A DNA stretch of 64,000 nucleotides from Kushneria konosiri (GTDB lineage: Bacteria; Pseudomonadota; Gammaproteobacteria; Pseudomonadales; Halomonadaceae). Made by a program: the position numbers and the translations under genes. The notes beneath the pieces are model-generated. The model had not been told where the DNA came from, did no database searches, and saw nothing but the letters and a program-made list of their open reading frames with translations. The stretch lies in the NCBI RefSeq assembly GCF_002155145.1, contig NZ_CP021323.1, positions 1,736,001-1,800,000 on the forward strand. Reading direction: 5' to 3'. How positions within the stretch are numbered: the stretch's first letter is position 1; every line of letters starts with the position of its first letter. This document shows positions 1 to 64,000 of this stretch, one piece after another.

Positions 1-969
1 CTCGTCGATGGCGCGAACGCGGGTGCCCAGGCCACGCTGGCTGGCGATCTCCACGACACGCTGGCTCCAGTGGGCATCGTTGACGAGCGGAGGAATCTGA
101 CGGATGGGCGTCAGCGTATATGTGGCGCCGGCCGCGCTGCAAAGGCCTTCAATCGTGGCCTGCATTTGCTGGATCAGCACCTGGCGTGAGGCGTCCCGGT
201 CGCTGCGAATATTGAGGGTCAGCTGTGCCGAGGCAGGGATGACATTGGCCGCTTCGCCGGCATGAAAGGTGGAGACGGTAATGACGCCCGAATGCAGCGG
301 CGATTTGTTGCGGGCCACAACGCCCTGAAGCTGTTGAATGATGCAGCCGCCCAGATAAATCGGGTCGACGGCCAGATGCGGCATGGCCGCGTGTCCTGAA
401 TGACCATGCAGGGTCAGCTCGAAGGTGTCGTTGCCGCCCATGGCCGGGCCGGATTTGACGAAGACTTCGCCGATTTCAAATCCCGGGCGATTGTGAAAGC
501 CAAAAATATAATCGACTGCCGGGTTATCCAGTACGCCTTCCTGAATCATCCTGTCCGCGCCATTGCCGCCTTCTTCAGCGGGCTGAAAAATGAGCTTGAC
601 CGTGCCGCAGAGCTGATCGCGTCGCCGCATCAGGGCATCGGCTGCCAGCATCAGCGCGGCGGTATGGCCGTCATGACCACAGGCATGCATGACCCCCGGG
701 ATTTCTGATACGTGGTCGTGGCTGGAAACTTCCATGATGGGGAGCGCATCCATGTCGGCACGCAGTGCCACCACAGGCCCGGGCCGTCCAGTATCGAGCA
801 GAGCGACTACACCCGTTCCTGCAACACCTGTAGTGACCTGATACCCCTTTTGTTTTAACAGCGTGGCAACACGCTCGGCGGTTCTGAACTCCTGGTAGCG
901 CAGTTCGGGGTGACGGTGAAGATCATGGCGTAACTCGATGGCGGCCTTGATGTCGTCGCGTTCAAACAT
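1..969 (-). CDS. M20-family amidohydrolase (hippurate hydrolase-like), 3' end outside window
   Basis: This is a metal-dependent amidohydrolase/deacylase of the M20 family (hippurate hydrolase, IAA-amino-acid hydrolase type). The frame runs without a stop from an ATG at 967-969 to the window edge (323 codons seen), so the C-terminus is missing. The N-terminal part has the typical Glu-Leu-Arg-His-Asp-Leu-His-Arg-His-Pro-Glu pattern. The metal-binding motif MHACGHDGHTA follows near residue 100, then FQPAEEGG, which carries the catalytic Glu. The substrate cannot be told from sequence. It lies just outside the betaine locus and divergent from gbdR. A role in hydrolysing an N-acylated amino acid or compatible-solute derivative is possible but unproven. 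Confidence 0.85.
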   Translation of the reverse strand, partial: MFERDDIKAAIELRHDLHRHPELRYQEFRTAERVATLLKQKGYQVTTGVAGTGVVALLDTGRPGPVVALRADMDALPIMEVSSHDHVSEIPGVMHACGHDGHTAALMLAADALMRRRDQLCGTVKLIFQPAEEGGNGADRMIQEGVLDNPAVDYIFGFHNRPGFEIGEVFVKSGPAMGGNDTFELTLHGHSGHAAMPHLAVDPIYLGGCIIQQLQGVVARNKSPLHSGVITVSTFHAGEAANVIPASAQLTLNIRSDRDASRQVLIQQMQATIEGLCSAAGATYTLTPIRQIPPLVNDAHWSQRVVEIASQRGLGTRVRAIDE

Positions 970-1494
970 GAGTGCTTTCCTTGTTCTTGTGATGGGCTTT
1001 TCATCATGAGAAGAAGTCAGCGCTACAAAAAGATCATTTGATGTGAGTTTTGTTGCCTGTGGGTCAACAGTCGCCTGGAAAGCCGAATAATCAGTTTGAT
1101 GAGCCACCTGTGTATTGCTCGTGACACCTTGTTCGGCCTTTCATCCGGTTATGAAAGTTCCCTTCTGGCAACGATGGCTGGCGGTTTTTTCAGGCCGTCA
1201 ATTTGTCATGCCCCGTCCCTTCTCTGTAACTCCGTGTCGCGTCTGGTGTCCGTGCGTCATGGATGCCTCGCATTGCGACATCCACTGTTTTGAAAGCGAC
1301 TTTTTCAACTATCGGAGGGCGATACGGTGTCTATAAAACCGTGTATACGTATCTATAAGCGACAAATTAAAAGGCGACTGTTGTAGCCGGGATGATGCAA
1401 GATAAGCGTCATGGCAACCGGGCTTTCGACAGGTCGAAAACGAGTCTGCCAAAACAATGACAAAAGCAGGATATAGTTGAGGAGGCATGACGAC
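970..1494. promoter_or_regulatory. Divergent intergenic region between the amidohydrolase gene and gbdR
   Basis: This stretch of about 525 bp has no convincing gene. It must hold the divergent promoters of the amidohydrolase gene (minus) and gbdR (plus). It becomes AT-richer toward gbdR and contains AAAGCGAC at 1293-1300, a related AAGCGACA at 1357-1364 and TTGCGACA at 1273-1280. Similar octamers recur upstream of other betaine genes in this window. The gbdR ribosome-binding site AGGAGG is at 1480-1485. Short frames in 1096-1336 look like chance frames. Confidence 0.4.
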
Positions 1495-2646
1495 ATGTTA
1501 CCTGACCACAAGGCCGGCCCTGCCCCGGGTGCCAGCGGTATCACGACGCCGCAAACCATCGGTTTTCTACTGCTTGATAACTTTACGCTGATCTCACTGG
1601 CCTCGGTGATTGAGCCGCTGCGCATGGCCAATCAGCTGGCCGGGCGTGAGCTGTATCGCTGGTACACCCTGACCCACAACGGGGCACCGGTGCGCGCCAG
1701 CGATGGCCTGCAGGTAACGCCGGATGTCTCGATTACCGTGCCCCTGTCGCTGGACTGGGTGGTGGTCTGCGGTGGCGTGGCGCCACAGCACAGCGTCACA
1801 CGTGAACACGCCCACTGGCTGCAGTCACAGTCACGTCAGCTGCGACGCATCGGTGCCATCTGTACGGGCAGCTGGGCGCTGGCCAAGGCGGGGCTGCTGG
1901 ATCACTACGAGGCCAGCATCCACTGGGAGTGTCTGGCCTCGATGCAGGAAGCCTTCCCCAACGTCACGCTCACCACGCGGCTTTTCTCGATCGATCGGGA
2001 CCGGTTTACGGCCTCCGGTGGCACGGCGCCGATGGACATGATGCTCAATCTGATCGCTCGCGACCACGGGCATGAGCTGTCGGCCGGTATCTCCGAGATG
2101 TTCATCTGCGAGCGGGTGCGTAACGAGCAGGATCATCAGCGCGTACCGCTCAAGCATGTGCTGGGCACCACGCAGCCAAAGCTGCTGGAAATCGTCGCGC
2201 TGATGGAGTCCAACCTCGAAGAGCCAATCGAGCTCGACACGCTGGCCCGCTACGTCAACGTTTCCAGGCGTCAACTGGAGCGACTGTTCCAGCGCTATCT
2301 GCACTGCTCGCCGTCACGCTATTACCTCAAACTGCGTCTGGTACGGGCGCGACAGCTGCTCAAGCAGACGTCGCTCTCCATCATCGAGGTGGCCTCGGTG
2401 TGTGGTTTCGTGTCGACACCACACTTCTCGAAATGCTATCGCGAATATTTTGGCGTGCCGCCCCGCGGTGAGCGCTCGGGCAGTAACGTCTGGTATGGCA
2501 GTAATACCAGCGCCGCCACGGCACTTCAGCAGGGCAGAATCGTGGCGGTCGAGCCGACCTCGAGTGAGCCCATGTCGAGCGCGATGATGTCGCTGGTTCA
2601 TGCCCAGGGCGAACCCACGTTTGCCAGCGTGCCGCTCACGCGCTGA
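1495..2646 (+). CDS. gbdR: GbdR-type AraC-family transcriptional activator of betaine catabolism
   Basis: This is a cytoplasmic transcription factor with an N-terminal glutamine-amidotransferase-like (DJ-1/PfpI) sensor domain (about residues 15-190) and a C-terminal AraC double helix-turn-helix (about 215-315). The architecture matches GbdR, which activates gbcAB, dgcAB and sox genes in Pseudomonas when betaine or dimethylglycine is present. The sensor domain shows the GAICTGSWALAKAGLL nucleophile-elbow-like segment. The HTH region includes NVSRRQLERLFQRY and VCGFVSTPHFSKCYREYFG. I choose ATG 1495 because AGGAGG at 1480-1485 is 9 nt upstream. An in-frame TTG at 1477 overlaps that site and is unlikely. 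It sits immediately upstream of the catabolic genes, and a terminator follows it. Confidence 0.9.
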   Translation: MLPDHKAGPAPGASGITTPQTIGFLLLDNFTLISLASVIEPLRMANQLAGRELYRWYTLTHNGAPVRASDGLQVTPDVSITVPLSLDWVVVCGGVAPQHSVTREHAHWLQSQSRQLRRIGAICTGSWALAKAGLLDHYEASIHWECLASMQEAFPNVTLTTRLFSIDRDRFTASGGTAPMDMMLNLIARDHGHELSAGISEMFICERVRNEQDHQRVPLKHVLGTTQPKLLEIVALMESNLEEPIELDTLARYVNVSRRQLERLFQRYLHCSPSRYYLKLRLVRARQLLKQTSLSIIEVASVCGFVSTPHFSKCYREYFGVPPRGERSGSNVWYGSNTSAATALQQGRIVAVEPTSSEPMSSAMMSLVHAQGEPTFASVPLTR

Positions 2647-2680
2647 TTGCCGAAAGCGACCCATTGTCAGTGGTCATCAG

Positions 2681-2712
2681 GGAGCTGTCCCCACCCGGGC
2701 AGCTCCTTTTTT
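2681..2712 (+). terminator. Rho-independent terminator after gbdR
   Basis: A GGAGCTG stem pairs with CAGCTCC across a 12-nt loop and is followed directly by six T residues. It separates gbdR transcription from the dipeptidase-like/dgc operon. Confidence 0.8.
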
Positions 2713-2921
2713 GTGCCTCTTCGATCAGGGGCAGTGCACCGGCTCAGTGCAATGTCTTGATCCACTGACGTTTTGTGGCGAGATAAAAAGTCAGGGGCAG
2801 TCGCTCGGGTACTCTTTGGCAGGGGATGACGCTTTTGGAATTTTCCCCGTCGTTTCCAGGCGTCGGATGAAGCCGGGGCAGGGATATGCTCCATGCATTA
2901 GTCACCATCTGGAGCCTGACC

Positions 2922-3899
2922 ATGACCCCTGCCGAACTGCATGACGACGCCATTGTGATCGATGGCCTGATCATCGCCAAATGGAACCGGGAACTGCTTG
3001 AAGACATGCGCCGCGGTGGTTTGACCGCCGCCAACTGCACCGTCTCGGTCTGGGAAGGGTTCAGGGCAACGGTCGATAACATCGTGGCTTCCAAGAAGCT
3101 GATGGACGAGTGCAGCGACCTGGTTCGCCCGGTACGTACGACGGCCGACATCACTCGTGCCAAGGAAGAAGGCAAGACCGGCATCATCTTTGGTTTCCAG
3201 AACGCGCATGCCTTTGAAGACCAGATCGGCTATGTCGAGGTCTTCAAGCAGCTGGGCGTGGGCATCGTACAGATGTGCTACAACACCCAGAACCTGGTCG
3301 GCACCGGCTGTTATGAGCGTGACGGCGGCCTGTCCGGTTTCGGACGCGAGATCGTGGCTGAAATGAACCGCGTGGGCATGCTGTGTGACCTGTCACACGT
3401 TGGCGCCACCACGTCGAAAGAAGTCATCCTCGAATCCAAAAAGCCGGTGTGCTACTCCCACTGCCTGCCTTCCGGGCTCAAGGAGCACCCGCGCAACAAG
3501 TCCGATGAAGAGCTCAAGTTCATCGCCGATCACGGCGGTTTTGTCGGCGTCACCATGTTCACGCCGTTTCTCAAAAACGGTGTCGATTCGACCATCGACG
3601 ACTACTGCGAAGCGATCGAATACATCATGAATATCGTGGGTGAAGATGCCATCGGTATCGGCACCGATTTCACCCAGGGTCATGATCAGAACTTCTTTGA
3701 ATGGCTGACCCACGACAAGGGCTATGCCCGTCGTCTGACCAATTTCGGCAAGATCATCAATCCCGAGGGCATTCGCACCGTCGGCGAATTCCCCAACCTG
3801 ACAGAAGCGCTTCTAAAGCGCGGCCTGAGTGAAACTCAGGTCAGAAAGATCATGGGCGAGAACTGGGTCAGAACCCTGAAGGATGTTTGGGGCGAATAA
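2922..3899 (+). CDS. M19 dipeptidase-fold protein of the dimethylglycine operon, metal site degenerate
   Basis: This 325-residue protein belongs to the membrane-dipeptidase (M19) fold family. It is the conserved first gene of the dgcAB operon, as at PA5396 in Pseudomonas aeruginosa. ATG 2922 gives the expected N-terminus (TPAELHDDAIVIDGL) and has GGAG upstream; a more distal ATG at 2886 is less likely. Canonical M19 enzymes have HxD in a DGHND-like segment and a bridging Glu. Here the first segment reads IDGLIIAKWN and the second FGFQNAHAF, so the His-x-Asp and Glu ligands are absent. The later DLSHVG and YSHC histidines remain. It may therefore not be a classical zinc dipeptidase. Its role in betaine or dimethylglycine use is unknown. 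Confidence 0.85.
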   Translation: MTPAELHDDAIVIDGLIIAKWNRELLEDMRRGGLTAANCTVSVWEGFRATVDNIVASKKLMDECSDLVRPVRTTADITRAKEEGKTGIIFGFQNAHAFEDQIGYVEVFKQLGVGIVQMCYNTQNLVGTGCYERDGGLSGFGREIVAEMNRVGMLCDLSHVGATTSKEVILESKKPVCYSHCLPSGLKEHPRNKSDEELKFIADHGGFVGVTMFTPFLKNGVDSTIDDYCEAIEYIMNIVGEDAIGIGTDFTQGHDQNFFEWLTHDKGYARRLTNFGKIINPEGIRTVGEFPNLTEALLKRGLSETQVRKIMGENWVRTLKDVWGE

Positions 3900-4009
3900 G
3901 TCTCAAAAGGGCCGGGGCGGCTCCCTGATTCGCTGCCCTGCCTACCTTTCCTGCCCCCTTTCAGGGCCTATTCGGCTCTTGAACAACGACAAGTTTTAGG
4001 AAGACGACC

Positions 4010-4540
4010 GTGACGAAACAAGCCCCTGAACTCCCGATCGAAGTCGACAGCGAAACCGGTATCTGGACGACCGATGCACTGCCGATGCTGTATGTGCCGC
4101 GCCATTTCTTCATCAACAACCACATGGCCATTGAAGAGGCCCTGGGTGCCGAGAAATACGCGGAGATTCTCTATCACGCCGGCTACAAGAGCGCCTGGCA
4201 CTGGTGCGAAAAGGAAGCCGAACTCCACGGTCTGGAAGGCGTCGATGTTTTCGAGCATTACATGAAGCGCCTGTCCCAGCGCGGCTGGGGGCTTTTCATC
4301 ACGGAAGAGATCGATCTGGAAGCCGGTACGGCCCGCGTGCGTCTTGAGCACAGCGCTTTCGTTTATCAGATGGGCAAGGTGGATCGCAAGGTCGAATACA
4401 TGTTCACCGGCTGGTTCGCCGGCGCCATGGACCAGATCCTGAGCGCCCGTGGCAGTGATATGCGTACCGTTGCCGTACAGACCCAGAGTGGCGCCCAGCA
4501 GGGCCACGATCACGGTCTGTTTGTTGTCACGCCTGCGTAA
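4010..4540 (+). CDS. DUF5943 / V4R-like accessory protein of the dgc operon
   Basis: This 176-residue cytoplasmic protein has no signal peptide or membrane segment. It resembles the conserved protein encoded between the M19-like gene and dgcA in pseudomonads (PA5397-type), related to the 4-vinyl-reductase/heme-binding V4R fold. The family's biochemical role is not established. The start is GTG 4010, with AGGAAG about 8 nt upstream; no in-frame ATG gives a better N-terminus. The C-terminal half contains YMFTGWFAGAMDQIL, typical of these proteins. dgcA starts 15 nt after its stop, so the two are almost certainly co-transcribed. Confidence 0.75.
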   Translation: MTKQAPELPIEVDSETGIWTTDALPMLYVPRHFFINNHMAIEEALGAEKYAEILYHAGYKSAWHWCEKEAELHGLEGVDVFEHYMKRLSQRGWGLFITEEIDLEAGTARVRLEHSAFVYQMGKVDRKVEYMFTGWFAGAMDQILSARGSDMRTVAVQTQSGAQQGHDHGLFVVTPA

Positions 4541-4555
4541 CCGAGGATCTTTGAA

Positions 4556-6628
4556 ATGGCATTCGAGGCACTTTTCAAGCCGATCCAGATCGGCAAGCAC
4601 ACCATCCGTAACCGCGTGGTCAGCACGGCGCATGCCGAGGTGTATGCCACCGACGGCGGCATGACCACCGACCGCTACGTCAAATACTACGAAGAGAAGG
4701 CCAAGGGCGGCTGCGGGCTTTGCATCTGCGGCGGCTCGTCGATTGTCTCCATCGACAGTCCGCAGGCCTGGTGGAGCTCGGTCAACCTGTCGACCGATCG
4801 CATCATTCCGCACTTCCAGAATCTGGCCGATGCCGTGCACAAGCATGGCGGCAAGATCATGATCCAGATCACTCACATGGGCCGTCGCTCGCGCTGGGAC
4901 GGTTTCAACTGGTCGACGCTGGTCTCTCCGTCGGGCATCCGCGAGCCGGTTCACCGCTCGACCTGCAAGACGATCGAGGAAGAGGAAATCTGGCGTATCG
5001 TTGGTGACTTCGCTCAGGCAGCTCGCCGGGCGAAAGAGGGCGGCCTTGATGGCGTTGAGCTCTCTGCTGTCCACCAGCACCTGATCGACCAGTTCTGGAG
5101 CCCGCGCGTCAACAAGCGTACCGACCAGTGGGGCGGCACCTTTGAGAACCGCATGCGTTTTGGCATGGAAGTGCTCAAGGCCGTGCGCGCCGAGGTCGGC
5201 GACGACTTCGCGGTCGGCATGCGCATCACCGGTGACGAGTTCCATCCGGACGGTCTCGATCACGAAGAGATGAAGCGCATCGCGGCCTATTACGATGCCA
5301 CCGGCAAGATCGACTACTTTGGTGTCGTGGGCTCGGGTTGTGATACTCACAACACTCTGGCCAACGTTATCCCCAACATGTCCTATCCGCCGGAGCCGTT
5401 TTTGCACCTGGCCTCGGGCATCAAGGAAGTGGTCAGCGTGCCGGTGATTCACGCCCAGAACATCAAGGACCCCAACCAGGCCCAGCGTATTCTGGAAGGC
5501 GGTTATGTCGACATGGTCGGCATGACGCGTGCTCACATTGCCGACCCGCACATCATTGCCAAGATCAAGAACAACCAGGTTGATCAGATCAAGCAGTGTG
5601 TTGGCGCCAACTACTGCATCGATCGCCAGTACCAGGGGCTCGACGTCCTGTGTATCCAGAACGCGGCCACGTCGCGTGAATACATGGGCCTGCCGCACAT
5701 CATCGAGAAAACCGAAGGGCCAAAGCGCAAGGTCGTGGTCGTCGGTGGTGGCCCTGGCGGTATGGAAGCCGCTCGTGTCTGCGCCGAGCGCGGCCATGAT
5801 GTGACCCTGTTTGAAGCAAAAGAGCAGATCGGAGGGCAGATCACCATTGCTTCAAAAGCGCCTCAGCGTGATCAGATCGCTGGTATTACCCGCTGGTATC
5901 AGCTCGAGCTGACGCGTCTGGGCGTCGATCAGCGACTGGGTACCAAGGCCGATGAAGCCACCATCAAGGATCTGCGTCCGGACGTGGTGATTCTGGCGAC
6001 CGGCGGCCGACCGTTCCTGTCGCAGGTGCCGGAGTGGGGCTATGACGAGGACAGCGGCAAGAGCCTGGTCGTCAGCACCTGGGACATCCTTGATGGCAGC
6101 GTTGAGCCGGGCAAGAACGTCCTGATCTTTGACACCATCTGCGAGTTTTCAGGGGTCTCCGCCGCTGACTATCTGGCCGACAAGGGCTCGCGGGTCGAAA
6201 TCGTCACCGACGACATCAAGCCCGGTGCTGCCGTGGGCGGTACGACCTTCCCGACGTACTACCGCAGCCTCTATGAGAAGGAGGTCATCATGACCTCGGA
6301 TCTCGCGCTGCATAAGGTCTATCGCGAGGGTGACTCCCTGGTGGCGGTGCTCGAAAACGAATATACCGGTGCCATGGAAGAGCGTGTCGTCGATCAGGTC
6401 GTGGTCGAAAACGGGGTTCGTCCGGATGAGGCGCTGTATTACAGCCTCAAGGATCAGTCACGCAACAAGGGCCAGACCGATATCGAGGCGCTCTACGCCA
6501 TCGAGCCGCAGCCCTGCCTGTCCGAGAGCGGTGACGGCTTTGCGCTGTTCCGTCTGGGTGACTGCACCGCGCCACGCAACACGCATGCCGCCATCTATGA
6601 TGCGCTGCGGTTGTGCAAGGACTTCTGA
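4556..6628 (+). CDS. dgcA: Dimethylglycine demethylase subunit DgcA (OYE-type flavoprotein fused to an NAD(FAD)-binding reductase)
   Basis: DgcA oxidatively demethylates N,N-dimethylglycine to sarcosine and formaldehyde together with DgcB. The 690-residue protein has an N-terminal FMN TIM barrel of the old yellow enzyme/trimethylamine dehydrogenase class (about 1-370). A C-terminal Rossmann flavin/nucleotide module (about 385-690) follows, with GGGPGGMEAARVCAERG. The Fe-S ligand region between them reads CVGANYC followed by a Cys 12 residues later. The second Cys of the trimethylamine dehydrogenase CxxCxxC motif is Ala here, leaving three of four ligands. The order (M19-like, DUF5943, dgcA, dgcB, etf) matches the Pseudomonas operon. 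The ATG start has AGGATC about 6 nt upstream. Confidence 0.93.
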   Translation: MAFEALFKPIQIGKHTIRNRVVSTAHAEVYATDGGMTTDRYVKYYEEKAKGGCGLCICGGSSIVSIDSPQAWWSSVNLSTDRIIPHFQNLADAVHKHGGKIMIQITHMGRRSRWDGFNWSTLVSPSGIREPVHRSTCKTIEEEEIWRIVGDFAQAARRAKEGGLDGVELSAVHQHLIDQFWSPRVNKRTDQWGGTFENRMRFGMEVLKAVRAEVGDDFAVGMRITGDEFHPDGLDHEEMKRIAAYYDATGKIDYFGVVGSGCDTHNTLANVIPNMSYPPEPFLHLASGIKEVVSVPVIHAQNIKDPNQAQRILEGGYVDMVGMTRAHIADPHIIAKIKNNQVDQIKQCVGANYCIDRQYQGLDVLCIQNAATSREYMGLPHIIEKTEGPKRKVVVVGGGPGGMEAARVCAERGHDVTLFEAKEQIGGQITIASKAPQRDQIAGITRWYQLELTRLGVDQRLGTKADEATIKDLRPDVVILATGGRPFLSQVPEWGYDEDSGKSLVVSTWDILDGSVEPGKNVLIFDTICEFSGVSAADYLADKGSRVEIVTDDIKPGAAVGGTTFPTYYRSLYEKEVIMTSDLALHKVYREGDSLVAVLENEYTGAMEERVVDQVVVENGVRPDEALYYSLKDQSRNKGQTDIEALYAIEPQPCLSESGDGFALFRLGDCTAPRNTHAAIYDALRLCKDF

Positions 6629-6650
6629 AACAATAACGCTGTAAGCTGAA

Positions 6651-6676
6651 CGTCATGGGCCCTCGGGCCCGTGACG
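6651..6676 (+). other. Strong GC hairpin between dgcA and dgcB
   Basis: CGTCA-x-GGGCCC pairs with GGGCCC-x-TGACG around a tiny loop, and only three T residues follow. It lies in the 84-bp gap within the operon. It may be an attenuator, an mRNA stability element or a partial terminator that sets the dgcA:dgcB ratio. Function is inferred from position only. Confidence 0.5.
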
Positions 6677-6712
6677 TTTCGTCCTTACGGTGTCTCCGAG
6701 AGGAGAGACGCC

Positions 6713-8722
6713 ATGCTCGATATCCTTTTGCCGATACTGCTGTTTTCTGCGTTGTTGCTGGCCGCCATCGGTGCGGTGCGTCGCGTGCGCCTGTGGCGCC
6801 AGGGGCGACCCTCTCCCGTGCCCATCATGCGCGGACTGATGCAGATGCCCAGACGCTATCTGGTGGATCTGCACCACATTGTTGATCGCGACAAGTACAT
6901 CTCCAAAACCCACGTGGCCACCGCCGGCGGCTTTGTACTGGCCGCGCTGCTGGCCATCATTGTCCACGGCTTTGGACTTGATAGCGCCATTCTTGCTTGG
7001 GTACTGCTGGCCGCCACGATCAGCATGTTCGTGGGCAGCCTGTTTGTCGCCAAACGCCGCAATCCGCCGCCGCAGCGACTGTCAAAAGGGCCCTGGATGC
7101 GCCTGCCCAAGAGCCTGATGGCCTTTTCGGTCGGCATGTTCATGGTGACGCTGCCGACCGCCGGCATTCTGCCGGAAGACGCCGGTGGCTGGCTGATCGC
7201 GCTGGTACTGGCCGCGGTGGTCACCTGTGGGCTTGGCGAGATGTTCTTTGGCATGACCTGGGGGGGACCGATGAAGCACGCCTTCGCCGGTGCCCTGCAT
7301 CTTGCCTTTCACCGTCGTCAGGAGCGTTTTTCCGATGGCACTGGTGGTGAGCATCGCTCGACCGGTCTGAAGGCGCTGAAGCTTGATGACGACACGAAAA
7401 AGCTCGGCGTTGAAAAGCCTGCCGACTTTACCTGGAACCAGCTGCTGGGCTTTGACGCCTGCGTGCAGTGCGGTCGCTGTGAAGCCATGTGCCCGGCGTT
7501 TGCTGCCGGTCAGCCGCTCAATCCGAAAAAGCTGATTCAGGACATGGTCATCGGCATGGCCGGCGGCACCGATGCGAACTATCACGGCTCGCCTTATCCG
7601 GGTAAGCCGATCGGTGAGCATGGTGGCAGCCCGAACGGGCCGATCGTGCCCCGCGAAGGGCGTGCGCTGGTAGATGCCGAGACGCTGTGGTCCTGCACCA
7701 CCTGTCGTGCCTGTGTTGAAGAGTGTCCGATGATGATCGAACACGTCGATGCCATCGTCGACATGCGTCGTTTCCTGACGCTTGAGCATGGCAACACGCC
7801 CAACAAGGGTGCCGAGGTACTGGATAATCTGATCGCCACGGACAATCCCGGCGGTTTCGATCCTGACTCGCGTCTGCACTGGGCGGCGGATCTCAATCTG
7901 CCCCTGATGGCGGATAAAAAAGAGGCCGAGGTGCTGCTGTGGCTGGGTGACGGTGTCTTTGACATGCGTAACCAGCGCACGCTGCGCTCGCTGATCAAGG
8001 TGCTGCGTGCTGCCGATGTCGACTTTGCCGTGCTCGGCAACGAGGAGCGCGACAGTGGTGATGTGGCCCGTCGCCTGGGCGATGAAGCTACCTTCCAGGC
8101 TCTGGCGAAGCGCAACATCCGCACCATGAGCCAGTATCGCTTCTCGCGCATTGTCACCTGTGACCCGCACAGCTTCCACGTACTCAAGAACGAGTATGGT
8201 GAGCTGGGCACGGCTGACATGCCGGCCAATTACGAGGTCTATCACCACAGCACCTATATCAACGAGCTGGTCAAGGCCGAGCGACTCACCTTCAAGGCCT
8301 GGAAGGGCGGCAGCGTGACCTATCACGATCCGTGCTATCTCGGGCGCTATAACGGCGAGTACGAAGCCCCGCGCGATGTACTCAAGGCGCTGGGTATCGA
8401 GGTCAAGGAAATGGCGCGTTCCGGCTATCGTTCGCGCTGCTGCGGCGGTGGCGGCGGTGCGCCGATCACCGATATTCCCGGCAAGCAGCGTATTCCCGAT
8501 ATGCGAATGGGCGACGTGCGTGAAACCGGTGCTGACACGGTCGCAGTCGGTTGCCCGCAGTGTACGGCCATGCTGGAAGGCGTGGTGGAACCCCGCGCCG
8601 ATATCAAGGACATTGCCGAGCTGGTGGCAGATGCACTCACCACCGATGCCGCTGCAGAAAAGAAGGCGTCAGGCAAGAGTGCCTCGCAGACCGAGCGTAA
8701 TGTCGAGGAGGTAACGTCATGA
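6713..8722 (+). CDS. dgcB: Dimethylglycine demethylase subunit DgcB (Fe-S, CCG-domain membrane electron-transfer protein)
   Basis: DgcB passes electrons from dimethylglycine oxidation toward the ETF/quinone system. I choose ATG 6713, which has GAGAGGAGA just upstream; an in-frame GTG at 6671 lies inside the preceding hairpin. The protein (about 669 aa) begins with hydrophobic helices (about 5-25 and 65-170). It then has two 4Fe-4S cluster motifs, CVQCGRCEAMCP and CTTCRACVEECP, as in heterodisulfide-reductase-type proteins. A C-terminal cysteine-rich CCG region follows, with HDPCYLGRYNGEYEAPRDVL, SRCCGGGGGAP and GCPQC. Its stop overlaps the next start (ATGA), indicating translational coupling with the ETF gene. 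Confidence 0.9.
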   Translation: MLDILLPILLFSALLLAAIGAVRRVRLWRQGRPSPVPIMRGLMQMPRRYLVDLHHIVDRDKYISKTHVATAGGFVLAALLAIIVHGFGLDSAILAWVLLAATISMFVGSLFVAKRRNPPPQRLSKGPWMRLPKSLMAFSVGMFMVTLPTAGILPEDAGGWLIALVLAAVVTCGLGEMFFGMTWGGPMKHAFAGALHLAFHRRQERFSDGTGGEHRSTGLKALKLDDDTKKLGVEKPADFTWNQLLGFDACVQCGRCEAMCPAFAAGQPLNPKKLIQDMVIGMAGGTDANYHGSPYPGKPIGEHGGSPNGPIVPREGRALVDAETLWSCTTCRACVEECPMMIEHVDAIVDMRRFLTLEHGNTPNKGAEVLDNLIATDNPGGFDPDSRLHWAADLNLPLMADKKEAEVLLWLGDGVFDMRNQRTLRSLIKVLRAADVDFAVLGNEERDSGDVARRLGDEATFQALAKRNIRTMSQYRFSRIVTCDPHSFHVLKNEYGELGTADMPANYEVYHHSTYINELVKAERLTFKAWKGGSVTYHDPCYLGRYNGEYEAPRDVLKALGIEVKEMARSGYRSRCCGGGGGAPITDIPGKQRIPDMRMGDVRETGADTVAVGCPQCTAMLEGVVEPRADIKDIAELVADALTTDAAAEKKASGKSASQTERNVEEVTS

Positions 8723-9999
8723 GCGAGCTTGTTCGTCGCGACCCCCGCAAGGAGTGGATCGCCCGTAACCGTCTGCACCCTCAGCACCTGGAAGTGCTGG
8801 CCGAGATCGGCGGTGGCAGTGTGGCCAGTGAGTGGATGGGGCCTAACGGCCTGATGCGGCGTAATCCGCATGCCGTCGGCTTCATGGGCCCCAACGGCAT
8901 TCGCCGGATCGACCGCAGCGGTGCCCAGCAGGCGTCGCAGGCTACCGGACGCAGCGCCGAGGCAAAAGACAGCCGTCGCAGTGTCACCATCGAGTCGCCG
9001 GCGTTCATGGTGGCCGTGGTGCCCGACATGGCCGGTGGCCGTCTCTCCGGTCACGACCGTGATCTGCTGGGGCTTGCCCGTCAGCTGGCCGATGCTGATC
9101 CGGACCATCCCGGCGCCGTGCTGGCCATCGTCTATGGCGAGCACAAGGAATCCACCTTCGATGAGGCCGGTATCGATCGTCTGCTCTGTCTGGAAGGCGA
9201 GCAGTTTGACGGCTATACGCCTGAAAACCGTATTGCGGCTTTGCAGGGCGTGGATCGGGAGCTTTCACCGCGCTACTGGCTGATGCCGGATTCCACCCAG
9301 GGCGGCGGCGAACTGGGCCGACGTCTGGGCGTGCGCCTGGGCGAGCGTGCCGCCACCCAGGTCTGGCAGGTCGAAGCCAACAGCGACAGCGCCACCGGCT
9401 GGCGCTGCATCACCCGGGGTGCTGCCGGCACGACCGACATCGTTCGCGATCTGCCGCGCGTCGTGATTGCGCTGGCCGAGTGCGCTGATCCGATCACCGA
9501 GACCCGGCACGCAGCCGAACCCATCGAGCTCTCCCAGCCGCTGCCCAATGTGCTCGGTCGCATCGAGGACATTGGCGAAGTTGCCGTCGATCCGGCCAGC
9601 GTGTCGCTGGCGGAAGCCGAGTTCATCCTCTCTGCCGGCAACGGCGTCAAGGACTGGGATAACTATCATCACGCCGCCGAAGTGCTGGGGGCAACCAAGG
9701 GCGCCTCACGCGTGGCGGTCGACGATGGCCATATGCCGCGTGACCGTCAGGTCGGCGCCACCGGCACCTGGGTGTCGGCGAAGGTCTATGTGGCTGTGGG
9801 CATCTCGGGTGCCATTCAGCACCTGCAGGGCATTCAGACCTGCGAAAAGGTCGTGGCCATCAACCTTGATGAAGGCTGCGACATGGTCAAGCGTGCCGAT
9901 CTGGCCGTGATTGGCGATGCCAACGCTATCCTTGCGGCGCTGGTTGAGCGCGTAGAGCAGTACCGCGCCGAGCAGGAGGAGAATCGCGATGCCGCTTAA
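8719..9999 (+). CDS. Electron-transfer flavoprotein alpha-type subunit of the dimethylglycine operon
   Basis: This 426-residue protein carries the C-terminal FAD-binding domain of ETF alpha (about 285-415). The visible motif is QVGATGTWVSAKVYVAVGIS, continuing GAIQHLQGIQ, and it ends near VIGDANAI. The N-terminal third is longer than in housekeeping ETF alpha and includes two MGPNG-type repeats (SEWMGPNGLMRR, FMGPNGIRRI). This is typical of the ETF encoded with dgcAB. It should accept electrons from DgcAB and deliver them to ETF:quinone oxidoreductase. It overlaps dgcB by 4 bp and the beta-subunit gene by 11 bp, so the three form one translationally coupled unit. The symbol is left blank to avoid confusion with a housekeeping etfA. 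Confidence 0.88.
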   Translation: MSELVRRDPRKEWIARNRLHPQHLEVLAEIGGGSVASEWMGPNGLMRRNPHAVGFMGPNGIRRIDRSGAQQASQATGRSAEAKDSRRSVTIESPAFMVAVVPDMAGGRLSGHDRDLLGLARQLADADPDHPGAVLAIVYGEHKESTFDEAGIDRLLCLEGEQFDGYTPENRIAALQGVDRELSPRYWLMPDSTQGGGELGRRLGVRLGERAATQVWQVEANSDSATGWRCITRGAAGTTDIVRDLPRVVIALAECADPITETRHAAEPIELSQPLPNVLGRIEDIGEVAVDPASVSLAEAEFILSAGNGVKDWDNYHHAAEVLGATKGASRVAVDDGHMPRDRQVGATGTWVSAKVYVAVGISGAIQHLQGIQTCEKVVAINLDEGCDMVKRADLAVIGDANAILAALVERVEQYRAEQEENRDAA

Positions 10000-10798
10000 C
10001 GCCGAATCCTCAAGTGCTTCCGGACTCGATGTGGCCGTACTGGTCTCGATCGGGCGTCACCCGCTGACCGCGCGTACGCGTCGCGCCGACCAGGATGCCC
10101 GCGCCGTGGAAATGGCGCTGAGCCTCAAGGGCGCTTCGGTCAGTCTGATGCACGCCGGCCAGCATGACAGCAGCAATGAAGAGGCCATTCGTGGCTATCT
10201 CGGCATGGGGATTGAAGAGATCCGCCTGCTCGAGCAGATGCCTCAGGCCGATGTGGTGCCCGTGCTGACCGATGCCCTGCGCGCCAGTACGCCGCAGCTG
10301 GTGCTGACCGGTACGCGCGCCGAGACCGGGGAAGGCTCAGGCATTTTGCCCTATCTGCTCGCTGAAGCGCTGGGGTGGCCGGTCATTAACGGTCTGGCTG
10401 CCGTTGAAAAGGTCGAGAAGGGCGTGGCCACGGTGCTTCAGGCCCTGCCGCGTGGCAAGCGCCGCCGTCTGCGCGTGCGCCTGCCGGCGATCGCCACGGT
10501 GGATACCAGCGCCCCGGCGGCCCGTCAGAGTGCCTTTGGTCCGGCTCGCCGCGGCGAGCTCGAGGTCCAGTCGCAGGCCAGCGAAGCGGATGAGTCGCTG
10601 GCGCAGTGGCAGATTCAGCCGGCCCGCAAGCGTCCCAAGCGCCTCAAGGTTATCAAATCCTCTTCGGCTCGCGACCGCTTCAAGGCGGCGGCGGCCAAGG
10701 CCGACGGCGGTGGTGGACAGACCCTCACCGATGTCACGCCGGAGCAGGGCGCCGAAGCCATCTTTAAACTGCTCAGGGAAGAGGGTGTGCTGCGCTGA
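9989..10798 (+). CDS. Electron-transfer flavoprotein beta-type subunit of the dimethylglycine operon
   Basis: This 269-residue ETF beta homologue is the partner of the upstream alpha subunit. It forms the AMP-binding half of the heterodimer. The N-terminus (VAVLVSIGRHPLTARTRRAD) and the GTRAETGEGSGILPYLLAEAL segment match the AANH-like ETF-beta fold. The C-terminal 70 residues are basic (RKRPKRLKVIKSSSARDRFK). The start ATG lies inside the end of the alpha gene, with AGGAGGAG directly upstream. It is the last gene of the operon and a terminator follows about 80 bp later. Confidence 0.87.
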   Translation: MPLNAESSSASGLDVAVLVSIGRHPLTARTRRADQDARAVEMALSLKGASVSLMHAGQHDSSNEEAIRGYLGMGIEEIRLLEQMPQADVVPVLTDALRASTPQLVLTGTRAETGEGSGILPYLLAEALGWPVINGLAAVEKVEKGVATVLQALPRGKRRRLRVRLPAIATVDTSAPAARQSAFGPARRGELEVQSQASEADESLAQWQIQPARKRPKRLKVIKSSSARDRFKAAAAKADGGGGQTLTDVTPEQGAEAIFKLLREEGVLR

Positions 10799-10878
10799 TA
10801 ACCTGCCGCGCGCCGCCATTGGTGACGCGCTAAAGGGATCACGAGCATCGGTTAAAAAAAGGGATTAAAACGCATTGT

Positions 10879-10904
10879 GCCCTGCCTTATGGCGGGGCGT
10901 TTTC
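10879..10904 (+). terminator. Terminator after the dgc-etf operon
   Basis: GCCCTGCC pairs with GGCGGGGC (one G-T pair) around a TTAT loop, followed by a T-rich tract GTTTTCGTTT. Confidence 0.7.
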
Positions 10905-11081
10905 GTTTATGGACCGCGCCGACAAGAGGATGGACCGCCAGAAGAGAAGAGAAGGGCTCAGTGGACCCGGCTGGAACAAAATGGGTCAAACGGGATGGTC
11001 TGGACAGGGCGGCTACACGGCAGGGCTGCTCGACGGATGCCGCCGAAGACACCATGGCACGTGATGGCGCCCACCACGGAA

Positions 11082-11101
11082 ACCGGCCCCGAAGGGCCGG
11101 T
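11082..11101 (-). terminator. Probable terminator of the SSS transporter gene
   Basis: ACCGGCCC pairs with GGGCCGGT around a CGAA tetraloop, 26 bp beyond the stop of the minus-strand transporter gene. On the minus strand the hairpin is followed by only three T residues, so it may be an inefficient terminator. Confidence 0.5.
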
Positions 11102-11126
11102 CGGAAGTGCGTTGATAGCGCAGGGA

Positions 11127-12869
11127 TCAGGAGCGGGCAGGTTGCATGTCCGTTGCGCGCTGACCGCGCTTTCGTACTACCCAGTAGCCCACGCTGCCTG
11201 CGGCCAGCAGCATCGCGCCGCAACCGGCTGCCAGCATATAGCCTCCTGTGACGGCCTGAGCAGATATGCCAAACGGGTCGGCCAGTGACTCAAGCGTCGT
11301 GGCGTACTGAACCCACAAAAAGACGCCGATGCCAATGCCGGCCAGCATGGTGCAGGCCGCAATCACACGGGTGCCGGAAATCCATGTGGCGCTGACCTCG
11401 CGGTCATACTCATGCAGAAAGTCACGATACGCCTGCTGAATGTCGGTGACCCGGGTCAGTCTGGAGGCCACGATGATCGCCACCAGTGCGGCCAGTGTGC
11501 TGAGCACGACCGGGTGAAGATAGACGGGCAGCGAGATCCACTGCGCCTGATCCATCAGCGACAGGGCGATATTACCGACAAAACCAACCGTCAGACCCCA
11601 GCCGGCTCCGGCGGCGGTAATACGACGGCTCCAGACGCTCATCAACGCCACCGGCCCCCAGGAAGACGCAAAGAGGGTAGCGGCAAACCAGACCACGGCC
11701 ATGACCGCCGGCGACTGAAAGAGTGCAATGATCAGCGAGACCAGTCCGGCGCCCAGAATCGACAGGCGACTGGCACGCATGGCGGCCTTTTCGCTGCGGT
11801 TGGGCGGCAGGATGTCGTTGGAAAGACTAAAGCCGATGATCGATAAAAACGTCGAACACGAGGACAGCCCCGCGGCAAAGACACCGGTGAGAATGACCAC
11901 GCCCAGCCAGGTCGGCAGGATATTGAGTGAGGCCCAGATCATGGCACGCTCGCCATCAAGGCTGCTGTCATAGAGGTTAATGGCCGCGCCGGTCATCATC
12001 ATCAAGGCATAGAAAACGGCCAGGGCTACTGCCGTCAGCATGGCCGAGCGCATCACGACGTGCTCGTTGCGGGCCATGAGATAGCGACTCGACTGCCAGG
12101 GACTGGCGGCCAGCACCGCCGCCCAGACCAGTCCCAGAGTAATGCCCCAGGTCAGGGCTTCGCCCGGCGTCGAGAAGGTGGCGTCCGGTCCTTCCAGTAC
12201 CCCATGCCACAGGGCGATGTCGGGCTTGTCGGTCTGGCTTAAAAGTCCTTCGATCACGCCATGCCAGCCGCCCAGATCCTGCAGGATATATATCGAACCG
12301 CCAAGCGCTGCCAGCGAAAAGATCACGAACATGATGGTATCGGTCACCATGACGCCGGGAGAGCCGGAGTAGAGAATAAAGCCGATATAGGTCAGCCATA
12401 CCAGCACCAGCCCGGTCCAGTACGGCATGCCGGTCAGCTCCGAGAACATGATGCCGGCGCCCTGCATGACCCCTACCAGATACGCTCCGAGCCCAACCAC
12501 GGTCGTCAGTCCGGCAATCATCTGCACGCGCCTTGAATCGAAGCGCTTGCCGAAGAACTCCGGCACTGTTCTGGCCTCGCTGCGCCGCAGATACCGGCCA
12601 AAGGCCAGCGCACCCAGCAGACACCCTGACGTACTGATGGCGGCGAAAATCAGCATCACAAAGGGATAGCCGTCGTAGGCAAAGCCGGTTTCGCCAAGAA
12701 AGGCACTGGTGCTCAGATAGCTGGCCACCAGCGTGCCCAGAATGAAAAAGGTCGGGGCATTGCGCCCGGCCACCAGGTAGTCATCGAGATGTTTGACGCG
12801 TCGCCCGGCCAGATGGCCGATCAAAAAGTAGCCGACGAGGCTGCACAGAATGGCGATGGTATAAACCAT
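11127..12869 (-). CDS. Sodium:solute symporter (SSS family)
   Basis: This inner-membrane Na+-coupled importer has 580 residues and about 13 hydrophobic helices. It has typical SSS features: an N-terminal GRRVKHLDDYLVAGRNAP segment followed by a second helix with TLVASYLSTSAFLGETGFAY. The central region includes GVFAAGLSSCSTFLSIIGFS, the sodium-site helix pattern of the family. The ATG start has GGAG about 9 nt upstream. It lies between the dgc operon and the BCCT/gbc genes, so a substrate related to betaine, dimethylglycine, sarcosine or carnitine is plausible. Sequence alone does not identify it. A hairpin terminator separates it from the upstream co-directional BCCT gene. Confidence 0.85.
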   Translation of the reverse strand: MVYTIAILCSLVGYFLIGHLAGRRVKHLDDYLVAGRNAPTFFILGTLVASYLSTSAFLGETGFAYDGYPFVMLIFAAISTSGCLLGALAFGRYLRRSEARTVPEFFGKRFDSRRVQMIAGLTTVVGLGAYLVGVMQGAGIMFSELTGMPYWTGLVLVWLTYIGFILYSGSPGVMVTDTIMFVIFSLAALGGSIYILQDLGGWHGVIEGLLSQTDKPDIALWHGVLEGPDATFSTPGEALTWGITLGLVWAAVLAASPWQSSRYLMARNEHVVMRSAMLTAVALAVFYALMMMTGAAINLYDSSLDGERAMIWASLNILPTWLGVVILTGVFAAGLSSCSTFLSIIGFSLSNDILPPNRSEKAAMRASRLSILGAGLVSLIIALFQSPAVMAVVWFAATLFASSWGPVALMSVWSRRITAAGAGWGLTVGFVGNIALSLMDQAQWISLPVYLHPVVLSTLAALVAIIVASRLTRVTDIQQAYRDFLHEYDREVSATWISGTRVIAACTMLAGIGIGVFLWVQYATTLESLADPFGISAQAVTGGYMLAAGCGAMLLAAGSVGYWVVRKRGQRATDMQPARS

Positions 12870-12984
12870 GAAAGGGCTCCAGCTTTATGAGTCTTTTATT
12901 GCTTGTATTGAAAAGCATGTCGCGAGCGACCCGAAGGCTCATGCGCGCCAGCGTCACGAGACATGGCATTTGCGACATGAAGCC

Positions 12985-13020
12985 TCAAAAAACAGGGCCG
13001 CCCCGAAGGGCGGCCCTGTT
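12985..13020 (-). terminator. Strong terminator of the BCCT transporter gene
   Basis: AACAGGGCCGCCC pairs perfectly with its complement around a CGAA loop. On the minus strand it is followed by six T residues, a classic rho-independent terminator 29 bp beyond the BCCT stop. Confidence 0.88.
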
Positions 13021-13048
13021 CTGCGTCGAGTATATCCGGTTTATCGAA

Positions 13049-14632
13049 TTAAAGCGGCTGAGCAGCGCCGGTCGGTGACCCTGGCCCATACAGCTCTCGA
13101 TGCAGGCCCATATAGAGGCTGCAACACATCAACAGCAGCACCACGGTAAACGGCAGTCCGGTAGCGACGGCACCGGCCTGAAGAGCGCTCATGGCCGTTG
13201 TGCCGCCACCGTAGAGCAGCACGCCGGCAATCGAGCCCTGCATGGTGGCCCAGAACACACGCTGGCCGCGGGGCGTATCGGTCTTGCCGCCGGCCGTAAT
13301 GTTATCAATGACCAGCGAGCCCGAATCCGATGAGGTGATGAAAAACACCAGCACCAGAACAATGGCCAGAAACGAGGTCACACCGGACAGGGGAAGCTGC
13401 TCGAGCATGTGGAACATGGCAAGCGATACGTCATCGATACCGTTGGCCAGTTTGCCGATGTTGTTGGTGACCTGATAAAGCGCCAGTCCACCAAAGGTAC
13501 TCATCCAGACCAGCGTGACCACGGTCGGGATCAGCAGTACGGCAATCAGGAATTCACGGACGGTGCGGCCTTTTGAAACGCGCGCGATAAACATGCCGAC
13601 AAACGGGGACCAAGAGATCCACCATGCCCAGTAAAAGATGGTCCAGCCATGATACCAGGTGCCGTCATCGCGACCGATCCAGTTCGACAGCGGCAGGATA
13701 TGGGTCGCGTAATCGACCGCCGTTTTGCCGATGCCGGCCAGTACGGTCAGGGTGGGTGCCACGGCAAGAACAAAGAGCAGTAGCAGGGCAGCAATGATCA
13801 TATTGATGTTGGAGAAAAGCTTCACGCCGCCATCAATGCCACGCCATACCGAAATCAGGGTCAGCACGCTGACCACGATGATAATGGCCAGTTGTGTGCC
13901 CAGTGTGTTGGGGACATTGAAGAGATAGGCAAGCCCGCCGGCGGCCTGGGAGGCACCAAAGCCCAGCGAGGTGGCCAGACCAAAGACCGTGGCCAGAACG
14001 GCCAGAATGTCGATGATATGACCGGCCCAGCCACGGGTATGCTTGCCGAGAATAGGATAAAAGGCGGAGCGAAGCGTTAGCGGTAATCCGCGGTTGTAGG
14101 CAAAAAAGGCCAGTGACAATCCCACCACGGCGTAGATGGCCCAGGGGTGCAGACCCCAGTGGAACATGGTGGCACCCATGGCCGCACTGGCGCCTTCAGC
14201 CGTGCGAGCTGGTGCGTTGAGAGGCGTGCCGTACCAGTCCGTGTAGTAGGCCACGGGTTCGGCCACGCTCCAGAACATGAGACCGATCCCCATGCCGGCA
14301 GCAAAGAGCATGGCAAACCAGGACATGCGAGAATATTCGGGTCTGGCATTCTTGCCCCCCAGTCGAATGCGACCGACCGGCAGTACGATCAATGCCAGAC
14401 AAAAGATCACGAAAACGTTGCCTGAAATCATGAAAAGCCAGTCGAAATGTTCAATCGACCAGCTCTTGGCCAGACCCAGCTGGGCGTTGGCCATGTCGGG
14501 ATAGATCAGGGCATAGATAAGAAAGGCGAGAATGGCGGCGGCAGAAAGCGGAAAAACGGGATGGTGGAAATCCATGCCCATCATCTGCTTGTTGTCCTGG
14601 CCCGACGTCAGTAATGAATTACGATCATCCAT
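13049..14632 (-). CDS. BCCT-family betaine/carnitine/choline transporter
   Basis: This inner-membrane transporter of quaternary ammonium compounds has 527 residues and 12 predicted helices. The family signatures are clear: GMGIGLMFWSVAEP in the substrate/Na+ site helix, FHWGLHPWAIYAVVGL, and the tryptophan-rich stretch FYWAWWISWSPFVGMFIARV. A Gly-Met-Gly-Ile-Gly motif is typical of Na+-coupled betaine carriers such as BetP; H+-coupled choline carriers usually differ there. There is no long regulatory C-terminal tail, so it may serve catabolic uptake more than osmosensing. The ATG start has GAGGA upstream. It is positioned beside gbcA and is likely the betaine importer for this pathway. The exact substrate is inferred. 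Confidence 0.9.
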   Translation of the reverse strand: MDDRNSLLTSGQDNKQMMGMDFHHPVFPLSAAAILAFLIYALIYPDMANAQLGLAKSWSIEHFDWLFMISGNVFVIFCLALIVLPVGRIRLGGKNARPEYSRMSWFAMLFAAGMGIGLMFWSVAEPVAYYTDWYGTPLNAPARTAEGASAAMGATMFHWGLHPWAIYAVVGLSLAFFAYNRGLPLTLRSAFYPILGKHTRGWAGHIIDILAVLATVFGLATSLGFGASQAAGGLAYLFNVPNTLGTQLAIIIVVSVLTLISVWRGIDGGVKLFSNINMIIAALLLLFVLAVAPTLTVLAGIGKTAVDYATHILPLSNWIGRDDGTWYHGWTIFYWAWWISWSPFVGMFIARVSKGRTVREFLIAVLLIPTVVTLVWMSTFGGLALYQVTNNIGKLANGIDDVSLAMFHMLEQLPLSGVTSFLAIVLVLVFFITSSDSGSLVIDNITAGGKTDTPRGQRVFWATMQGSIAGVLLYGGGTTAMSALQAGAVATGLPFTVVLLLMCCSLYMGLHRELYGPGSPTGAAQPL

Positions 14633-14843
14633 ACGCGGTCCTCTTTGTTCTTATGCAAAAGGTTATTGTGCAACCAGCCCCCTTTTTGGCTGTTACGCAT
14701 TCTTTGTCTCCCCTCGAAAAGGCATTTATTTAAAAGCGACGCCAACGTATCCATTGCCGCTCGCATGAGCGCGCCATTCGTCTATTGCCTTTAATATCGA
14801 TGCGTAGCGATTGATCAAAGGGCAACAACAAGAGGGCGTGAAG

Positions 14844-15092
14844 ATGATGATTGTCGATCTGATTGATGGCGATGATTTTCGTATGCGGCTGGTGGCACTT
14901 GGCGTCCATATTCCCGAAGGTGCAGGGCCGGATACCTGTGCCCGCATGGCGCTGTGCAAGCATCGAGGAGAGGGTGTCGATGGCTTGAAGGAGCTGGTGG
15001 ATGAACTGGTCAGCCGCTCGGATATCCTGCTCCCGTCGGTGCGACAGGCCATCGATCACTATCTGCTGCCGGCACTGAATGAGTCGAAGTAA
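14844..15092 (+). CDS. Small acidic protein of unknown function
   Basis: This is an 82-residue soluble protein that I do not recognise. It begins MMIVDLIDGDDFRMRLVALG and contains a single central Cys pair (DTCARMALC). No signal or membrane segment is present. ATG 14844 is preceded by AGAGGG at about 8 nt; an in-frame TTG at 14811 lacks a site. It lies between divergent BCCT and convergent gbcA and is followed by a bidirectional terminator. The coding pattern on this strand is more protein-like than the overlapping antisense frames. Its position suggests a link to betaine metabolism, but that is speculative. Confidence 0.55.
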   Translation: MMIVDLIDGDDFRMRLVALGVHIPEGAGPDTCARMALCKHRGEGVDGLKELVDELVSRSDILLPSVRQAIDHYLLPALNESK

Positions 15093-15110
15093 GGTTTGAA
15101 ACAACATAAA

Positions 15111-15146
15111 AAAGGGACTGGCACACGAGTCGTGGCCAGTCCCTTT
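15111..15146. terminator. Bidirectional terminator between the small ORF and gbcA
   Basis: AAAGGGACTGGC pairs perfectly with GCCAGTCCCTTT, with an inner CACGA/TCGTG extension. A-rich sequence upstream and T-rich sequence downstream make it usable from both strands. Confidence 0.85.
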
Positions 15147-15149
15147 AAT

Positions 15150-15253
15150 GTTTTACCGCTCTTTCAAATGCTCCTGGGAGCAAGCGGTCTGATCGATCAA
15201 CGTTTTACCGCTCTTTCAAATGCCCCTGGGAGCAAGCGGTCTGATCGATCAAC
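15150..15253. repeat. Tandem 52-bp duplication with internal hairpin at the gbcA 3' end
   Basis: Two adjacent 52-bp copies (15150-15201 and 15202-15253) differ at one base (GCTCC versus GCCCC). Each contains ACCGCT/AGCGGT arms flanking an inner GCTCC-TG-GGAGC hairpin; the variant base weakens the second copy. The right copy includes the gbcA stop codon (15249-15251) and the left copy repeats that same sequence beyond the gene. It is most simply a recent tandem duplication of a 3'-UTR element. Confidence 0.9.
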
Positions 15254-16535
15254 CCTTGGCCAGGTGCAGTGCCGGAGCGTCGTATCCCAGATGGGTCAGC
15301 ATGCGCTCGCCGTACCAGTTGACGAAGTCGATGACGCCGAACTCGTAGGTTTCGGAGTACGGGCCGGGCTGATACGCCTTCGAGTTGATACCGCGCTGGT
15401 TCTCTTCAGCCAGCTGACGATCCTGATCGTTGGTGGCATCCCAGACGTGGCGCAGGCGCTCGACGTCATAATCCTCGCCTTCAACCGCGTCCTTGTGGAC
15501 CAGCCACTTGGTGGTGACCATGGTCTGCTGCGGACCGAGCGGCAGGACACGGAAGACCACGGCGTGATCACCCATGAAGTGGTTCCATGAGTTGGGCAGG
15601 TGCAGGATACGCAGCGAGCCCATATCGGGGCTGGTCAGACGGCCCATGAGCTTTTTGCAGCCCGGCTTGCCGTCCATGGTCATGGAGACCACGTTATCCA
15701 GCAGCGGGGTGCGGGTCAGACGGTTGCGCTTGCCGAAACGCTTGAGCTGCCAGGGCACCTGCTCGTTGTTCCAGTCAGCCTGCTTGCGAGTGACCAGATC
15801 CTTGTACTTGTCGGTGGCACGGGGGTCTTCCGTGTCATCGAATTCGATCAGTGAGTTGAGCAGCTCCGGGTGTGCGCCGTTGCAGTGATAGCACTCACGG
15901 TTGTTTTCGATGACCAGCTTCCAGTTGGCCTGTTCAACGATGGTGGTCTGCGTGGCCACCTTGACGTTGTCCATGTTGTACGGCTCGAGGTAGTGCTCGA
16001 GGGTGACCAGGAAGTCATCGATGACGGGCGGCTCTTCGCTCAGGTTGATGAAGATAAAGCCACCGGCAGTGCGCACATTGACCGGTTTGAGACCGAACTG
16101 ATTGAGGTCGAAATCGACGCCCATGTCGCTGCCGGCAAACAGCAGGCGGCCATCAAGTTCGTAGGTCCACTGATGGTAGGGACAGACCAGTTTGGCAACC
16201 TTGCCCTTTTCCTTGGTGCACAGTCTCGAACCACGGTGACGGCAGACGTTGTGGAAGGCATGGACCACACCCTCGGCACCCCGGACGATGACGACCGGGT
16301 TGTTGCCGATCTCCAGCGTCATGAAGTTACCCTTGGCAGGGATCTCGCAGGTCATGCCGGCGAAGAGCCATTCCTTTTCGAATACCTCCTGCATGTCGAG
16401 CGCGAAAAAACGCGCGTCGTTATAAAACGGCTGGGGCAGGGAGTAGGTGGGGTTTCGGTTCTGAAGCAGGTCGGCCGCGGCCTGGCGGGCCTGGTTCAGA
16501 GGGTCATCCGGGCCATATGAAGCTGTCATGTCCAT
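15249..16535 (-). CDS. gbcA: Glycine betaine monooxygenase, Rieske oxygenase subunit GbcA
   Basis: GbcA hydroxylates/demethylates glycine betaine to dimethylglycine plus formaldehyde, using electrons from GbcB. The 428-residue protein has the Rieske 2Fe-2S motif CRHRGSRLC...CPYHQW (about residues 90-115). The catalytic domain has the mononuclear iron region ENNRECYHCNGAHPEL (about 210-225). I choose ATG 16533-16535 (MDMTASYGP) because AGGA lies 8 nt upstream. An in-frame ATG six codons earlier has no ribosome-binding site. It is divergent from gbcB, with a shared regulatory region, as in Pseudomonas. The similarity to GbcA is strong over the whole length. Confidence 0.95.
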   Translation of the reverse strand: MDMTASYGPDDPLNQARQAAADLLQNRNPTYSLPQPFYNDARFFALDMQEVFEKEWLFAGMTCEIPAKGNFMTLEIGNNPVVIVRGAEGVVHAFHNVCRHRGSRLCTKEKGKVAKLVCPYHQWTYELDGRLLFAGSDMGVDFDLNQFGLKPVNVRTAGGFIFINLSEEPPVIDDFLVTLEHYLEPYNMDNVKVATQTTIVEQANWKLVIENNRECYHCNGAHPELLNSLIEFDDTEDPRATDKYKDLVTRKQADWNNEQVPWQLKRFGKRNRLTRTPLLDNVVSMTMDGKPGCKKLMGRLTSPDMGSLRILHLPNSWNHFMGDHAVVFRVLPLGPQQTMVTTKWLVHKDAVEGEDYDVERLRHVWDATNDQDRQLAEENQRGINSKAYQPGPYSETYEFGVIDFVNWYGERMLTHLGYDAPALHLAKG

Positions 16536-16892
16536 ACCAAATATCCTTTTCATTGCCGCTGTTTGAGAGAAAGCGACAATACGGTTGAGCGGATGTTATT
16601 TGTTGTGTGAGACCTGGTATTCACGCATGTAAAACTGATCCATCTTGATTGATGGCGATTGTGGTATAAGGCCATGGATTTCGGTTGTCTACCCGCGACA
16701 TGAAAGAGTGTCACGACGACCTTACAGGTCCGGGAAAGACCGAAAATGGGGGTGAAAGGTATGTGCGTGTCGCTGACAGACAAGCCTGGTGCGAGAGGCG
16801 TCACCAGAATGCCAGACTGAAAGGGTGTCGGACCGTGTCGTCAACACGGATCGGCGAGCGAATAGCTGCGGCACTGCCAGGCAGAGAATATC
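16536..16892. promoter_or_regulatory. Divergent gbcA-gbcB control region
   Basis: This 357-bp region holds no convincing gene. In pseudomonads the gbcA and gbcB promoters are activated by GbdR, so its binding sites are expected here. AAAGCGAC occurs at 16570-16577, close to gbcA, and several GTGTC/GACAC-like words occur toward gbcB (for example GTGTCGCTGACAGAC near 16767). No clean sigma-70 promoter can be assigned by eye. Confidence 0.5.
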
Positions 16893-17999
16893 ATGACAAT
16901 GAACTACTTCAATCCGGTTACAACTCAGACCTGGACCAACGGCCGCCATGAGGTTCGCTGCGTCAAGATCATCCAGGAAACCTGGGATGTACGCACCTTC
17001 TGCTTCATGGCGGAACAGCCCGTACTGTTCTTCTTCAAGCCTGGTCAGTTCGTGACGCTTGAACTGGAGATCGAAGGCGAGCAGATCATGCGCTCCTATA
17101 CGATCTCCAGCTCGCCCTCCATTCCCTACAGCTTCTCGATTACCGTCAAGCGTGTGCCGGGCGGCAAGGTCTCCAACTGGCTGCACGAAAACATGGAGGT
17201 CAACGACAAGATTGCCGTCCACGGTCCGGTCGGTAACTTCAACTCGATCGACTTCCCTGCCGACAAGGTGCTCTTTCTCTCCGGCGGTGTCGGCATCACG
17301 CCTTTGATGTCGATGACGCGCTGGTTTTTCGATACCAATGCCAGCGTTGATGTCGAATTCATTCACAGCGCCCGTGCCCCGCGCGATGTGATCTATCACC
17401 GTGAACTCGTGCACATGTTCTCGCGCATTCCCGAGTTCAAGCTGCACATCGTCTGTGAAAAGAAAGAGGATATCGGCGAGGCGTGGGCCGGCTATCGGGG
17501 CTTTTTGACCCAGCCCATGCTCGAGCTCATGGCGCCCGACTTTCTTGAGCGTGAAATATTTTGCTGCGGCCCCGTGCCCTACATGAATGCGATCAAGAAC
17601 ATCCTGCGTGCCAACAACTACGACATGGATCACTACCATGAAGAGCTGTTTGGTGCGACGCCGGCTGACGTGAAGGAAGAGGCGCTCGAGATGGCCGAGA
17701 TGGCCGAGGAAGCTGCCGAAAACGTCGACGAGGCGGATCTGGTCACCGTCGAGTTTGCAACCTCCGGCAAGAGCGTCCAGGTTCAGCTGGGCGAGACGGT
17801 CCACAGTGCGGCGGCCCAGCTGGGTCTGCATATCCCCAAGGCCTGCGGTATGGGCATCTGCGGCACCTGTCGGGTCGAGCTCAAGTCAGGCGAAGTCGAT
17901 ATGGATCACAACGGCGGGATCACCGACGAGGACGTCGAAGAGGGTTATATTCTGTCGTGCTGCAGTCGCGTCAAGGGTGACCTGGTGGTGGACTTCTGA
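16893..17999 (+). CDS. gbcB: Glycine betaine monooxygenase reductase subunit GbcB
   Basis: GbcB transfers electrons from NAD(P)H to the Rieske oxygenase GbcA. The 368-residue protein has a FAD-binding domain with RSYTISSSPS (about residues 70-80) and a nucleotide-binding domain with LSGGVGITPLMSMTRW (about 130). A C-terminal plant-type 2Fe-2S ferredoxin domain has CGMGICGTC and a fourth Cys in YILSCCS. A Glu/Ala-rich linker (about 255-285) joins reductase and ferredoxin parts. The ATG start matches the N-terminus of known GbcB (NPVTTQTW follows within ten residues). A strong terminator follows. Confidence 0.95.
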   Translation: MTMNYFNPVTTQTWTNGRHEVRCVKIIQETWDVRTFCFMAEQPVLFFFKPGQFVTLELEIEGEQIMRSYTISSSPSIPYSFSITVKRVPGGKVSNWLHENMEVNDKIAVHGPVGNFNSIDFPADKVLFLSGGVGITPLMSMTRWFFDTNASVDVEFIHSARAPRDVIYHRELVHMFSRIPEFKLHIVCEKKEDIGEAWAGYRGFLTQPMLELMAPDFLEREIFCCGPVPYMNAIKNILRANNYDMDHYHEELFGATPADVKEEALEMAEMAEEAAENVDEADLVTVEFATSGKSVQVQLGETVHSAAAQLGLHIPKACGMGICGTCRVELKSGEVDMDHNGGITDEDVEEGYILSCCSRVKGDLVVDF

Positions 18000-18011
18000 T
18001 ATCGAACCCTT

Positions 18012-18039
18012 CACGGGCGGCAATGTCTGGCCGCCCGTG
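18012..18039 (+). other. Stable hairpin directly after gbcB
   Basis: CACGGGCGG pairs with CCGCCCGTG around an 10-nt loop, 12 bp after the gbcB stop and upstream of the T-tailed terminator. It could protect the 3' end of the mRNA or act as an extra terminator. Confidence 0.5.
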
Positions 18040-18060
18040 TCGTTCGAGGCGACCCTGAAG

Positions 18061-18091
18061 CGGCGTTCGATGTATCGAGCGCCGTTTTTTT
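18061..18091 (+). terminator. Rho-independent terminator of gbcB
   Basis: CGGCGTTCGA pairs with TCGAGCGCCG (one G-T pair) around TGTA, followed by seven T residues. Confidence 0.88.
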
Positions 18092-18160
18092 GATCGCGCG
18101 ATCAGGGGCTGTCATTCATGCCGTCATCACGAAAGCATCCTGATCAAGGGGGCAGCCATC

Positions 18161-18195
18161 AAAAAACGCTCATGACCAATGGTCATGAGCGTTTT
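18161..18195. terminator. Bidirectional terminator between gbcB and fdhA
   Basis: AAAACGCTCATGACC pairs perfectly with its complement around AAT. The A tract on one side and T tract on the other suit termination of both gbcB read-through and minus-strand fdhA. Confidence 0.88.
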
Positions 18196-18232
18196 GGGTC
18201 ATGCCTCTACCAGCGCATGGGACAGCTTGTGA

Positions 18233-19420
18233 TCAGGCAGCGCCCAGCATGCCGTGCGGGTCGAGCACAAACTTGCTGGCCACGCCTGCGTCAAACTCCT
18301 CATAACCCTTCGGTGCATCTTCCAGCGTGATGATCTGTGCGTTGACGATCTCGGCAATGTTGAGACGTCCGTGCAGGATGGCCTGCATCAGCTGACGGTT
18401 GTACTGAACCACCGGCGTCTGGCCGGTATGGAAGGAGTGACCCTTCGCCCAGCCCAGACCAAAGCGCAGGCTCAGGCTGCCGGTCTGTGCGGCCTTCTCG
18501 GTCGCGCCCGGATCCTCGGTCACGTACAGGCCCGGAATGCCGATGGAGCCGCCTTCACGAGTAACTTCCATCATCTGGTTGAGCACGACAGCGGGCTGTT
18601 CCTTGCCGCCATGACCGACGGCTTCAAAACCGACGGCGTCGATGGCGCTGTCAACGCTCGGCTCGCCCACGACGGCGGCGATCATCTCGCCAAGACGATC
18701 ATGCTTGTTCAGATCGATCGGCTCAAAGCCCATCTTTCGAGCATGCTCAAGACGCTTGTGATTGAAGTCACCGATCATGACCACGGCAGCACCCAGCAGG
18801 CGTGCGGACGCTGCGGCGGCCAGGCCGACCGGGCCGGCGCCGGCAACATAAACGGTAGAGCCTGCGCCCACGCCTGCTTTCAGCGCGCCGTGGAAACCGG
18901 TCGGTAGAATATCGCTGAGCATGGTCAGGTCGCGAATCTGGTTCAGTGCCTGATCGCGGTCCGGGAACTTAAGCAGGTTGAAATCAGCGTAGGGCACCAT
19001 GACGTAGCGCGCCTGACCACCGACCCAGCCACCCATGTCGACATAGCCATAGGCGCCGCCGGCACGGTCATCATTGACGTGCAGACACAGGCCGGTGTGG
19101 CCTTCCTTGCAGGTCCGGCAGCGGCCGCAGGCCACGTTGAAGGGAACGGAAACGATATCGCCGATGTTGAGAAATTCGACGTCACTGCCCTTCTCGATAA
19201 CCTCACCGGTGATCTCGTGACCCAGTACCATGCCGGTAGGGGCAGTGGTACGACCGCGTACCATGTGCTGGTCGGAACCACAGATGTTGGTGGAAACCAC
19301 CTTCAGGATGACTCCGTGGTCGATGGGCTTGCCGTTGGGCGTTTCCATTTTCGGGTAGGCAATGTCCTGTACTTCAACCTTGCCCGGACCCATGTAAACC
19401 ACGCCGCGATTGTCTGACAT
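18233..19420 (-). CDS. fdhA: Glutathione-independent formaldehyde dehydrogenase
   Basis: This NAD-dependent zinc alcohol dehydrogenase oxidises the formaldehyde released by GbcAB, DgcAB and sarcosine oxidase to formate. The 395-residue protein follows the Pseudomonas putida FdhA pattern. Catalytic zinc ligands lie in NICGSDQHM and LGHEITGEV. The structural-zinc cysteines are in VACGRCRTCKEGHTGLC, and the NAD-binding motif is VAGAGPVGLAAAASARLLGA. The extended insertion around AGGAYGYVDMGGWVGGQARY is characteristic of this dismutating subfamily. The ATG start has GGAGA upstream. Its place inside the betaine cluster supports a C1-detoxification role. Confidence 0.92.
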   Translation of the reverse strand: MSDNRGVVYMGPGKVEVQDIAYPKMETPNGKPIDHGVILKVVSTNICGSDQHMVRGRTTAPTGMVLGHEITGEVIEKGSDVEFLNIGDIVSVPFNVACGRCRTCKEGHTGLCLHVNDDRAGGAYGYVDMGGWVGGQARYVMVPYADFNLLKFPDRDQALNQIRDLTMLSDILPTGFHGALKAGVGAGSTVYVAGAGPVGLAAAASARLLGAAVVMIGDFNHKRLEHARKMGFEPIDLNKHDRLGEMIAAVVGEPSVDSAIDAVGFEAVGHGGKEQPAVVLNQMMEVTREGGSIGIPGLYVTEDPGATEKAAQTGSLSLRFGLGWAKGHSFHTGQTPVVQYNRQLMQAILHGRLNIAEIVNAQIITLEDAPKGYEEFDAGVASKFVLDPHGMLGAA

Positions 19421-19783
19421 GCTAAATCTCCTGGTGCCATCACTTGCGTTTAAAGAAACCAGGCCAGTAGGGCGAATTGTGCACCTTGATGGTGCAAAAA
19501 CGGCCAGAACGCATGCCTGGAAGTCTAGAGTGGAACAGGGACAAAAGGGAGAGTTATCCGTACGCGACGTTTGAGGATGGCTGGGCGACGTCGTTATCCC
19601 ATGGTCTTATGCCTGTCGCACAGTGACAGCCATGTCGCAAATACACCAGGCAGTGACGTCGGCAAGCATTTCAGGGCAGGGGAGCAGCGATACCATCGCA
19701 TCAGGATAGCGTGCGACATACCCCCCTGGCACTGCATTCGACTCATTCCCGGATAACAAACGACTTGATGATAAGGAGGCGTG
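19421..19783. promoter_or_regulatory. Divergent fdhA / glyA-sox control region
   Basis: This 363-bp spacer has no supported gene. It must contain promoters for fdhA (minus) and the glyA-soxBDAG operon (plus). Words of the TGTCGCA/TGCGACA type occur near 19615-19643 and 19709-19717, resembling motifs upstream of other betaine genes. The glyA ribosome-binding site AAGGAGG is at 19773-19779. Confidence 0.45.
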
Positions 19784-21115
19784 ATGCTTCATCATGGTTT
19801 CTCCCCCAGCGCAGAGCTGTCTGATTACGACACGGGCCTGGCCGAGGCGATCGCTGAAGAAACACAGCGACAGGAAGCGCATATCGAACTGATCGCTTCC
19901 GAAAACTATACCAGCCGCTACGTCATGCAGGCGCAGGGCTCGCAGCTGACCAACAAGTATGCCGAGGGTTATCCGGCGCGTCGTTACTACGGCGGCTGTG
20001 AATTTGTCGACAAGGTCGAGACCCTGGCCATCGAGCGTGCCTGTGAGCTGTTCGGCTGCCATTATGCCAACGTCCAGCCGCATTCCGGTGCTCAGGCCAA
20101 TGCCGCCGTCTTCATGGCGCTGGTCAAGCCGGGCGATACCATCCTGGGCATGAGCCTGGCACACGGTGGCCACCTGACACACGGTGCTGCGCCGAACTTC
20201 TCCGGCAAATATTACAACGCCGTACAGTATGGCCTGAATCCTGAAACCGGCCAGATTGATTACGACGAAGTGGCCTCGCTCGCTCGTGAACACCAGCCCA
20301 AAATGATCATTGCCGGCTTTTCAGCCTATTCGCGCGTGATCGACTGGCAGCGTTTCCGCGAAATCGCCGATGAGGTTGGTGCCTATCTGATGGTCGATAT
20401 GGCGCACATCGCCGGTCTGGTCGCCGCCGGTCTCTATCCGAGCCCGCTGCCCCACGCCCACGTGGTGACGACAACGACCCACAAGACCCTGCGTGGCCCA
20501 CGCGGTGGCCTGATCCTGTCAGCCGACGCTGATGAGACGCTTTATAAAAAGCTCAACGGCGCGGTGTTCCCGGGTCAGCAGGGCGGCCCGCTCATGCACG
20601 TGATCGCCGCCAAGGCCGTGGCCTTCAAGGAAGCCATGACGTCGGAGTTTGCCGACTACCAGCGTCAGGTGATTGCCAATGCGCGTGCCATGGCCGGTGT
20701 CTTCATCAGCCGCGGCTTTGACGTGGTCTCCGGCGGCACCGATGACCATCTGTTTCTGGTGTCGCTGATCAAGCAGGGCGTGACCGGCAAGGATGCCGAT
20801 GCCGCGCTCGAGCGTGCCTGCATCACCGTCAACAAGAATGCCGTCCCCAACGATCCGCAAAGCCCGTTTGTGACCTCGGGGCTGCGTATTGGCACGCCGG
20901 CCGTGACCACACGCGGATTCATGGAAGAGGACTGCCGCGAGCTGGCGTCCTGGATCTGCGACATTCTGGATGTGCTCGCAGAGCAGAAAAATACCGAAGC
21001 GGTCGAGACCGAGGTACGTGGCAAAGTGGAATCACTGTGTGCACGTCATCCGGTCTATGGCCAGAGCAACGACCGGGCGAATCAGCGACTCGAGAGTGAA
21101 GCCTCCGTAGTCTGA
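19784..21115 (+). CDS. glyA: Serine hydroxymethyltransferase, betaine-locus paralogue
   Basis: GlyA is a PLP enzyme that interconverts glycine plus 5,10-methylene-THF with serine. Here it should channel betaine-derived glycine and the methyl group released by sarcosine oxidase into serine. The 443-residue protein has the conserved [12 protein letters not shown] and [13 protein letters not shown] segments. The PLP-binding lysine lies in [14 protein letters not shown] (about residue 235). AAGGAGG lies 4 nt before ATG 19784; a GTG one codon earlier would be too close to it. The sox genes follow 46 bp later. Being first in a sox operon, it is probably the catabolic copy, with a housekeeping glyA elsewhere. 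Confidence 0.93.
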
Positions 21116-21161
21116 ACACGGCCGACAGCAGGCTCCATCGGGGCCGACAAGGAGAAAGCTC

Positions 21162-22412
21162 ATGCAACGTTATTCCGGCTTCGGTCTGGTTAAACACGCG
21201 TTCGGTCATCACGAAAACTGGGAGCGTCAGTGGCGCAACCCGGAACCCAAGAAGCGCTACGACGTCATTATCGTCGGTGGCGGCGGCCACGGGCTGGCCA
21301 CGGCCTATTATCTGGCCAGGGAATTCGGCGTCAGAAACGTCGCCGTGATTGAAAAGGGCTGGCTGGGCGGTGGCAACACGGCGCGTAACACCACCATCGT
21401 GCGGTCAAACTATCTGTGGGACGAAGCGGGGCGGCTGTACAACCACTCGCTGGATCTGTGGAAGGGGCTGTCACAGGATCTCAACTACAACGTCATGTTC
21501 TCCCAGCGCGGCGTGCTCAACCTGGGCCACACCCTGCAGGACATGCGTGACATTCAGCGCCGCGTCAATGCCAACCGCCTCAACGGTATCGACAGTGAAG
21601 TGGTCACGCCGCAGCAGATCAAGGAGATCGAGCCCGAGCTCGACATCTCCAATCGGGCACGCTATCCGATCATGGGCGCTTCCTGGCAGAAAAGTGCCGG
21701 CGTGGCGCGTCACGATGCGGTCGCCTGGGGCTTTGCCCGCGGCGCCGACTCGCATGGCGTGGATCTGTTGCAGAACACCGAAGTGACCGGCTTCAAGATT
21801 CGTGATGGCAAGGTGCTGGGGGTCCACACCAACCGTGGCGACATCGAAGCCCATACGGTCGGCTGTGTGGCGGCCGGCAACTCGGGTGTGTTGGCGAAGA
21901 TGGCCGGCATCAAGCTGCCGCTGGAGTCGCATCCGCTGCAGGCACTGGTCTCCGAGCCGCTCAAGCCGATTCTCAACACGGTCACCATGTCCAACCACGT
22001 TCACGGCTACGTGAGCCAGTCCGACAAGGGCGATCTGGTCATCGGTGCCGGCATCGACGGCTATCTCGGTTACGGTCAGCGCGGCAGCTACCCCACCATC
22101 GAGCACACCCTGCAGGCGATCGTCGAGATGTTCCCGATGTTCTCGCGGGTGCGCATGAACCGTCAGTGGGGCGGCATCGTGGATACCTGCCCGGATGCCT
22201 GTCCGATTCTGTCCAAGACGAAGGTCAAGGGACTGTATTTCAACTGCGGCTGGGGCACCGGCGGCTTCAAGGCCACCCCCGGTTCGGGACACGTGTTTGC
22301 GGCCAGTCTGGCGAAAGGCGAAATGCACCCGATCGCTGCGCCCTTTTCCATCGACCGTTTCCATACCGGTGCATTGATCGATGAACACGGCGCTGCCGGC
22401 GTGGCGCACTGA
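21162..22412 (+). CDS. soxB: Sarcosine oxidase beta subunit
   Basis: This is the FAD-containing catalytic subunit of heterotetrameric sarcosine oxidase, which oxidises sarcosine to glycine. The 416-residue protein has the N-terminal FAD motif [20 protein letters not shown] (about residues 38-57). The [23 protein letters not shown] segment contains the region of the family's covalent/FMN site. The C-terminal [20 protein letters not shown] stretch is also typical of the family. The ATG has AAGGAG 8 nt upstream. The gene order soxB-soxD-soxA-soxG is the standard one. Confidence 0.95.
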
Positions 22413-22424
22413 GGAGAGCCCGAC

Positions 22425-22814
22425 ATGTTTTATATCTTTTGCCCCTACTGCAAGGAGCACCGCGAGGAAGAGGAGTTTCATCCCCGCGGTCAGGCCCACC
22501 TCTTGCGCCCGGAAGATCCGGAAAATACCAGCGATGAAGAGTGGGGCGACTACCTGTTTTTCCGCGATAACCCGCGCGGCATTCACCACGAAATGTGGGT
22601 GCACTCGGTGGGCTGTCGCAAGTTTTTCAATATCACCCGTAACACGGTGACCTACGAGATCCTCGAGACCTATCCGATGGGCGAGCAGCCGACCATTACG
22701 GCGGATAGCCCCGAGATTCGTCACGAGCAGGGGGCTCAGGTGGCCGATGGCGGCTGGCAGACCGTCGGTGCCCGGCCCGAGAACAAGGCGCTCAACGAGG
22801 AGACCTCGTCATGA
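22425..22814 (+). CDS. soxD: Sarcosine oxidase delta subunit
   Basis: This small zinc-binding structural subunit (129 aa) belongs to heterotetrameric sarcosine oxidase. The N-terminus MFYIFCPYCKEHREEEEF supplies two zinc cysteines. A further His/Cys pair comes from RGQAHLLRP and the VHSVGCRKFF segment, as in the family. GAGGAG precedes the ATG. Its stop overlaps the soxA start (ATGA), so the two are translationally coupled. The C-terminal 30 residues are probably flexible. Confidence 0.93.
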   Translation: MFYIFCPYCKEHREEEEFHPRGQAHLLRPEDPENTSDEEWGDYLFFRDNPRGIHHEMWVHSVGCRKFFNITRNTVTYEILETYPMGEQPTITADSPEIRHEQGAQVADGGWQTVGARPENKALNEETSS

Positions 22815-25800
22815 CCCAGAGCAATCGACTTTCGGCAGGCGGGCGTATCGATCGCTCGCACGGTCTCGAGTTCACCTTCAATGGTCAGCGCTATCAGGGC
22901 TATGCCGGGGATACCCTGGCTTCTGCCCTGCTGGCCAACGGCGTGGATATCGTCAATCGCAGCTTCAAGTATTCCCGTGCCCGCGGCATCGTGGCTGCTG
23001 GCGCCGAAGAACCCAATGCCCTGGTGCAGCTGGGTGCGCGCAAGGATACCCAGGTGCCCAATGTGCGCGCCACGCAGCAGGCGCTCTATGACGGTCTGGT
23101 CGCGCGCAGCACCAACGGCTGGCCCAATGTCCAGCGTGACGTGATGAGCTGGGTCGGCAAGCTGGGCGGCAACTTCATGCCGCCGGGCTTCTACTACAAG
23201 ACCTTCATGTCACCGGCCTCGATGTGGATGACCTACGAGAAGTACATCCGCATGGGGGCCGGTCTGGGCCGTGCCCCGACCGAATCCGATCCGGACATCT
23301 ACGACCACATGCATCATCACTGTGATGTGCTGGTCATCGGCGCCGGCCCTGCCGGTCTGGCCGCCGCGCTGAGCGCCGCACGCGGCGGTGCCCGTGTCAT
23401 GCTGTGCGATGAGCAGGAAGAGATGGGCGGCTCGTTGCTGGACAGCCGCGACACGCTGAATGGCGTCTCTCCCGTCTCCTGGATCGAGCAGACACTCAGT
23501 GAGCTCGCGTCCATGGAGACCGTCACGCTGCTGCCGCGCACGACCGCCAACGGTTATCACGATCACAACTTCGTCACGCTGCACGAGCGTCGTACCGAAC
23601 ATCTGGCCGACACTGCTGCTGATGCCGGCTTTCCGGGGCAGTCGCGTGCCCGTCTGCACCGCGTGCGTGCCACGCGGGTGGTGCTGGCCAGCGGCACTCA
23701 TGAGCGCCCGGTGGTCTATGCCAACAACGACCTGCCCGGCAACATGGTCGCCGGCGCCGTGTCGACCTACATCCGTCGCTACGGCGTCATCCCCGGCAAC
23801 AGCCTGGTACTCACCACCAGCAACGATCACGCCTATCGTGCGGCACTGGACTGGCAGGAAGCGGGTCGCAAGGTCGTGGCCATCGTGGATGCACGTTCCA
23901 ATCCCGACGGTGATCTGGTGCGCCAGGCCCGTGACAGCGGCATTCGCGTCATCACCGGCAGCGCCGTGATCGAGGCGAAGGGCACCCAGCGCGTCAGCGG
24001 TGCTCGTGTTTCGGCCGTCGATTTGAACCACTTCGTGATCACCGGACGTATCGAGGAGCTTGAGTGCGACACCATCGCAAGCTCCGGCGGCTACAGCCCG
24101 GTAGTACATCTGGCCTCGCACACCGGCACGCGTCCGCAGTGGGATGACACGCTGCTGGGCTTTGTGCCCGGCGAGGTCAAGGGGCTGATTTCGGCCGGTG
24201 GTGTCGCCGGTCATTATGCGCTGAGCGAAACGCTGGCAGACGGCGTCCGTGCCGGCCGCCAGGCCGCCATCGACAGCGGCTTTGACGACGCCGAAGAGCT
24301 CAAGCTGCCGGAAGCCAGGGCGCGCCGCGAAGCACCGGCCTGTGCGCTCTATCAGGTACCGCACGAGAAGAAGGGCGCCCGCGCACCCAAGCAGTTCGTG
24401 GACATGCAAAACGATGTCACGGCGTCAGCCATCGAACTGGCCACGCGTGAAGGCTTTGAGTCCATCGAGCACGTCAAGCGCTACACCGCGCTGGGCTTTG
24501 GTACCGATCAGGGTAAGCTGGGCAACATCAACGGCATGGCCATTGCCGCGCGCTGCCTGGGCCGCTCGATTCCTGAAGTCGGCACCACGGTCTTTCGTCC
24601 CAACTACACGCCGATCACCTTCGGGGCGATCGTGGGACGCCATTGCGGCGAGCTTTTCGACCCCAAACGCTACACCGCACTGCATCAGTGGCATGTCGAG
24701 CATGGCGCCGAGTTCGAGGACGTCGGCCTGTGGAAGCGCCCCTGGTATTTCCCGCGCAATGCCAACGGCAAGAAGGAGAGCATGCACGAGGCCGTGGCCC
24801 GTGAATGTCTCGCCGTTCGTCAGGGTGTGGGTATCCTGGATGCCTCGACGCTGGGCAAGATCGACATTCAGGGTCCGGATGCCCGTGAATTCCTGGGGCG
24901 CGTCTACACCAACAAGTGGGCCAAACTGGCGCCGGGCCGCGTTCGTTACGGCCTGATGTGCAAGGACGACGGCATGCTGATGGACGACGGTACCACCAGC
25001 TGCCTGGGCGATAACCACTTCCTGATGACTACCACTACCGGTGGGGCCGCGGGCGTACTGGAGTGGCTGGAGCTGTGGCACCAGACCGAATGGCCGGAGC
25101 TGCAGGTCTACTTCAACTCGGTCACCGACCACTGGGCCACCATGACCGTGACCGGGCCGGACGCGCGCAAGCTGATGTCGGAAGTCACCGACATTGACCT
25201 TGACCGCGAAAAGTTCAAGTTCATGGACTGGAAGGAAGGCAACGTGGCCGGTGTCCCGGCACGCGTGTTCCGTATCTCGTTCACCGGGGAGCTGGCCTAT
25301 GAGATCAACGTCCAGGCCAACTATGCCATGCAGGTCTGGAAGACCCTGTTCGAGCACGGCGAGAAGTACAACCTGACGCCCTACGGTACGGAAACGATGC
25401 ACGTCCTGCGCGCCGAGAAGGGCCTGATCATCGTGGGTCAGGACACTGACGGCTCGGTGACTCCGGAAGATCTGGGCATGCAGTGGGCGATCGGTTACGA
25501 CAAGCCGTTCCACTGGATCGGCAAGCGTGCCCTGAGCCGTCCGGATACCATGCGAGGTGACCGCAAGCAGCTGGTCGGCCTCAAGCCGAAGGACCCGAGC
25601 GTCGTGCTGGAAGAGGGCGCCCAGATCGTGCTCGATCCCAACGAGTCGATCCCCATGACCATGATGGGACACGTCACCTCGAGCTATTACAGCCCGTCGC
25701 TTGAAGGCAGCTTTGCGCTGGCCGTGCTGAAAAACGGGCGCGAGCGCATGGGAGAAACGGTCTATCTGCCCATGTCCGACGGCAAGGTGCACGAGGCTGA

Positions 25801-25852
25801 AGTCGTCAGCACCGTCTTTATCGACCCCAAGGGAGAGCGCCAGAATGTCTGA
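22811..25852 (+). CDS. soxA: Sarcosine oxidase alpha subunit
   Basis: This is the large subunit (1013 aa) of heterotetrameric sarcosine oxidase. The N-terminus (about 15-100) is the ferredoxin-like domain. The dinucleotide-binding domain (about 170-480) carries LVIGAGPAGLAAALSAARGG. The C-terminal half (about 600-1000) is an aminomethyltransferase/GcvT-like domain that binds tetrahydrofolate and captures the methyl group as 5,10-methylene-THF. That domain has RQGVGILDASTLGKIDIQGP and FTGELAYEINV. It overlaps soxD by 4 bp and soxG by 8 bp. Full length and intact. Confidence 0.95.
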   Translation: MTQSNRLSAGGRIDRSHGLEFTFNGQRYQGYAGDTLASALLANGVDIVNRSFKYSRARGIVAAGAEEPNALVQLGARKDTQVPNVRATQQALYDGLVARSTNGWPNVQRDVMSWVGKLGGNFMPPGFYYKTFMSPASMWMTYEKYIRMGAGLGRAPTESDPDIYDHMHHHCDVLVIGAGPAGLAAALSAARGGARVMLCDEQEEMGGSLLDSRDTLNGVSPVSWIEQTLSELASMETVTLLPRTTANGYHDHNFVTLHERRTEHLADTAADAGFPGQSRARLHRVRATRVVLASGTHERPVVYANNDLPGNMVAGAVSTYIRRYGVIPGNSLVLTTSNDHAYRAALDWQEAGRKVVAIVDARSNPDGDLVRQARDSGIRVITGSAVIEAKGTQRVSGARVSAVDLNHFVITGRIEELECDTIASSGGYSPVVHLASHTGTRPQWDDTLLGFVPGEVKGLISAGGVAGHYALSETLADGVRAGRQAAIDSGFDDAEELKLPEARARREAPACALYQVPHEKKGARAPKQFVDMQNDVTASAIELATREGFESIEHVKRYTALGFGTDQGKLGNINGMAIAARCLGRSIPEVGTTVFRPNYTPITFGAIVGRHCGELFDPKRYTALHQWHVEHGAEFEDVGLWKRPWYFPRNANGKKESMHEAVARECLAVRQGVGILDASTLGKIDIQGPDAREFLGRVYTNKWAKLAPGRVRYGLMCKDDGMLMDDGTTSCLGDNHFLMTTTTGGAAGVLEWLELWHQTEWPELQVYFNSVTDHWATMTVTGPDARKLMSEVTDIDLDREKFKFMDWKEGNVAGVPARVFRISFTGELAYEINVQANYAMQVWKTLFEHGEKYNLTPYGTETMHVLRAEKGLIIVGQDTDGSVTPEDLGMQWAIGYDKPFHWIGKRALSRPDTMRGDRKQLVGLKPKDPSVVLEEGAQIVLDPNESIPMTMMGHVTSSYYSPSLEGSFALAVLKNGRERMGETVYLPMSDGKVHEAEVVSTVFIDPKGERQNV

Positions 25853-26480
25853 CGTCAAGGAATTCGAGACCCGTCCGGCCGACGATTCGAAGGCGGAGTC
25901 ACCGCTGGCCTGGTCGCTGCACGAGCAGAAGTCGCTGCCGCACGCCTCCAATCCGGGCGTGATCCTCAGCGAAAAGCCCTTCATGGGGCAGCTGATCCTG
26001 CGCGGCGGTGCCATCGTCATGGACGAGGCGGTGCGCGAGGTGATGAACATGGCTCTGCCGGCGCGGCCGCTGGCGCTGGTCACCGATGACAGCGGCGAGC
26101 GCTCGATCCAGTGGCTGTCGCCTGATGAGTGGCTGGTGATCGTGCCCGGCGGTGAAGAGTTCGAGCTGGAGCAGAAGCTGCGCCAGTCGCTGGGCCAGGC
26201 CCACTTCAGCATCGTCAACGTCAGCGGCGGTCAGACCGTCCTGTCACTGAAGGGGAAAAACTCGCGTGATGTATTGATGAAATCCATTTCCTACGACGTG
26301 CACTCAGAGGCGTTCCCGGTCGGCAAGGGGGTTTCCACGGTCTTTGCCAAGGCAACGGTCATCCTGCGCCGGCCCGAAGAGGATGGCTGGGAGCTGGTGA
26401 TTCGCCGAAGCTTTGCCGACTACTGCTATCGCTGGCTGCTGGACGCTTCAAGAGAGTACGGCGTCAGCGTCACACGCTAG
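25845..26480 (+). CDS. soxG: Sarcosine oxidase gamma subunit
   Basis: This is the fourth subunit (211 aa) of sarcosine oxidase, a GcvT-like fold without catalytic residues that stabilises the complex. The family pattern GERSIQWLSPDEWLVIVPGG and a C-terminal VIRRSFADYCYRWLLDASREYG are visible. The start overlaps the soxA end by 8 bp. A strong terminator begins 9 bp after the stop, so purU has its own promoter or depends on read-through. Confidence 0.93.
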   Translation: MSDVKEFETRPADDSKAESPLAWSLHEQKSLPHASNPGVILSEKPFMGQLILRGGAIVMDEAVREVMNMALPARPLALVTDDSGERSIQWLSPDEWLVIVPGGEEFELEQKLRQSLGQAHFSIVNVSGGQTVLSLKGKNSRDVLMKSISYDVHSEAFPVGKGVSTVFAKATVILRRPEEDGWELVIRRSFADYCYRWLLDASREYGVSVTR

Positions 26481-26489
26481 GCTCTGCTC

Positions 26490-26525
26490 AAGGGCCGGGG
26501 GCAGACGCTCCCGGCCCTTTTTTCA
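26490..26525 (+). terminator. Terminator of the glyA-sox operon
   Basis: AAGGGCCGGG pairs with CCCGGCCCTT around a GGCAGACGCT-type loop, followed by at least six T residues. Confidence 0.9.
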
Positions 26526-26573
26526 TCTTTTCTGTCGCCCCCGGGCTCTATTGAAAACGACAAGAGAAATGCC

Positions 26574-27440
26574 ATGACCCGAACCGTCGATACCTGGATT
26601 CTTGCGGCACAGTGTCCCAGCCTGCTGGGCACCGTCGATGTCGTCACGCGCTTTCTCAGGGAGCAGCGCTGCTACATCACCGAACTCAGTTCCTTTGACG
26701 ATCGCTTGAACGAAGGGTTTTTCATTCGGGCCGAGTTTCGCCCGCTGGAGGACGGCTTCAGCAGCGAGACCTTCGAGAAGGACTTTGGCGAGCGCGCGCG
26801 GGAATTCGACATGTCGTTTGAACTGACACCGCCGAACAAGCGCACAAGGGTCGTGATCATGGTCTCAAAGGCCGACCATTGCCTGAACGATCTGCTGTAT
26901 CGCTACCGCACCCATCAGCTGCCGATGGAGATCTGTGCCGTCGTCTCCAACCATCCCGACCTGGAGCCGCTGGCCCAGTGGCACGGCCTGCCCTGGTATC
27001 ATCTGCCGGTCACCCCGGAGACCCGCGAACAGCAGGAGCAGCAGATTCTCGACATCATCGAGCGCACCGATGCCGAACTTGTAATACTGGCGCGCTACAT
27101 GCAGGTGCTGTCGGCGCACATGTGTGATGTGCTGGCCGGACGCGCGATCAATATTCACCATTCCCTGCTGCCCGGTTTCAAGGGTGCCAGACCCTACCAT
27201 CAGGCCTACGAGAAGGGCGTCAAACTGGTGGGTGCCACGGCGCACTACATCAACAACGACCTTGATGAAGGCCCCATCATCGCCCAGGGGGTCGAGACGG
27301 TGGATCACGCCCACTATCCCGAGGATCTGGTGGCAAAGGGGCGTGATATCGAGTGCCTGACGCTGTCACGCGCGATCGGCTATCACCTCGAGCGCCGCGT
27401 GTTTCTTTATTCAGGCCGCACGGTCGTGCTCGGCCACTGA
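26574..27440 (+). CDS. purU: Formyltetrahydrofolate deformylase
   Basis: PurU hydrolyses 10-formyl-THF to formate and THF, which recharges the folate pool when methyl groups from betaine flood the C1 pathway. The 288-residue protein has an N-terminal ACT regulatory domain (about 8-85) and a C-terminal formyl-transferase fold. Catalytic residues are visible in INIHHSLLPGFKGARPYHQA (Asn, His) and the INNDLDEGPII Asp segment. It is encoded beside soxBDAG in many betaine-degrading bacteria. A short hairpin terminator follows. Confidence 0.95.
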   Translation: MTRTVDTWILAAQCPSLLGTVDVVTRFLREQRCYITELSSFDDRLNEGFFIRAEFRPLEDGFSSETFEKDFGERAREFDMSFELTPPNKRTRVVIMVSKADHCLNDLLYRYRTHQLPMEICAVVSNHPDLEPLAQWHGLPWYHLPVTPETREQQEQQILDIIERTDAELVILARYMQVLSAHMCDVLAGRAINIHHSLLPGFKGARPYHQAYEKGVKLVGATAHYINNDLDEGPIIAQGVETVDHAHYPEDLVAKGRDIECLTLSRAIGYHLERRVFLYSGRTVVLGH

Positions 27441-27667
27441 TGCTTCTGCGGCCTTGGCTCAGGGCCGCTTTTTAACAGGTCTTTGAGGCTTTCTTCCGGG
27501 ATTTTCCGGGCGCAGGCCTCGCTCAGGTCACGTTCCCTTTGAGCCTTCTCTTGCCGGTTCCAAAGCGCCAACCGCGCAATTTTGCCCGCTTTTCTTCCCA
27601 TGCCTTCCAACCGATTTTGTGCATGATTCAATGCCAGGAGGGCGAGCGCGATAAGGGCACTCAGCAT
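27407..27667 (-). CDS. Possible small membrane-anchored protein, weak support
   Basis: This 86-residue frame starts at ATG 27665-27667 with a hydrophobic stretch (MLSALIALALLALNHAQ) followed by a basic and acidic helical tail. It overlaps the purU 3' end and the purU terminator. No clear ribosome-binding site is visible and I know no homologue. The residue make-up looks protein-like, but it may be a chance frame. Confidence 0.25.
   Translation of the reverse strand: MLSALIALALLALNHAQNRLEGMGRKAGKIARLALWNRQEKAQRERDLSEACARKIPEESLKDLLKSGPEPRPQKHQWPSTTVRPE
27448..27471 (+). terminator. Terminator of purU
   Basis: GCGGCC pairs with GGCCGC around a TTGGCTCA-type loop, followed by five T residues, 8 bp after the purU stop. 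Confidence 0.75.
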
Positions 27668-27781
27668 TTGTCTGCCGCCGCCGTTAACTTCTGAATAGCA
27701 TTCCGGAAATATTTTCGTTGAAGGCGACGTTATGACCAACCGTCTTCTTCAGCGACTGATCCTTTTTGCAGCAGGGCTGAT

Positions 27782-30700
27782 ATGCAGATCAATAAAAAGG
27801 CCTCCTCTCCTTATGCCAGTCGCTGGGCAATCCTCAGTCTGATCGCTGGCGTGATCCTCAGCGTGGCGGCCAGCCTCGCCACGGCCAACTTCAACCATCA
27901 GCGTGCCGAGCAGGCAGCCATCGCGGCGGCAGAAAAAACCGCGGATGCCGTGCTCAACCGTCTGAAGCTTTACGAATACGGGTTGCAAAGCGTTCGTGGC
28001 GCGATTCAGAGCATGGGAGAAGGAAGCATCAGCCGTGAGCGCTTTAATCGTTACAGCCGCACCCGTAACGTCGACAGGGAGTTTCCGGGGGCACGTGGTT
28101 TCGGCTTTATTCGACGCGTCGCGCGTCAGGATGTGGACACCTTTCTCGCCCGGGCAAAGGCCGATGGGTGGCCCGATTTCACGATCCGCGAGCTCGCCCC
28201 GCATGATTCAGAGCACTACATCATTGAGTACATCAGCGAGGTTGAGCGCAACCGACAGGCTGTTGGTCTTGATATCGCGTCTGAAGCCAATCGCAGGCAG
28301 GCGGCCCTATCTGCCATGCGAAGCGGAGAGGTACGGCTAAGCGGGCCCATTACACTCGTGCAGGCGACGGGGCTGCCCCAGCAGTCCTTCCTGATCCTCA
28401 TGCCAATCTATCGGGGTGGGATTACGCCCGAGACGGTCGCAGAGCGCGAAGCTCAGGCGTTTGGCTGGAGCTACGCCCCGCTGATTACCGATGAAGTGCT
28501 TGGTAGCCTGAGTACACGTGAAAGGGCCATCAGTCTAGCGCTGAGTGATATCACCGATCCCACTAATCGCGTCGAGTTTTATCACTCAGTCGACGGCACG
28601 TCGCAGGAAGTCGTGTTCTCACACACGACGCAGCGCGATGTCTTTGGCCGCCACTGGCAGCTGCGGTTCGATGTCCACCCCTTGTTTGTTGACCGGTTGC
28701 ACCAGCTCTCGCCCTGGCTGGTACTGAGCGTCGGGCTGATGCTGACGGGACTGTTGGCAGGCCTGATTGGCGTGCTGAACCTTAGTCGGGCACGACAGAT
28801 GCAGGTCATCTCCGAGCAGGAGAAACTGGGCACTATTGTTGAGAGTTCGATCGACGGCATCATCGGCAAGGACCTCTCGGGCACGATCACCAGCTGGAAC
28901 AAGGGGGCTGAGGTTCTGTTTGGCTTCAGTGCCGAAGAGGCCATCGGGCGACGCCTCGTTGACCTTTTGATCCCTGAGGACCAGCGTGACGAGGAGACGG
29001 CGATACTGGCCTCTATCTGTGAGGGTAAACCTGTTTCCGGATTAAGCACTCTGCGCCAGCATAAGAACCGGCAGCTGATTCCCGTATCAATTACGGCGTC
29101 ACCGATTCGCAACTCCAACGGCAAGGTTGTAGGTGTTTCGACAACGGTGAGGGATATTTCTCGACAGGTTGAGGCAGAAAGGCAGATTCGCGAGCTCAAC
29201 AGCAATCTGGAAGCTCAGGTCGCGGACCGTACCGCCAGGCTTCAGGGGCTCAACCTGCTGTTGAGCAATGTTCTGCATTCGGCTTCCGAGGTGGCCATCA
29301 TCGCCACGGATCGCGATGGCATCATTCGCATTTTCAATACCGGCGCCGAGCGAATGCTGGGATACAGCGCGCAGGAGCTGATCGATCGAGGCAATCTGAT
29401 CGACTTTCATCTGAGCGAAGAGGTGGCGGTTCACGCGCGTGAATTGACCGCCGAGTTTGGCCAGGACATGGAGGACCTGCAAGTCCTGGTGCACAAGGCC
29501 GATCTCAACGTTGCGGAAACCAGAGAGTGGACCTATGTCCGCAAGGATGGCTCGAAGCTGCCGGTGTCTCTGGTCATCACCGCCATGCGAGATGAGCAGG
29601 GGATATGTACCGGCTATCTGGCGATCGCCATGGACCTGACATCGCGCAAGGCCTCCGAGGTTGCCCTTGTTCTGGCCCGGGACCAGCTGTTGATGGCGGC
29701 CGAAGTGGCCGAGCTCGGGATCTGGTCATGGACGCCCACCGATAACGCTCTGAACTGGAATGGCCACATGTTCGATATCTATGGCCTGCCTGTTGATCTG
29801 CGCGAATCCGGAGTGAACTATGAGCACTGGCGCTCTCGGGTGCATCCGGCCGATATCGAGATGGTTGAAAGCATGTTGAATCGAACTCTCACGCAAGGGA
29901 GTAGATTTGACCCGGTATTCCGCATCGTGCGGCCTGATGGGCGCGAGTGTTTCGTGCAGGCTGGCGCTCAGGTGGAGCGCGATGCCATGGGTGACATACT
30001 CAGGGTTACCGGCATCAACCGCGATATCACCGCGCAGCGTGAGCTGGAATCACGCCTGCTGTATGCCAAGGAGCAGGCGGACGCCTCGAGCGCGGCCAAG
30101 TCCTATTTTCTGGCCAACATGAGCCATGAAATCCGCACGCCGATGAACGCCGTGCTGGGCATGCTGCGTCTGGTACAGAACACGGCGTTGAACACTCGGC
30201 AGCTCGATTACATCAGCAAGGCAGAGATCGCGGCAAAATCGCTGCTGGGGTTGCTCAACGATATTCTCGACTATTCCAAGATCGAAGCCGGCAAGTTACT
30301 GCTGGATGAGCATGCCTTTGAGCTGGAACCGTTGATGCGTGACCTGGCGGTGGTGCTGTCAGGCAATCAGGGAGACAAGGCGGTTGAAGTCCTGTTTGAT
30401 CTGGACCCGCAACTGCCCACGGCATTGATTGGCGATAGCCAGCGCCTGCAGCAGGTGCTGATCAACCTGGCCGGCAACGCGCTCAAGTTCACCCATGTGG
30501 GCCAGGTGATCGTCCGTGTTCAGGAACTGCAGCGCCGAGACGAGACGCTTCGCCTCCGTATTGAAGTAACCGATACCGGGATCGGCATCAGCCCCGATCA
30601 ACTGACACGTATTTTCGATGGTTTCACTCAGGCAGAGGCTTCCACTACCCGGCGCTTTGGTGGCACGGGATTGGGACTGGTGATTTCCAAACGACTGATC

Positions 30701-32290
30701 AACCTGATGGGCAGCGAATTGCAGGTCAGCAGCGAGCCTGGGGTAGGGAGTCGATTCTGGTTTGACCTTGATCTGGAGGTGTCCGAGGTCATGTCGCTAC
30801 GTGCGTCATGCCCGGGCACTGATCGCCCGATGCGTATTCTGGTCGCAGACGATAACGAGGTCGCCGGTTTGATTCAGGTGCGTATGGCACAGGCGCTGGG
30901 ATGGGAGACCGATCTGGTGCATAACGGCCTGCAGGCAGTGGCGCAGGCGCAGCTGATGCAGCATGCGGGCAAGGGCTACGATGTCATTTTGATGGACTGG
31001 AAAATGCCGGCCATGGATGGCTTGAGTGCCGCCAGTCTGATTCATCAGCAGAGCCTGGAGCAGCCGGCGCCCAAAATCATCATGGTGACAGCTTATGGGC
31101 GTGAGGTACTCAATGATGCCCAGCAGGAAGGGAAGGCGCCTTTTGCAGGTTTTCTCAGCAAGCCCATCACCCCCCTGCAGCTGGCAGATACCATTCACGG
31201 GTTATTGAACGAAAAAGGGGTCACTGAACCCTCCATCGCCAGTCGACGTGCAGCGCAGCCTCAGCGTCTGGCCGGTCTGCGTTTGCTGGTGGTGGAGGAC
31301 AATATGCTCAACCGTCAGGTGGCCTTTGAGCTGTTACAGGGGGAGGGGGCTCTGGTCACGCTTGCCGAGGGCGGAATTGATGGTGTCCGGCAGGTGACCA
31401 ATAGCGCGCAGCCGTTTGATGCGGTGCTGATGGATATTCAGATGCCCGATATTGATGGCCTGGAAGCCACCCGTCGGATCCGCCAGGATGCCGTCAGAGG
31501 GGCAGTTAAAATCATCGCCATGACAGCCAATGCGTCAGGCTCGGATGAAAGGGCCTGTCTGGAGGCGGGAATGGATGACCACCTAGGCAAGCCCATCGAT
31601 CTGGAAAGGATGGTGGCTACCCTGTTGCGTCACACCGGCCGAGCCTGCGCTGAACCCGTCGTGCAGCAGCCACAGGCCGAGCCGCAGGATTCGATATTGG
31701 AGCCCATCGACGCGATCGATCGACGTTTCGGCGGTAACCGTGAGTTGATTCGCAGCGTGTTGAGCAGCTTTACTCGGGACCAGGAGAAGCAGCTCGTGCT
31801 CCTGCGGGATCACGTGGCGCAATGTGATACCACCGGCGCCGCCTTTGTGCTGCATGCCATCAAGGGCAGCAGTGCCAATATGGGCGCGCGGTCGCTCTCG
31901 CAAATGGCCGGCGCGCTCGAGAAGCGTATGCGCCATGATGATGACGCCAGCGTGAAAGCGCTATTGGCCGATACGTCATGGGTTGAAGAACTGTCCGGCC
32001 TGTTGCGCACCAGTGTCGAAAGATTGAACGCCGCTTTTGACGTGCCTTCCGATCCTCTTTCACACGATAACTCTGAGGTGCTGTCCAGGGCGCAGTGGTG
32101 TGAGGCGATGCAGAGGATTCTGGGGCTGCTGAAAGACGGTAATATGCAGGCCATCGAGCAAGGCGAAGCGTTGCAGAAGATGACGCCGCCAGAGCTGAGG
32201 GCGGGGTTCGAGGAATTTGTCGATCTGGTCAGATCGCTGGATTTTGCCGCTTCCATACCGGTCGGCCAGAAGTTGCTGGATGTGGCCTGA
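27782..32290 (+). CDS. CHASE-PAS hybrid sensor histidine kinase with two receivers and HPt domain
   Basis: This is a large inner-membrane signalling kinase of 1502 residues. An N-terminal membrane helix (about 14-34) is followed by a periplasmic CHASE domain (about 70-300) and a second helix (about 309-331). Three PAS domains follow (about 350-460, 500-620, 640-755), with a coiled coil between the first two. The HisKA phospho-site is ANMSHEIRTPMN (His about 782). The HATPase domain is at about 880-1005, with TDTGIGIS and GGTGLGL. Two receiver domains have phospho-Asp at about 1072 (LMDWKMP) and 1218 (LMDIQMP). A C-terminal HPt domain has its His at about 1358 (HAIKGSSANMG). The ligand is unknown. 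The next gene, 11 bp on, is a diguanylate cyclase that is the likely phosphorelay output. Confidence 0.92.
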   Translation: MQINKKASSPYASRWAILSLIAGVILSVAASLATANFNHQRAEQAAIAAAEKTADAVLNRLKLYEYGLQSVRGAIQSMGEGSISRERFNRYSRTRNVDREFPGARGFGFIRRVARQDVDTFLARAKADGWPDFTIRELAPHDSEHYIIEYISEVERNRQAVGLDIASEANRRQAALSAMRSGEVRLSGPITLVQATGLPQQSFLILMPIYRGGITPETVAEREAQAFGWSYAPLITDEVLGSLSTRERAISLALSDITDPTNRVEFYHSVDGTSQEVVFSHTTQRDVFGRHWQLRFDVHPLFVDRLHQLSPWLVLSVGLMLTGLLAGLIGVLNLSRARQMQVISEQEKLGTIVESSIDGIIGKDLSGTITSWNKGAEVLFGFSAEEAIGRRLVDLLIPEDQRDEETAILASICEGKPVSGLSTLRQHKNRQLIPVSITASPIRNSNGKVVGVSTTVRDISRQVEAERQIRELNSNLEAQVADRTARLQGLNLLLSNVLHSASEVAIIATDRDGIIRIFNTGAERMLGYSAQELIDRGNLIDFHLSEEVAVHARELTAEFGQDMEDLQVLVHKADLNVAETREWTYVRKDGSKLPVSLVITAMRDEQGICTGYLAIAMDLTSRKASEVALVLARDQLLMAAEVAELGIWSWTPTDNALNWNGHMFDIYGLPVDLRESGVNYEHWRSRVHPADIEMVESMLNRTLTQGSRFDPVFRIVRPDGRECFVQAGAQVERDAMGDILRVTGINRDITAQRELESRLLYAKEQADASSAAKSYFLANMSHEIRTPMNAVLGMLRLVQNTALNTRQLDYISKAEIAAKSLLGLLNDILDYSKIEAGKLLLDEHAFELEPLMRDLAVVLSGNQGDKAVEVLFDLDPQLPTALIGDSQRLQQVLINLAGNALKFTHVGQVIVRVQELQRRDETLRLRIEVTDTGIGISPDQLTRIFDGFTQAEASTTRRFGGTGLGLVISKRLINLMGSELQVSSEPGVGSRFWFDLDLEVSEVMSLRASCPGTDRPMRILVADDNEVAGLIQVRMAQALGWETDLVHNGLQAVAQAQLMQHAGKGYDVILMDWKMPAMDGLSAASLIHQQSLEQPAPKIIMVTAYGREVLNDAQQEGKAPFAGFLSKPITPLQLADTIHGLLNEKGVTEPSIASRRAAQPQRLAGLRLLVVEDNMLNRQVAFELLQGEGALVTLAEGGIDGVRQVTNSAQPFDAVLMDIQMPDIDGLEATRRIRQDAVRGAVKIIAMTANASGSDERACLEAGMDDHLGKPIDLERMVATLLRHTGRACAEPVVQQPQAEPQDSILEPIDAIDRRFGGNRELIRSVLSSFTRDQEKQLVLLRDHVAQCDTTGAAFVLHAIKGSSANMGARSLSQMAGALEKRMRHDDDASVKALLADTSWVEELSGLLRTSVERLNAAFDVPSDPLSHDNSEVLSRAQWCEAMQRILGLLKDGNMQAIEQGEALQKMTPPELRAGFEEFVDLVRSLDFAASIPVGQKLLDVA

Positions 32291-32300
32291 GGAATGACGA

Positions 32301-33224
32301 ATGCCCCATTGGATGAAAGGCCCACAGGAAAAACCAAAACTGCTGCTGGTCGATGACCAGCGCATCAATATTCTGACCCTGCATGAACTGTTTCGGGAAG
32401 AGTGCGACATTTTCATGGCCATGTCCGGCGAGCAGGCTCTGGAAGCCTGTCAGAAGGTTTTGCCTGATTTGATCCTGCTCGATGTGCACATGGAGGGGAT
32501 GGATGGTCACGAGGTGTGTCGTCGGCTCAAGAAGGACCCTAAAACCCGTGATATCCCCATCATTTTCGTGACGGCCCAGGGCGCCGAAGAAGATGAGGTG
32601 CTCGGTCTGGAACTCGGTGCAGTGGACTTCATCGCCAAGCCGATCAATCCGGTCATTGTCAAAGCTCGGGTCAATACCCATCTGACGCTCAAGTATCAGA
32701 GCGACATGCTGCGCTCAATTGCTCTGCTTGATGGTCTTACAGGCGTTGCCAACCGGCGCAGGTTCGATGAGGAGCTGGCGCGTATCTGGCGGCAGAGTCT
32801 GCGCGAGAAGACCGAACTCTCGGCGTTCATGATCGATATCGACTATTTCAAGCGCTACAACGACCATTACGGCCATATGCGGGGCGATACGTGCCTGCGA
32901 TCTGTCGCCGGTGCGCTGGAAGCCGCGGTCAACCGTCCCTATGATTTGCTGGCGCGCTATGGCGGCGAGGAATTCGTCTGCCTGTTACCCAATACCCACT
33001 TGAGGGGCGCAGTGGTGGTGGCCGAACGGATGCAGGCCTGTGTCCAGGCCCTCCAGCTGGAACATTCGGCCTCCGAGATCGGGCAGCGGGTGACCGTGTC
33101 GATAGGGGTCTCGACGATGATAGCCAACGCGATCGACGGTCCGCAGGTATTGCTTGAAGCAGCCGACCGGCAGCTTTATCAGGCCAAACAGGCCGGGCGC
33201 GCCTGTATTCGGTCCGGCAGTTAG
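32301..33224 (+). CDS. PleD-like response regulator with GGDEF diguanylate cyclase domain
   Basis: This 307-residue cytoplasmic protein has an N-terminal receiver (about 12-130; phospho-Asp 61 in LLDVHMEGMDG, Lys 113 in AKPI). The C-terminal GGDEF domain (about 135-305) has an active-site motif GGEEF at 221-225, and an RPYD inhibitory site sits exactly five residues before it. It should therefore be catalytically competent and product-inhibited by cyclic di-GMP. It lies 11 bp after the hybrid kinase gene, so the kinase HPt probably phosphorylates it. This links an extracytoplasmic signal to biofilm/motility control (inferred). Confidence 0.92.
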   Translation: MPHWMKGPQEKPKLLLVDDQRINILTLHELFREECDIFMAMSGEQALEACQKVLPDLILLDVHMEGMDGHEVCRRLKKDPKTRDIPIIFVTAQGAEEDEVLGLELGAVDFIAKPINPVIVKARVNTHLTLKYQSDMLRSIALLDGLTGVANRRRFDEELARIWRQSLREKTELSAFMIDIDYFKRYNDHYGHMRGDTCLRSVAGALEAAVNRPYDLLARYGGEEFVCLLPNTHLRGAVVVAERMQACVQALQLEHSASEIGQRVTVSIGVSTMIANAIDGPQVLLEAADRQLYQAKQAGRACIRSGS

Positions 33225-33296
33225 TGCCTCCTGCGTTGTGATCCTTTCCAGAACCTGGCGCAGGTCGTGTCGCCAGTCATCATCTCCTGAGCCGTT

Positions 33297-34286
33297 TCAT
33301 GTCAGTCTGGCCACGGGCAGCTCCCCCCAGCGCGTGGTCCATCGATTCGAGCGATAGTCACAGCGCAGCTGCCAGTCGGCGTCACTGCGCTGCATGCCGA
33401 CCGTGACCGTGTTGCGTCCAAACCGCGTATTGAGCTGATCCAGCGTGGCCATCAGGTGGTCGCTGCGCTGTCGCTCATCATCTGACTGCGGGGTCTGGAA
33501 GACATCGAGCTGCTGGCCGTCCACATCCTGCAGATCCATGAGCTGAACACCACACTTTTGATAAAGAATGCGGCGGGGTTTCCAGAGCCGTGCCAGCGCC
33601 CTTTGGGCCGTGGCCACGATCTCGAAGGTGTTGTCGGTCGGGCGCGGCAAGGGCAACACGACCCGGTTACGATCCTGCGCCAGATGAGACATGTGTGGAT
33701 TGGTGCGCAGCATGACCATCACGGCGCCTGCAAGGCTTCGCTGTGCCCTCAGTCGCTGCGCACTGCTTGAGGCGTGCGCCCGCACGGCCTCTTCGATGTC
33801 ATAACGATTGGAGGTCACCCTGCCGAACGAGCGGCTGGTCATGATCATCTTTCGACTGTCAGACGCCTCGTTCATGTCGATGCAGCTCACGCCGCGCAGT
33901 TCGCGAACGGTGCGTTCGAGCACCACCGAAAACTGCTGTCGAATCCAGGTCGGGTGGGCCTGCGCCAGCGCCAGCGCTGTGTCTATTCCGATGGAATGCA
34001 GCCGCGCCGCTACGCGCCCACCGACGCCCCAGATATCGCCCACCGGTGTGCGTGCCAGCAGTGCCTGCGTATCCGGGCTGTCGATACCGCCCAGCATGAA
34101 CACGCCGCCGGTTGCCGGGTGACGCTTGGCATGGCGGTTGGCCAGCTTGGCCAGCGTGCGGGTCGGGGCGATGCCAACTGACACCGGCAATCCGGTCCAT
34201 TGATACACCGTCTGGCGCAGGCCATGGCAGTGCGCAACAAGCGTTGAGACCTCAAGGCCTTCAAATCCCAGCCAGCTTTCATCGAT
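33297..34286 (-). pseudogene. umuC: umuC 3' part, cut off from its 5' part by a genomic island
   Basis: This fragment encodes the C-terminal 329 residues of a UmuC-type Y-family DNA polymerase (DNA polymerase V catalytic subunit). It begins in frame with IDESWLGFEGLEVSTLVAHC at 34286, passes the palm/thumb segment LPVSVGIAPTRTLAKLANRH and ends normally at 33297. The missing 5' part is at 50492-50803. Joining the two at ATCGAT recreates a full protein of about 431 residues with an uninterrupted PYSIDES motif. An internal ATG at 34206-34208 could start a 303-residue peptide. That peptide would lack the catalytic carboxylates and the finger domain, so polymerase activity is not expected. Confidence 0.93.
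34281..34286. other. Left junction core (attL-like) ATCGAT
   Basis: This hexamer encodes Ile-Asp of the SIDE motif in the umuC 3' part. The sequence to its left is umuC and to its right is island. It is identical to the right junction core. It may be the recombinase crossover region or a target duplication. Confidence 0.8.
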
Positions 34287-34307
34287 ATAAAGGAAAGAAG
34301 ACTAACT

Positions 34308-34317
34308 ATGGACATGG
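34308..34317. repeat. Left subterminal GGACATGG-type motif
   Basis: ATGGACATGGC begins 22 bp inside the left junction. The inverse, GCCATGTCCAT, lies about 45 bp inside the right junction, within CCATGTCCATGG. Two more TGTCCATGG copies occur at 34359-34367 and 34402-34410. These are candidate recombinase-binding sites. Confidence 0.5.
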
Positions 34318-34517
34318 CTCTACGCCAAGTCACACCGCTATTCAAAACAGCATCAGGCTGTCCATGGAAAGAAGCCGTTTTCATGCGACATAGCCTGGTT
34401 ATGTCCATGGTATATCGATTAATTTAATTGTACTCACTGACCGTTTATATTTGCTTTGTCCACAAATTGCGCTCTGCCTCACTCCTGTCGACACCAGAAA
34501 GGCGATGGCCAGAGAAA

Positions 34518-34895
34518 ATGACCAAGATCAGCCTCGAACCTTTCGCAATAGACGACGATTTGGAAACGGCAGTGGCCTACTGGGTCTACATTGATATACA
34601 GACTAGGTCGACTCGCGGAGTGTTCATTATTGGCGTGCATGTTTTAGATCAAACGTTCTATCTCATGGAGTTCCAATGCCGATTTGAGCACTGGTTGCGC
34701 CAGGTACTCTCTAGCGTGCGGCACGTTCAAGGGGGCGTCCAAAAGTTGGTGGGACGCTGCCTAGGCGGCGCTGATACTTTCAAGCACCCTAAATCCAAAA
34801 ATGAACAGATATCCTGCGAAACCTCTGTACTGAATGTTTTTCGCAAGCTCGGTATTGCGCGCAGTGACTGGTGTAGGTGCTATATGCTTTTCTGA
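34518..34895 (+). CDS. Hypothetical protein near the island's left end, weak support
   Basis: This frame of 125 residues starts from ATG 34518 (an in-frame TTG/ATG further upstream is possible from 34428). The sequence MTKISLEPFAIDDDLETAVA continues into a hydrophobic mixed segment, and cysteines are enriched at the end (WCRCYMLF). I recognise no domain. A weak AGAGA precedes the ATG. It could be a remnant of a larger gene. It is the only substantial frame between the left end and the transporter gene. Confidence 0.3.
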   Translation: MTKISLEPFAIDDDLETAVAYWVYIDIQTRSTRGVFIIGVHVLDQTFYLMEFQCRFEHWLRQVLSSVRHVQGGVQKLVGRCLGGADTFKHPKSKNEQISCETSVLNVFRKLGIARSDWCRCYMLF

Positions 34896-34918
34896 CGATA
34901 AGCCAATGCTGCCAGCCT

Positions 34919-35839
34919 TCAGTGACGGACGAGGATCTTCGCTGCGATGGGCGAGGTGATCATCTGAATTACAGCAAAAAAGGCAGCTGGGATCGCGATT
35001 TCAGATGGTAAGCCAGAAGCAGCTACAAATGCTGCGGCAATGCTGAATTCCTTTTTGCTGACAGTGAAAAGATAAGTAATTATCTCTTTGCGATCGGAGG
35101 TAAGTAACCTTGAGGCCATGCCTACCAGGTACCCAATCAAATTAAGGCACAGCGCCACGCCCGCAATCACAAATGCATACCAGCCATAACCAATGATCGT
35201 GGTGGCATTCGGTCCTACCATGGCGAGCAGGATCAGCAGATACAGAATCGACCCTATACCTGCATACGCTGAATCATGCCATGCAAAAAAAGTCGTAAAC
35301 CTTGTTCGCAAGCTCACACCGATAATGGTTGGGACAAGCACGATCAGCGTTAATTCGAGAATAATTGAGCCAAGCGGAACGTCTAGCTGGATACCGGTGA
35401 GCCATAAAAACAAGAACGGAACAATAAACGGACATAACGCGGTGTTAACCGCATTGAAAACAGCGGCAAGTGCCACATTGCCTCTCGCCATCAGTACCAG
35501 AAGAGGAGATGACACATCCGTAGGCAGAGTGCCGAGCAAGGTTTGGCCAGCAGCCAGCGAGCCGCTTCCAAAAAATAGACGGCCAGTCAGCCACCCGGCA
35601 ATCGACATCGGCCCATAGACTAGTCCCAGGGCCAACAACTGGCGCGATGGCTTACGGAACACGATGCGAACTGCATGTGCGTCGAACGTGAGGCTGATGA
35701 TCAACATCAGTAACGCCAGCAATGGCCCAATCGCGGACTCAAGCATTATTCCGGTGGCTGGAAAGAATAAGCCTACCCCCGCGACAGCCATCACAAACCA
35801 GACAAGGTGTGCCTCGACAAAATAAATGAATCTGCTCAT
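34919..35839 (-). CDS. Bile acid:sodium symporter (BASS) family transporter
   Basis: This inner-membrane protein has about 9-10 hydrophobic helices and is related to the SBF/BASS family. From ATG 35837-35839 (MSRFIYFVEAHLVWFVMAVAG) it is 306 residues, the usual family length. Conserved-looking segments include GTLPTDVSSPLLVLMARGNVALAAVFN and the late SKKEFSIAAAFVAASGLP, which resembles the crossover-helix region. The frame stays open upstream for another 100 residues to 36139, overlapping the divergent CDF gene. That part is soluble and unrelated to the family, so I treat it as unlikely. The substrate is unknown. In a metal island it could handle an organic anion or metal(loid), but no evidence settles this. 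Confidence 0.75.
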   Translation of the reverse strand: MSRFIYFVEAHLVWFVMAVAGVGLFFPATGIMLESAIGPLLALLMLIISLTFDAHAVRIVFRKPSRQLLALGLVYGPMSIAGWLTGRLFFGSGSLAAGQTLLGTLPTDVSSPLLVLMARGNVALAAVFNAVNTALCPFIVPFLFLWLTGIQLDVPLGSIILELTLIVLVPTIIGVSLRTRFTTFFAWHDSAYAGIGSILYLLILLAMVGPNATTIIGYGWYAFVIAGVALCLNLIGYLVGMASRLLTSDRKEIITYLFTVSKKEFSIAAAFVAASGLPSEIAIPAAFFAVIQMITSPIAAKILVRH

Positions 35840-36112
35840 GGTGGCTTTGACGTTACCGGTTGAAGTGAATGGTGCTCCCAAAACAAGGTCACTTTCTGCA
35901 CCGCAAGCCCAAGGCGCTGCATAGCCGTCGCTTAACCAGGCTCTAGCAGAAGCCTCAATGATTACTATCTGCCCAGCATGCCATGACTCGTTTGGGAGCT
36001 GGGGCCGCTCCTCCTGATCAAGCAGTTCAAATAGACAATGCTCAAGGGTTGAAGCTTTAGTTGCTAGAGGTTTTATAGTAACAAGAACGGATAATTCGAG
36101 AGAGGGTAATAG

Positions 36113-37027
36113 ATGGGACATCATCATGATCATCCCCACATTGATCCTGCTTCTGGCGACCGGCGCGTTAGCATCTCCATTTGGGCCAATGGACTCTTAA
36201 CCATCGCTCAAATCGTCGGTGGTATTATGGCTGGAAGCCTATCGCTGATCGCTGATGCGTTACATAACTTTTCTGACATGGCAGCGTTGGTCATTGCCTT
36301 TGCCGCTCGTAAAATCGCCAGACGGCCTGCCGATGCGCACATGACCTTTGGCTATGGCCGCATCGAGATAGTGGCAGCACTTATCAACTACACCACTCTG
36401 ATTATTGTTGGCGCCTACTTGATTTACGAAGGCGCTATGCGGATGATCAATCCCCCTGAGATAGAAGGTTGGACGATCGTTATTATTGGTGGCATCGCGC
36501 TTGTCATCGACGCCCTCACTGCGGTGCTTACTTGGTCAATGCAAAAAGAGAGTGTCAATATCCGTGCCCTTTTTCTGCATAACTTATCGGATGCGTTTGC
36601 CTCCATTGCCGTGATTATCGGTGGATCACTTATTTTACTGTACGACATGCGCTGGGTAGACCCCGCGATTACGATAGGGATTGCGCTATATATCCTTTAC
36701 CTTGCTTTCTCTGAAATTGGTGGCCCTATCCGTACGCTAATGCTGGGGTCTCCCCCGGACATTGACGGTCAGTCAGTCATTGAGACCGTAAAAGATGTCG
36801 AGGGTGTCCAGAATATTCACCATGTGCATCTATGGCAGATGCAGGAAAACACGGCAGCCCTTGACTGCCACGTGGTCCTGACAGAAATAGGCTGGCATCA
36901 GATTGAATCAGTCAAGGCAGAGATCAAGGAACAGCTAAAAATGCGCTTCAATATTGCTCATTCCAGTCTGGAGTTTGAGCATAGTGACCACGCTCATCAA
37001 AATGCCAGCTTATATGGACATGAGTGA
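36113..37027 (+). CDS. Cation diffusion facilitator (CzcD-like Zn2+/Cd2+/Co2+ exporter)
   Basis: This 304-residue, six-helix inner-membrane metal/H+ antiporter exports Zn2+ and related cations to the periplasm. The N-terminus is His-rich (MGHHHDHPH). The transport-site motifs are SLIADALHNFSDMAALV in helix II and LHNLSDAFASIAVI in helix V. A C-terminal cytoplasmic metal-sensing domain contains IHHVHLWQMQENTAALDCHV. The ATG start has GAGAGGG upstream. It is divergent from the BASS gene and belongs to the island's metal-resistance set. A second, distinct CDF gene is chromosomal at 60557. Confidence 0.9.
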   Translation: MGHHHDHPHIDPASGDRRVSISIWANGLLTIAQIVGGIMAGSLSLIADALHNFSDMAALVIAFAARKIARRPADAHMTFGYGRIEIVAALINYTTLIIVGAYLIYEGAMRMINPPEIEGWTIVIIGGIALVIDALTAVLTWSMQKESVNIRALFLHNLSDAFASIAVIIGGSLILLYDMRWVDPAITIGIALYILYLAFSEIGGPIRTLMLGSPPDIDGQSVIETVKDVEGVQNIHHVHLWQMQENTAALDCHVVLTEIGWHQIESVKAEIKEQLKMRFNIAHSSLEFEHSDHAHQNASLYGHE

Positions 37028-37165
37028 CAGACAGAGGCTTGTTCTCCAGATCATATTTTTAGAGATTGGCTTCATCCCATAGCGATTGGCCTATTTTTCA
37101 ACTCGGATTTTCCAACCATGGCTGAAAAAAGCTCGCCAAAATCGATAGGCCTCACAAGGCGATTT

Positions 37166-37417
37166 TGATGAATCCGCTATCCTCGATATTGCTTACCAGG
37201 GGGGGTTGATCGAATGGCCGCCGAAAAACAACTGACTTCTGCTAAGGTGCAAACAGTGATCGACCAAAACATGACGGATGTCAGTACCAATCAGATTCGC
37301 CAAACACCAACCTTTTTCATCAATAGCGAACCTTTAGATCCCTTTGGTATGCAAGAGCTCATTGATACCGTCGAGAGTAAAGTAGAAAAGATCTCTACGA
37401 AAAAGGATAGCCAGTGA
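37166..37417 (+). pseudogene. Remnant of a DsbA-like thiol:disulfide protein, C-terminal part with frameshift
   Basis: The 67-residue frame from 37214 matches the end of DsbA/DsbG-type thioredoxin-fold proteins. It has VQTVIDQNMTDVSTNQIRQT followed by PTFFIN, the cis-proline loop. Just upstream in another frame, QGDFDESAILDIAYQGGLI continues the helical part of the same fold. The two frames meet at a run of seven G (37199-37205), suggesting a one-base slip. The N-terminal half with the CxxC active site is gone. Its stop overlaps the M23 peptidase start (ATGA), so it may still serve as a translational leader. Confidence 0.65.
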
Positions 37418-38406
37418 TACAGCGCTGGTGGTTAATAGGTTTGGTGGGCTTATACCCCGTGCTAGCCGAAGCCAATTGGCAAACGCATCTTTCGTTGCCG
37501 CCGGCTGAATCAGTATCCCTCGGGTTACCGGCGGCTGGCGAGCAAGAAGGCACCACGATGCAGGCTGGCGTTGACACCCTGATCATTGGGCGCGATGTCG
37601 TCATTGAGACTACCCTTTATGAAGCCTTTTCAGCAGAAGAAGTTCCCACGCGTTTCGCCACCAAACTGGAAACATTGCTAAGCGAATTTATGGAGGCTCC
37701 GGTGGAGTTTTCCGCCAGTGAGCGTATCCAGTTAGTGTGGGAGGAAGATCGACGCCAGGATGGCACTCGCATTGGGCCACCGCGCCTCAATTATGTGGCT
37801 CTGCCTGATCAGGCAGAGCCTGTAGAGATCATATGGCCGGTCGCCAGAAAGGGAGGCGTAGCATTCTTTCAGGATGACATCCTGCTAGACACATTGCGAT
37901 TACCGGTTCCTGGTGCCCGCTTAACGTCTCGCTTCGGGAATCGGCGACATCCTGTGTATGGAGGGGTTCGTCCTCATAATGGAATTGACCTGGCTGCGCC
38001 GGCTGGAACACCGGTCATCGCCACCGCACCCGGGCGCGTATCCTTCCTGGGTCGCCAGGGAGGGTATGGGCAGGTGATAGAGGTGGAGCACGACACGGGG
38101 GCGATCAGTCGCTATACACACCTTAGCCGATTTTCCCCACAGCTAGTGGTTGGGGATTTAGTCAACGCGGGGGAGTCGCTAGGAAAGGTAGGTTCATCTG
38201 GGCTCACCACGGGCCCCAACCTGCATTACGAAGTGAGGGTCAATAACCAGCCTTTTGACCCTCTTGATCAAGGCCAACGCATCATGCTGGGTGAACAGCC
38301 GACTCAAAAGGAGTATGAGGCTTCACTTTATGAGGCAAGAGTTCGCCTGGAACAGGCTATAGGTACTGCATCCATTTATGACTTGATCTCGCTCAACCAG
38401 CAATAA
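37414..38406 (+). CDS. Secreted M23 (LytM-type) metallopeptidase
   Basis: This 330-residue exported protein has a signal peptide (MIQRWWLIGLVGLYPVLAEA). Its C-terminal LytM domain acts on peptidoglycan or regulates amidases. The first zinc motif is intact (RPHNGIDLAAPAGTPV), as is the central RYTHLS histidine. The usual HxH reads N-L-H (GPNLHYEVR), so the general-base His is Asn while the zinc His remains. The N-terminal domain (about 40-160) resembles the beta-rich region of larger M23 cell-wall endopeptidases. Catalysis may be reduced, or the protein may be an amidase activator. It sits in the metal island between the dsbA remnant and a ZIP gene. Confidence 0.85.
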   Translation: MIQRWWLIGLVGLYPVLAEANWQTHLSLPPAESVSLGLPAAGEQEGTTMQAGVDTLIIGRDVVIETTLYEAFSAEEVPTRFATKLETLLSEFMEAPVEFSASERIQLVWEEDRRQDGTRIGPPRLNYVALPDQAEPVEIIWPVARKGGVAFFQDDILLDTLRLPVPGARLTSRFGNRRHPVYGGVRPHNGIDLAAPAGTPVIATAPGRVSFLGRQGGYGQVIEVEHDTGAISRYTHLSRFSPQLVVGDLVNAGESLGKVGSSGLTTGPNLHYEVRVNNQPFDPLDQGQRIMLGEQPTQKEYEASLYEARVRLEQAIGTASIYDLISLNQQ

Positions 38407-38518
38407 CCACCCGTGTTCAACGGCTTTGCATGAAGTGTGGATAATGTGAAGATATGGTTTTGTCTTTATCGAGCCTGAGCTTTTTGATCAGCTATCCATC
38501 ATTGTACAGGTAACATTT

Positions 38519-39301
38519 ATGGAGGATGTTTCTCCCGTTACCATGGGTGTATTGGCAAGCCTTGCGGCGGGCCTGATGACGGCCATTGGTGCGTTTCCTG
38601 TCTTGTTCACCAAAACACCCAATCGCGGTGTCCAGGATTTAGCGCTGGGGTTCGCCGCTGGTGTCATGCTGGCGGCCTCTTTCTTTTCGTTGATCATACC
38701 TTCCCTGGAAGCCTCGGAGCTGCGCTATGGAGGTAGCGTTGTACCTGCGGCAATTGCCTGCGCTGCCATCTTGCTGGGAATGGGAACGGTAGCACTACTG
38801 AACGAGTTTTTGCCTCATGAGCACTTCGATCAGGGTCGAGAAGGGCCGGAGGCTGCCTCACTACGCCGTATATGGTTGTTTATTATTGCGATTACGATAC
38901 ACAACCTGCCAGAAGGACTCGCCGTTGGCGTGGCTTTTGGCGCAGGAGGTAGCGAAGGAGGCATGCCACTTGCGATTGGCATTGGACTTCAGAATGCACC
39001 GGAGGGGCTGGCCGTAGCAGTATCGCTGCTAGGCGTGGGCTATTCACGTTGGCGGGCATGGACGATTGCAGCCCTTACGGGGCTTGTTGAGCCATTGGGT
39101 GGCTTGTTGGGCACTGGCGTCGTCAGCATGTCACAAACGTTACTGCCCTGGGGATTGGCCTTTGCTGCCGGAGCGATGCTGTACGTGATCAGTCACGAGA
39201 TTATTCCCGAAACTCATCGGAGCGGGCACCAAAAAAAGGCCACGCTGGGCCTTTCCATCGGATTGGTGCTCATGCTGTTTTTGGATGTCTCGCTGGTCTG
39301 A
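38519..39301 (+). CDS. ZIP-family metal transporter (GufA-like)
   Basis: This inner-membrane divalent-metal permease has 260 residues and eight helices. Paired family motifs are visible: ITIHNLPEGLAVGVAFG and IGLQNAPEGLAVAVSLLG (helices IV and V), with Gln replacing the second His as in GufA-type ZIPs. A late SHEIIPETHRSGHQKK loop is also present. ZIPs normally move Zn2+/Fe2+ into the cytoplasm, which is at first sight odd beside exporters. GufA-type members frequently accompany P-type ATPases on resistance islands. The ATG start is taken at 38519. Confidence 0.88.
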   Translation: MEDVSPVTMGVLASLAAGLMTAIGAFPVLFTKTPNRGVQDLALGFAAGVMLAASFFSLIIPSLEASELRYGGSVVPAAIACAAILLGMGTVALLNEFLPHEHFDQGREGPEAASLRRIWLFIIAITIHNLPEGLAVGVAFGAGGSEGGMPLAIGIGLQNAPEGLAVAVSLLGVGYSRWRAWTIAALTGLVEPLGGLLGTGVVSMSQTLLPWGLAFAAGAMLYVISHEIIPETHRSGHQKKATLGLSIGLVLMLFLDVSLV

Positions 39302-39330
39302 CGCGTTGGAAGAGGAAAATAGCGTGGGCT

Positions 39331-39789
39331 CTAACCCAGGTCTTGAGCCCCTCCATGTGAGTTTTCAGTGATACAGAGCTGATGATCACTGATGACTTCA
39401 ATGATTCGGCAGCTTTCCACTTTGCCTCCGGCACAATGCGTGACCATGCGTTGCAGCTCCTCACGCAGTGCAGACAGTCGTTGAAGACGAGACTCTACTT
39501 TTTTCAAATGATGTGTGGCAATGGCATCGACTTCCTGGCAAGACATGTCAGGCTGATCTGACATTGCCAAAAGCTCTCGCACTGAGGCCACCGAAAAGCC
39601 AAAGTCTCGGGCATGGCGGATGAAACTCAAACGCCGAACTGTGTCATCTCCATAACGGCGCTGCCCTCCGTCGGTTCGTGACGCATCGCGCAACAGCCCG
39701 ATACGCTCGTAGTAGCGAACCGTTTCAGGTTTGCAATCGGCCCGCCTTGCCAACTCACCAATGCTGATACTTTGCCCCCTCATCGACAT
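39331..39789 (-). CDS. MerR-family Zn/Cd/Pb-responsive regulator (CadR/PbrR type)
   Basis: This 152-residue dimeric metal sensor twists its promoter when loaded. The N-terminal winged HTH reads ISIGELARRADCKPETVRYY. A long dimerisation helix follows, with the metal-site Cys in MSCQEVDAIATHHL. The C-terminal metal loop is THCAGGKVESC. This Cys pattern is that of CadR/PbrR/ZntR; CueR and mercury-specific MerR differ. ATG 39787-39789 has AAGGAG about 8 nt upstream. It is divergent from the P-type ATPase gene, and the operator lies between them. Confidence 0.9.
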   Translation of the reverse strand: MSMRGQSISIGELARRADCKPETVRYYERIGLLRDASRTDGGQRRYGDDTVRRLSFIRHARDFGFSVASVRELLAMSDQPDMSCQEVDAIATHHLKKVESRLQRLSALREELQRMVTHCAGGKVESCRIIEVISDHQLCITENSHGGAQDLG

Positions 39790-39811
39790 GGTAAAACTCC
39801 TTCCGAAGAGC

Positions 39812-39842
39812 TTGAAGCTGTAGTTGCTACAAGGTTTACACT
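39812..39842 (+). promoter_or_regulatory. MerR-type promoter/operator for the P-type ATPase gene
   Basis: The -35 TTGAAG (39812-39817) and -10 TACACT (39837-39842) are separated by 19 bp, the overlong spacer diagnostic of MerR-activated promoters. The spacer contains the imperfect dyad GTAGTTGCTAC with flanking CT/AAGG, very like the known CadR/PbrR/ZntR operator. Confidence 0.9.
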
Positions 39843-39876
39843 TCGAAACCATAGTTCATATGGGAGGGGCGATTCC

Positions 39877-42063
39877 ATGAAAACATCAACGCAGACAGCA
39901 GAGCCTACCGTCTTGACGCTGCGTGTCGAAGGCATGGACTGCGGCGGTTGTGAGCGCAAGGTAGTGTCTGCGCTGGAACGACTGGACGGCATTGAGGAGG
40001 TGACGGCAAGCTCTGTCACGGGGTCGGTGAAGATTCACCACCACGATCACAGGCCCCCCTCGCAAAAAACCATTGAAGGCACTCTGAACGAGCTAGGCTA
40101 CCAAGTGGTCTCCGATGATGACCACAAACAGGCGTCCAGCTCTTCAATTCCCTGGTGGCAAACCGCCAAAGGGCGCCTGGTCATTATCACAGGAAATCTG
40201 CTGGTAGTGGCCTTCGTGCTTGGTTTGGCATGGCCTTCGTTGGGTAATATCCCTTTCATTCTGGCCACGCTGGTCGGCTTGATGCCCATCGCGAAGAGTG
40301 CCTGGGGCGCACTCAAGATGCGCAACCCTTTTACCATCGAGATGCTGATGTGCATTGCGGCGCTTGGCGCATTGGCCATCAATGCCGCTGCTGAAGCAGC
40401 AATGGTCGTGTTCTTGTTCGCCGTGGGAGAGCTGCTCGAAGGAGTAGCCGCTTCACGGGCGCGACGCAGTATCTCAGCCTTGGCAAACTTGACGCCGTCA
40501 ACCGCAAGACTGATGGACAATGGCGATCTGCGTGACGTCTCGGCAGAATCGCTTGAACCCGGTCAGCGCGTGCTGGTGCGTCCCGGGGATCGCGTCCCCT
40601 GTGATGGACGTATCTTGGTGGGGACGTCAGACCTGGACGAATCGCCGGTAAACGGTGAGTCCATACCCCGTTCGCGCGCACCAGGTGATGACATTTTTGC
40701 TGGCACAGTGAACCTTGATGCCGCCCTGGAGGTGGAGGTAACACGAGGCGCAGATGACAACACCATTGCGCGTGTCATCCGTCTGGTTGAGGAAGCGCAG
40801 GCTGCCAAGGCGCCCATAGCCCGCTTCATAGATCGTTTTGCTTATTACTATATGCCCGCCGTCGTCTTGCTCGCGCTACTGATGGCGATAGTGCCACCGC
40901 TGGTATCGACCATGGCATGGTCGGAGTCGATTTACCGGGCGTTAGCATTGCTGTTGATCGCATGCCCCTGCGCACTGGTGATTTCAACCCCTGCCGCCAT
41001 TGCCGCAGGGCTCTCGGCGGGCGCTCGGCGCGGCCTGCTGATCAAAGGCGGTGTCGTTCTTGAACAGTTAGGCAAGCTTCGCCTGGTAGCGCTAGACAAG
41101 ACGGGCACTCTCACTGCGGGTACCCCAAAAGTCACGGATGTTGAGTCCTGGGCTATCGAGGAAGGCGATAAAAACGTATTACGGCTTGCCGCCGCGATAG
41201 AGCGAGATTCCAGTCATCCTATCGCTACGGCGATCGTCGATCATGCCCATCAGTCGGGCCTGACCCTCCCCCTGGCCACCGGCAGCCGCGCTCTGGCGGG
41301 ACGCGGCGTTTCAGGCCGGGTGGAGGATCGCGAGCTAAGCTTGGTAACGCCTCGTCACCTTCATGGGCAAGTCATGCTTGATGAAAGTATCAGTGCGCGG
41401 ATTGTCGAGTTGGAAGAAGCCGGCAAGAGCCTTGCTATCCTCGTCGAAGGCGAACGTCTACTGGGCTTGATCGCTGTTCGCGATGAACCACGCGAAGATG
41501 CCCTTGAGGGCCTGGCGGCGCTATCGCGGTTGGGTGTGCAAGCCGTGATGCTCAGCGGTGATAACACACGGACCGTCGCTGCCACTGGAGACCGCCTGGG
41601 CATTGAAGCGCATGGCGAACTGATGCCTGAAGACAAGGCAGAGTATATTCGTGACTGGCAAGCGACGGGCCGTGGCCCCGTCGGTAAAGTAGGCGATGGC
41701 ATCAACGATGCCCCGGCCCTCGCGGCAGCCGATGTCGGTATCGCCATGGGCGGCGGCACGGATGTGGCGCTGGAAACGGCAGATGCGGCCTTGCTAAAGA
41801 ATCGCGTTACCGGCATCGCCGAGCTGATAGACCTCTCTCGAACCACGCTGCGCAACGTCAAAACCAACGTCGTTCTCGCCCTTGGCCTAAAAGCCATTTT
41901 TCTAGTCACCACGGCTCTGGGTATTACCGGCATGTGGATTGCGGTGATGGCCGATACCGGTGCAACCGTCCTGGTTACGCTGAATGCCATGCGACTGCTA
42001 GGTTACCGATTTTCGCCCGATAACTCGTTGACAGGCCTGTCTCAAGGGAAAACAACGTCATGA
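39877..42063 (+). CDS. cadA: Zn2+/Cd2+/Pb2+-exporting P1B-type ATPase (CadA/ZntA)
   Basis: This inner-membrane ATP-driven exporter of Zn2+, Cd2+ and Pb2+ has 728 residues. An N-terminal heavy-metal domain carries GMDCGGCERKV (about residues 20-30). The transmembrane metal site is LLIACPCALVIST. The phosphorylation site is LDKTGTL, the HP locus is SSHPIATAI and the hinge is GDGINDAPAL. A His/Asp-rich stretch (HHHDHRPP) follows the heavy-metal domain. I choose ATG 39877, which has GGGAGG upstream; the frame is open further 5' but runs through the promoter. It is controlled by the divergent MerR regulator. Exact metal preference cannot be read from sequence. Confidence 0.93.
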   Translation: MKTSTQTAEPTVLTLRVEGMDCGGCERKVVSALERLDGIEEVTASSVTGSVKIHHHDHRPPSQKTIEGTLNELGYQVVSDDDHKQASSSSIPWWQTAKGRLVIITGNLLVVAFVLGLAWPSLGNIPFILATLVGLMPIAKSAWGALKMRNPFTIEMLMCIAALGALAINAAAEAAMVVFLFAVGELLEGVAASRARRSISALANLTPSTARLMDNGDLRDVSAESLEPGQRVLVRPGDRVPCDGRILVGTSDLDESPVNGESIPRSRAPGDDIFAGTVNLDAALEVEVTRGADDNTIARVIRLVEEAQAAKAPIARFIDRFAYYYMPAVVLLALLMAIVPPLVSTMAWSESIYRALALLLIACPCALVISTPAAIAAGLSAGARRGLLIKGGVVLEQLGKLRLVALDKTGTLTAGTPKVTDVESWAIEEGDKNVLRLAAAIERDSSHPIATAIVDHAHQSGLTLPLATGSRALAGRGVSGRVEDRELSLVTPRHLHGQVMLDESISARIVELEEAGKSLAILVEGERLLGLIAVRDEPREDALEGLAALSRLGVQAVMLSGDNTRTVAATGDRLGIEAHGELMPEDKAEYIRDWQATGRGPVGKVGDGINDAPALAAADVGIAMGGGTDVALETADAALLKNRVTGIAELIDLSRTTLRNVKTNVVLALGLKAIFLVTTALGITGMWIAVMADTGATVLVTLNAMRLLGYRFSPDNSLTGLSQGKTTS

Positions 42064-42099
42064 AAGCAGCGCAAAACGACGGCCCTTCACATCGTTGGC

Positions 42100-42370
42100 C
42101 ATGATTCACCCTCGCTGGCTTGATTGGTAGTGCAGCCATGCAAACCCCTACCACAGTCGAAAGCCTGTACGTACAGCCTGATGCTCGGCCGCGCGCTTGG
42201 TAATACCGTTAATCATTTGGCGCGAGGGCGCGTCGTCGACTATCGGGACGTTTACCGGGCGAATGGCATTGGCCCGCCTTTAACATGGCCGATATAGCGT
42301 TATTGACAAGTGTATTGATGTACGCAATGACGTTATGGCGTGAGCGTCCTGCTTTTAAGCTCTTTGAGTA
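42100..42370 (+). pseudogene. lspA: Decayed lspA (lipoprotein signal peptidase)
   Basis: No intact frame exists here, but two fragments match the C-terminal half of signal peptidase II. One frame reads SLMLGRALGNTVNHLARGRV followed by VDYRDVYR. After a one-base shift, the next reads EWHWPAFNMADIALLTSVLM and ends at TAA 42368-42370. These correspond to the GGALGN-DR and FNxAD catalytic regions of LspA, with the first Asp region changed (NH in place of DR). The N-terminal half is missing. lspA genes often follow CadA/PbrA ATPases on metal islands. This one has decayed while the adjacent lnt is intact. Confidence 0.75.
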
Positions 42371-42375
42371 ACAGT

Positions 42376-43908
42376 ATGGACTCGGTCAAGCAAGAGAAGA
42401 GAGATTCATTTTTTACTGGGCGACTCTCACCAATAGTCGATTGCCTTGTAGCGCTAGCCGCCGGGGTGTTGACCACCTTGAGTGCTGCCCCTTTCTTCCT
42501 GTGGTGGCTTGGCCCAGTGGCCGTGGCACTGGTCTATTGGAAGATACAGACACTAACGCCCGCGATGGCCACCCTGCGCGGGTGGTGCTATGGAGTAGGC
42601 CTGTTCGGCTCCGGCACGTCATGGGTCTTCGTTGCTATTCACGATTTCAGTGGCACGGGGGCCCTTGGAGCGATACTCCTTACCTCTCTTTTTGTCAGCG
42701 CCCTGGCGCTCTTTTTTGCAATCCCCTTTGGGCTCTATCGACGCATAACGGGGCCACGGTTAGCCTTTCTCAGCTTTGCCGGTGTCTGGGTGATTAGCGA
42801 ATGGCTACGCACCTGGTTGTTTACCGGCTTTCCCTGGTTATTGCTGGGCACCTCTCAGATAGATTCTCCACTAGCCCCCTGGGCGCCCGTTGGGGGTGTG
42901 TACTTGCTGTCACTCTTTACTGCGCTGACAGGCACGTTAGGGGTAGAGATGCTACGCCGCCGCTGGGGTTGCCTTGTCCCGATTGCCGTGCTGTGGCTCG
43001 TTCCTTTCCTGTTGCCTACCCAATGGACAACCCCGGCTGGCGACCCCGTACGTGTGACGTTGTTGCAAGGGAATCTTGACCAGCGCATCAAATGGAGTGC
43101 CAAAGGCCAGCGTGAGGCGATCAATATCTACACAAAGATGACGCAGGAGCAATCAGGGCAGACTGATCTCATCGTTTGGCCTGAGGCAGCACTTCCCATG
43201 TTTGAGCAGGAAGCGCAAAGAATACTCGAGCAAGTATCGTCTGATCTCGGGCCGGGTACCCCGTTACTTACCGGTATCTTGCAGCGCGACAATGAAGGGC
43301 GCTCCTACAACAGCGTTATCGGTCTAAATAACGTACAAGGCCAATACCAAAAAGCCCACCTGGTACCGTTTGGCGAGTACCTGCCGCTAGAAAGCCTCCT
43401 CGCCGACACCCTCGCTTTTTTTGACCTGCCAGCACCAGGCATGGCCCCAGGATCAGACAAACAGGCACCGTTACACGTAGCCGGGACAATCATTGGCAAT
43501 GCCATCTGCTATGAGATCATTTTTGCCGATCATGTAGCCCGGCAGGCACGTAATGCAGAACTGCTATTGACGGTTTCCAACGATACGTGGTTCGGGCGTT
43601 CCATTGGCCCACTCCAACATCTTCAAATGGCGCGTCTACGCGCCTTGGAAAATGGCCGTCACCTGATTCGTGCCACCAGTAATGGCGTAACGGCCATGAT
43701 CGACTCCCAGGGCCATGTCACTGCCCGCGCCCCACAGTTTGAACAGACCAGTTTAACTGGCGAGGTAACCCCTATGCAGGGCCTGACCCCGTTCACTCGC
43801 ACCGGTAGCTGGCCCGCCTGGATACTCGCTGCCCTGCTGATGCTGCCTGGATTATTACCACTGAACCTGTTCAAGCAGAAGAGGCACACTGAGCGCCCAC
43901 AGCATTAA
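42376..43908 (+). CDS. lnt: Apolipoprotein N-acyltransferase, island-borne copy
   Basis: Lnt N-acylates the diacylglyceryl-Cys of mature lipoproteins in the inner membrane. The protein (about 510 residues) has an N-terminal multi-helix region (about 20-215) and a periplasmic nitrilase-fold domain. The catalytic triad is visible as Glu in VWPEAALP, Lys in YQKAHLVPFGEYLP and Cys in GNAICYEIIF. The start is uncertain: ATG 42376 or GTG 42340, the latter overlapping the lspA remnant. A final helix (ILAALLMLPGLLPLNLF) is present. It appears complete, and a housekeeping lnt is expected elsewhere. Its presence beside lspA in a metal island suggests remodelling of lipoproteins under metal stress (inference). 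Confidence 0.88.
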   Translation: MDSVKQEKRDSFFTGRLSPIVDCLVALAAGVLTTLSAAPFFLWWLGPVAVALVYWKIQTLTPAMATLRGWCYGVGLFGSGTSWVFVAIHDFSGTGALGAILLTSLFVSALALFFAIPFGLYRRITGPRLAFLSFAGVWVISEWLRTWLFTGFPWLLLGTSQIDSPLAPWAPVGGVYLLSLFTALTGTLGVEMLRRRWGCLVPIAVLWLVPFLLPTQWTTPAGDPVRVTLLQGNLDQRIKWSAKGQREAINIYTKMTQEQSGQTDLIVWPEAALPMFEQEAQRILEQVSSDLGPGTPLLTGILQRDNEGRSYNSVIGLNNVQGQYQKAHLVPFGEYLPLESLLADTLAFFDLPAPGMAPGSDKQAPLHVAGTIIGNAICYEIIFADHVARQARNAELLLTVSNDTWFGRSIGPLQHLQMARLRALENGRHLIRATSNGVTAMIDSQGHVTARAPQFEQTSLTGEVTPMQGLTPFTRTGSWPAWILAALLMLPGLLPLNLFKQKRHTERPQH

Positions 43909-43980
43909 AGCATCACTTCCATAATGCCATGGGTTGGCCGCACCCGGGATTTACTCTGAATAATGCGCTCCGGCCCAGAC

Positions 43981-44645
43981 AGCATGGACAACCGTCTATC
44001 AGCGCTTTCCACAGTGGCGTGATGACGGCATCTTCGATCGGATTCTGGCACGCCTACACCTTCGTCTTTGTGAAGACGGCATCATGGATATCGACACCTG
44101 AATGATGAATTCAACATCCATCAGAGCGGCTCGATCAGCCAGCGGTGCCGGTAAAAAAGGCATCGGTATAACCACCGGATCATACCCTCGGCCGTAGCCG
44201 TGGCGGTCTGGGCACGAAGATACATCTTCTGTGTGACAGCCGCGGCTTTCCTCTTGTCTTCTCCCTTTCCACAGGCCAGTGCGCCGATTCGATACACCTG
44301 ACCGAACTGCTGTAGAAGGTTCGATTACCGGGGCATTCGGGTCGACCTCGCAAATGCGGCCGTTACATCGTGGCGGACAAGGGCTACAACAGCGATGTGC
44401 TGCGACGCTACTGTACACGTTACGACATGCGTCCGATCTCATCCCGCGATGCCGCATGCATCGACGCCCGCGGTCGGGTCTGCCGCATAAGTTCGACCGG
44501 CCAAAATACCGTCAGCGCAACGTGGTGGAACGCCTGTTTGGCTGGCTGAAGGAAAACGTCGGTTGAATACCCGTTACGACAAACCGGCCAGCAGCCTCAG
44601 GGCCATGGTGTCGCTGGACTGCCGAGCGATGCATGAGAGCCGACT
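43981..44645 (+). pseudogene. Degenerate IS5-family transposase
   Basis: Fragments in all three plus-strand frames match an IS5-family DDE transposase. They include QRFPQWRDDGIFDRILARL, then an in-frame stop where Trp is expected (about 44099), then NSTSIRAARSASGAGKKG. A second frame has GRSRGGLGTKIHLLCDSRG, and a third has YIVADKGYNSDVLRR and RNVVERLFGWLKEN. At least three frameshifts and two stops are present, so it is dead. Terminal inverted repeats were not identified. The remaining 44646-44921 contains no supported gene. Confidence 0.75.
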
Positions 44646-44921
44646 TTTCAGACAGAACCTGATCACTGTGCTTCCATTGGACGGATCTATCACCGTTTCC
44701 GACATGTTGGTTTTGGTTCGATTGATGCTGGCTGGAACCGGCATGAAGCGGCGATTCTTTGGCTGCCATGCCTCTTTCATCGAAGGATCGGTGTGGAGAG
44801 TAGTTAATGCCAATGCGACTGGATGGCCTGACGAGCGCAATGGCACATAAAACTATCCCGTAAAGAGCTTTCCGAACGCTCTAAAGTGCGACTTCTTCTG
44901 AAATACTACCGAGTGTCAGAT

Positions 44922-45386
44922 TCAAAGTTTTTTGCGTCCTCGTGGATCGATAGGTAAGACATTTGATGTAGGTAGTTGCCGTTCTAGCTCATCAATGCGG
45001 TCATACAGCTCAAGCATGTTGGCATCGGCCTCACTTAACAGGCTTGCAAGGTGATCTCGTTGCCGTGTAATTTCCTCGATCCGCTCCCGAAAGCCACGAT
45101 TTTTCTTGCGAGTCAATAAACTGACCTGACGCGCAGATTTTGGGTATTCCTCAGCATGCACTTCAATGTACTTTTGGATTTCATCAACCAAGAGAGGAAA
45201 TCGCGTTTTTTTCAAGGCAGAGGGGTCACTGCCGGCCTCTTTGGCAACGTTGTTCTGACTTAAAGGAGTACCCTTTGGCAGTCGTTCGGACTTGTTGTTT
45301 TTTAGGCGCTCGAACGCCGCGCGATACTGCTCTTCGGCGCTCGTACGCTTGGTTGAACCAGTAGAGTTACATTTGCTGGATGGCAT
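44922..45386 (-). CDS. Small coiled-coil accessory protein of the recombinase module
   Basis: This 154-residue protein is encoded last in the recombinase operon. Its start overlaps the end of the third recombinase gene by 20 bp. GGAGA precedes ATG 45384-45386. The central part contains an HTH-like segment (LSQNNVAKEAGSDPSALKK). A long C-terminal helix/coiled coil follows (RIEEITRQRDHLASLLSEAD and further heptads) with a basic tail. Tn554 has a small third protein, TnpC, in the same relative position that assists transposition. A comparable DNA-binding or synapsis role is plausible here but unproven. Confidence 0.75.
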   Translation of the reverse strand: MPSSKCNSTGSTKRTSAEEQYRAAFERLKNNKSERLPKGTPLSQNNVAKEAGSDPSALKKTRFPLLVDEIQKYIEVHAEEYPKSARQVSLLTRKKNRGFRERIEEITRQRDHLASLLSEADANMLELYDRIDELERQLPTSNVLPIDPRGRKKL

Positions 45387-47400
45387 GGCGATAGTTCTCC
45401 ACACTACGTTTCTGGGCTTCGAGTGAAGCTCTCAGAGGACTTTCTGCTTCGGCAGTAGCCAGGCGCTCGTCCAGAATTGCCTCCAACGCTTCAACTTCAT
45501 TGAGTTGCGCGGGGTCATACAGCACGTCCGCACATGGCTTGGGCTGCTCAAGAGAATCGCCTCCACCGCAATGTGCGATATTGTCGATACCGCCATAGGG
45601 ACAAGGGGCTCTACTGGTGCAAATGCCAAGCAATACAGAACGATAAGATGCTATACCTTTCTTGGCCAGATTGATCACTTTCCTGGCATCAGTAGCTGAG
45701 ATTAGCCGCACGATCTCGGATTTCCGCTTCTCACCGTGCGGGCTGACAAAACGGTCACTCGCAAGCTGTTGCAGTTGTCGTCCCAAAACTTCGTACATGG
45801 TACGGACATAAAGCGTATGGGCTTTCTCGTCCAGCCGCACTCGTGAGTGGTTCTGACCATAATAGAGGCTCATCGCTCTGGTGACATGCTTGAGCTGAAA
45901 CTGCAGGGAGGCGTCGCTGACCAGTCCCGAGGCCTGCATATTAACTGCCCCGGTTCGCCTCAGCTGGTGCCAGGCCAACGGCCATATTTTGCCAACTGCG
46001 AACTCATCAGATAACGTTGGTGTAACCATACGTGCCAACTCAAAATCTTTCTGGGTAATACGCATCTGCTCAGGGTCGAATAGCTGAAGTGCTCTTGCCA
46101 AGTATGGAATCCCGGGACGAAGAGAGTGATTGGCTTTACTCCCTCTTTTGCTCCACGGTTCAGTTGCATAGCCAATTAGATAGCGCGATTCTGAGGCTGT
46201 AGCTTTTGTTTCTGGGTGTGCGTTGGGCTCAGACAAAGCACTTTCTGTACGGAGGTTAGCGACAACCTGCATGGCTTTAACCGCTACCCTGGCTGAGGGA
46301 GAGGTTACCCAAAGGGCTTGGGAGTCAGACATGGTTTTAGTCGTGCAGCCTTGCAAGATATAAATATCACCAAAGGACGGATCCTTCTCTATTTGCAGGC
46401 AATTCGTTCGGAGGTTCCAGGCCTCTTCGACTCGCATAAGACTGAAGTTCAACAAATAGCCCAGTCCGGCTCTGCTTACGAGATTTAAGTAGCTGGTCAG
46501 TGTCTGGACACGGATCTCTCTGTCGCTCCGGCCTGTCCAGCGTTCCAGAAGGTCCGCGATACCAAACCGGCGGGCCGTATCGATGAATTGACCGTAATAC
46601 TGACGTCCAGTCTGTTGGCCGTTAGCTTCGTCAGTTGGCCACCTAAGCGGATAAAACGACTTGGGCTTTTTTTGCCCTTGAGGGGTTATGAAGTTGGACC
46701 TATAGGCGTTCACACAGAAGCGGAAGCACTCCTCTACAGACTCTTGATGAGCCAGAAAGTCGTCCAGGCATGCGCGTAAGCGTGTAACTTGGTAATGCCA
46801 GATGCGAGGTGGGATATACGGGGTCTGGTTAACCTGATGTTCAGGTAAGGATGCTGCAAGGCGCGCCAGTCCTGCGCGATCAAGGACAGTGAACCCTATA
46901 GTATTGCGGCGTTCATAAAGTTCACTTAATAGTGCTAAAAATTCGCCTGATCGGGATATTTGAAGCACTTTTGATAGTTGATCTGAAACTCGAGGAAACT
47001 GACTTAGCTCAGACGCTAGAATGCCTTCTTGAGTACATAGAACAAACAGCTTACGCATCTGATCGAAACGGGTTTTCAGACCTCGGACACCGCGTGCTCC
47101 ATTCGGGCCATACAACCACCAACCGATAATGGTTCGCAGCAAATCTGCATTCGCAGGACTAATCACGGCTGCATATTTTTTTATCGGGCCGTCACCGAAG
47201 TTGAGGATAATCGCTTTTCCTGCCCACGGATCAAGCCGCCAAATAGGATCACCCCAACGACTCACTATGTGACCAGCTGCATCAATGATGACCGGCCAAT
47301 CTCGTTGCGGTGGCCAACACGGTGGACGATAGTTGGGCGCGTCAGGAACTGCCAGAGGCGAGTCAATGGAAAGGCCAAATTGCGAAAGAGGATTTTGCAT
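45367..47400 (-). CDS. Tyrosine recombinase, third of the trio
   Basis: This 677-residue site-specific recombinase has its catalytic core in the C-terminal half. A probable Arg I region is RVEEAWNLRTNCL, the HxxR motif is WHQLRRTGAVNM, and a late His/Arg region with the probable nucleophile is HVTRAMSLYYG. An extra C-terminal region (about 540-677) carries Cys residues (ICTSRAPCPYGGIDNIAHCG), reminiscent of a zinc-binding tail. Its ATG shares one base with the stop of the second recombinase (TAATG), indicating translational coupling. It is longer than classical XerC/D-type integrases and resembles the large members of multi-recombinase elements. Confidence 0.85.
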   Translation of the reverse strand: MQNPLSQFGLSIDSPLAVPDAPNYRPPCWPPQRDWPVIIDAAGHIVSRWGDPIWRLDPWAGKAIILNFGDGPIKKYAAVISPANADLLRTIIGWWLYGPNGARGVRGLKTRFDQMRKLFVLCTQEGILASELSQFPRVSDQLSKVLQISRSGEFLALLSELYERRNTIGFTVLDRAGLARLAASLPEHQVNQTPYIPPRIWHYQVTRLRACLDDFLAHQESVEECFRFCVNAYRSNFITPQGQKKPKSFYPLRWPTDEANGQQTGRQYYGQFIDTARRFGIADLLERWTGRSDREIRVQTLTSYLNLVSRAGLGYLLNFSLMRVEEAWNLRTNCLQIEKDPSFGDIYILQGCTTKTMSDSQALWVTSPSARVAVKAMQVVANLRTESALSEPNAHPETKATASESRYLIGYATEPWSKRGSKANHSLRPGIPYLARALQLFDPEQMRITQKDFELARMVTPTLSDEFAVGKIWPLAWHQLRRTGAVNMQASGLVSDASLQFQLKHVTRAMSLYYGQNHSRVRLDEKAHTLYVRTMYEVLGRQLQQLASDRFVSPHGEKRKSEIVRLISATDARKVINLAKKGIASYRSVLLGICTSRAPCPYGGIDNIAHCGGGDSLEQPKPCADVLYDPAQLNEVEALEAILDERLATAEAESPLRASLEAQKRSVENYRHAIQQM

Positions 47401-49130
47401 TATATTGATTGTTGTCGTAGTTCTGCCAATCGAATGAACCCTGCCCAGACCGGATGATAATCACCCTCTGTGATACGGGCACTCATCTCTTCCACCCAAA
47501 GCTTTCGTATATTGTTACTTTCTTCAAAAAAACGCAGTTTGGCCGTCAGACGCTTGATCGTAAGCAAGGCTGGATGTTCTGTCGCCACCTGACTTCCTGC
47601 ACTAGGCGGGTGGTAGCATGCCAGCTCGAGTGATTTAAGGTGACGCAGGCTGCCGAGAGACCAGACATGATCTTCACTTTCGATATCCCGATGTTGCACA
47701 CAAAACAGACAGCCAGCTGCATTTATGCAATCAGGACGCGGTGCATTCCGCGGAGTTTCACTTAGCAGTTCAGGTTTGGCCGATATACATTGACCTGGGG
47801 CGGGAGAAGAAAGGGATGGGTCGGTTTTTTGATGGAAGCGTGTAATCTCCGCCATGGCGGTCTGTGGATGCGGGTCGGAATATACCCTTATTAGCGTTTC
47901 AACCGTGTGTTGAGCCATCTCTGCAACCTGTTCCGGATTCTGAGACTCACGAAGCAACCAGTTGATACGCGTTCCGCGCATTTTTCTTGGCCTTACAAGT
48001 TGTATGCCGATTTTGCTGCAAACATTCATAAGACTCGTGAATTGAGGCGGCTCTACTGTGATTCGTCCTCCAATGCGCACAAGTGGAAATAGCAAATCAT
48101 CTGGCTCGGTGGAAAACCATTCAGAGCGCCACACGAGATAATTTTCGAACCAGTTTCGGTAATTGGCATAAATTTCGAACAGTACTTCACCGTCGCGGCG
48201 CTTTTTAAAGGTGCGTACCTGATAGCCGTCTAGGTGACTGGCGTAATGGAAATGCTCGACTCGCATGGTATGGGCTTGCTGCAGGTTCATGCCGGTCTGA
48301 GCAATGAATATCAGCAGCTCGCTTTCAATGCGTAAATTGACAAGAGGATAACGAGTTCGCAGGGTTCGATCTTCCTGCCAGGCAGCACGAGCTGCCGCTG
48401 ACGCTTCTATCTGCGCCCGGGATTGGGGTCTGGTACGTCGAGCCGCTGCTTTCTCCGGTTGCGGCAGTCCTGACCATTGTTCCAAGACTTGTCCGGTGCG
48501 TAACGGGATACAAACCGGCAGCGCTCCCTTTATTGTTTCTGACGTCAATGCGTTGCATATATCAGCTAGTAAATGTCCGAACTCGAAGGTGCTTTGCAGA
48601 TTCTGTTTATCTGCTCTAGCAGTATGCACCTTGCCTTTGCTGCGTGGCTTGCGAATACGAGTGCTTTTGCTCAAGCTCGCCTGGCGGTCCAGCGCACGGT
48701 CAAGCATTGTCGCGGTGAGCCTGGTAAGGTCATATAGGGTGCCTTCACTAAAGCTGCGCTCGACTCGATAACGGTGTAGTAAGTGATCAGTCCAACGAAT
48801 GAAGGTATCGGACACCGTTTCGAGATCAAGTTTTTCTCCTGTCGCATCGCTCCAGGCAAAGAAGCGTCGCAACGCAGCAATTTTATTTTGCGCCGAGTAG
48901 CGGCTTCCGCCACCAGCAAGGTCGGCAGCCATGTGTTCGTGTAGCCGCATTACCAACTCGATGCGCTCTGGTAATAGTTGACCGAGCTCGCCCTGATCGA
49001 TCTGACTGTCAACTTTCTTCGTTTTTGCAGCAGCACCGCCTCTGTATAGCAGCGGTCGGAGATCCCATGGTCTCTCATGAATCCCGTACTCAAGTATCGT
49101 AAATGTAAGATCAACGGTGCAGCTACTCAT
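47400..49130 (-). CDS. Tyrosine recombinase, second of the trio
   Basis: This protein of about 576 residues resembles phage-integrase/TnpB-type recombinases of multi-recombinase elements. The C-terminal catalytic region shows RGTRINWLLRES and then AQHTVETLIRVYSDP, containing the His and probable nucleophilic Tyr. The Arg I region reads TGMNLQQAHTMRVEHF, with Asn where Arg is usual in TGxRxxE, so catalysis may be altered. A Cys-rich tail (CINAAGCLFCVQH) follows. ATG 49128-49130 overlaps the stop of the first recombinase by 8 bp (ATGAGTAG). A GTG at 49157 is an alternative start. Confidence 0.82.
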   Translation of the reverse strand: MSSCTVDLTFTILEYGIHERPWDLRPLLYRGGAAAKTKKVDSQIDQGELGQLLPERIELVMRLHEHMAADLAGGGSRYSAQNKIAALRRFFAWSDATGEKLDLETVSDTFIRWTDHLLHRYRVERSFSEGTLYDLTRLTATMLDRALDRQASLSKSTRIRKPRSKGKVHTARADKQNLQSTFEFGHLLADICNALTSETIKGALPVCIPLRTGQVLEQWSGLPQPEKAAARRTRPQSRAQIEASAAARAAWQEDRTLRTRYPLVNLRIESELLIFIAQTGMNLQQAHTMRVEHFHYASHLDGYQVRTFKKRRDGEVLFEIYANYRNWFENYLVWRSEWFSTEPDDLLFPLVRIGGRITVEPPQFTSLMNVCSKIGIQLVRPRKMRGTRINWLLRESQNPEQVAEMAQHTVETLIRVYSDPHPQTAMAEITRFHQKTDPSLSSPAPGQCISAKPELLSETPRNAPRPDCINAAGCLFCVQHRDIESEDHVWSLGSLRHLKSLELACYHPPSAGSQVATEHPALLTIKRLTAKLRFFEESNNIRKLWVEEMSARITEGDYHPVWAGFIRLAELRQQSI

Positions 49131-50412
49131 GATGCGGTACCCCGGAGCCGATGCCACTGAATGCCGCCATAAAGCTATTTGAGAGCGCTTGCTTGACTGG
49201 CAATGCCTGTAAAAATCGAATGTATTTAAAAGTAGTCGCTTCCGAACTGGGACTATGAAGTAGTGCGTCTCTGACCATCGAAATTACGATAGCGACATCG
49301 GTACAACTGGAAAGGCCCAGACGTGCCAATTCGGTACCGAAGGTGCAACGTGACTGGTGGAAACGAAATTTACGAAGCGCTTGTAAACCTGCTTTTGATC
49401 CTCGCTCCCGAAACGCTGACATCTCAACATTTACTGCAGATGACTGATCGGTGCTACGTCTGCCGTAAGCATTGCCAAATCGAGTCAGGAACAGCAGATC
49501 ACGCTGTTCGGGTGATGCTTTCGCCTCTCTTCTTAGCCGCCGCAATCCATTGCCATATTCAAGCAACTGATCAAGCAACGCTTCGGGAATCCAGATTTGG
49601 CCAGTCACACCAAACTTGGTGTGCACCGATGGAGAGGCGCCTGGACCTATCGCAAGGCGCAGTAGCCCTTCAGCGGAAGGGTCTGGGATAGCGTGCTTAA
49701 GGGTTTGGATCTTGAGATCACAGATACTCCCAAGCCGCATTCCAGTGAAAAAACCGAGTGCCAGCATGAGATAAAGCTCAGGCGTAGCATGCAGTGCAGC
49801 AAAATTCATGATCGCGTCGCGATCAGCCTCTGAAACTGGAAGTAATCCATCCTCAAGTGTCTGCCCAAACCGTTTACGATTCGGGATGCCAAGATCGGTC
49901 GTGATTCCACTTATTGTTCTTTCGAACCCGATCTGATCGAAGTATTTAACCAGGTAGGGCTTATCCCGCCATAAGGTAAGGGAAGGAGATAGAAGCTCCT
50001 TGTGTTTCACCCATCGATAGAACATGACGCAATTGCGCATGTACTCGGACGCTGTTGATGGACTGATCTGGCCCGCATCGCGCGTCCTTATCAACGCTCC
50101 CCGATACAACACCAAGCATCGATCAGCTTTGCGAACAGGAAACTCAAACCAATGTAGATGATGAGATTCCAAGAACTTGGCGTAATTGAGCAGGCCATTC
50201 ATGTTGCTGACAACAGTCTTTAGAGAAGCATTGCCAGTTGTTGCTCGTTCTACTGCCCACAGGTTTGCTTCCCTCCAGGGCATGCAGTCTGCCCAGAAAA
50301 GCTGAGGCAAGCCTTCAATAGATGGTTGACTGTTACTGGGCGAGTAAGTGGTAGATTTATCGCCGCATACAACGTGGTGGGGTACGAAGTGAATGCGTTC
50401 TAACGTCGCCAT
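49123..50412 (-). CDS. Tyrosine recombinase, first of the trio, next to the right junction
   Basis: This 429-residue integrase lies 80 bp inside the right junction. An N-terminal SAM-like DNA-binding region (about 55-150) precedes a catalytic domain. Arg I is in GFFTGMRLGSICDL, the HxxR motif is in KFRFHQSRCTFGTELARLG, and the probable Tyr nucleophile is in SEATTFKYIRFLQ. GGAG precedes the ATG 50410-50412. It is the promoter-proximal gene of the four-gene recombination operon. Its promoter must lie within the terminal 80 bp or in the umuC 5' fragment beyond. In the latter case the SOS promoter of umuDC could drive it. Confidence 0.87.
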   Translation of the reverse strand: MATLERIHFVPHHVVCGDKSTTYSPSNSQPSIEGLPQLFWADCMPWREANLWAVERATTGNASLKTVVSNMNGLLNYAKFLESHHLHWFEFPVRKADRCLVLYRGALIRTRDAGQISPSTASEYMRNCVMFYRWVKHKELLSPSLTLWRDKPYLVKYFDQIGFERTISGITTDLGIPNRKRFGQTLEDGLLPVSEADRDAIMNFAALHATPELYLMLALGFFTGMRLGSICDLKIQTLKHAIPDPSAEGLLRLAIGPGASPSVHTKFGVTGQIWIPEALLDQLLEYGNGLRRLRREAKASPEQRDLLFLTRFGNAYGRRSTDQSSAVNVEMSAFRERGSKAGLQALRKFRFHQSRCTFGTELARLGLSSCTDVAIVISMVRDALLHSPSSEATTFKYIRFLQALPVKQALSNSFMAAFSGIGSGVPHHE

Positions 50413-50434
50413 TCATTGCTCCGAGTTAGCTTGG

Positions 50435-50446
50435 CCATGTCCATGG
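50435..50446. repeat. Right subterminal CCATGTCCATGG motif
   Basis: This is the inverse of the left-end ATGGACATGG motif, 46 bp inside the right junction. It is a near-palindromic candidate recombinase site located directly upstream of the first recombinase gene. It could also be an operator for that gene. Confidence 0.5.
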
Positions 50447-50491
50447 CACTAACTTCATGGTTTGGGTGTCACTACTATATAACTTACTCTT

Positions 50492-50497
50492 ATCGAT
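50492..50497. other. Right junction core (attR-like) ATCGAT
   Basis: This is the second copy of the hexamer at the umuC/island boundary, encoding Ile-Asp of the 5' part. It is identical to 34281-34286. Confidence 0.8.
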
Positions 50498-50803
50498 GGA
50501 GTAGGGCTCTACAAATGGTGCAAGGGTGCGCAGTGTGGCCAGCACGCGCGCGCTCATGTCGCCATAGAGTTCGTAGTTGCTGGAGCACAGCACCAGCCCG
50601 TGGCGTGCGGTTTCCGGCGGGATATGGTGCAGCGGCATGCCCATGGGGATGCCCAATGCAATGGCCTCGCTTGAGCGGGCGATCACACAGCCGTCATTGT
50701 TGGAGAGCACAACCACGGGCAGGCCATGCAGACGCGGTCGAAACACACGTTCACAGCTGGCATAGAAGTTGTTGCAGTCCACCAGTGCGATGGGCGCCTT
50801 CAT
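50492..50803 (-). pseudogene. umuC: umuC 5' part, truncated by the island
   Basis: These 104 codons encode the N-terminus of UmuC. They begin [20 protein letters not shown] (first catalytic Asp), pass [20 protein letters not shown] and [12 protein letters not shown], and stop being umuC after VEPYSID. The frame then runs into island sequence and ends at 50426. The ATG at 50801-50803 overlaps the umuD stop (ATGA). The rest of the gene is at 33297-34286. The break falls between the Asp and Glu of the catalytic SIDE motif, so no active polymerase can be made. Confidence 0.93.
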
Positions 50804-51252
50804 CGCCGCACCGCACGCACGATGTGGGTCACCACGCCCCAGATCTGGCATTCAGCACTTCGTACCAGAATAGGCGCATGACGCGGATTGGCCGAGTGCA
50901 GGGCCGGCGTGCAGCCCCGGCAGCGCAGCTCCTTGACCAGCAGTTCGCCATCCACCACGGCAATGACGACATCGCCATGGCGGGCCTCGATGGCCCGATC
51001 CACCAGCAGCTTGTCACCGCCATGAATGCCTGACCCGTCAGGGCACTGCATTGAATCCCCTTCGGCGGTAAACATGTAGGTGGAGGTCGGGCGCGGGATC
51101 AGCTGTTCGTTAAGGTCGATGCGCCCGCCGTCATAATCCTGCGCCGGGGAGGGAAAGCCCGAAATGCCAGCCCGGACATGATAGAGGGCACAAGGGATGC
51201 TGCGTGGTGGCGGATCGATGGTCATCGCCTGTGGTGAAGTGACATGAAGCAT
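50800..51252 (-). CDS. umuD: UmuD, SOS mutagenesis protein (S24 self-cleaving peptidase)
   Basis: UmuD is processed by RecA-stimulated autocleavage to UmuD', the partner of UmuC in translesion synthesis. The 150-residue protein has the cleavage region [11 protein letters not shown] (Ser-Gly in place of the Cys-Gly of E. coli). The catalytic Ser is in FTAEGDSMQ and the Lys in [15 protein letters not shown] 51250-51252 is taken; an in-frame ATG nine codons later is possible. A LexA box lies 30 bp upstream. With umuC disrupted, UmuD has no co-encoded polymerase. It may be residual or may work with another UmuC. Confidence 0.93.
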
Positions 51253-51282
51253 GTCGGCGGCCTGCGATAATGAAGATGATAT

Positions 51283-51298
51283 ATGTATATATATACAG
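51283..51298 (-). promoter_or_regulatory. LexA (SOS) box of umuDC
   Basis: On the minus strand the site reads CTGTATATATATACAT. It matches the gammaproteobacterial consensus CTGT-N8-ACAG at all but the last base and has the ideal alternating AT core. It is 30 bp before the umuD start. Confidence 0.9.
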
Positions 51299-51442
51299 CA
51301 TTCATGGCGCAGGCTGCCATGCTGTTCCCGCAGGATTACGACCAAACGATGAGTCGATTCATGCCAGAAGGGGAGGCGTCAACGCGGGAAACATCAGGCT
51401 CATCAAGGCCTGTTGCGGCACCATGATGCGAAGGAGCAGGGG

Positions 51443-52144
51443 TTACCTGTCAGGGACATCTTCCAGTTCGCGGCGCCAGCGCTGCAGGATGCGCCGGTGG
51501 CGGCGGGTCTTGAACTGTTCGGTACGGGCATCATCCGGGATCAGCAGCATGCGGCCATCATCGGCGCTCTGGATGTGGAACGTTCGGCGAGCACCAATCT
51601 GATGTTTTTCTGCGCCAAAAATGGCAATGAGACTGATCTCGATGGAGACCAGCGCGTCATCACCGGCAATATCATTGTGCTCGTCAAACTCGATGCCCCG
51701 GGCAAAACCGGCCTGTCGAATCATGTTGCCAAAGGTGCCGGCCTCCATGTAATCGCCCGACACCATGGGCCCCTGGCGGGTAAATTCGTGGAGGTTGATG
51801 TCCCGGCCTTCGTCCTCCCGGTCTATGTTGACCGGTCGGCCCGAGTCATCCACCACGTCGGTCACGTTGCAGAGCCACTGCGTTCTGGAGGTGGTGATGC
51901 GGGCCATGACAAGGTCAATGAAGACACTTTGCCTGCTCATGTTGCTGAACAGGCAGACCGAGTTGATGTCGCGCCCCTTGCCTCGATTGATGATGATCTG
52001 CGGACGCCGCTGCATACGAAAATTGTGCAGCAGAAGCTGGAGATAGATGGCCCAGATGATCAACATGCCTACGCTTGTGATGCCGCTGAACGTGTCGGCA
52101 TTTTCGGTAATCCATTGCCACAGGCTGCTCAGCGAAGACAACAT
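51443..52144 (-). CDS. Single-pass membrane protein of unknown function, paralogue 1
   Basis: This 233-residue protein has one N-terminal membrane segment (GMLIIWAIYLQLLLH, about residues 27-41) and a large soluble domain. I do not recognise a named family. It is clearly paralogous to the protein at 54988-55719. Both begin ML-S-LS-LW-WIT-NA, then share a basic RRP-I/L-I segment, a SNM motif, GxMxAxxF around mid-protein, IGARR-F, and a C-terminal RR-RR-L-RW stretch. It lies 44 bp downstream of a co-directional Crp/Fnr regulator gene. The pair may be a genus-specific membrane sensor or adaptor. No catalytic motif is visible. Confidence 0.8.
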   Translation of the reverse strand: MLSSLSSLWQWITENADTFSGITSVGMLIIWAIYLQLLLHNFRMQRRPQIIINRGKGRDINSVCLFSNMSRQSVFIDLVMARITTSRTQWLCNVTDVVDDSGRPVNIDREDEGRDINLHEFTRQGPMVSGDYMEAGTFGNMIRQAGFARGIEFDEHNDIAGDDALVSIEISLIAIFGAEKHQIGARRTFHIQSADDGRMLLIPDDARTEQFKTRRHRRILQRWRRELEDVPDR

Positions 52145-52188
52145 TCAAAAAATCCGGGTGGTCGATACAGGTATCTGTTGGGGGCCGA

Positions 52189-52926
52189 TCAGGAGGCCAG
52201 TTTCAGGCTGGCCGGGGCCTTGCCGCTGATGTGAAGATAATGGTTATCAAAATCGGCAAACTCGGTCAGCCGAGGCCAGTCGAGAATGGTCAGGGTCTTG
52301 CGATACAGCGAGACCAGCTCCTGATGTCTTAAAAGCTGCAGGGAGCGGTTGAGATGCACGGGCGACAGCCCCAGGGCTTCGCCCAGAGCGACCTGGGTCA
52401 GCGGAAAATACATGCTGTTGGCATTCGTCTTTTCAATGATCGCGTAGCGGGTGAAAAGCTCACAAAGCAGATGGGCCAGACGCATGGCGGCCGGACGGCG
52501 CGTCACGTTTAAAAGCCACTCCCCCATCATGGACCTGTCGACGGCCGAGGCCAGAGCAAGGCCGTGGGCAAGGCCCGATTCCGGTGTCAAACGAGAGAGA
52601 AATTTCTGCCGGTCCAAAAGCGTTACGCGAACCTCCGACAGGGCTCTGACGTTGTAGTCCAGACGGCATTGAACGGAGGAGATATCCTCGCACTGATCGC
52701 CGGGCAGAATAAGCGAGATGATTTGATCGGCACCTTCATGGGCGCTTTTGAAACGACAGGCCCAGCCGTCTGTAATGAGGGTGATCCTGTTTGGCCTTTC
52801 ACCGGCACTTGCCAGTCGCTGGCCTCTGGAAAAGCGCTGCCTGCTGTCGACACACTCCTGAATGGCCGACGTCTCTTCCTGAGTCAGGCAAGAGTAGAAA
52901 TTCATTTTATTAATGAATGAATACAT
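52189..52926 (-). CDS. Crp/Fnr-family transcriptional regulator
   Basis: This 245-residue regulator has an N-terminal cyclic-nucleotide-binding-like beta barrel (about 20-130) and a C-terminal winged HTH (about 155-225, PLTQVALGEALGLSPVHLNR). The barrel lacks the full cAMP phosphate-binding consensus. Few cysteines are present and no FNR-type Cys cluster is seen, so the signal is unknown. ATG 52924-52926 has AGAAGG just upstream; an earlier ATG at 52972-52974 is possible. It precedes the paralogue-1 gene on the same strand. Confidence 0.85.
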   Translation of the reverse strand: MYSFINKMNFYSCLTQEETSAIQECVDSRQRFSRGQRLASAGERPNRITLITDGWACRFKSAHEGADQIISLILPGDQCEDISSVQCRLDYNVRALSEVRVTLLDRQKFLSRLTPESGLAHGLALASAVDRSMMGEWLLNVTRRPAAMRLAHLLCELFTRYAIIEKTNANSMYFPLTQVALGEALGLSPVHLNRSLQLLRHQELVSLYRKTLTILDWPRLTEFADFDNHYLHISGKAPASLKLAS

Positions 52927-53730
52927 GTGCCTTCTGCCCCCGATTACCTTCACGGTTTGATCGTTTGTCATCATGGAAAAAGAACAGCATCTGTTCTAAA
53001 GGTACCGGCATTTCGACTGGCTTTTCGCTCTCTGAAAGGTGTAGGAAAAAATGAAAATCAGCCGCGCCAGATATCATGTCTCCCTGCTGGGACACCCTTT
53101 TTTAAAGAATCATGAATCCCGAAAAGAACCCTTCTATCTCTCTGGTGTTCATCCAGTAGGGAACGGGTTTACGGCCATGCTCAATATACTCCTCAAACCC
53201 CCTGCCTTATAAATAACGCATGTTATTGTCATTTCTGGATTTGAGGTTTTGAGACGTTTTTTTGTAATGAATCAGGTGGTTTGGGTGATGTTATGTGCAG
53301 GCTGGCGAGTAAGAACGTTGAGATACCTTGAAGGTAAAGCCGCATTGGAAAAATACGCTGATATTTTTTGGGAAGGGAGTGGTTTTTCTCAAAATTAAAA
53401 ATTGATCGAGATTATTGATCCAGTATCTTTTTAAAATATTGGAGGCTTATTTTGTTCTCTTATTTAAGGCAAATGAACCGCTTTTAAAGTGAGTATTAAG
53501 TCGATGTGAAGTCAGTGGTCATTAAACCTGTTTTCCTGAAAAGGATAGGTTGACGAGAACAAGCGTTTTTTTGCCGCTTGATAAAGGAAGGGTATTCGTC
53601 TGCAACGCTTTTTAAAGCGCCATTGTTTTGAAGGGCGTCGGTCGCTCATGTTTTTGAAGGGGCATGACACGCCTTCGAATGGAGACCTGTCATGCGGTGA
53701 AAAGTATCAGGCTCTGATTGAGTCAGCAGT
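52927..53730. other. AT-rich gene-free stretch
   Basis: About 800 bp hold no supported coding frame, in contrast to the dense surroundings, and the base composition is markedly AT-rich. It holds the promoter of the Crp/Fnr gene. An inverted repeat AATAAC-GCAT-GTTATT (53212-53227) could be a regulator site. It may encode a small RNA or be a decayed insertion, but I see no direct evidence for either. Confidence 0.5.
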
Positions 53731-54822
53731 CTACGCGCGTTGACGCTTCCAGGCTCTGGCGCCCAGCACCGCCAGCGTCACCGCCGTCAGTGGCAGGGCA
53801 TACAGCAATACGGCGTCTCCCAGCAGGGTGGCGCTGTCCTGCTGGGTGGAATACAGCACCAGATAGGCGGTATAGGCGACGTAGTAGGCGAAAAACAGCG
53901 CGCCTTCCCAGCGATCGATTCGATAGCCGGTAAAGAAAATCGGCAGACAGGCGATCGAGACGGCCACCATGACCGGGAAATCAAACACCAGCGCGTTGGT
54001 CGAGACGGCAATGGGCAGGGGCGACACCAGTGAGGCCAGTCCCAGTACGCAAAGCAGGTTAAAAAGCCCGCTACCGATCACGTTGCCCACGGCGATATCG
54101 CGCTCGCCACGCGCCGCCGCCATGATGGAGGTGGCCAGCTCCGGCAGGGAGGTGCCGATGGCCACCACGGTAAGCCCGATGACCAGATCGGAAAGCCCCA
54201 GCGCGCGGGCAAGCGTGGTGGCGCCTTCGACCAGAAAGTGTGAACCGCCGACCAGAAGCGCCAGCCCCGCCAGTACCATCACCAGATTGAGTACCCAGGA
54301 GCTGCCACCTGCCGGCGGTGTCTCGTTCGCGTGGGCATCATCGCCCCGGCGTTCACTGTTTTCTCGCTGTTCACGCCGACTGCTTTTCACCATGAAGACC
54401 GTGTAGGCGATGATGCCCGCAAACAGGATGGCGCCATCAAGGCGGCCGAGCGTGCCGTTGGCCGCCAGGGCCCAGACCAGCAGCCCGGCCACGATCAGCA
54501 GCGGAACATCCAGACGAATCAGCTGACGAGACACGATCAACGGTGCCACCATGGCCGTCAGCCCCAGAATCAGCAGGACGTTGGCAATGTTGCTGCCGAC
54601 CACATTGCCGATCGCCAGATCTCCCTGGCCGCTGAGCGCCGACTGGACGCTGACCGCGGTTTCAGGCGCGCTGGTGCCAAAGGCCACCACGGTCAGACCG
54701 ATCACCAGGGGGGAGATACCAAAAAGGGCGGCAAGCTTCGATGCGCCCCGCACCAGAATTTCGGCGCCCCCCACCAGCAGGATCAGGCCTGCGATCAGAT
54801 ATACGAAGGTCATCAATGTCAT
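53731..54822 (-). CDS. Calcium/sodium antiporter (CaCA family, YrbG type)
   Basis: This inner-membrane cation exchanger of about 363 residues has ten helices in two inverted halves. Both alpha-repeats are visible. The first is PLVIGLTVVAFGTSAPETAV with GNVVGSNIANVLLILG. The second is DLVIGLTVVAIGTSLPELAT with GNVIGSGLFNLLCVLG. The acidic residues of GTSxPE form the ion site. A charged cytoplasmic linker (SSRREQRENSERRGDDAHAN) separates the halves. ATG 54820-54822 is taken; a GTG one codon earlier is possible. The protein exports Ca2+ (or K+/Na+) in exchange for Na+ or H+, relevant to a halophile. Confidence 0.92.
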   Translation of the reverse strand: MTLMTFVYLIAGLILLVGGAEILVRGASKLAALFGISPLVIGLTVVAFGTSAPETAVSVQSALSGQGDLAIGNVVGSNIANVLLILGLTAMVAPLIVSRQLIRLDVPLLIVAGLLVWALAANGTLGRLDGAILFAGIIAYTVFMVKSSRREQRENSERRGDDAHANETPPAGGSSWVLNLVMVLAGLALLVGGSHFLVEGATTLARALGLSDLVIGLTVVAIGTSLPELATSIMAAARGERDIAVGNVIGSGLFNLLCVLGLASLVSPLPIAVSTNALVFDFPVMVAVSIACLPIFFTGYRIDRWEGALFFAYYVAYTAYLVLYSTQQDSATLLGDAVLLYALPLTAVTLAVLGARAWKRQRA

Positions 54823-54987
54823 CACTGAGCATCTCTTTTATCTATGGCGTCAGAAAGTGTTCGATCACTGCCTTTGATGATCAAAAGCGTAGTCATCGCC
54901 CAAAGGGATTGCCTTGATGATGAGCTGAAGTTCGGTCGGTGGGCGCAGTCATGAAGGCCCTCGGCAATCGGTCGTGTGGTGACCGCC

Positions 54988-55719
54988 CTACAGACTTTCG
55001 ATATTGATGTCCTGACGCCACTGATCAAGCGCTCGGCGCTGGCGTCTGGAGTAGAGCTGATGGGTTTGGTGGCTTTCCGGCACGACCAGCATTGGGCCAT
55101 TGTCATTTTGAACCAGCTGGAATCGACGCCGGGCGCCGATCGGGCGTTTTTCCGTGGCCTGAATGACGATCAGATTAATGTCGATGGCCTTGATCACTTC
55201 ATCGCTGCCCTTGACGGTGTAGTCGTGATCGAGCGTCAGGCCATGCTGTCTGGCCGTGTAGGCAATGATGCGATCAAAGCTGCTTGCCTTCATGTACTGC
55301 ATCGAATTCAGTGGGCCCATGCGAGTGACCAGCTCGCCTTCCTCTTCACCACCGCCCTTGTCGGTGTCGCCTTTCTCGGTCGTGTCTTCATCGGAGGATG
55401 ACGGCTGCTGGCGAGTATCTTCATCCGTCAGTTCGGTGATGTCACAGGTGAGCGTCTGTCGATCGGTTTCCAGCCGGGCAAGGATGGATTCCACGAAAAC
55501 GACGCCATGACCCATGTTGCTGACCAGACAGGGGCCTTCGACCCGGCGGGCCTTGCCATGCTTGATCAGTAGGGCAGGACGGCGCAAGGCACGGGCGTCG
55601 CTGACGGCGACCTGCATGGCAATGCCCCAGATCAGCACGTGGCCGATACTGGCCAAACCGCCGACCACGATGGCGTTATCGGTAATCCAGCCCCACAAGG
55701 GGGATAGCTGGCTGAGCAT
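54988..55719 (-). CDS. Single-pass membrane protein of unknown function, paralogue 2
   Basis: This 243-residue paralogue of the protein at 51443-52144 has one membrane segment near residues 20-40 (ASIGHVLIWGIAMQVAV) and a cytoplasmic or periplasmic domain. It differs by an acidic insertion around residues 105-130 (SSSDEDTTEKGDTDKGGGEE). Shared features include RRPALLIKHGKARR, CLVSNMGHGVVFV, the IGARRRFQL stretch and a terminal RRQRRALDQWRQ. No catalytic or metal motif is visible. The start ATG has GAGAGGG upstream. Confidence 0.8.
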   Translation of the reverse strand: MLSQLSPLWGWITDNAIVVGGLASIGHVLIWGIAMQVAVSDARALRRPALLIKHGKARRVEGPCLVSNMGHGVVFVESILARLETDRQTLTCDITELTDEDTRQQPSSSDEDTTEKGDTDKGGGEEEGELVTRMGPLNSMQYMKASSFDRIIAYTARQHGLTLDHDYTVKGSDEVIKAIDINLIVIQATEKRPIGARRRFQLVQNDNGPMLVVPESHQTHQLYSRRQRRALDQWRQDINIESL

Positions 55720-56158
55720 GCTGCCCTCTCCTGCAAGACGTGGAAGATGTATGGAGCGTCATGGTAGCAGAGCCTGTCAGTGAGCCCTTCATGGATCGCG
55801 CACCTCTTTTGACGCCTTGAGGACATGGTGATTGCCGTGTCGGCAGCACCGCAATCATCCAAAGCGCTTTGATAGTAAAAAATCATTAAGTGAATCTCGA
55901 TGGACTATTCAGGCTTGGCTAGGTTTACCGGTGGCTTCAGCTCTGGTTCAGTTTAAGGCCGATAGAGGTCGCGACTGCACCAGCGCGGTGCAGGCTTGCA
56001 TCAGAAATTTACATTTGATGCAGGATTTAACCTCGACTAACTTTTAATTGTCTTCAGCCTGGTTTCAGTTAGACGGTCCGTCAGCGCCATGGCGTTTCCA
56101 CAGGACAGCTTTCGACACCAATGATGACACCTCTAATCAAAGCAATGGAGTGCTTGAC
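55720..56158. promoter_or_regulatory. Intergenic region upstream of the rhodopsin gene
   Basis: This 439-bp divergent spacer holds promoters for paralogue 2 (minus) and the rhodopsin gene (plus). No gene is supported; a 71-residue plus frame at 55832 looks like chance. The rhodopsin ribosome-binding site GGAG is at 56147-56150. Confidence 0.45.
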
Positions 56159-56841
56159 ATGTCATCTGGCGTACAACTTTCCTTCACGATCGGTTGGATC
56201 GCAATGCTGCTGGGGGCGTGCTGTTCTGGCTGATCAGCCGCCGTCTGCCTCAGGTCGAAAAACGTCATGGTGTGGCCGCCATGACCATCGTTTTTGTGGC
56301 CTTTGCCAACTACTTCGCCATGGCGCTGGGTCAGGGCGACATCTTCTTTAACGGCCGTACGGTCTATTTTGCTCGCTATACGGACTGGGTCATCACGACG
56401 CCCATCCTGCTGGCAAGCCTTGCCATGTTTGCCGGTAACACGCTGAGCCGCATCGCGACGCTGCTGGCGGCACTGATCGCGGCTGACGTCTACATGATCG
56501 TGACCGGTCTGGTGGGCAATCTCTCCTCTGCCCCCTACAACTACTACTGGTGGATCATCAGCATGGTGGCCTTTCTGGTGGTGCTGGGGCTTATCTGGGG
56601 GCCGCTGCGTCAACGCGCCAGTGAAGACGGACAGATGGCACCCTTCTCGAAGCTGGCCAGTATGCTGACCGCGCTGTGGGTGTGCTATCCCATCGTCTGG
56701 CTGGTAGGCAGCTCCGGAGCCGAGTTGATCTCCGTGACCGTTGAGAGCTGGCTCTATCTGGTGCTGGACGTGACGGCCAAGGTCGGCTTCGGGTTCGTGG
56801 CGCTCAGCGCTGCCCGGCAGGGACAGTCACGAGCACACTGA
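56159..56841 (+). CDS. Microbial rhodopsin (DTS-motif, probable proton pump) with an apparent one-base frameshift near the start
   Basis: This is a seven-helix retinal protein of the bacterial rhodopsin family. Helix C reads RYTDWVITTPILLASLAMF, giving Asp, Thr and Ser at the bacteriorhodopsin 85/89/96 positions (DTS). A non-carboxylic residue thus sits at the proton-donor site, and Leu at the position corresponding to 93 suggests green absorption. Helix G reads LDVTAKVGFGF, with the retinal Lys. The ATG at 56159 (GGAG 8 nt upstream) gives MSSGVQLSFTIGWIAMLLG. The rest of the protein (GGVLFWLISRRLP onward) is in another frame. The frames meet at a run of five G (56212-56216); a sixth G would restore one 228-residue protein. 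Followed by the retinal synthase gene. Confidence 0.88.
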
Positions 56842-56910
56842 TGTCAGGACCGGGCCGCTGTCATGCGGCCCGGTCGGCATATTGACGGCACCTCCCAAAG
56901 GCACAGGGTC

Positions 56911-57834
56911 ATGACATCGATCAACGCGCTACGCAAGGGCACCGGGACCATTCGGGGTCGACTGCTCTGGCTGATGGCCGGTGCCATCGTGCTGGCCCTG
57001 CTGTCACGGCAGGGAGAGTCGGCCGGCGTGATGTCGCTTTCGGTATTAACGGTGGGGGTGGCGCTTCTGGGATTGCCTCATGGCGCCTTCGACCACCTGA
57101 CCGGTGCGCGACTGATTCGTCATTATCGACCTGATACGCAACATCCCAGGGCCTGTCTGGGGCTTTTCATGACGGGCTATCTGCTACTGTCACTCATGCT
57201 GCTTGAGTGCTGGTATCACTGGTCATCATTGGCCCTGACCCTGTTTTTATTGCTTTCGGCGGCCCATTTCGGCACCGACTGGCGTGGCGGACAGCGTCTG
57301 ATCCATCGGCTGTGCTGGGGCGTGCTGGTGATCGGATTGCCGTTTGTCTGGCGTCCCGATGAGGTCACCGATATTGTTCGGACACTGGCGGTCCCTGATC
57401 CCTCTCCCTTTATAGAAGCTGCCCGCCCGATGGTGGCGCTGGCACTGAGCATCGTGCTGGTCGGCGCTCGTCGTGAGGGCGCCATGTTTTTACTGGCAAT
57501 CGGTCTTTTGCTGCTGGGCGCGATCACGCTCAACCCCTTGATCTATTTCGTCTGCTACTTCTGCTGTTTTCACAGCCCGCTGCATCTCGGGGCCATTCGT
57601 CATGAGCATGGTCTGAGCGGACGCCGCCAGATGCTTGCAGTCGCTGCGCCTGTAGTGCTGATGACCTGGTTTGGCGCGGGCGTCGGCTATTTCTGGATGA
57701 GTCATGCTCACGTCAGTGGGGCATTGATCAAGACGATCTTTATCGGTCTTGCCTGCCTGACCGTGCCGCATATGCTGGTGGAGTGGCTGGGCGAGCGTAT
57801 TGCTCACGCACCCGTAAAGGCCGCCCGCGGCTGA
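56911..57834 (+). CDS. blh: Brp/Blh-type beta-carotene 15,15'-dioxygenase (retinal synthase)
   Basis: This integral-membrane enzyme cleaves beta-carotene to two retinals, the chromophore of the upstream rhodopsin. The 307-residue protein has about eight helices. It carries the family's iron-binding histidines: GLPHGAFDH, LSAAHFGTDW, CCFHSPLHLG and LTVPHMLVEWLG. ATG 56911 has CAGGG upstream; an in-frame start at 56863 is less likely. It lies 69 bp after the rhodopsin stop and is probably co-transcribed. No carotenoid biosynthesis genes are in the window, so beta-carotene must come from elsewhere. Confidence 0.9.
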   Translation: MTSINALRKGTGTIRGRLLWLMAGAIVLALLSRQGESAGVMSLSVLTVGVALLGLPHGAFDHLTGARLIRHYRPDTQHPRACLGLFMTGYLLLSLMLLECWYHWSSLALTLFLLLSAAHFGTDWRGGQRLIHRLCWGVLVIGLPFVWRPDEVTDIVRTLAVPDPSPFIEAARPMVALALSIVLVGARREGAMFLLAIGLLLLGAITLNPLIYFVCYFCCFHSPLHLGAIRHEHGLSGRRQMLAVAAPVVLMTWFGAGVGYFWMSHAHVSGALIKTIFIGLACLTVPHMLVEWLGERIAHAPVKAARG

Positions 57835-57940
57835 TACGGTCTTTCCTTCGCCTGTCGTGATAGACGCAGGGCATCTGGCCGATACACCACGATTGGTCAT
57901 ATCCCTGTAAACTACGTCGCCACGCTATCAATGGTTTCAG

Positions 57941-59797
57941 GTGGTTATCGACGTGGATGTTGTCTCTTCCCGACTGCGCGCGACTCTGGCACTGGCACTT
58001 TGCCAGCTGCCGCTCGTCTGGCTGATCGCGCTGCGCTATCTCCCTTTCATGGACATGCCCCACGATGGCTGGGGCATTCTCTATCTGGTGCTGACCTGGG
58101 TCGGTCACCTTGGCTTTCTGGTGCTGCTGGGCTGGGTGATTTTGCTGTTGCCGGCGCTGGTGCTGCCGTCGCGATATCTCTGGCCGCTGGCGGCACTGCT
58201 GGCCACGCTGGGCATCAGCGCGCTGCTGGTGGATACGGTGGTGTATGCCCAGTACCGCTTCCATGTGAATTACTTCATGGTGTCGCTGTTTTTAAACGAT
58301 AAAAACGGCGAAATCTTCAGCTTTTCTTCCGAGACATGGCTCGTGGTGGGCGGGGTCGCTGTGGCGCTGCTGGTAGCACAGGGTTGGCTGGCGCGAAGGT
58401 TGATCATGGCGAATCGGATGCGCCGCCTGCCGGTGGGAAAGCTGTCGGGGGTTGTGCTGCTGTCGCTGGTGGCCAGTCATCTTTTACATATCGTGGCGGA
58501 TGCCCGCTACATGCGCACCGTCACTCAGCAGACCAGTATTTATCCGCTGCTCTTTCCGGCCACGGCCAAGGATTTCATGGCCGATCATGGCTGGCTGGAC
58601 CCGCGAGCGGCCCGCAGTGAGCGAGCCGATGTCGGTGCCCGCGAGGCTGATGAACTCGAATGGCCGAGCCATCCACTGCAGTGCAGTCCACAGGCTTCTC
58701 CCAACATCATGCTGGTCATGATCGATTCCTGGCGCAGTGATGAATATGACGCCCGCACCACGCCCAATATTCACTCGGCGCTTGAAGAGGGCGGCCGCCG
58801 CTATACCCATCATTACAGTGGGGGCAATAGTACGCGTACCGGGGTCATGAGCCTCTTTTATGGTCTGACCGGCAACTACAATGCCTACATCAACAGTACC
58901 CAGACGCCGCCGCTGCTGGTGACCGAAATGCAGCGTCAGGGGTATGCGCTGGGTATTTTTGCGGCAGCAAGTCTGGACAGCGTGGGCTTTGATCGCACCG
59001 TGTTTTCATCGGTGTCGCCGCTGCGCATGGGCACACCCGGCGACACCCCGCACGAGCGTGATGAGCGCATGACCGATGACTGGCTTGCATGGATCGATCA
59101 GCACGAGCGCACCGAAGGAGACAGGCCCTGGTTTGGCATGCTGTTTTACGATGCGCCCCACGGTTACAGCGTCCCTGAAAATGCCGAGCTGCCCTTTCAG
59201 CCTTCGGCCCGGGGGATGAACTATCTCGAACTGGGGCCGGAAACCGACCCCGTTCCGCTGTTCAATCTGCACCGCAATGCGGTGCACTACGATGATCAGC
59301 TGATCAAGCGGGTGATCGATGATCTGAAGGCGCGGGGGGAGTGGGACAATACCCTGCTGATCGTGACTGCCGACCATGGTCAGTCCTTCAATGACTTTCA
59401 CAAAAACTACTGGGGACACAACAGCCACTTTGCAGCGCCCCAGACCCATGTGCCGATGATTCTGCATGGTCCGGGTGTGTCTCCCGGCGTGGAGGAGGGC
59501 ATGACCAGCCATCTCGACGTGGCGCCCATGCTGATGCGCCATGCGCTGGGCTGCACCAACCCCTTGTCGGATTATGCTCAGGGCGGCGATCTGCTCGATG
59601 AACGGCTCGACCATCCCTGGGTGGTGGCCAGCAGCTATCTGGATTACGGGATTATCGAGCCTGATCGGATCACCGTGGTGAATGGTACCGGGCAGTGGAA
59701 GATTCTTGATCGTGAGCTGACGCCGCTGGATAACGCCGACTTCTCACCGGCGGTGTTCAAGGCTCTGCAGCAGTTTCACCAGTTCTACGAGCAATAG
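57941..59797 (+). CDS. YejM/PbgA-like inner-membrane sulfatase-fold protein (DUF3413)
   Basis: This 618-residue protein has five N-terminal membrane helices (about 15-200, DUF3413-like) and a periplasmic alkaline-phosphatase-superfamily domain. YejM/PbgA controls lipopolysaccharide synthesis through LapB/FtsH in enterobacteria. The domain shows MLVMIDSWRSDEYDARTTPN, GGNSTRTGVMSLFYGL (nucleophile-type Thr) and VTADHGQSFNDFHKNYWGHN. The start GTG 57941 has AGGT upstream and is the best choice; another GTG lies four codons later. It stands alone downstream of the rhodopsin genes. Whether it regulates LPS here is inferred from family. Confidence 0.88.
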   Translation: MVIDVDVVSSRLRATLALALCQLPLVWLIALRYLPFMDMPHDGWGILYLVLTWVGHLGFLVLLGWVILLLPALVLPSRYLWPLAALLATLGISALLVDTVVYAQYRFHVNYFMVSLFLNDKNGEIFSFSSETWLVVGGVAVALLVAQGWLARRLIMANRMRRLPVGKLSGVVLLSLVASHLLHIVADARYMRTVTQQTSIYPLLFPATAKDFMADHGWLDPRAARSERADVGAREADELEWPSHPLQCSPQASPNIMLVMIDSWRSDEYDARTTPNIHSALEEGGRRYTHHYSGGNSTRTGVMSLFYGLTGNYNAYINSTQTPPLLVTEMQRQGYALGIFAAASLDSVGFDRTVFSSVSPLRMGTPGDTPHERDERMTDDWLAWIDQHERTEGDRPWFGMLFYDAPHGYSVPENAELPFQPSARGMNYLELGPETDPVPLFNLHRNAVHYDDQLIKRVIDDLKARGEWDNTLLIVTADHGQSFNDFHKNYWGHNSHFAAPQTHVPMILHGPGVSPGVEEGMTSHLDVAPMLMRHALGCTNPLSDYAQGGDLLDERLDHPWVVASSYLDYGIIEPDRITVVNGTGQWKILDRELTPLDNADFSPAVFKALQQFHQFYEQ

Positions 59798-59891
59798 ACC
59801 GGCCGGCACCCTCGTCAACAGGGCGCCTCGAGCCCGGAACGCTGACCCGCGCCGAGGCGTCTTCATCGACGGATGCAGGAAGAACGGGTGC

Positions 59892-60380
59892 CTACTGCTC
59901 TTCAACCCGGTCATCGCGCTCGCCCGACCGTGCCGGCGCCACGTTGCGGGCGGTGCCCGAGGGGAAGTGATGTGAGCCGTAGCGAATCACCAGAATTGAC
60001 AGGGCCAGCAGCAGAATTGAGCCTGCGATATAGATGATACCCATGTCCGGGCGATGATGGTGCTGAATGTCGCCGATCATCATGCGCGTCAGCGCGGTGA
60101 TGGCCACATAGATCAGAAAGCGCACCGGCATGTGGTTGGTCTTGAAGTAGATGCCGACCATCGCGCCCAGTTCCAGATAGATAAACAGCAGCAGTACATC
60201 GTCGATGCCGGCCTGGCCTTCGGTAATCATGTCGAGAAAGGCGCCCAGGGCCGCCCAGGCGATCACGCCGCCAATGGCAAAAAGCGCCATGAAATGGAAA
60301 GTGCTCACCAGCAGGTTACCCAGGCGGTCGGCCTGATGTGGAAGTCGCGTGGCCAGGGGCTCTTTTGTCTTTGTTGGCAT
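59892..60380 (-). CDS. PsiE-family (phosphate-starvation-inducible) membrane protein
   Basis: This 162-residue inner-membrane protein has four hydrophobic helices and matches the PsiE family. Typical segments are FIYLELGAMVGIYFKTNHMP and VRFLIYVAITALTRMMIGDI. The function of the family is unknown. ATG 60378-60380 has AGGA 7 nt upstream; the frame is open further 5' but that part overlaps the divergent CDF promoter. The C-terminus is charged (SGERDDRVEEQ). Confidence 0.87.
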   Translation of the reverse strand: MPTKTKEPLATRLPHQADRLGNLLVSTFHFMALFAIGGVIAWAALGAFLDMITEGQAGIDDVLLLFIYLELGAMVGIYFKTNHMPVRFLIYVAITALTRMMIGDIQHHHRPDMGIIYIAGSILLLALSILVIRYGSHHFPSGTARNVAPARSGERDDRVEEQ

Positions 60381-60556
60381 GATCATGTCCTGGAATACGG
60401 CGTGGAAAACGGGGGGCGTACCGAGGCCATGACGACGGGAAGGAACAGCGTCTGGCCGCGGTGCTGCGCTCAATAGTGCACGAATGTGCCATCCTGACAC
60501 CATCGCAATGATTGTCATCATGTTCTGACAGACGCCACAGACAATGGAGAAGGTTC

Positions 60557-61537
60557 ATGACGCAGGATCGGGCAACTCACGATCATCACGGCCACGGCCA
60601 CGGCCACGGCCACGGCCACGGCCACGGCCATCACCATCACGATACGGATAATGAACGGCGCCTGCTCTGGGCGATGGTGCTGACCGGCGGTTTCATGGCG
60701 GCTGAAGTGGCTGGCGGCCTTTTGACCGGATCGCTGGCGCTGCTGGCCGATGCCGGCCATATGCTGACCGACAGCGCCTCGCTGGCGCTGGCCTGGGTCG
60801 CTGCCCGACTGACGCATCGTCCGGCCAACGCCCGCAAGACCTATGGCTATCATCGTGTGCAGGTGCTGGCCGCCTTCGTCAACGGTCTGGCGCTGATTTT
60901 GATCGTGGCCTGGATTTTATTTGAGGCCGTGCACCGGCTGTGGGCGCCGACCGAGGTCGCCAGTACCGGTATGCTGGCCGTGGCCGTTCTCGGGCTTGTG
61001 GTCAATATCGGCGTGTTCTGGCTGCTCCATAGCGGTGATCGAGGCAATATCAATATTCGTGGTGCGCTGCTGCATGTGCTGGGCGATCTGCTGGGGTCGG
61101 TGGCGGCCATCATCGCGGCGGTGATCATCATGGTGACCGGCTGGATGCCGATCGATCCGCTGCTCTCGCTGCTGGCGGCGGCGCTGATTGCCCGCAGTGC
61201 CTGGAAAATTACCACCCAGTCGGCGCACATCCTGCTCGAGGGGGCGCCGTCTCATATCGATAATGAGCAGCTAAGCCGTGATATCCCCGAGGCACTGCCC
61301 GATATCGACAGCGTCCATCACGTGCATATCTGGTCGCTGACCCCGGAGCGGATAATGGTCACGCTGCATGCCGTGATCCTTGATGAAGCAGATCAGGATC
61401 ACGCCATCCTGGCCATCAGGTCCTATCTCAAGGAGCGCTTTGACGCCGATCACATCACGGTTCAGATCGAGCGGCAGTCGCGCTGCCTCGAGGAGGCAGG
61501 CCTCGATCACGAGGCTGGTCACGCCCATCCTGCGTGA
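60557..61537 (+). CDS. Cation diffusion facilitator (ZitB-like zinc exporter) with N-terminal Gly-His repeat
   Basis: This 326-residue, six-helix Zn2+/H+ antiporter has an N-terminal (GH)n tract followed by HHHH, a likely zinc-gathering tail. The transport-site motifs are LLADAGHMLTDSASLALAW (helix II) and ALLHVLGDLLGSVAAIIAA (helix V). A C-terminal domain contains VHHVHIWSLTPERIMVTLHA. ATG 60557 has GGAGAAGG upstream. It is not closely similar to the island CDF at 36113 and is probably the resident zinc exporter. Confidence 0.92.
   Translation: MTQDRATHDHHGHGHGHGHGHGHGHHHHDTDNERRLLWAMVLTGGFMAAEVAGGLLTGSLALLADAGHMLTDSASLALAWVAARLTHRPANARKTYGYHRVQVLAAFVNGLALILIVAWILFEAVHRLWAPTEVASTGMLAVAVLGLVVNIGVFWLLHSGDRGNINIRGALLHVLGDLLGSVAAIIAAVIIMVTGWMPIDPLLSLLAAALIARSAWKITTQSAHILLEGAPSHIDNEQLSRDIPEALPDIDSVHHVHIWSLTPERIMVTLHAVILDEADQDHAILAIRSYLKERFDADHITVQIERQSRCLEEAGLDHEAGHAHPA
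60590..60631 (+). repeat. Hexanucleotide GGCCAC microsatellite in the CDF gene
   Basis: Six perfect GGCCAC units plus a partial seventh (ending GGCCAT) encode alternating Gly-His. Units are multiples of three, so slippage changes tail length without breaking the frame. Confidence 0.95.
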
Positions 61538-61667
61538 TCAGCATCACTGAATCAGCCGTGTGCCGCTCGTTGGATAACTCAGGTGATGGATGCCGCGCGG
61601 CAACTGCTTTTGAATGCGCATCACCCTTCACGTTTCAGGCAGCTTGTGAAGGTGACAAGGACAGTGC

Positions 61668-61688
61668 GGCGGCCTGAAGCCGCCTTTT
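61668..61688 (+). terminator. Terminator between the CDF and csbD genes
   Basis: GGCGGC pairs with GCCGCC around CTGAA, followed by TTTT. Confidence 0.7.
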
Positions 61689-61717
61689 GAATATCAATAT
61701 GAAAGGAACGAGATAAC

Positions 61718-61915
61718 GTGTCTGATAATGCCCAGAGCGCAAAATGGGACAGGATCGCCGGGCAGCTCAAGGAAAAATGGGGCGTGGTAGCCAACGATCT
61801 GTCCGCCTATGAAAAGGGCGAAGTGCAGCGTATCGCCGGCCTGCTCAAGGAGCAAAAGGGGCTTGGCGATGAGGAGTCCGAGCGAGAAGCCGAGCAGATC
61901 ATGCGCAACTCCTGA
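61718..61915 (+). CDS. CsbD-family general stress protein
   Basis: This 65-residue hydrophilic helical protein belongs to the CsbD family, widespread and stress-induced but without a known biochemical role. Typical features are AKWDRIAGQLKEKWG and a later EVQRIAGLLKEQKGLGDEES. The start is GTG 61718 with AAAGGA about 11 nt upstream. A terminator precedes it and a weaker one follows, so it is probably monocistronic. Confidence 0.88.
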   Translation: MSDNAQSAKWDRIAGQLKEKWGVVANDLSAYEKGEVQRIAGLLKEQKGLGDEESEREAEQIMRNS

Positions 61916-61957
61916 ACGGCCTTTTGTGAGGGTCACACTGCACGACGTCATTGAAAG

Positions 61958-61977
61958 AGCCCGGCGATTGCCGGGCT
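61958..61977 (+). terminator. Probable terminator of the csbD-like gene
   Basis: AGCCCGGC pairs with GCCGGGCT around GATT; the following TGTTGCGTT is only moderately T-rich. Confidence 0.6.
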
Positions 61978-62047
61978 TGTTGCGTTAATGATCGTCAAAG
62001 GGTCAGATGGCAGCATGGCCCGAAAGGGCAGCACAGGGAGCGACGCC

Positions 62048-62452
62048 ATGAGTGATATCAATACCGTAAGCCCATCGAAAGCACTGCGGCCGGCGCCCGT
62101 GGCCCTGACATGGGGTGTGCTGGTCGTGGCGTGGGGTGCCTTTTTGCTGCCACAGGCCGGCACCGGTCTTTTGGTCGGCTGGCCGCTCAACCTGGTGGCC
62201 TTCTGTCTGGCCATCGTGATCATGGTGCGTGGCCGCACGGTGGCCGGCATTCTGGCCATGGCGGCCTCTTTGGTGGTGTCACCGCTGATCTATCTATTTG
62301 GGCTGTTAGTGCTGCTGCTGGCCACGTCCTTCAGCGATGTCGACATCGACATTCAGGAGTCCGGTCCGGTGTATGAACATCATGCGCCTGCGCCGGTCGA
62401 GACGCCTTCGCTGCAGATGACCGCGCGCTCACTCGGGCAGCGCGAGATATAA
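62048..62452 (+). CDS. Small membrane protein of unknown function
   Basis: This 134-residue protein has three hydrophobic segments (about 20-38, 45-62, 67-90), an acidic stretch SDVDIDIQESGPVYEHH and a polar tail. I know no family for it. ATG 62048 has GGGAG about 10 nt upstream; earlier in-frame ATGs lack sites. A hairpin terminator begins at the stop codon. Confidence 0.6.
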   Translation: MSDINTVSPSKALRPAPVALTWGVLVVAWGAFLLPQAGTGLLVGWPLNLVAFCLAIVIMVRGRTVAGILAMAASLVVSPLIYLFGLLVLLLATSFSDVDIDIQESGPVYEHHAPAPVETPSLQMTARSLGQREI

Positions 62453-62482
62453 AAGGGGCGCCATCACTGGGGCGCCCCTTTC
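62452..62482. terminator. Terminator after the small membrane protein gene
   Basis: AAAGGGGCGCC pairs with GGCGCCCCTTT around a short ATCACTGG-type loop. It has A and T tracts on either side, so it may also end minus-strand transcription of the dehydrogenase gene. Confidence 0.75.
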
Positions 62483-62540
62483 ACGTGTCGTTCTTTCGGC
62501 TGCCGATAAGTCATGACCTCGCATCGACAGTAGAAAGGTT

Positions 62541-63395
62541 TCATCGCTCATCGGCGGGATAGTCGGTATTGACGCTGGTTTCCCGCCACTGCTCGATTTC
62601 CTCAAGCGTCTGACGCAGATGTGCGCTGACCTGATCCACGCCCCAGGCGCCGAGCACCAGGTGATGCGGCGGCTGGTCGTGCTCGAAAATATCGATCATG
62701 GCCTGGGCGGCGCGTACCGGGTCGCCGGGCTGATTGCCGCTACCCTCGGAGGTGCCTGACATGCGCGCGCCCACCGTCTCGCGGTAATCGTCGAGGTTGG
62801 TCGTGGTCTGCTGCAGTGAACGACCGGCCCAATCGGTGCGAAAGGGGCCGGGAGCGACACTGGTCACCTTCAGACCCAACGGTTCTACCTCGGCGGCCAG
62901 CGCGGTCGAAAAGCCTTCGACGGCGTGCTTGGTGGCAGCGTAATAGCCCGAGCCCGGAAAGCCGATGAAACCGGCCACGGAGCTGATGTTGATGATGTGC
63001 CCCTGTCTGCGGGCGCGCATGCCGGGCAGCACCAGGCGGGTCATTTCGAACAGCCCGAACACGTTGGCGTCAAACTGTGCACGTACCTGCTCATCATCGG
63101 CCTCTTCAATCGAGGACTGATAGCCGTACCCCGCATTGTTGACCAGCACATCGATATGCCCGAAGTGCTGCTCGGCGCTTTTGACGACATCACGCAGCTG
63201 CTCGCTTTTGGTGACGTCCAGCCCCAGCGCCAGCACGCGATCCTCGACCCCTTCAGTCAAATCCGTCACACGTGCCCGGTCGCGTGCCGTCACTACCGCC
63301 TTCCACCCGCGCTCGATGACCAGTTGGGCCAGTTCGCGACCAAACCCGGTTGAACAGCCTGTAATCAGCCAGACAGGGTCCTTGCCTGTACTCAT
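62541..63395 (-). CDS. Short-chain dehydrogenase/reductase
   Basis: This 284-residue classical SDR oxidoreductase binds NAD(P) through ITGCSTGFGRELAQ (TGxxxGxG, about residues 12-20). An NNAGYG segment stabilises the fold (about 88). The catalytic Ser is in INISSVAGFIG, and the Tyr-Lys pair is in YYAATKHAVEGFS (YxxxK). The Arg-containing ARDR after beta-2 suggests NADP preference. The substrate is unknown. The ATG start has AGGGAGAA upstream. It is transcribed divergently from the aminotransferase gene at the window edge. Confidence 0.9.
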   Translation of the reverse strand: MSTGKDPVWLITGCSTGFGRELAQLVIERGWKAVVTARDRARVTDLTEGVEDRVLALGLDVTKSEQLRDVVKSAEQHFGHIDVLVNNAGYGYQSSIEEADDEQVRAQFDANVFGLFEMTRLVLPGMRARRQGHIINISSVAGFIGFPGSGYYAATKHAVEGFSTALAAEVEPLGLKVTSVAPGPFRTDWAGRSLQQTTTNLDDYRETVGARMSGTSEGSGNQPGDPVRAAQAMIDIFEHDQPPHHLVLGAWGVDQVSAHLRQTLEEIEQWRETSVNTDYPADER

Positions 63396-63718
63396 GTGGT
63401 TCTCCCTTTTACCTGGAAAATGACCTGCCGGTCGGGCAGGCGCTGGCCCATCCCGTTGCGGTCACTATAGGTCAGCCGTGTGGCGGGACTTATTGAATAA
63501 AATAATGCGGGGCATAGCGCCATGGTCGTTGCGCTGGCAGCGGCTCGTGAGCAGTGGTCCTTTTGCGACAGGTTTGGAAGGCATCCTGAGATGCGTAAGT
63601 ATTAGTTAGTAAGTTTTTATTCTCGGGGCTACAAAACTAATACAAAAGCATTAACCTTATTAAACTGCAATGCGTTAGAAAGACGGTCACTCAATGACAT
63701 CAGGAGCGGCCGCCCTTC
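63396..63718. promoter_or_regulatory. Divergent intergenic region before the aminotransferase gene
   Basis: This 323-bp spacer has no supported gene. The part at 63590-63665 is strikingly AT-rich compared with its surroundings and may hold the promoter of the following locus. AGGAG at 63702-63706 is the ribosome-binding site. Confidence 0.4.
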
Positions 63719-64000
63719 ATGCCCAGTGCATCCTTCATGAATCTGGACGCGCAGTATCGCCGTATCGAACCCCGGCTCAGAGCCGAGCTGGAAGAGGTGA
63801 TGCTGTCTACCACCTTTATTGGAGGGCCGAAGGTGGACGCGCTCGAGCAGCAGCTGGCGGCCCGCGCAGGCGCAGCACAGTGCGTGAGCTGTGCCAGCGG
63901 CAGTGATGCGCTGGTACTGGCCCTGCGGGTGCTCAATATTGGTGCCGGTGACTGCGTGCTGTGTCCGGCCTACACCTTTGCCGCGACGGTCGAGTCCATC
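63719..64000 (+). CDS. DegT/DnrJ/EryC1/StrS-family sugar aminotransferase, 3' end outside window
   Basis: These 94 codons encode the N-terminus of a PLP-dependent nucleotide-sugar aminotransferase (WbpE/ArnB/DegT type). It has MNLDAQYRRIEPRLRAELEE, then FIGGPKVDALEQQLAARAGA, CVSCASGSDALVLALRVLNI and PAYTFAATVESI, all characteristic of the family. These enzymes make amino sugars for surface polysaccharides. The start is ATG 63719 with AGGAG 12 nt upstream; ATG 63737 is an alternative. It probably opens a polysaccharide locus beyond the window. Confidence 0.88.
   Translation, partial: MPSASFMNLDAQYRRIEPRLRAELEEVMLSTTFIGGPKVDALEQQLAARAGAAQCVSCASGSDALVLALRVLNIGAGDCVLCPAYTFAATVESI

Follow-up and report, generated by a model that had tools for sequence, protein, structure and literature searches.

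An SE-type element interrupts umuC inside the Asp codon of the SIDE motif in Kushneria konosiri

The interrupted umuC locus

The window, a stretch of 64,000 nucleotides from a Kushneria konosiri chromosome, was analysed around its umuC gene. A sequence-only reading had claimed that umuC is interrupted by an island of about 16.2 kb. This was borne out, since both parts of the gene lie on the minus strand and score as UmuC. The features of the locus are as follows (positions of the window).

33297..34281, minus strand: 3' part of umuC, beginning with the third base of the Asp codon and running through the stop (NCBIfam UmuC, E 1.5e-70, for frame 33297-34208)
34282..34287, minus strand: foreign hexamer TATCGA (footprint) adjoining motif C', not seen in any of the 8 intact umuC sites compared from the genus
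34288..34297, minus strand: motif C', CTTTCCTTTA, an inverted match to motif C at 7/10 positions
34288..50492, minus strand: SE-type element of 16,205 bp, with boundaries equal in 3 Kushneria copies and end motifs common to 26 further copies
50483..50492, minus strand: motif C, TAAGAGTAAG
50493..50498, minus strand: host hexamer CATCGA (fingerprint) adjoining motif C, the same as in the intact congener G006
50493..50803, minus strand: 5' part of umuC, from codon 1 to the GA of the SIDE Asp codon (frame 50426-50851, NCBIfam UmuC, E 1.4e-39)
50800..51345, minus strand: umuD, upstream of umuC (NCBIfam PRK10276, E 4.2e-37, above cut-off)

When the flanks were joined, 1296 nt (431 aa + stop) with a single stop were obtained, and the joined UmuC aligned gap-free with its intact counterpart in G006, 366/431 positions being identical. 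The break is located at the SIDE codons as the sequence-only reading had placed it; however, the cut is not between Asp and Glu but inside the Asp codon (GA/T). Similarly, ATCGAT is present at both edges, but it is made up of the hexamers and the adjacent T, and the hexamers are unlike at their first base. The span of the island had to be corrected to 34288-50492 for the element proper. As for the proposed disabling of UmuC, the intact protein is indeed lost, and the insertion probably abolishes Pol V activity. The accompanying loss of SOS mutagenesis may stabilise the island, as that reading had proposed.

Uninterrupted umuC was found in relatives. Among ten genomes of the genus, umuC was intact at the site in six, the same element was present at the same codon in three (the window included), and one gave no match. 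The insertion in umuC is therefore not a matter of chance.

Recombination genes, cargo and target range

The operon intA-tfp-intB-srap lies at one end of the element, and the remainder is cargo.

34919..36139, minus strand: SBF-like transporter, longest frame (Pfam SBF_like)
36113..37027, plus strand: cation-efflux (CDF) transporter (Pfam Cation_efflux)
37414..38406, plus strand: M23-type peptidase (M23 endopeptidase models, all below cut-offs)
38519..39301, plus strand: ZIP transporter (Pfam Zip)
39331..39852, minus strand: MerR-family regulator (Pfam MerR)
39772..42063, plus strand: heavy-metal P-type ATPase, given as the longest frame, which probably contains the true start (Pfam E1-E2_ATPase, HMA)
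42340..43908, plus strand: apolipoprotein N-acyltransferase (TIGR00546, above cut-off)
44279..44566, plus strand: DDE transposase remnant (Pfam E 0.0017, below cut-off)
44922..45404, minus strand: small Srap-like protein of 160 aa (resembles the fourth gene of the pSEA1 SE weakly)
45367..47400, minus strand: IntB, large tyrosine recombinase, 677 aa (no Pfam or NCBIfam match)
47400..49157, minus strand: Tfp, recombinase-fold protein, 585 aa (no Pfam or NCBIfam match)
49123..50412, minus strand: IntA, tyrosine recombinase, 429 aa (Pfam Phage_integrase, E 6.6e-6, just under cut-off)

The residues R226, H352, R355, H386 and Y397 of IntA and R323, H478, R481, H505 and Y513/Y514 of IntB were invariant in 15/15. 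As in SEs, RHRY is present in IntA and IntB, but not in Tfp, which has Asn291 at box I where Arg is expected (N291 invariant in 15/15). In the Tfp of the window, RxxR replaces HxxR, and His417 and Tyr426 are kept. The folds closest to a Tfp structure model (pLDDT 77, pTM 0.45) were those of XerA, Cre and lambda excision complexes, with no hit reaching E < 0.001. PDB sequence searches returned XerA alone (E 0.082) for the IntA profile; for the Tfp and IntB profiles, no row was below E 0.08 and no recombinase was among the rows. The four recombination genes drew no hit from NCBIfam or PADLOC.

The heavy-metal cargo cluster is close to Halomonas plasmid DNA and may confer a metal phenotype. No relaxase, transfer or conjugation family was found among the cargo frames scanned, which took in part of the small frames; among these frames, the element thus has no mobilization genes of its own, as SEs do not.

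A complete quartet of the intA-tfp-intB-srap type was present in 49/59 related loci examined. The loci with partial IntA (L095-L097 and L099) were excluded from this count and from the IntA tree, and the shortened L052, L062 and L065 were retained. In 28 of the 29 complete copies that were compared, umuC is broken at this same codon, and the remaining copy (L050) lies in a sulfatase gene; in the IntA tree these 28 umuC rows and the sulfatase row form a single group (100/100). The sequence-only reading had argued for a site-specific element with a target found in many hosts, and both points agree with these 28/29 rows. L050, as a member of the clade, shows that insertion does not strictly require umuC. 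The same reading had proposed looking for the recombinases in the SIDE codons of umuC or dinB; they were found there in umuC, but no dinB insertion was seen among the loci examined. The presumed DinB gene of this genome does not have the TA that precedes the hexamer in the copies.

Element ends and sidedness of the hexamers

At the joint, CTTTCCTTTA and TAAGAGTAAG with a hexamer between them are complementary at 7/10 positions, forming imperfect inverted repeats that flank a 6-bp spacer; at 10 positions, they fall short of the 13-19 bp described in SEs. In 29/29 complete copies, the hexamer is preceded by T-5 and A-4, and no search pattern had asked for either. The C'-end pattern (nATnGAYGA) matched 23/26 records, and its reversed control gave one match in one record. 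It selects the Ile-type hexamer, the GA and the host YGA partly by design for 24/29 copies; the three Kushneria copies, L146 (AGTTGA) and L153 (CGTAGA) are free of this effect. Without its last three bases, the pattern gave no match in the other three records, and a looser one recovered the ends in two of the three records left. The C-end script pattern included GATAAG; when the GA was omitted, GA was still present in 27/28 loci, and L062 gave no match within the stretch scanned. pUM505 (L038), where the second end is missing, was excluded from the complete copies.

The two end hexamers were unlike each other in 20/29 complete copies, 14 of these 20 pairs being on one contig. In the remaining 9/29, both ends carry the same hexamer, and these copies are therefore uninformative on sidedness. 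The ends were on different contigs in 8/29 copies (Serratia included) and were paired as the sole hits in the genome. Empty sites are known for the three Kushneria (via congeners), a Pseudomonas megaplasmid, a Klebsiella-type plasmid and Serratia, those of Kushneria and Serratia being taken from different species or strains within the genus. Wherever an empty or near-empty site is known, the C-side hexamer is that of the host, and the C'-side hexamer was foreign to the host at 6/6 sites with such a site and differing ends. In Serratia, the codon was Leu in 11/11 intact congeners fetched, and the occupied copy has Leu on the C side and Ile on the C' side, its 3' flank matching the umuC of the congeners at 86-95% over 900 bp. 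For P. oleovorans, no empty site was found in 56 other genomes.

The following mechanism is proposed. By analogy with work on SEs, IntA and IntB would be the catalytic proteins that cut and rejoin DNA, with Tfp and Srap as helpers. The element is probably mobile by copy-out transposition via a circular intermediate, and the circular copy would carry the six bases adjoining motif C of the donor site. When the circle inserts into a new umuC, the six bases of the target would remain at motif C, and those of the donor would be placed at motif C'. UmuC is cut after the GA of the Asp codon, with loss of the intact protein and gain of the metal-efflux cargo.

Relation to known elements and the Kushneria copies

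Gene order and sizes agree with those of SEs. SE-6283 and SE-6945 of Vibrio alfacsensis share the intA-tfp-intB-srap order, the 6-bp spacer and the sidedness (PMC10214605). Their IntA and IntB are homologous to those of the window, yet the identity is about 21-22%, their targets are other, and their Tfp and Srap are weakly alike to the window proteins. Against the pSEA1 SE (L131, probably SE-6283 from its size and bcp neighbour), profile matches were E 1.4e-13 for IntA and E 1e-11 for IntB, and weak for Tfp (E 0.0021, probability 13%) and Srap (E 4.9e-4, probability 32%). The nearest named relative is SE-PaeBT2436, a tmexCD-toprJ carrier also in umuC. It is defined by the pair WP_034039553.1 and WP_023443007.1, which are the annotated second and fourth proteins of the plasmid relatives L010, L128 and L129; L009 also carries WP_034039553.1. 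The SE-PaeBT2436 and tmexCD-toprJ units have the same four-gene set (window versus L009: IntA 82%, Tfp 76%, the latter to WP_034039553.1, and IntB 77%) and share the umuC codon, end motifs and hexamer rule, but they differ in cargo (an RND pump versus the heavy-metal cluster here) and host (here a Kushneria chromosome). According to the published SE rule, the target hexamer stays at motif C and the donor hexamer is carried to the C' end. As read from the DNA, architecture, exact site and hexamer sidedness are established.

Lambda- and ICE-type elements have a short overlap, and their end sequences may differ. An ordinary cut-and-paste integrase element of this kind, its mismatched overlap repaired randomly to either side, should thus also show a short overlap with unlike ends. 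However, with random sides and independent sites, host at C and foreign at C' in 6/6 informative sites would be expected once in 64, and the scanned cargo frames lack a relaxase or conjugation family, which also speaks against an ICE or IME; we consider this explanation unlikely. Even less probable is membership of the rulB integron-like elements or the GInts, although three recombinases with a small protein, and the kinship of rulB and umuC, speak for it. The rulB elements ILE FH1-FH6 are likewise mobile and cargo-bearing, measure 9-16 kb, have three recombinases and occupy a gene of the umuC family, but their entry point, 123 bp into rulB, precedes the SIDE codons by about 200 bp (pWW0 6488-6490 versus the SIDE hexamer at 6288-6293), and their end sequence CTGAGGG and recombinases of 385, 525 and 535 aa are unlike those of the window element (PMC4542609). 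The sequence-only reading was right that the recombinases differ from these, but the set is not new, being that of SEs. The other recombinase pair of pUM505 gave nothing better than E 1.9 in blastp against IntA, Tfp and IntB. GInts also have a set of four genes, are site-specific, and show hybrid end repeats and a 6-nt overlap, the latter arising from staggered cuts with repair of the heteroduplex; however, GInt insertions have been described in intergenic DNA or at the ends of genes, and their catalytic/non-catalytic order differs (PMC5385486), GinC, the third protein, lacking the full catalytic motif that is lacking in the second (Tfp) here. RITs and Tn554 were rejected as well. In RITs the three recombinases measure 315-410 aa, each with the catalytic Tyr, and the inverted ends are 34 bp long, versus 429, 585 and 677 aa and a fourth gene here; Tn554 (tnpABC) has no counterpart of the Tfp present here. 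The gamma-mobile-trio was considered by way of NCBIfam, in which the four genes had no match. An SE-type element whose circle, with the donor hexamer, inserted into umuC is, with high confidence, the best explanation overall.

The copies in three Kushneria species are 16,205 bp each, with pairwise differences of 1, 2 and 1. One ancestral insertion inherited by all three, or later spread via homologous recombination of the flanks, would account for the shared codon, but long identical flanks would then be expected. Instead, the 300-bp flanks have 35 to 88 mismatches between copies, and 186-193 in the 5' flank of G002, in which the umuC start is lost. Moreover, the hexamers adjoining the element are already unlike, the three C'-side hexamers (TATCGA, GATTGA and TATAGA) are distinct and occur in none of 8 intact Kushneria umuC sites, and umuC is intact at the site in six of the ten genomes of the genus. 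Such an origin is disfavoured and very improbable. Judged from these comparisons, the insertions in the three species are repeated events.

The SE class, its hexamer rule and umuC as an integrase hotspot were already known, the last for the 'int-int-hp-hp' integrases of tmexCD-toprJ (PMC10214605, PMC8547460, PMC10654056, PMC9769766). What is new here is this member, the target at base level and the reading of the footprint, and no paper with both 'umuC' and 'strand-biased circular' was found in the literature searched. The finding joins two subjects treated apart in that literature, the umuC hotspot of the tmexCD-toprJ integrases and the mobile class formed by SEs, and provides a base-level target with a legible trace of the previous site. 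The six bases at the C' end appear to record the donor gene. We think it likely that the SE lineage moves from umuC to umuC, the C' hexamer being the Ser-Ile/Val-Asp codons of the umuC last left, and that the three Kushneria insertions came from three donor umuC genes. If so, the footprints could also be used to retrace, in part, how tmexCD-toprJ units have spread. For Kushneria, near-identical metal-resistance DNA is present in three species, and the host pays with its intact UmuC, which SE-type copy-out would not restore.

The split umuC and the genes of the element

The sequence-only reading, that umuC in the window was split by an island, was borne out by a profile search, in which both minus-strand parts (50493-50803 and 33297-34281) were found within UmuC-scoring frames. 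When the 16,205-bp element (34288-50492, minus strand), lying inside the Asp codon of Ser-Ile-Asp-Glu (SIDE), was removed, the joined flanks encoded 431 aa without an internal stop, in agreement with the single frame of about 431 codons proposed earlier; 366/431 residues were shared with a congener's intact UmuC. The window is part of a single 3.58-Mb contig. The recombination genes overlap and are as follows.

IntA, 429 aa, same strand as umuC, adjoining the umuC 5' half
Tfp, 585 aa, same strand, between IntA and IntB, overlapping
IntB, 677 aa, same strand, overlapping
Srap-like protein, 160 aa, same strand, after IntB, overlapping

As shown by the alignment, IntA and IntB retained Arg, HxxR, His, and Tyr in 15/15 sequences. 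The 585-aa protein carried Asn in place of the first Arg in 15/15 aligned sequences, and RxxR in the window copy. The five best fold matches of its predicted structure (pLDDT 77, pTM 0.45) were XerA, Cre, and lambda excision complexes, all of them weak (best E 0.006).

By family matches, the cargo comprises an SBF-like transporter, CDF, an M23-type peptidase, ZIP, MerR, a heavy-metal P-type ATPase, and Lnt, and the gene names suggest which metals it would export. Halomonas plasmid DNA matched 55% of the element at about 87%, with the recombinases outside the match, which makes a Halomonadaceae origin of the cargo probable. A DDE transposase remnant (44279-44566) between srap and the cargo may mark how the latter was joined. 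Elsewhere in the window (56194-57834, plus strand), a gene of the beta-carotene 15,15'-dioxygenase family comes after one of the bacteriorhodopsin family.

End sequences and hexamer sidedness

The ends were compared in 29 copies for which both were available, on different contigs in 8/29. Motif C, at the end beside intA, was TAAGARTAAG with rare changes; motif C', at the far end, was CTTTCCTTTA, or CTTACCCTTA in two copies. The host positions T-5 A-4 were present in 29/29 copies. GA was also seen in 29/29, both in the hexamer (the 6 bp beside each end) at either end and in the host at +2/+3, although these GA pairs were partly demanded by the search patterns. In one other intact Y-family gene of the window genome, taken as dinB, the bases at -5/-4 are CT, a possible reason why dinB was spared.

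According to passages of the SE paper (PMC10214605), the C' copy of the 6-bp spacer is the donor's, and the target's own hexamer stays at C. The C and C' hexamers were the same in 9/29 copies and different in 20/29. The empty plasmids L124 and L125 both have TATTGA; in occupied L010 and L129, probably one insertion, this hexamer is at C, with CATCGA at C'. Empty L126 and L127 likewise carry TATTGA. Occupied L009 and L128 have plasmid type and umuC site in common but differ at C' (TATTGA at both ends of L009; CATCGA in L128), reflecting either two events or later conversion. In Serratia, 11 intact congeners were fetched from 32 other genomes with a match; Leu was encoded in 11/11, with the hexamer GCTGGA in 8. 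In the occupied Serratia copy, the hexamer at C is GCTGGA; the one at C' is CATCGA, which gives an Ile codon, and the 3' half of the same umuC comes next. In the off-target sulfatase copy (L050), the host has CGAAGA and C' has CGTAGA; the latter is compatible with a umuC donor encoding Ser-Val-Asp, but also with a sulfatase variant.

Copies across Kushneria

The UmuC 3' part was present in 9/10 genus genomes. Uninterrupted umuC, which the earlier reading had proposed to look for in sister strains, was found in the genus: 6/10 genomes are intact at SIDE, and G000 (the window genome), G002, and G008 are occupied. Each of the three elements is 16,205 bp long, with 1, 2, and 1 pairwise differences among them, while their 300-bp flanks showed 35 to 88 mismatches (186-193 on the 5' flank in G002, where most of the umuC 5' half is lost). 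Such near-identical elements within divergent flanks point to recent separate insertions in three species. The C-side hexamers are those of the nearest congeners; none of the three C' hexamers was found among eight intact umuC sites. G004 carries an extra umuC fragment alongside its intact umuC (C26:995695-996234; L024, L035; 83% identical, query residues 44-223).

Related loci and class assignment

One genome per species was scanned with two peptide patterns, yielding at least 56 IntA-related loci. In a tree of 60 IntA proteins (scan loci, plasmid loci, and the window, minus four partial loci), 28 umuC rows and the sulfatase row formed one clade (100/100). The break point in the umuC rows was Ser-(Ile/Val/Leu)-Asp; in Snodgrassella (L064), the umuC 5' half was recognisable only as a short end. 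The element and umuC of L056, titled Streptomyces, are Pseudomonas-like, and this record is probably contamination. pUM505 (L038) holds two unrelated recombinase sets, each adjoining a umuC fragment, one near 8082 and the other at SIDE codons near 19930.

More distant IntA clades interrupt or abut other genes, including comM (two motifs), multicopper oxidase, and DnaE2. Sets resembling SEs are located within or next to comM (Mg chelatase family) at NLAPADLPKDGG and NPCPCTG (L074, L076, L078, L079, L081, L089; L077, L082, L084, L098), with comM identified by Pfam for L074, L077, L079, and L089 and by motif alone for the others; the short L082 frame had no Pfam match. The frames directly upstream of related sets at L068, L042, L092, and L086, candidate targets, resemble multicopper oxidase, DnaE2-type polymerase, UPF0047, and thioesterase, respectively.

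Passages of PMC10214605 define SEs by intA-tfp-intB-srap, RHRY only in IntA and IntB, and target specificity. The defining protein accessions of SE-PaeBT2436 were found in plasmid relatives of the window set; against the pSEA1 SE, IntA and IntB were good matches, whereas Tfp and Srap were weak. Passages of the tmexCD-toprJ papers (PMC8547460, PMC10654056, PMC9769766, PMC9134201) name umuC as a hotspot for the two integrases and speak of 'relatively conserved insertion sites'. umuC is unmentioned in the main text of PMC10214605, and no paper in the collection searched combines 'umuC' with 'strand-biased circular'. Judged by its sequence, the element belongs to a class that was described recently and is still unusual; its target rule is precise and can be checked.
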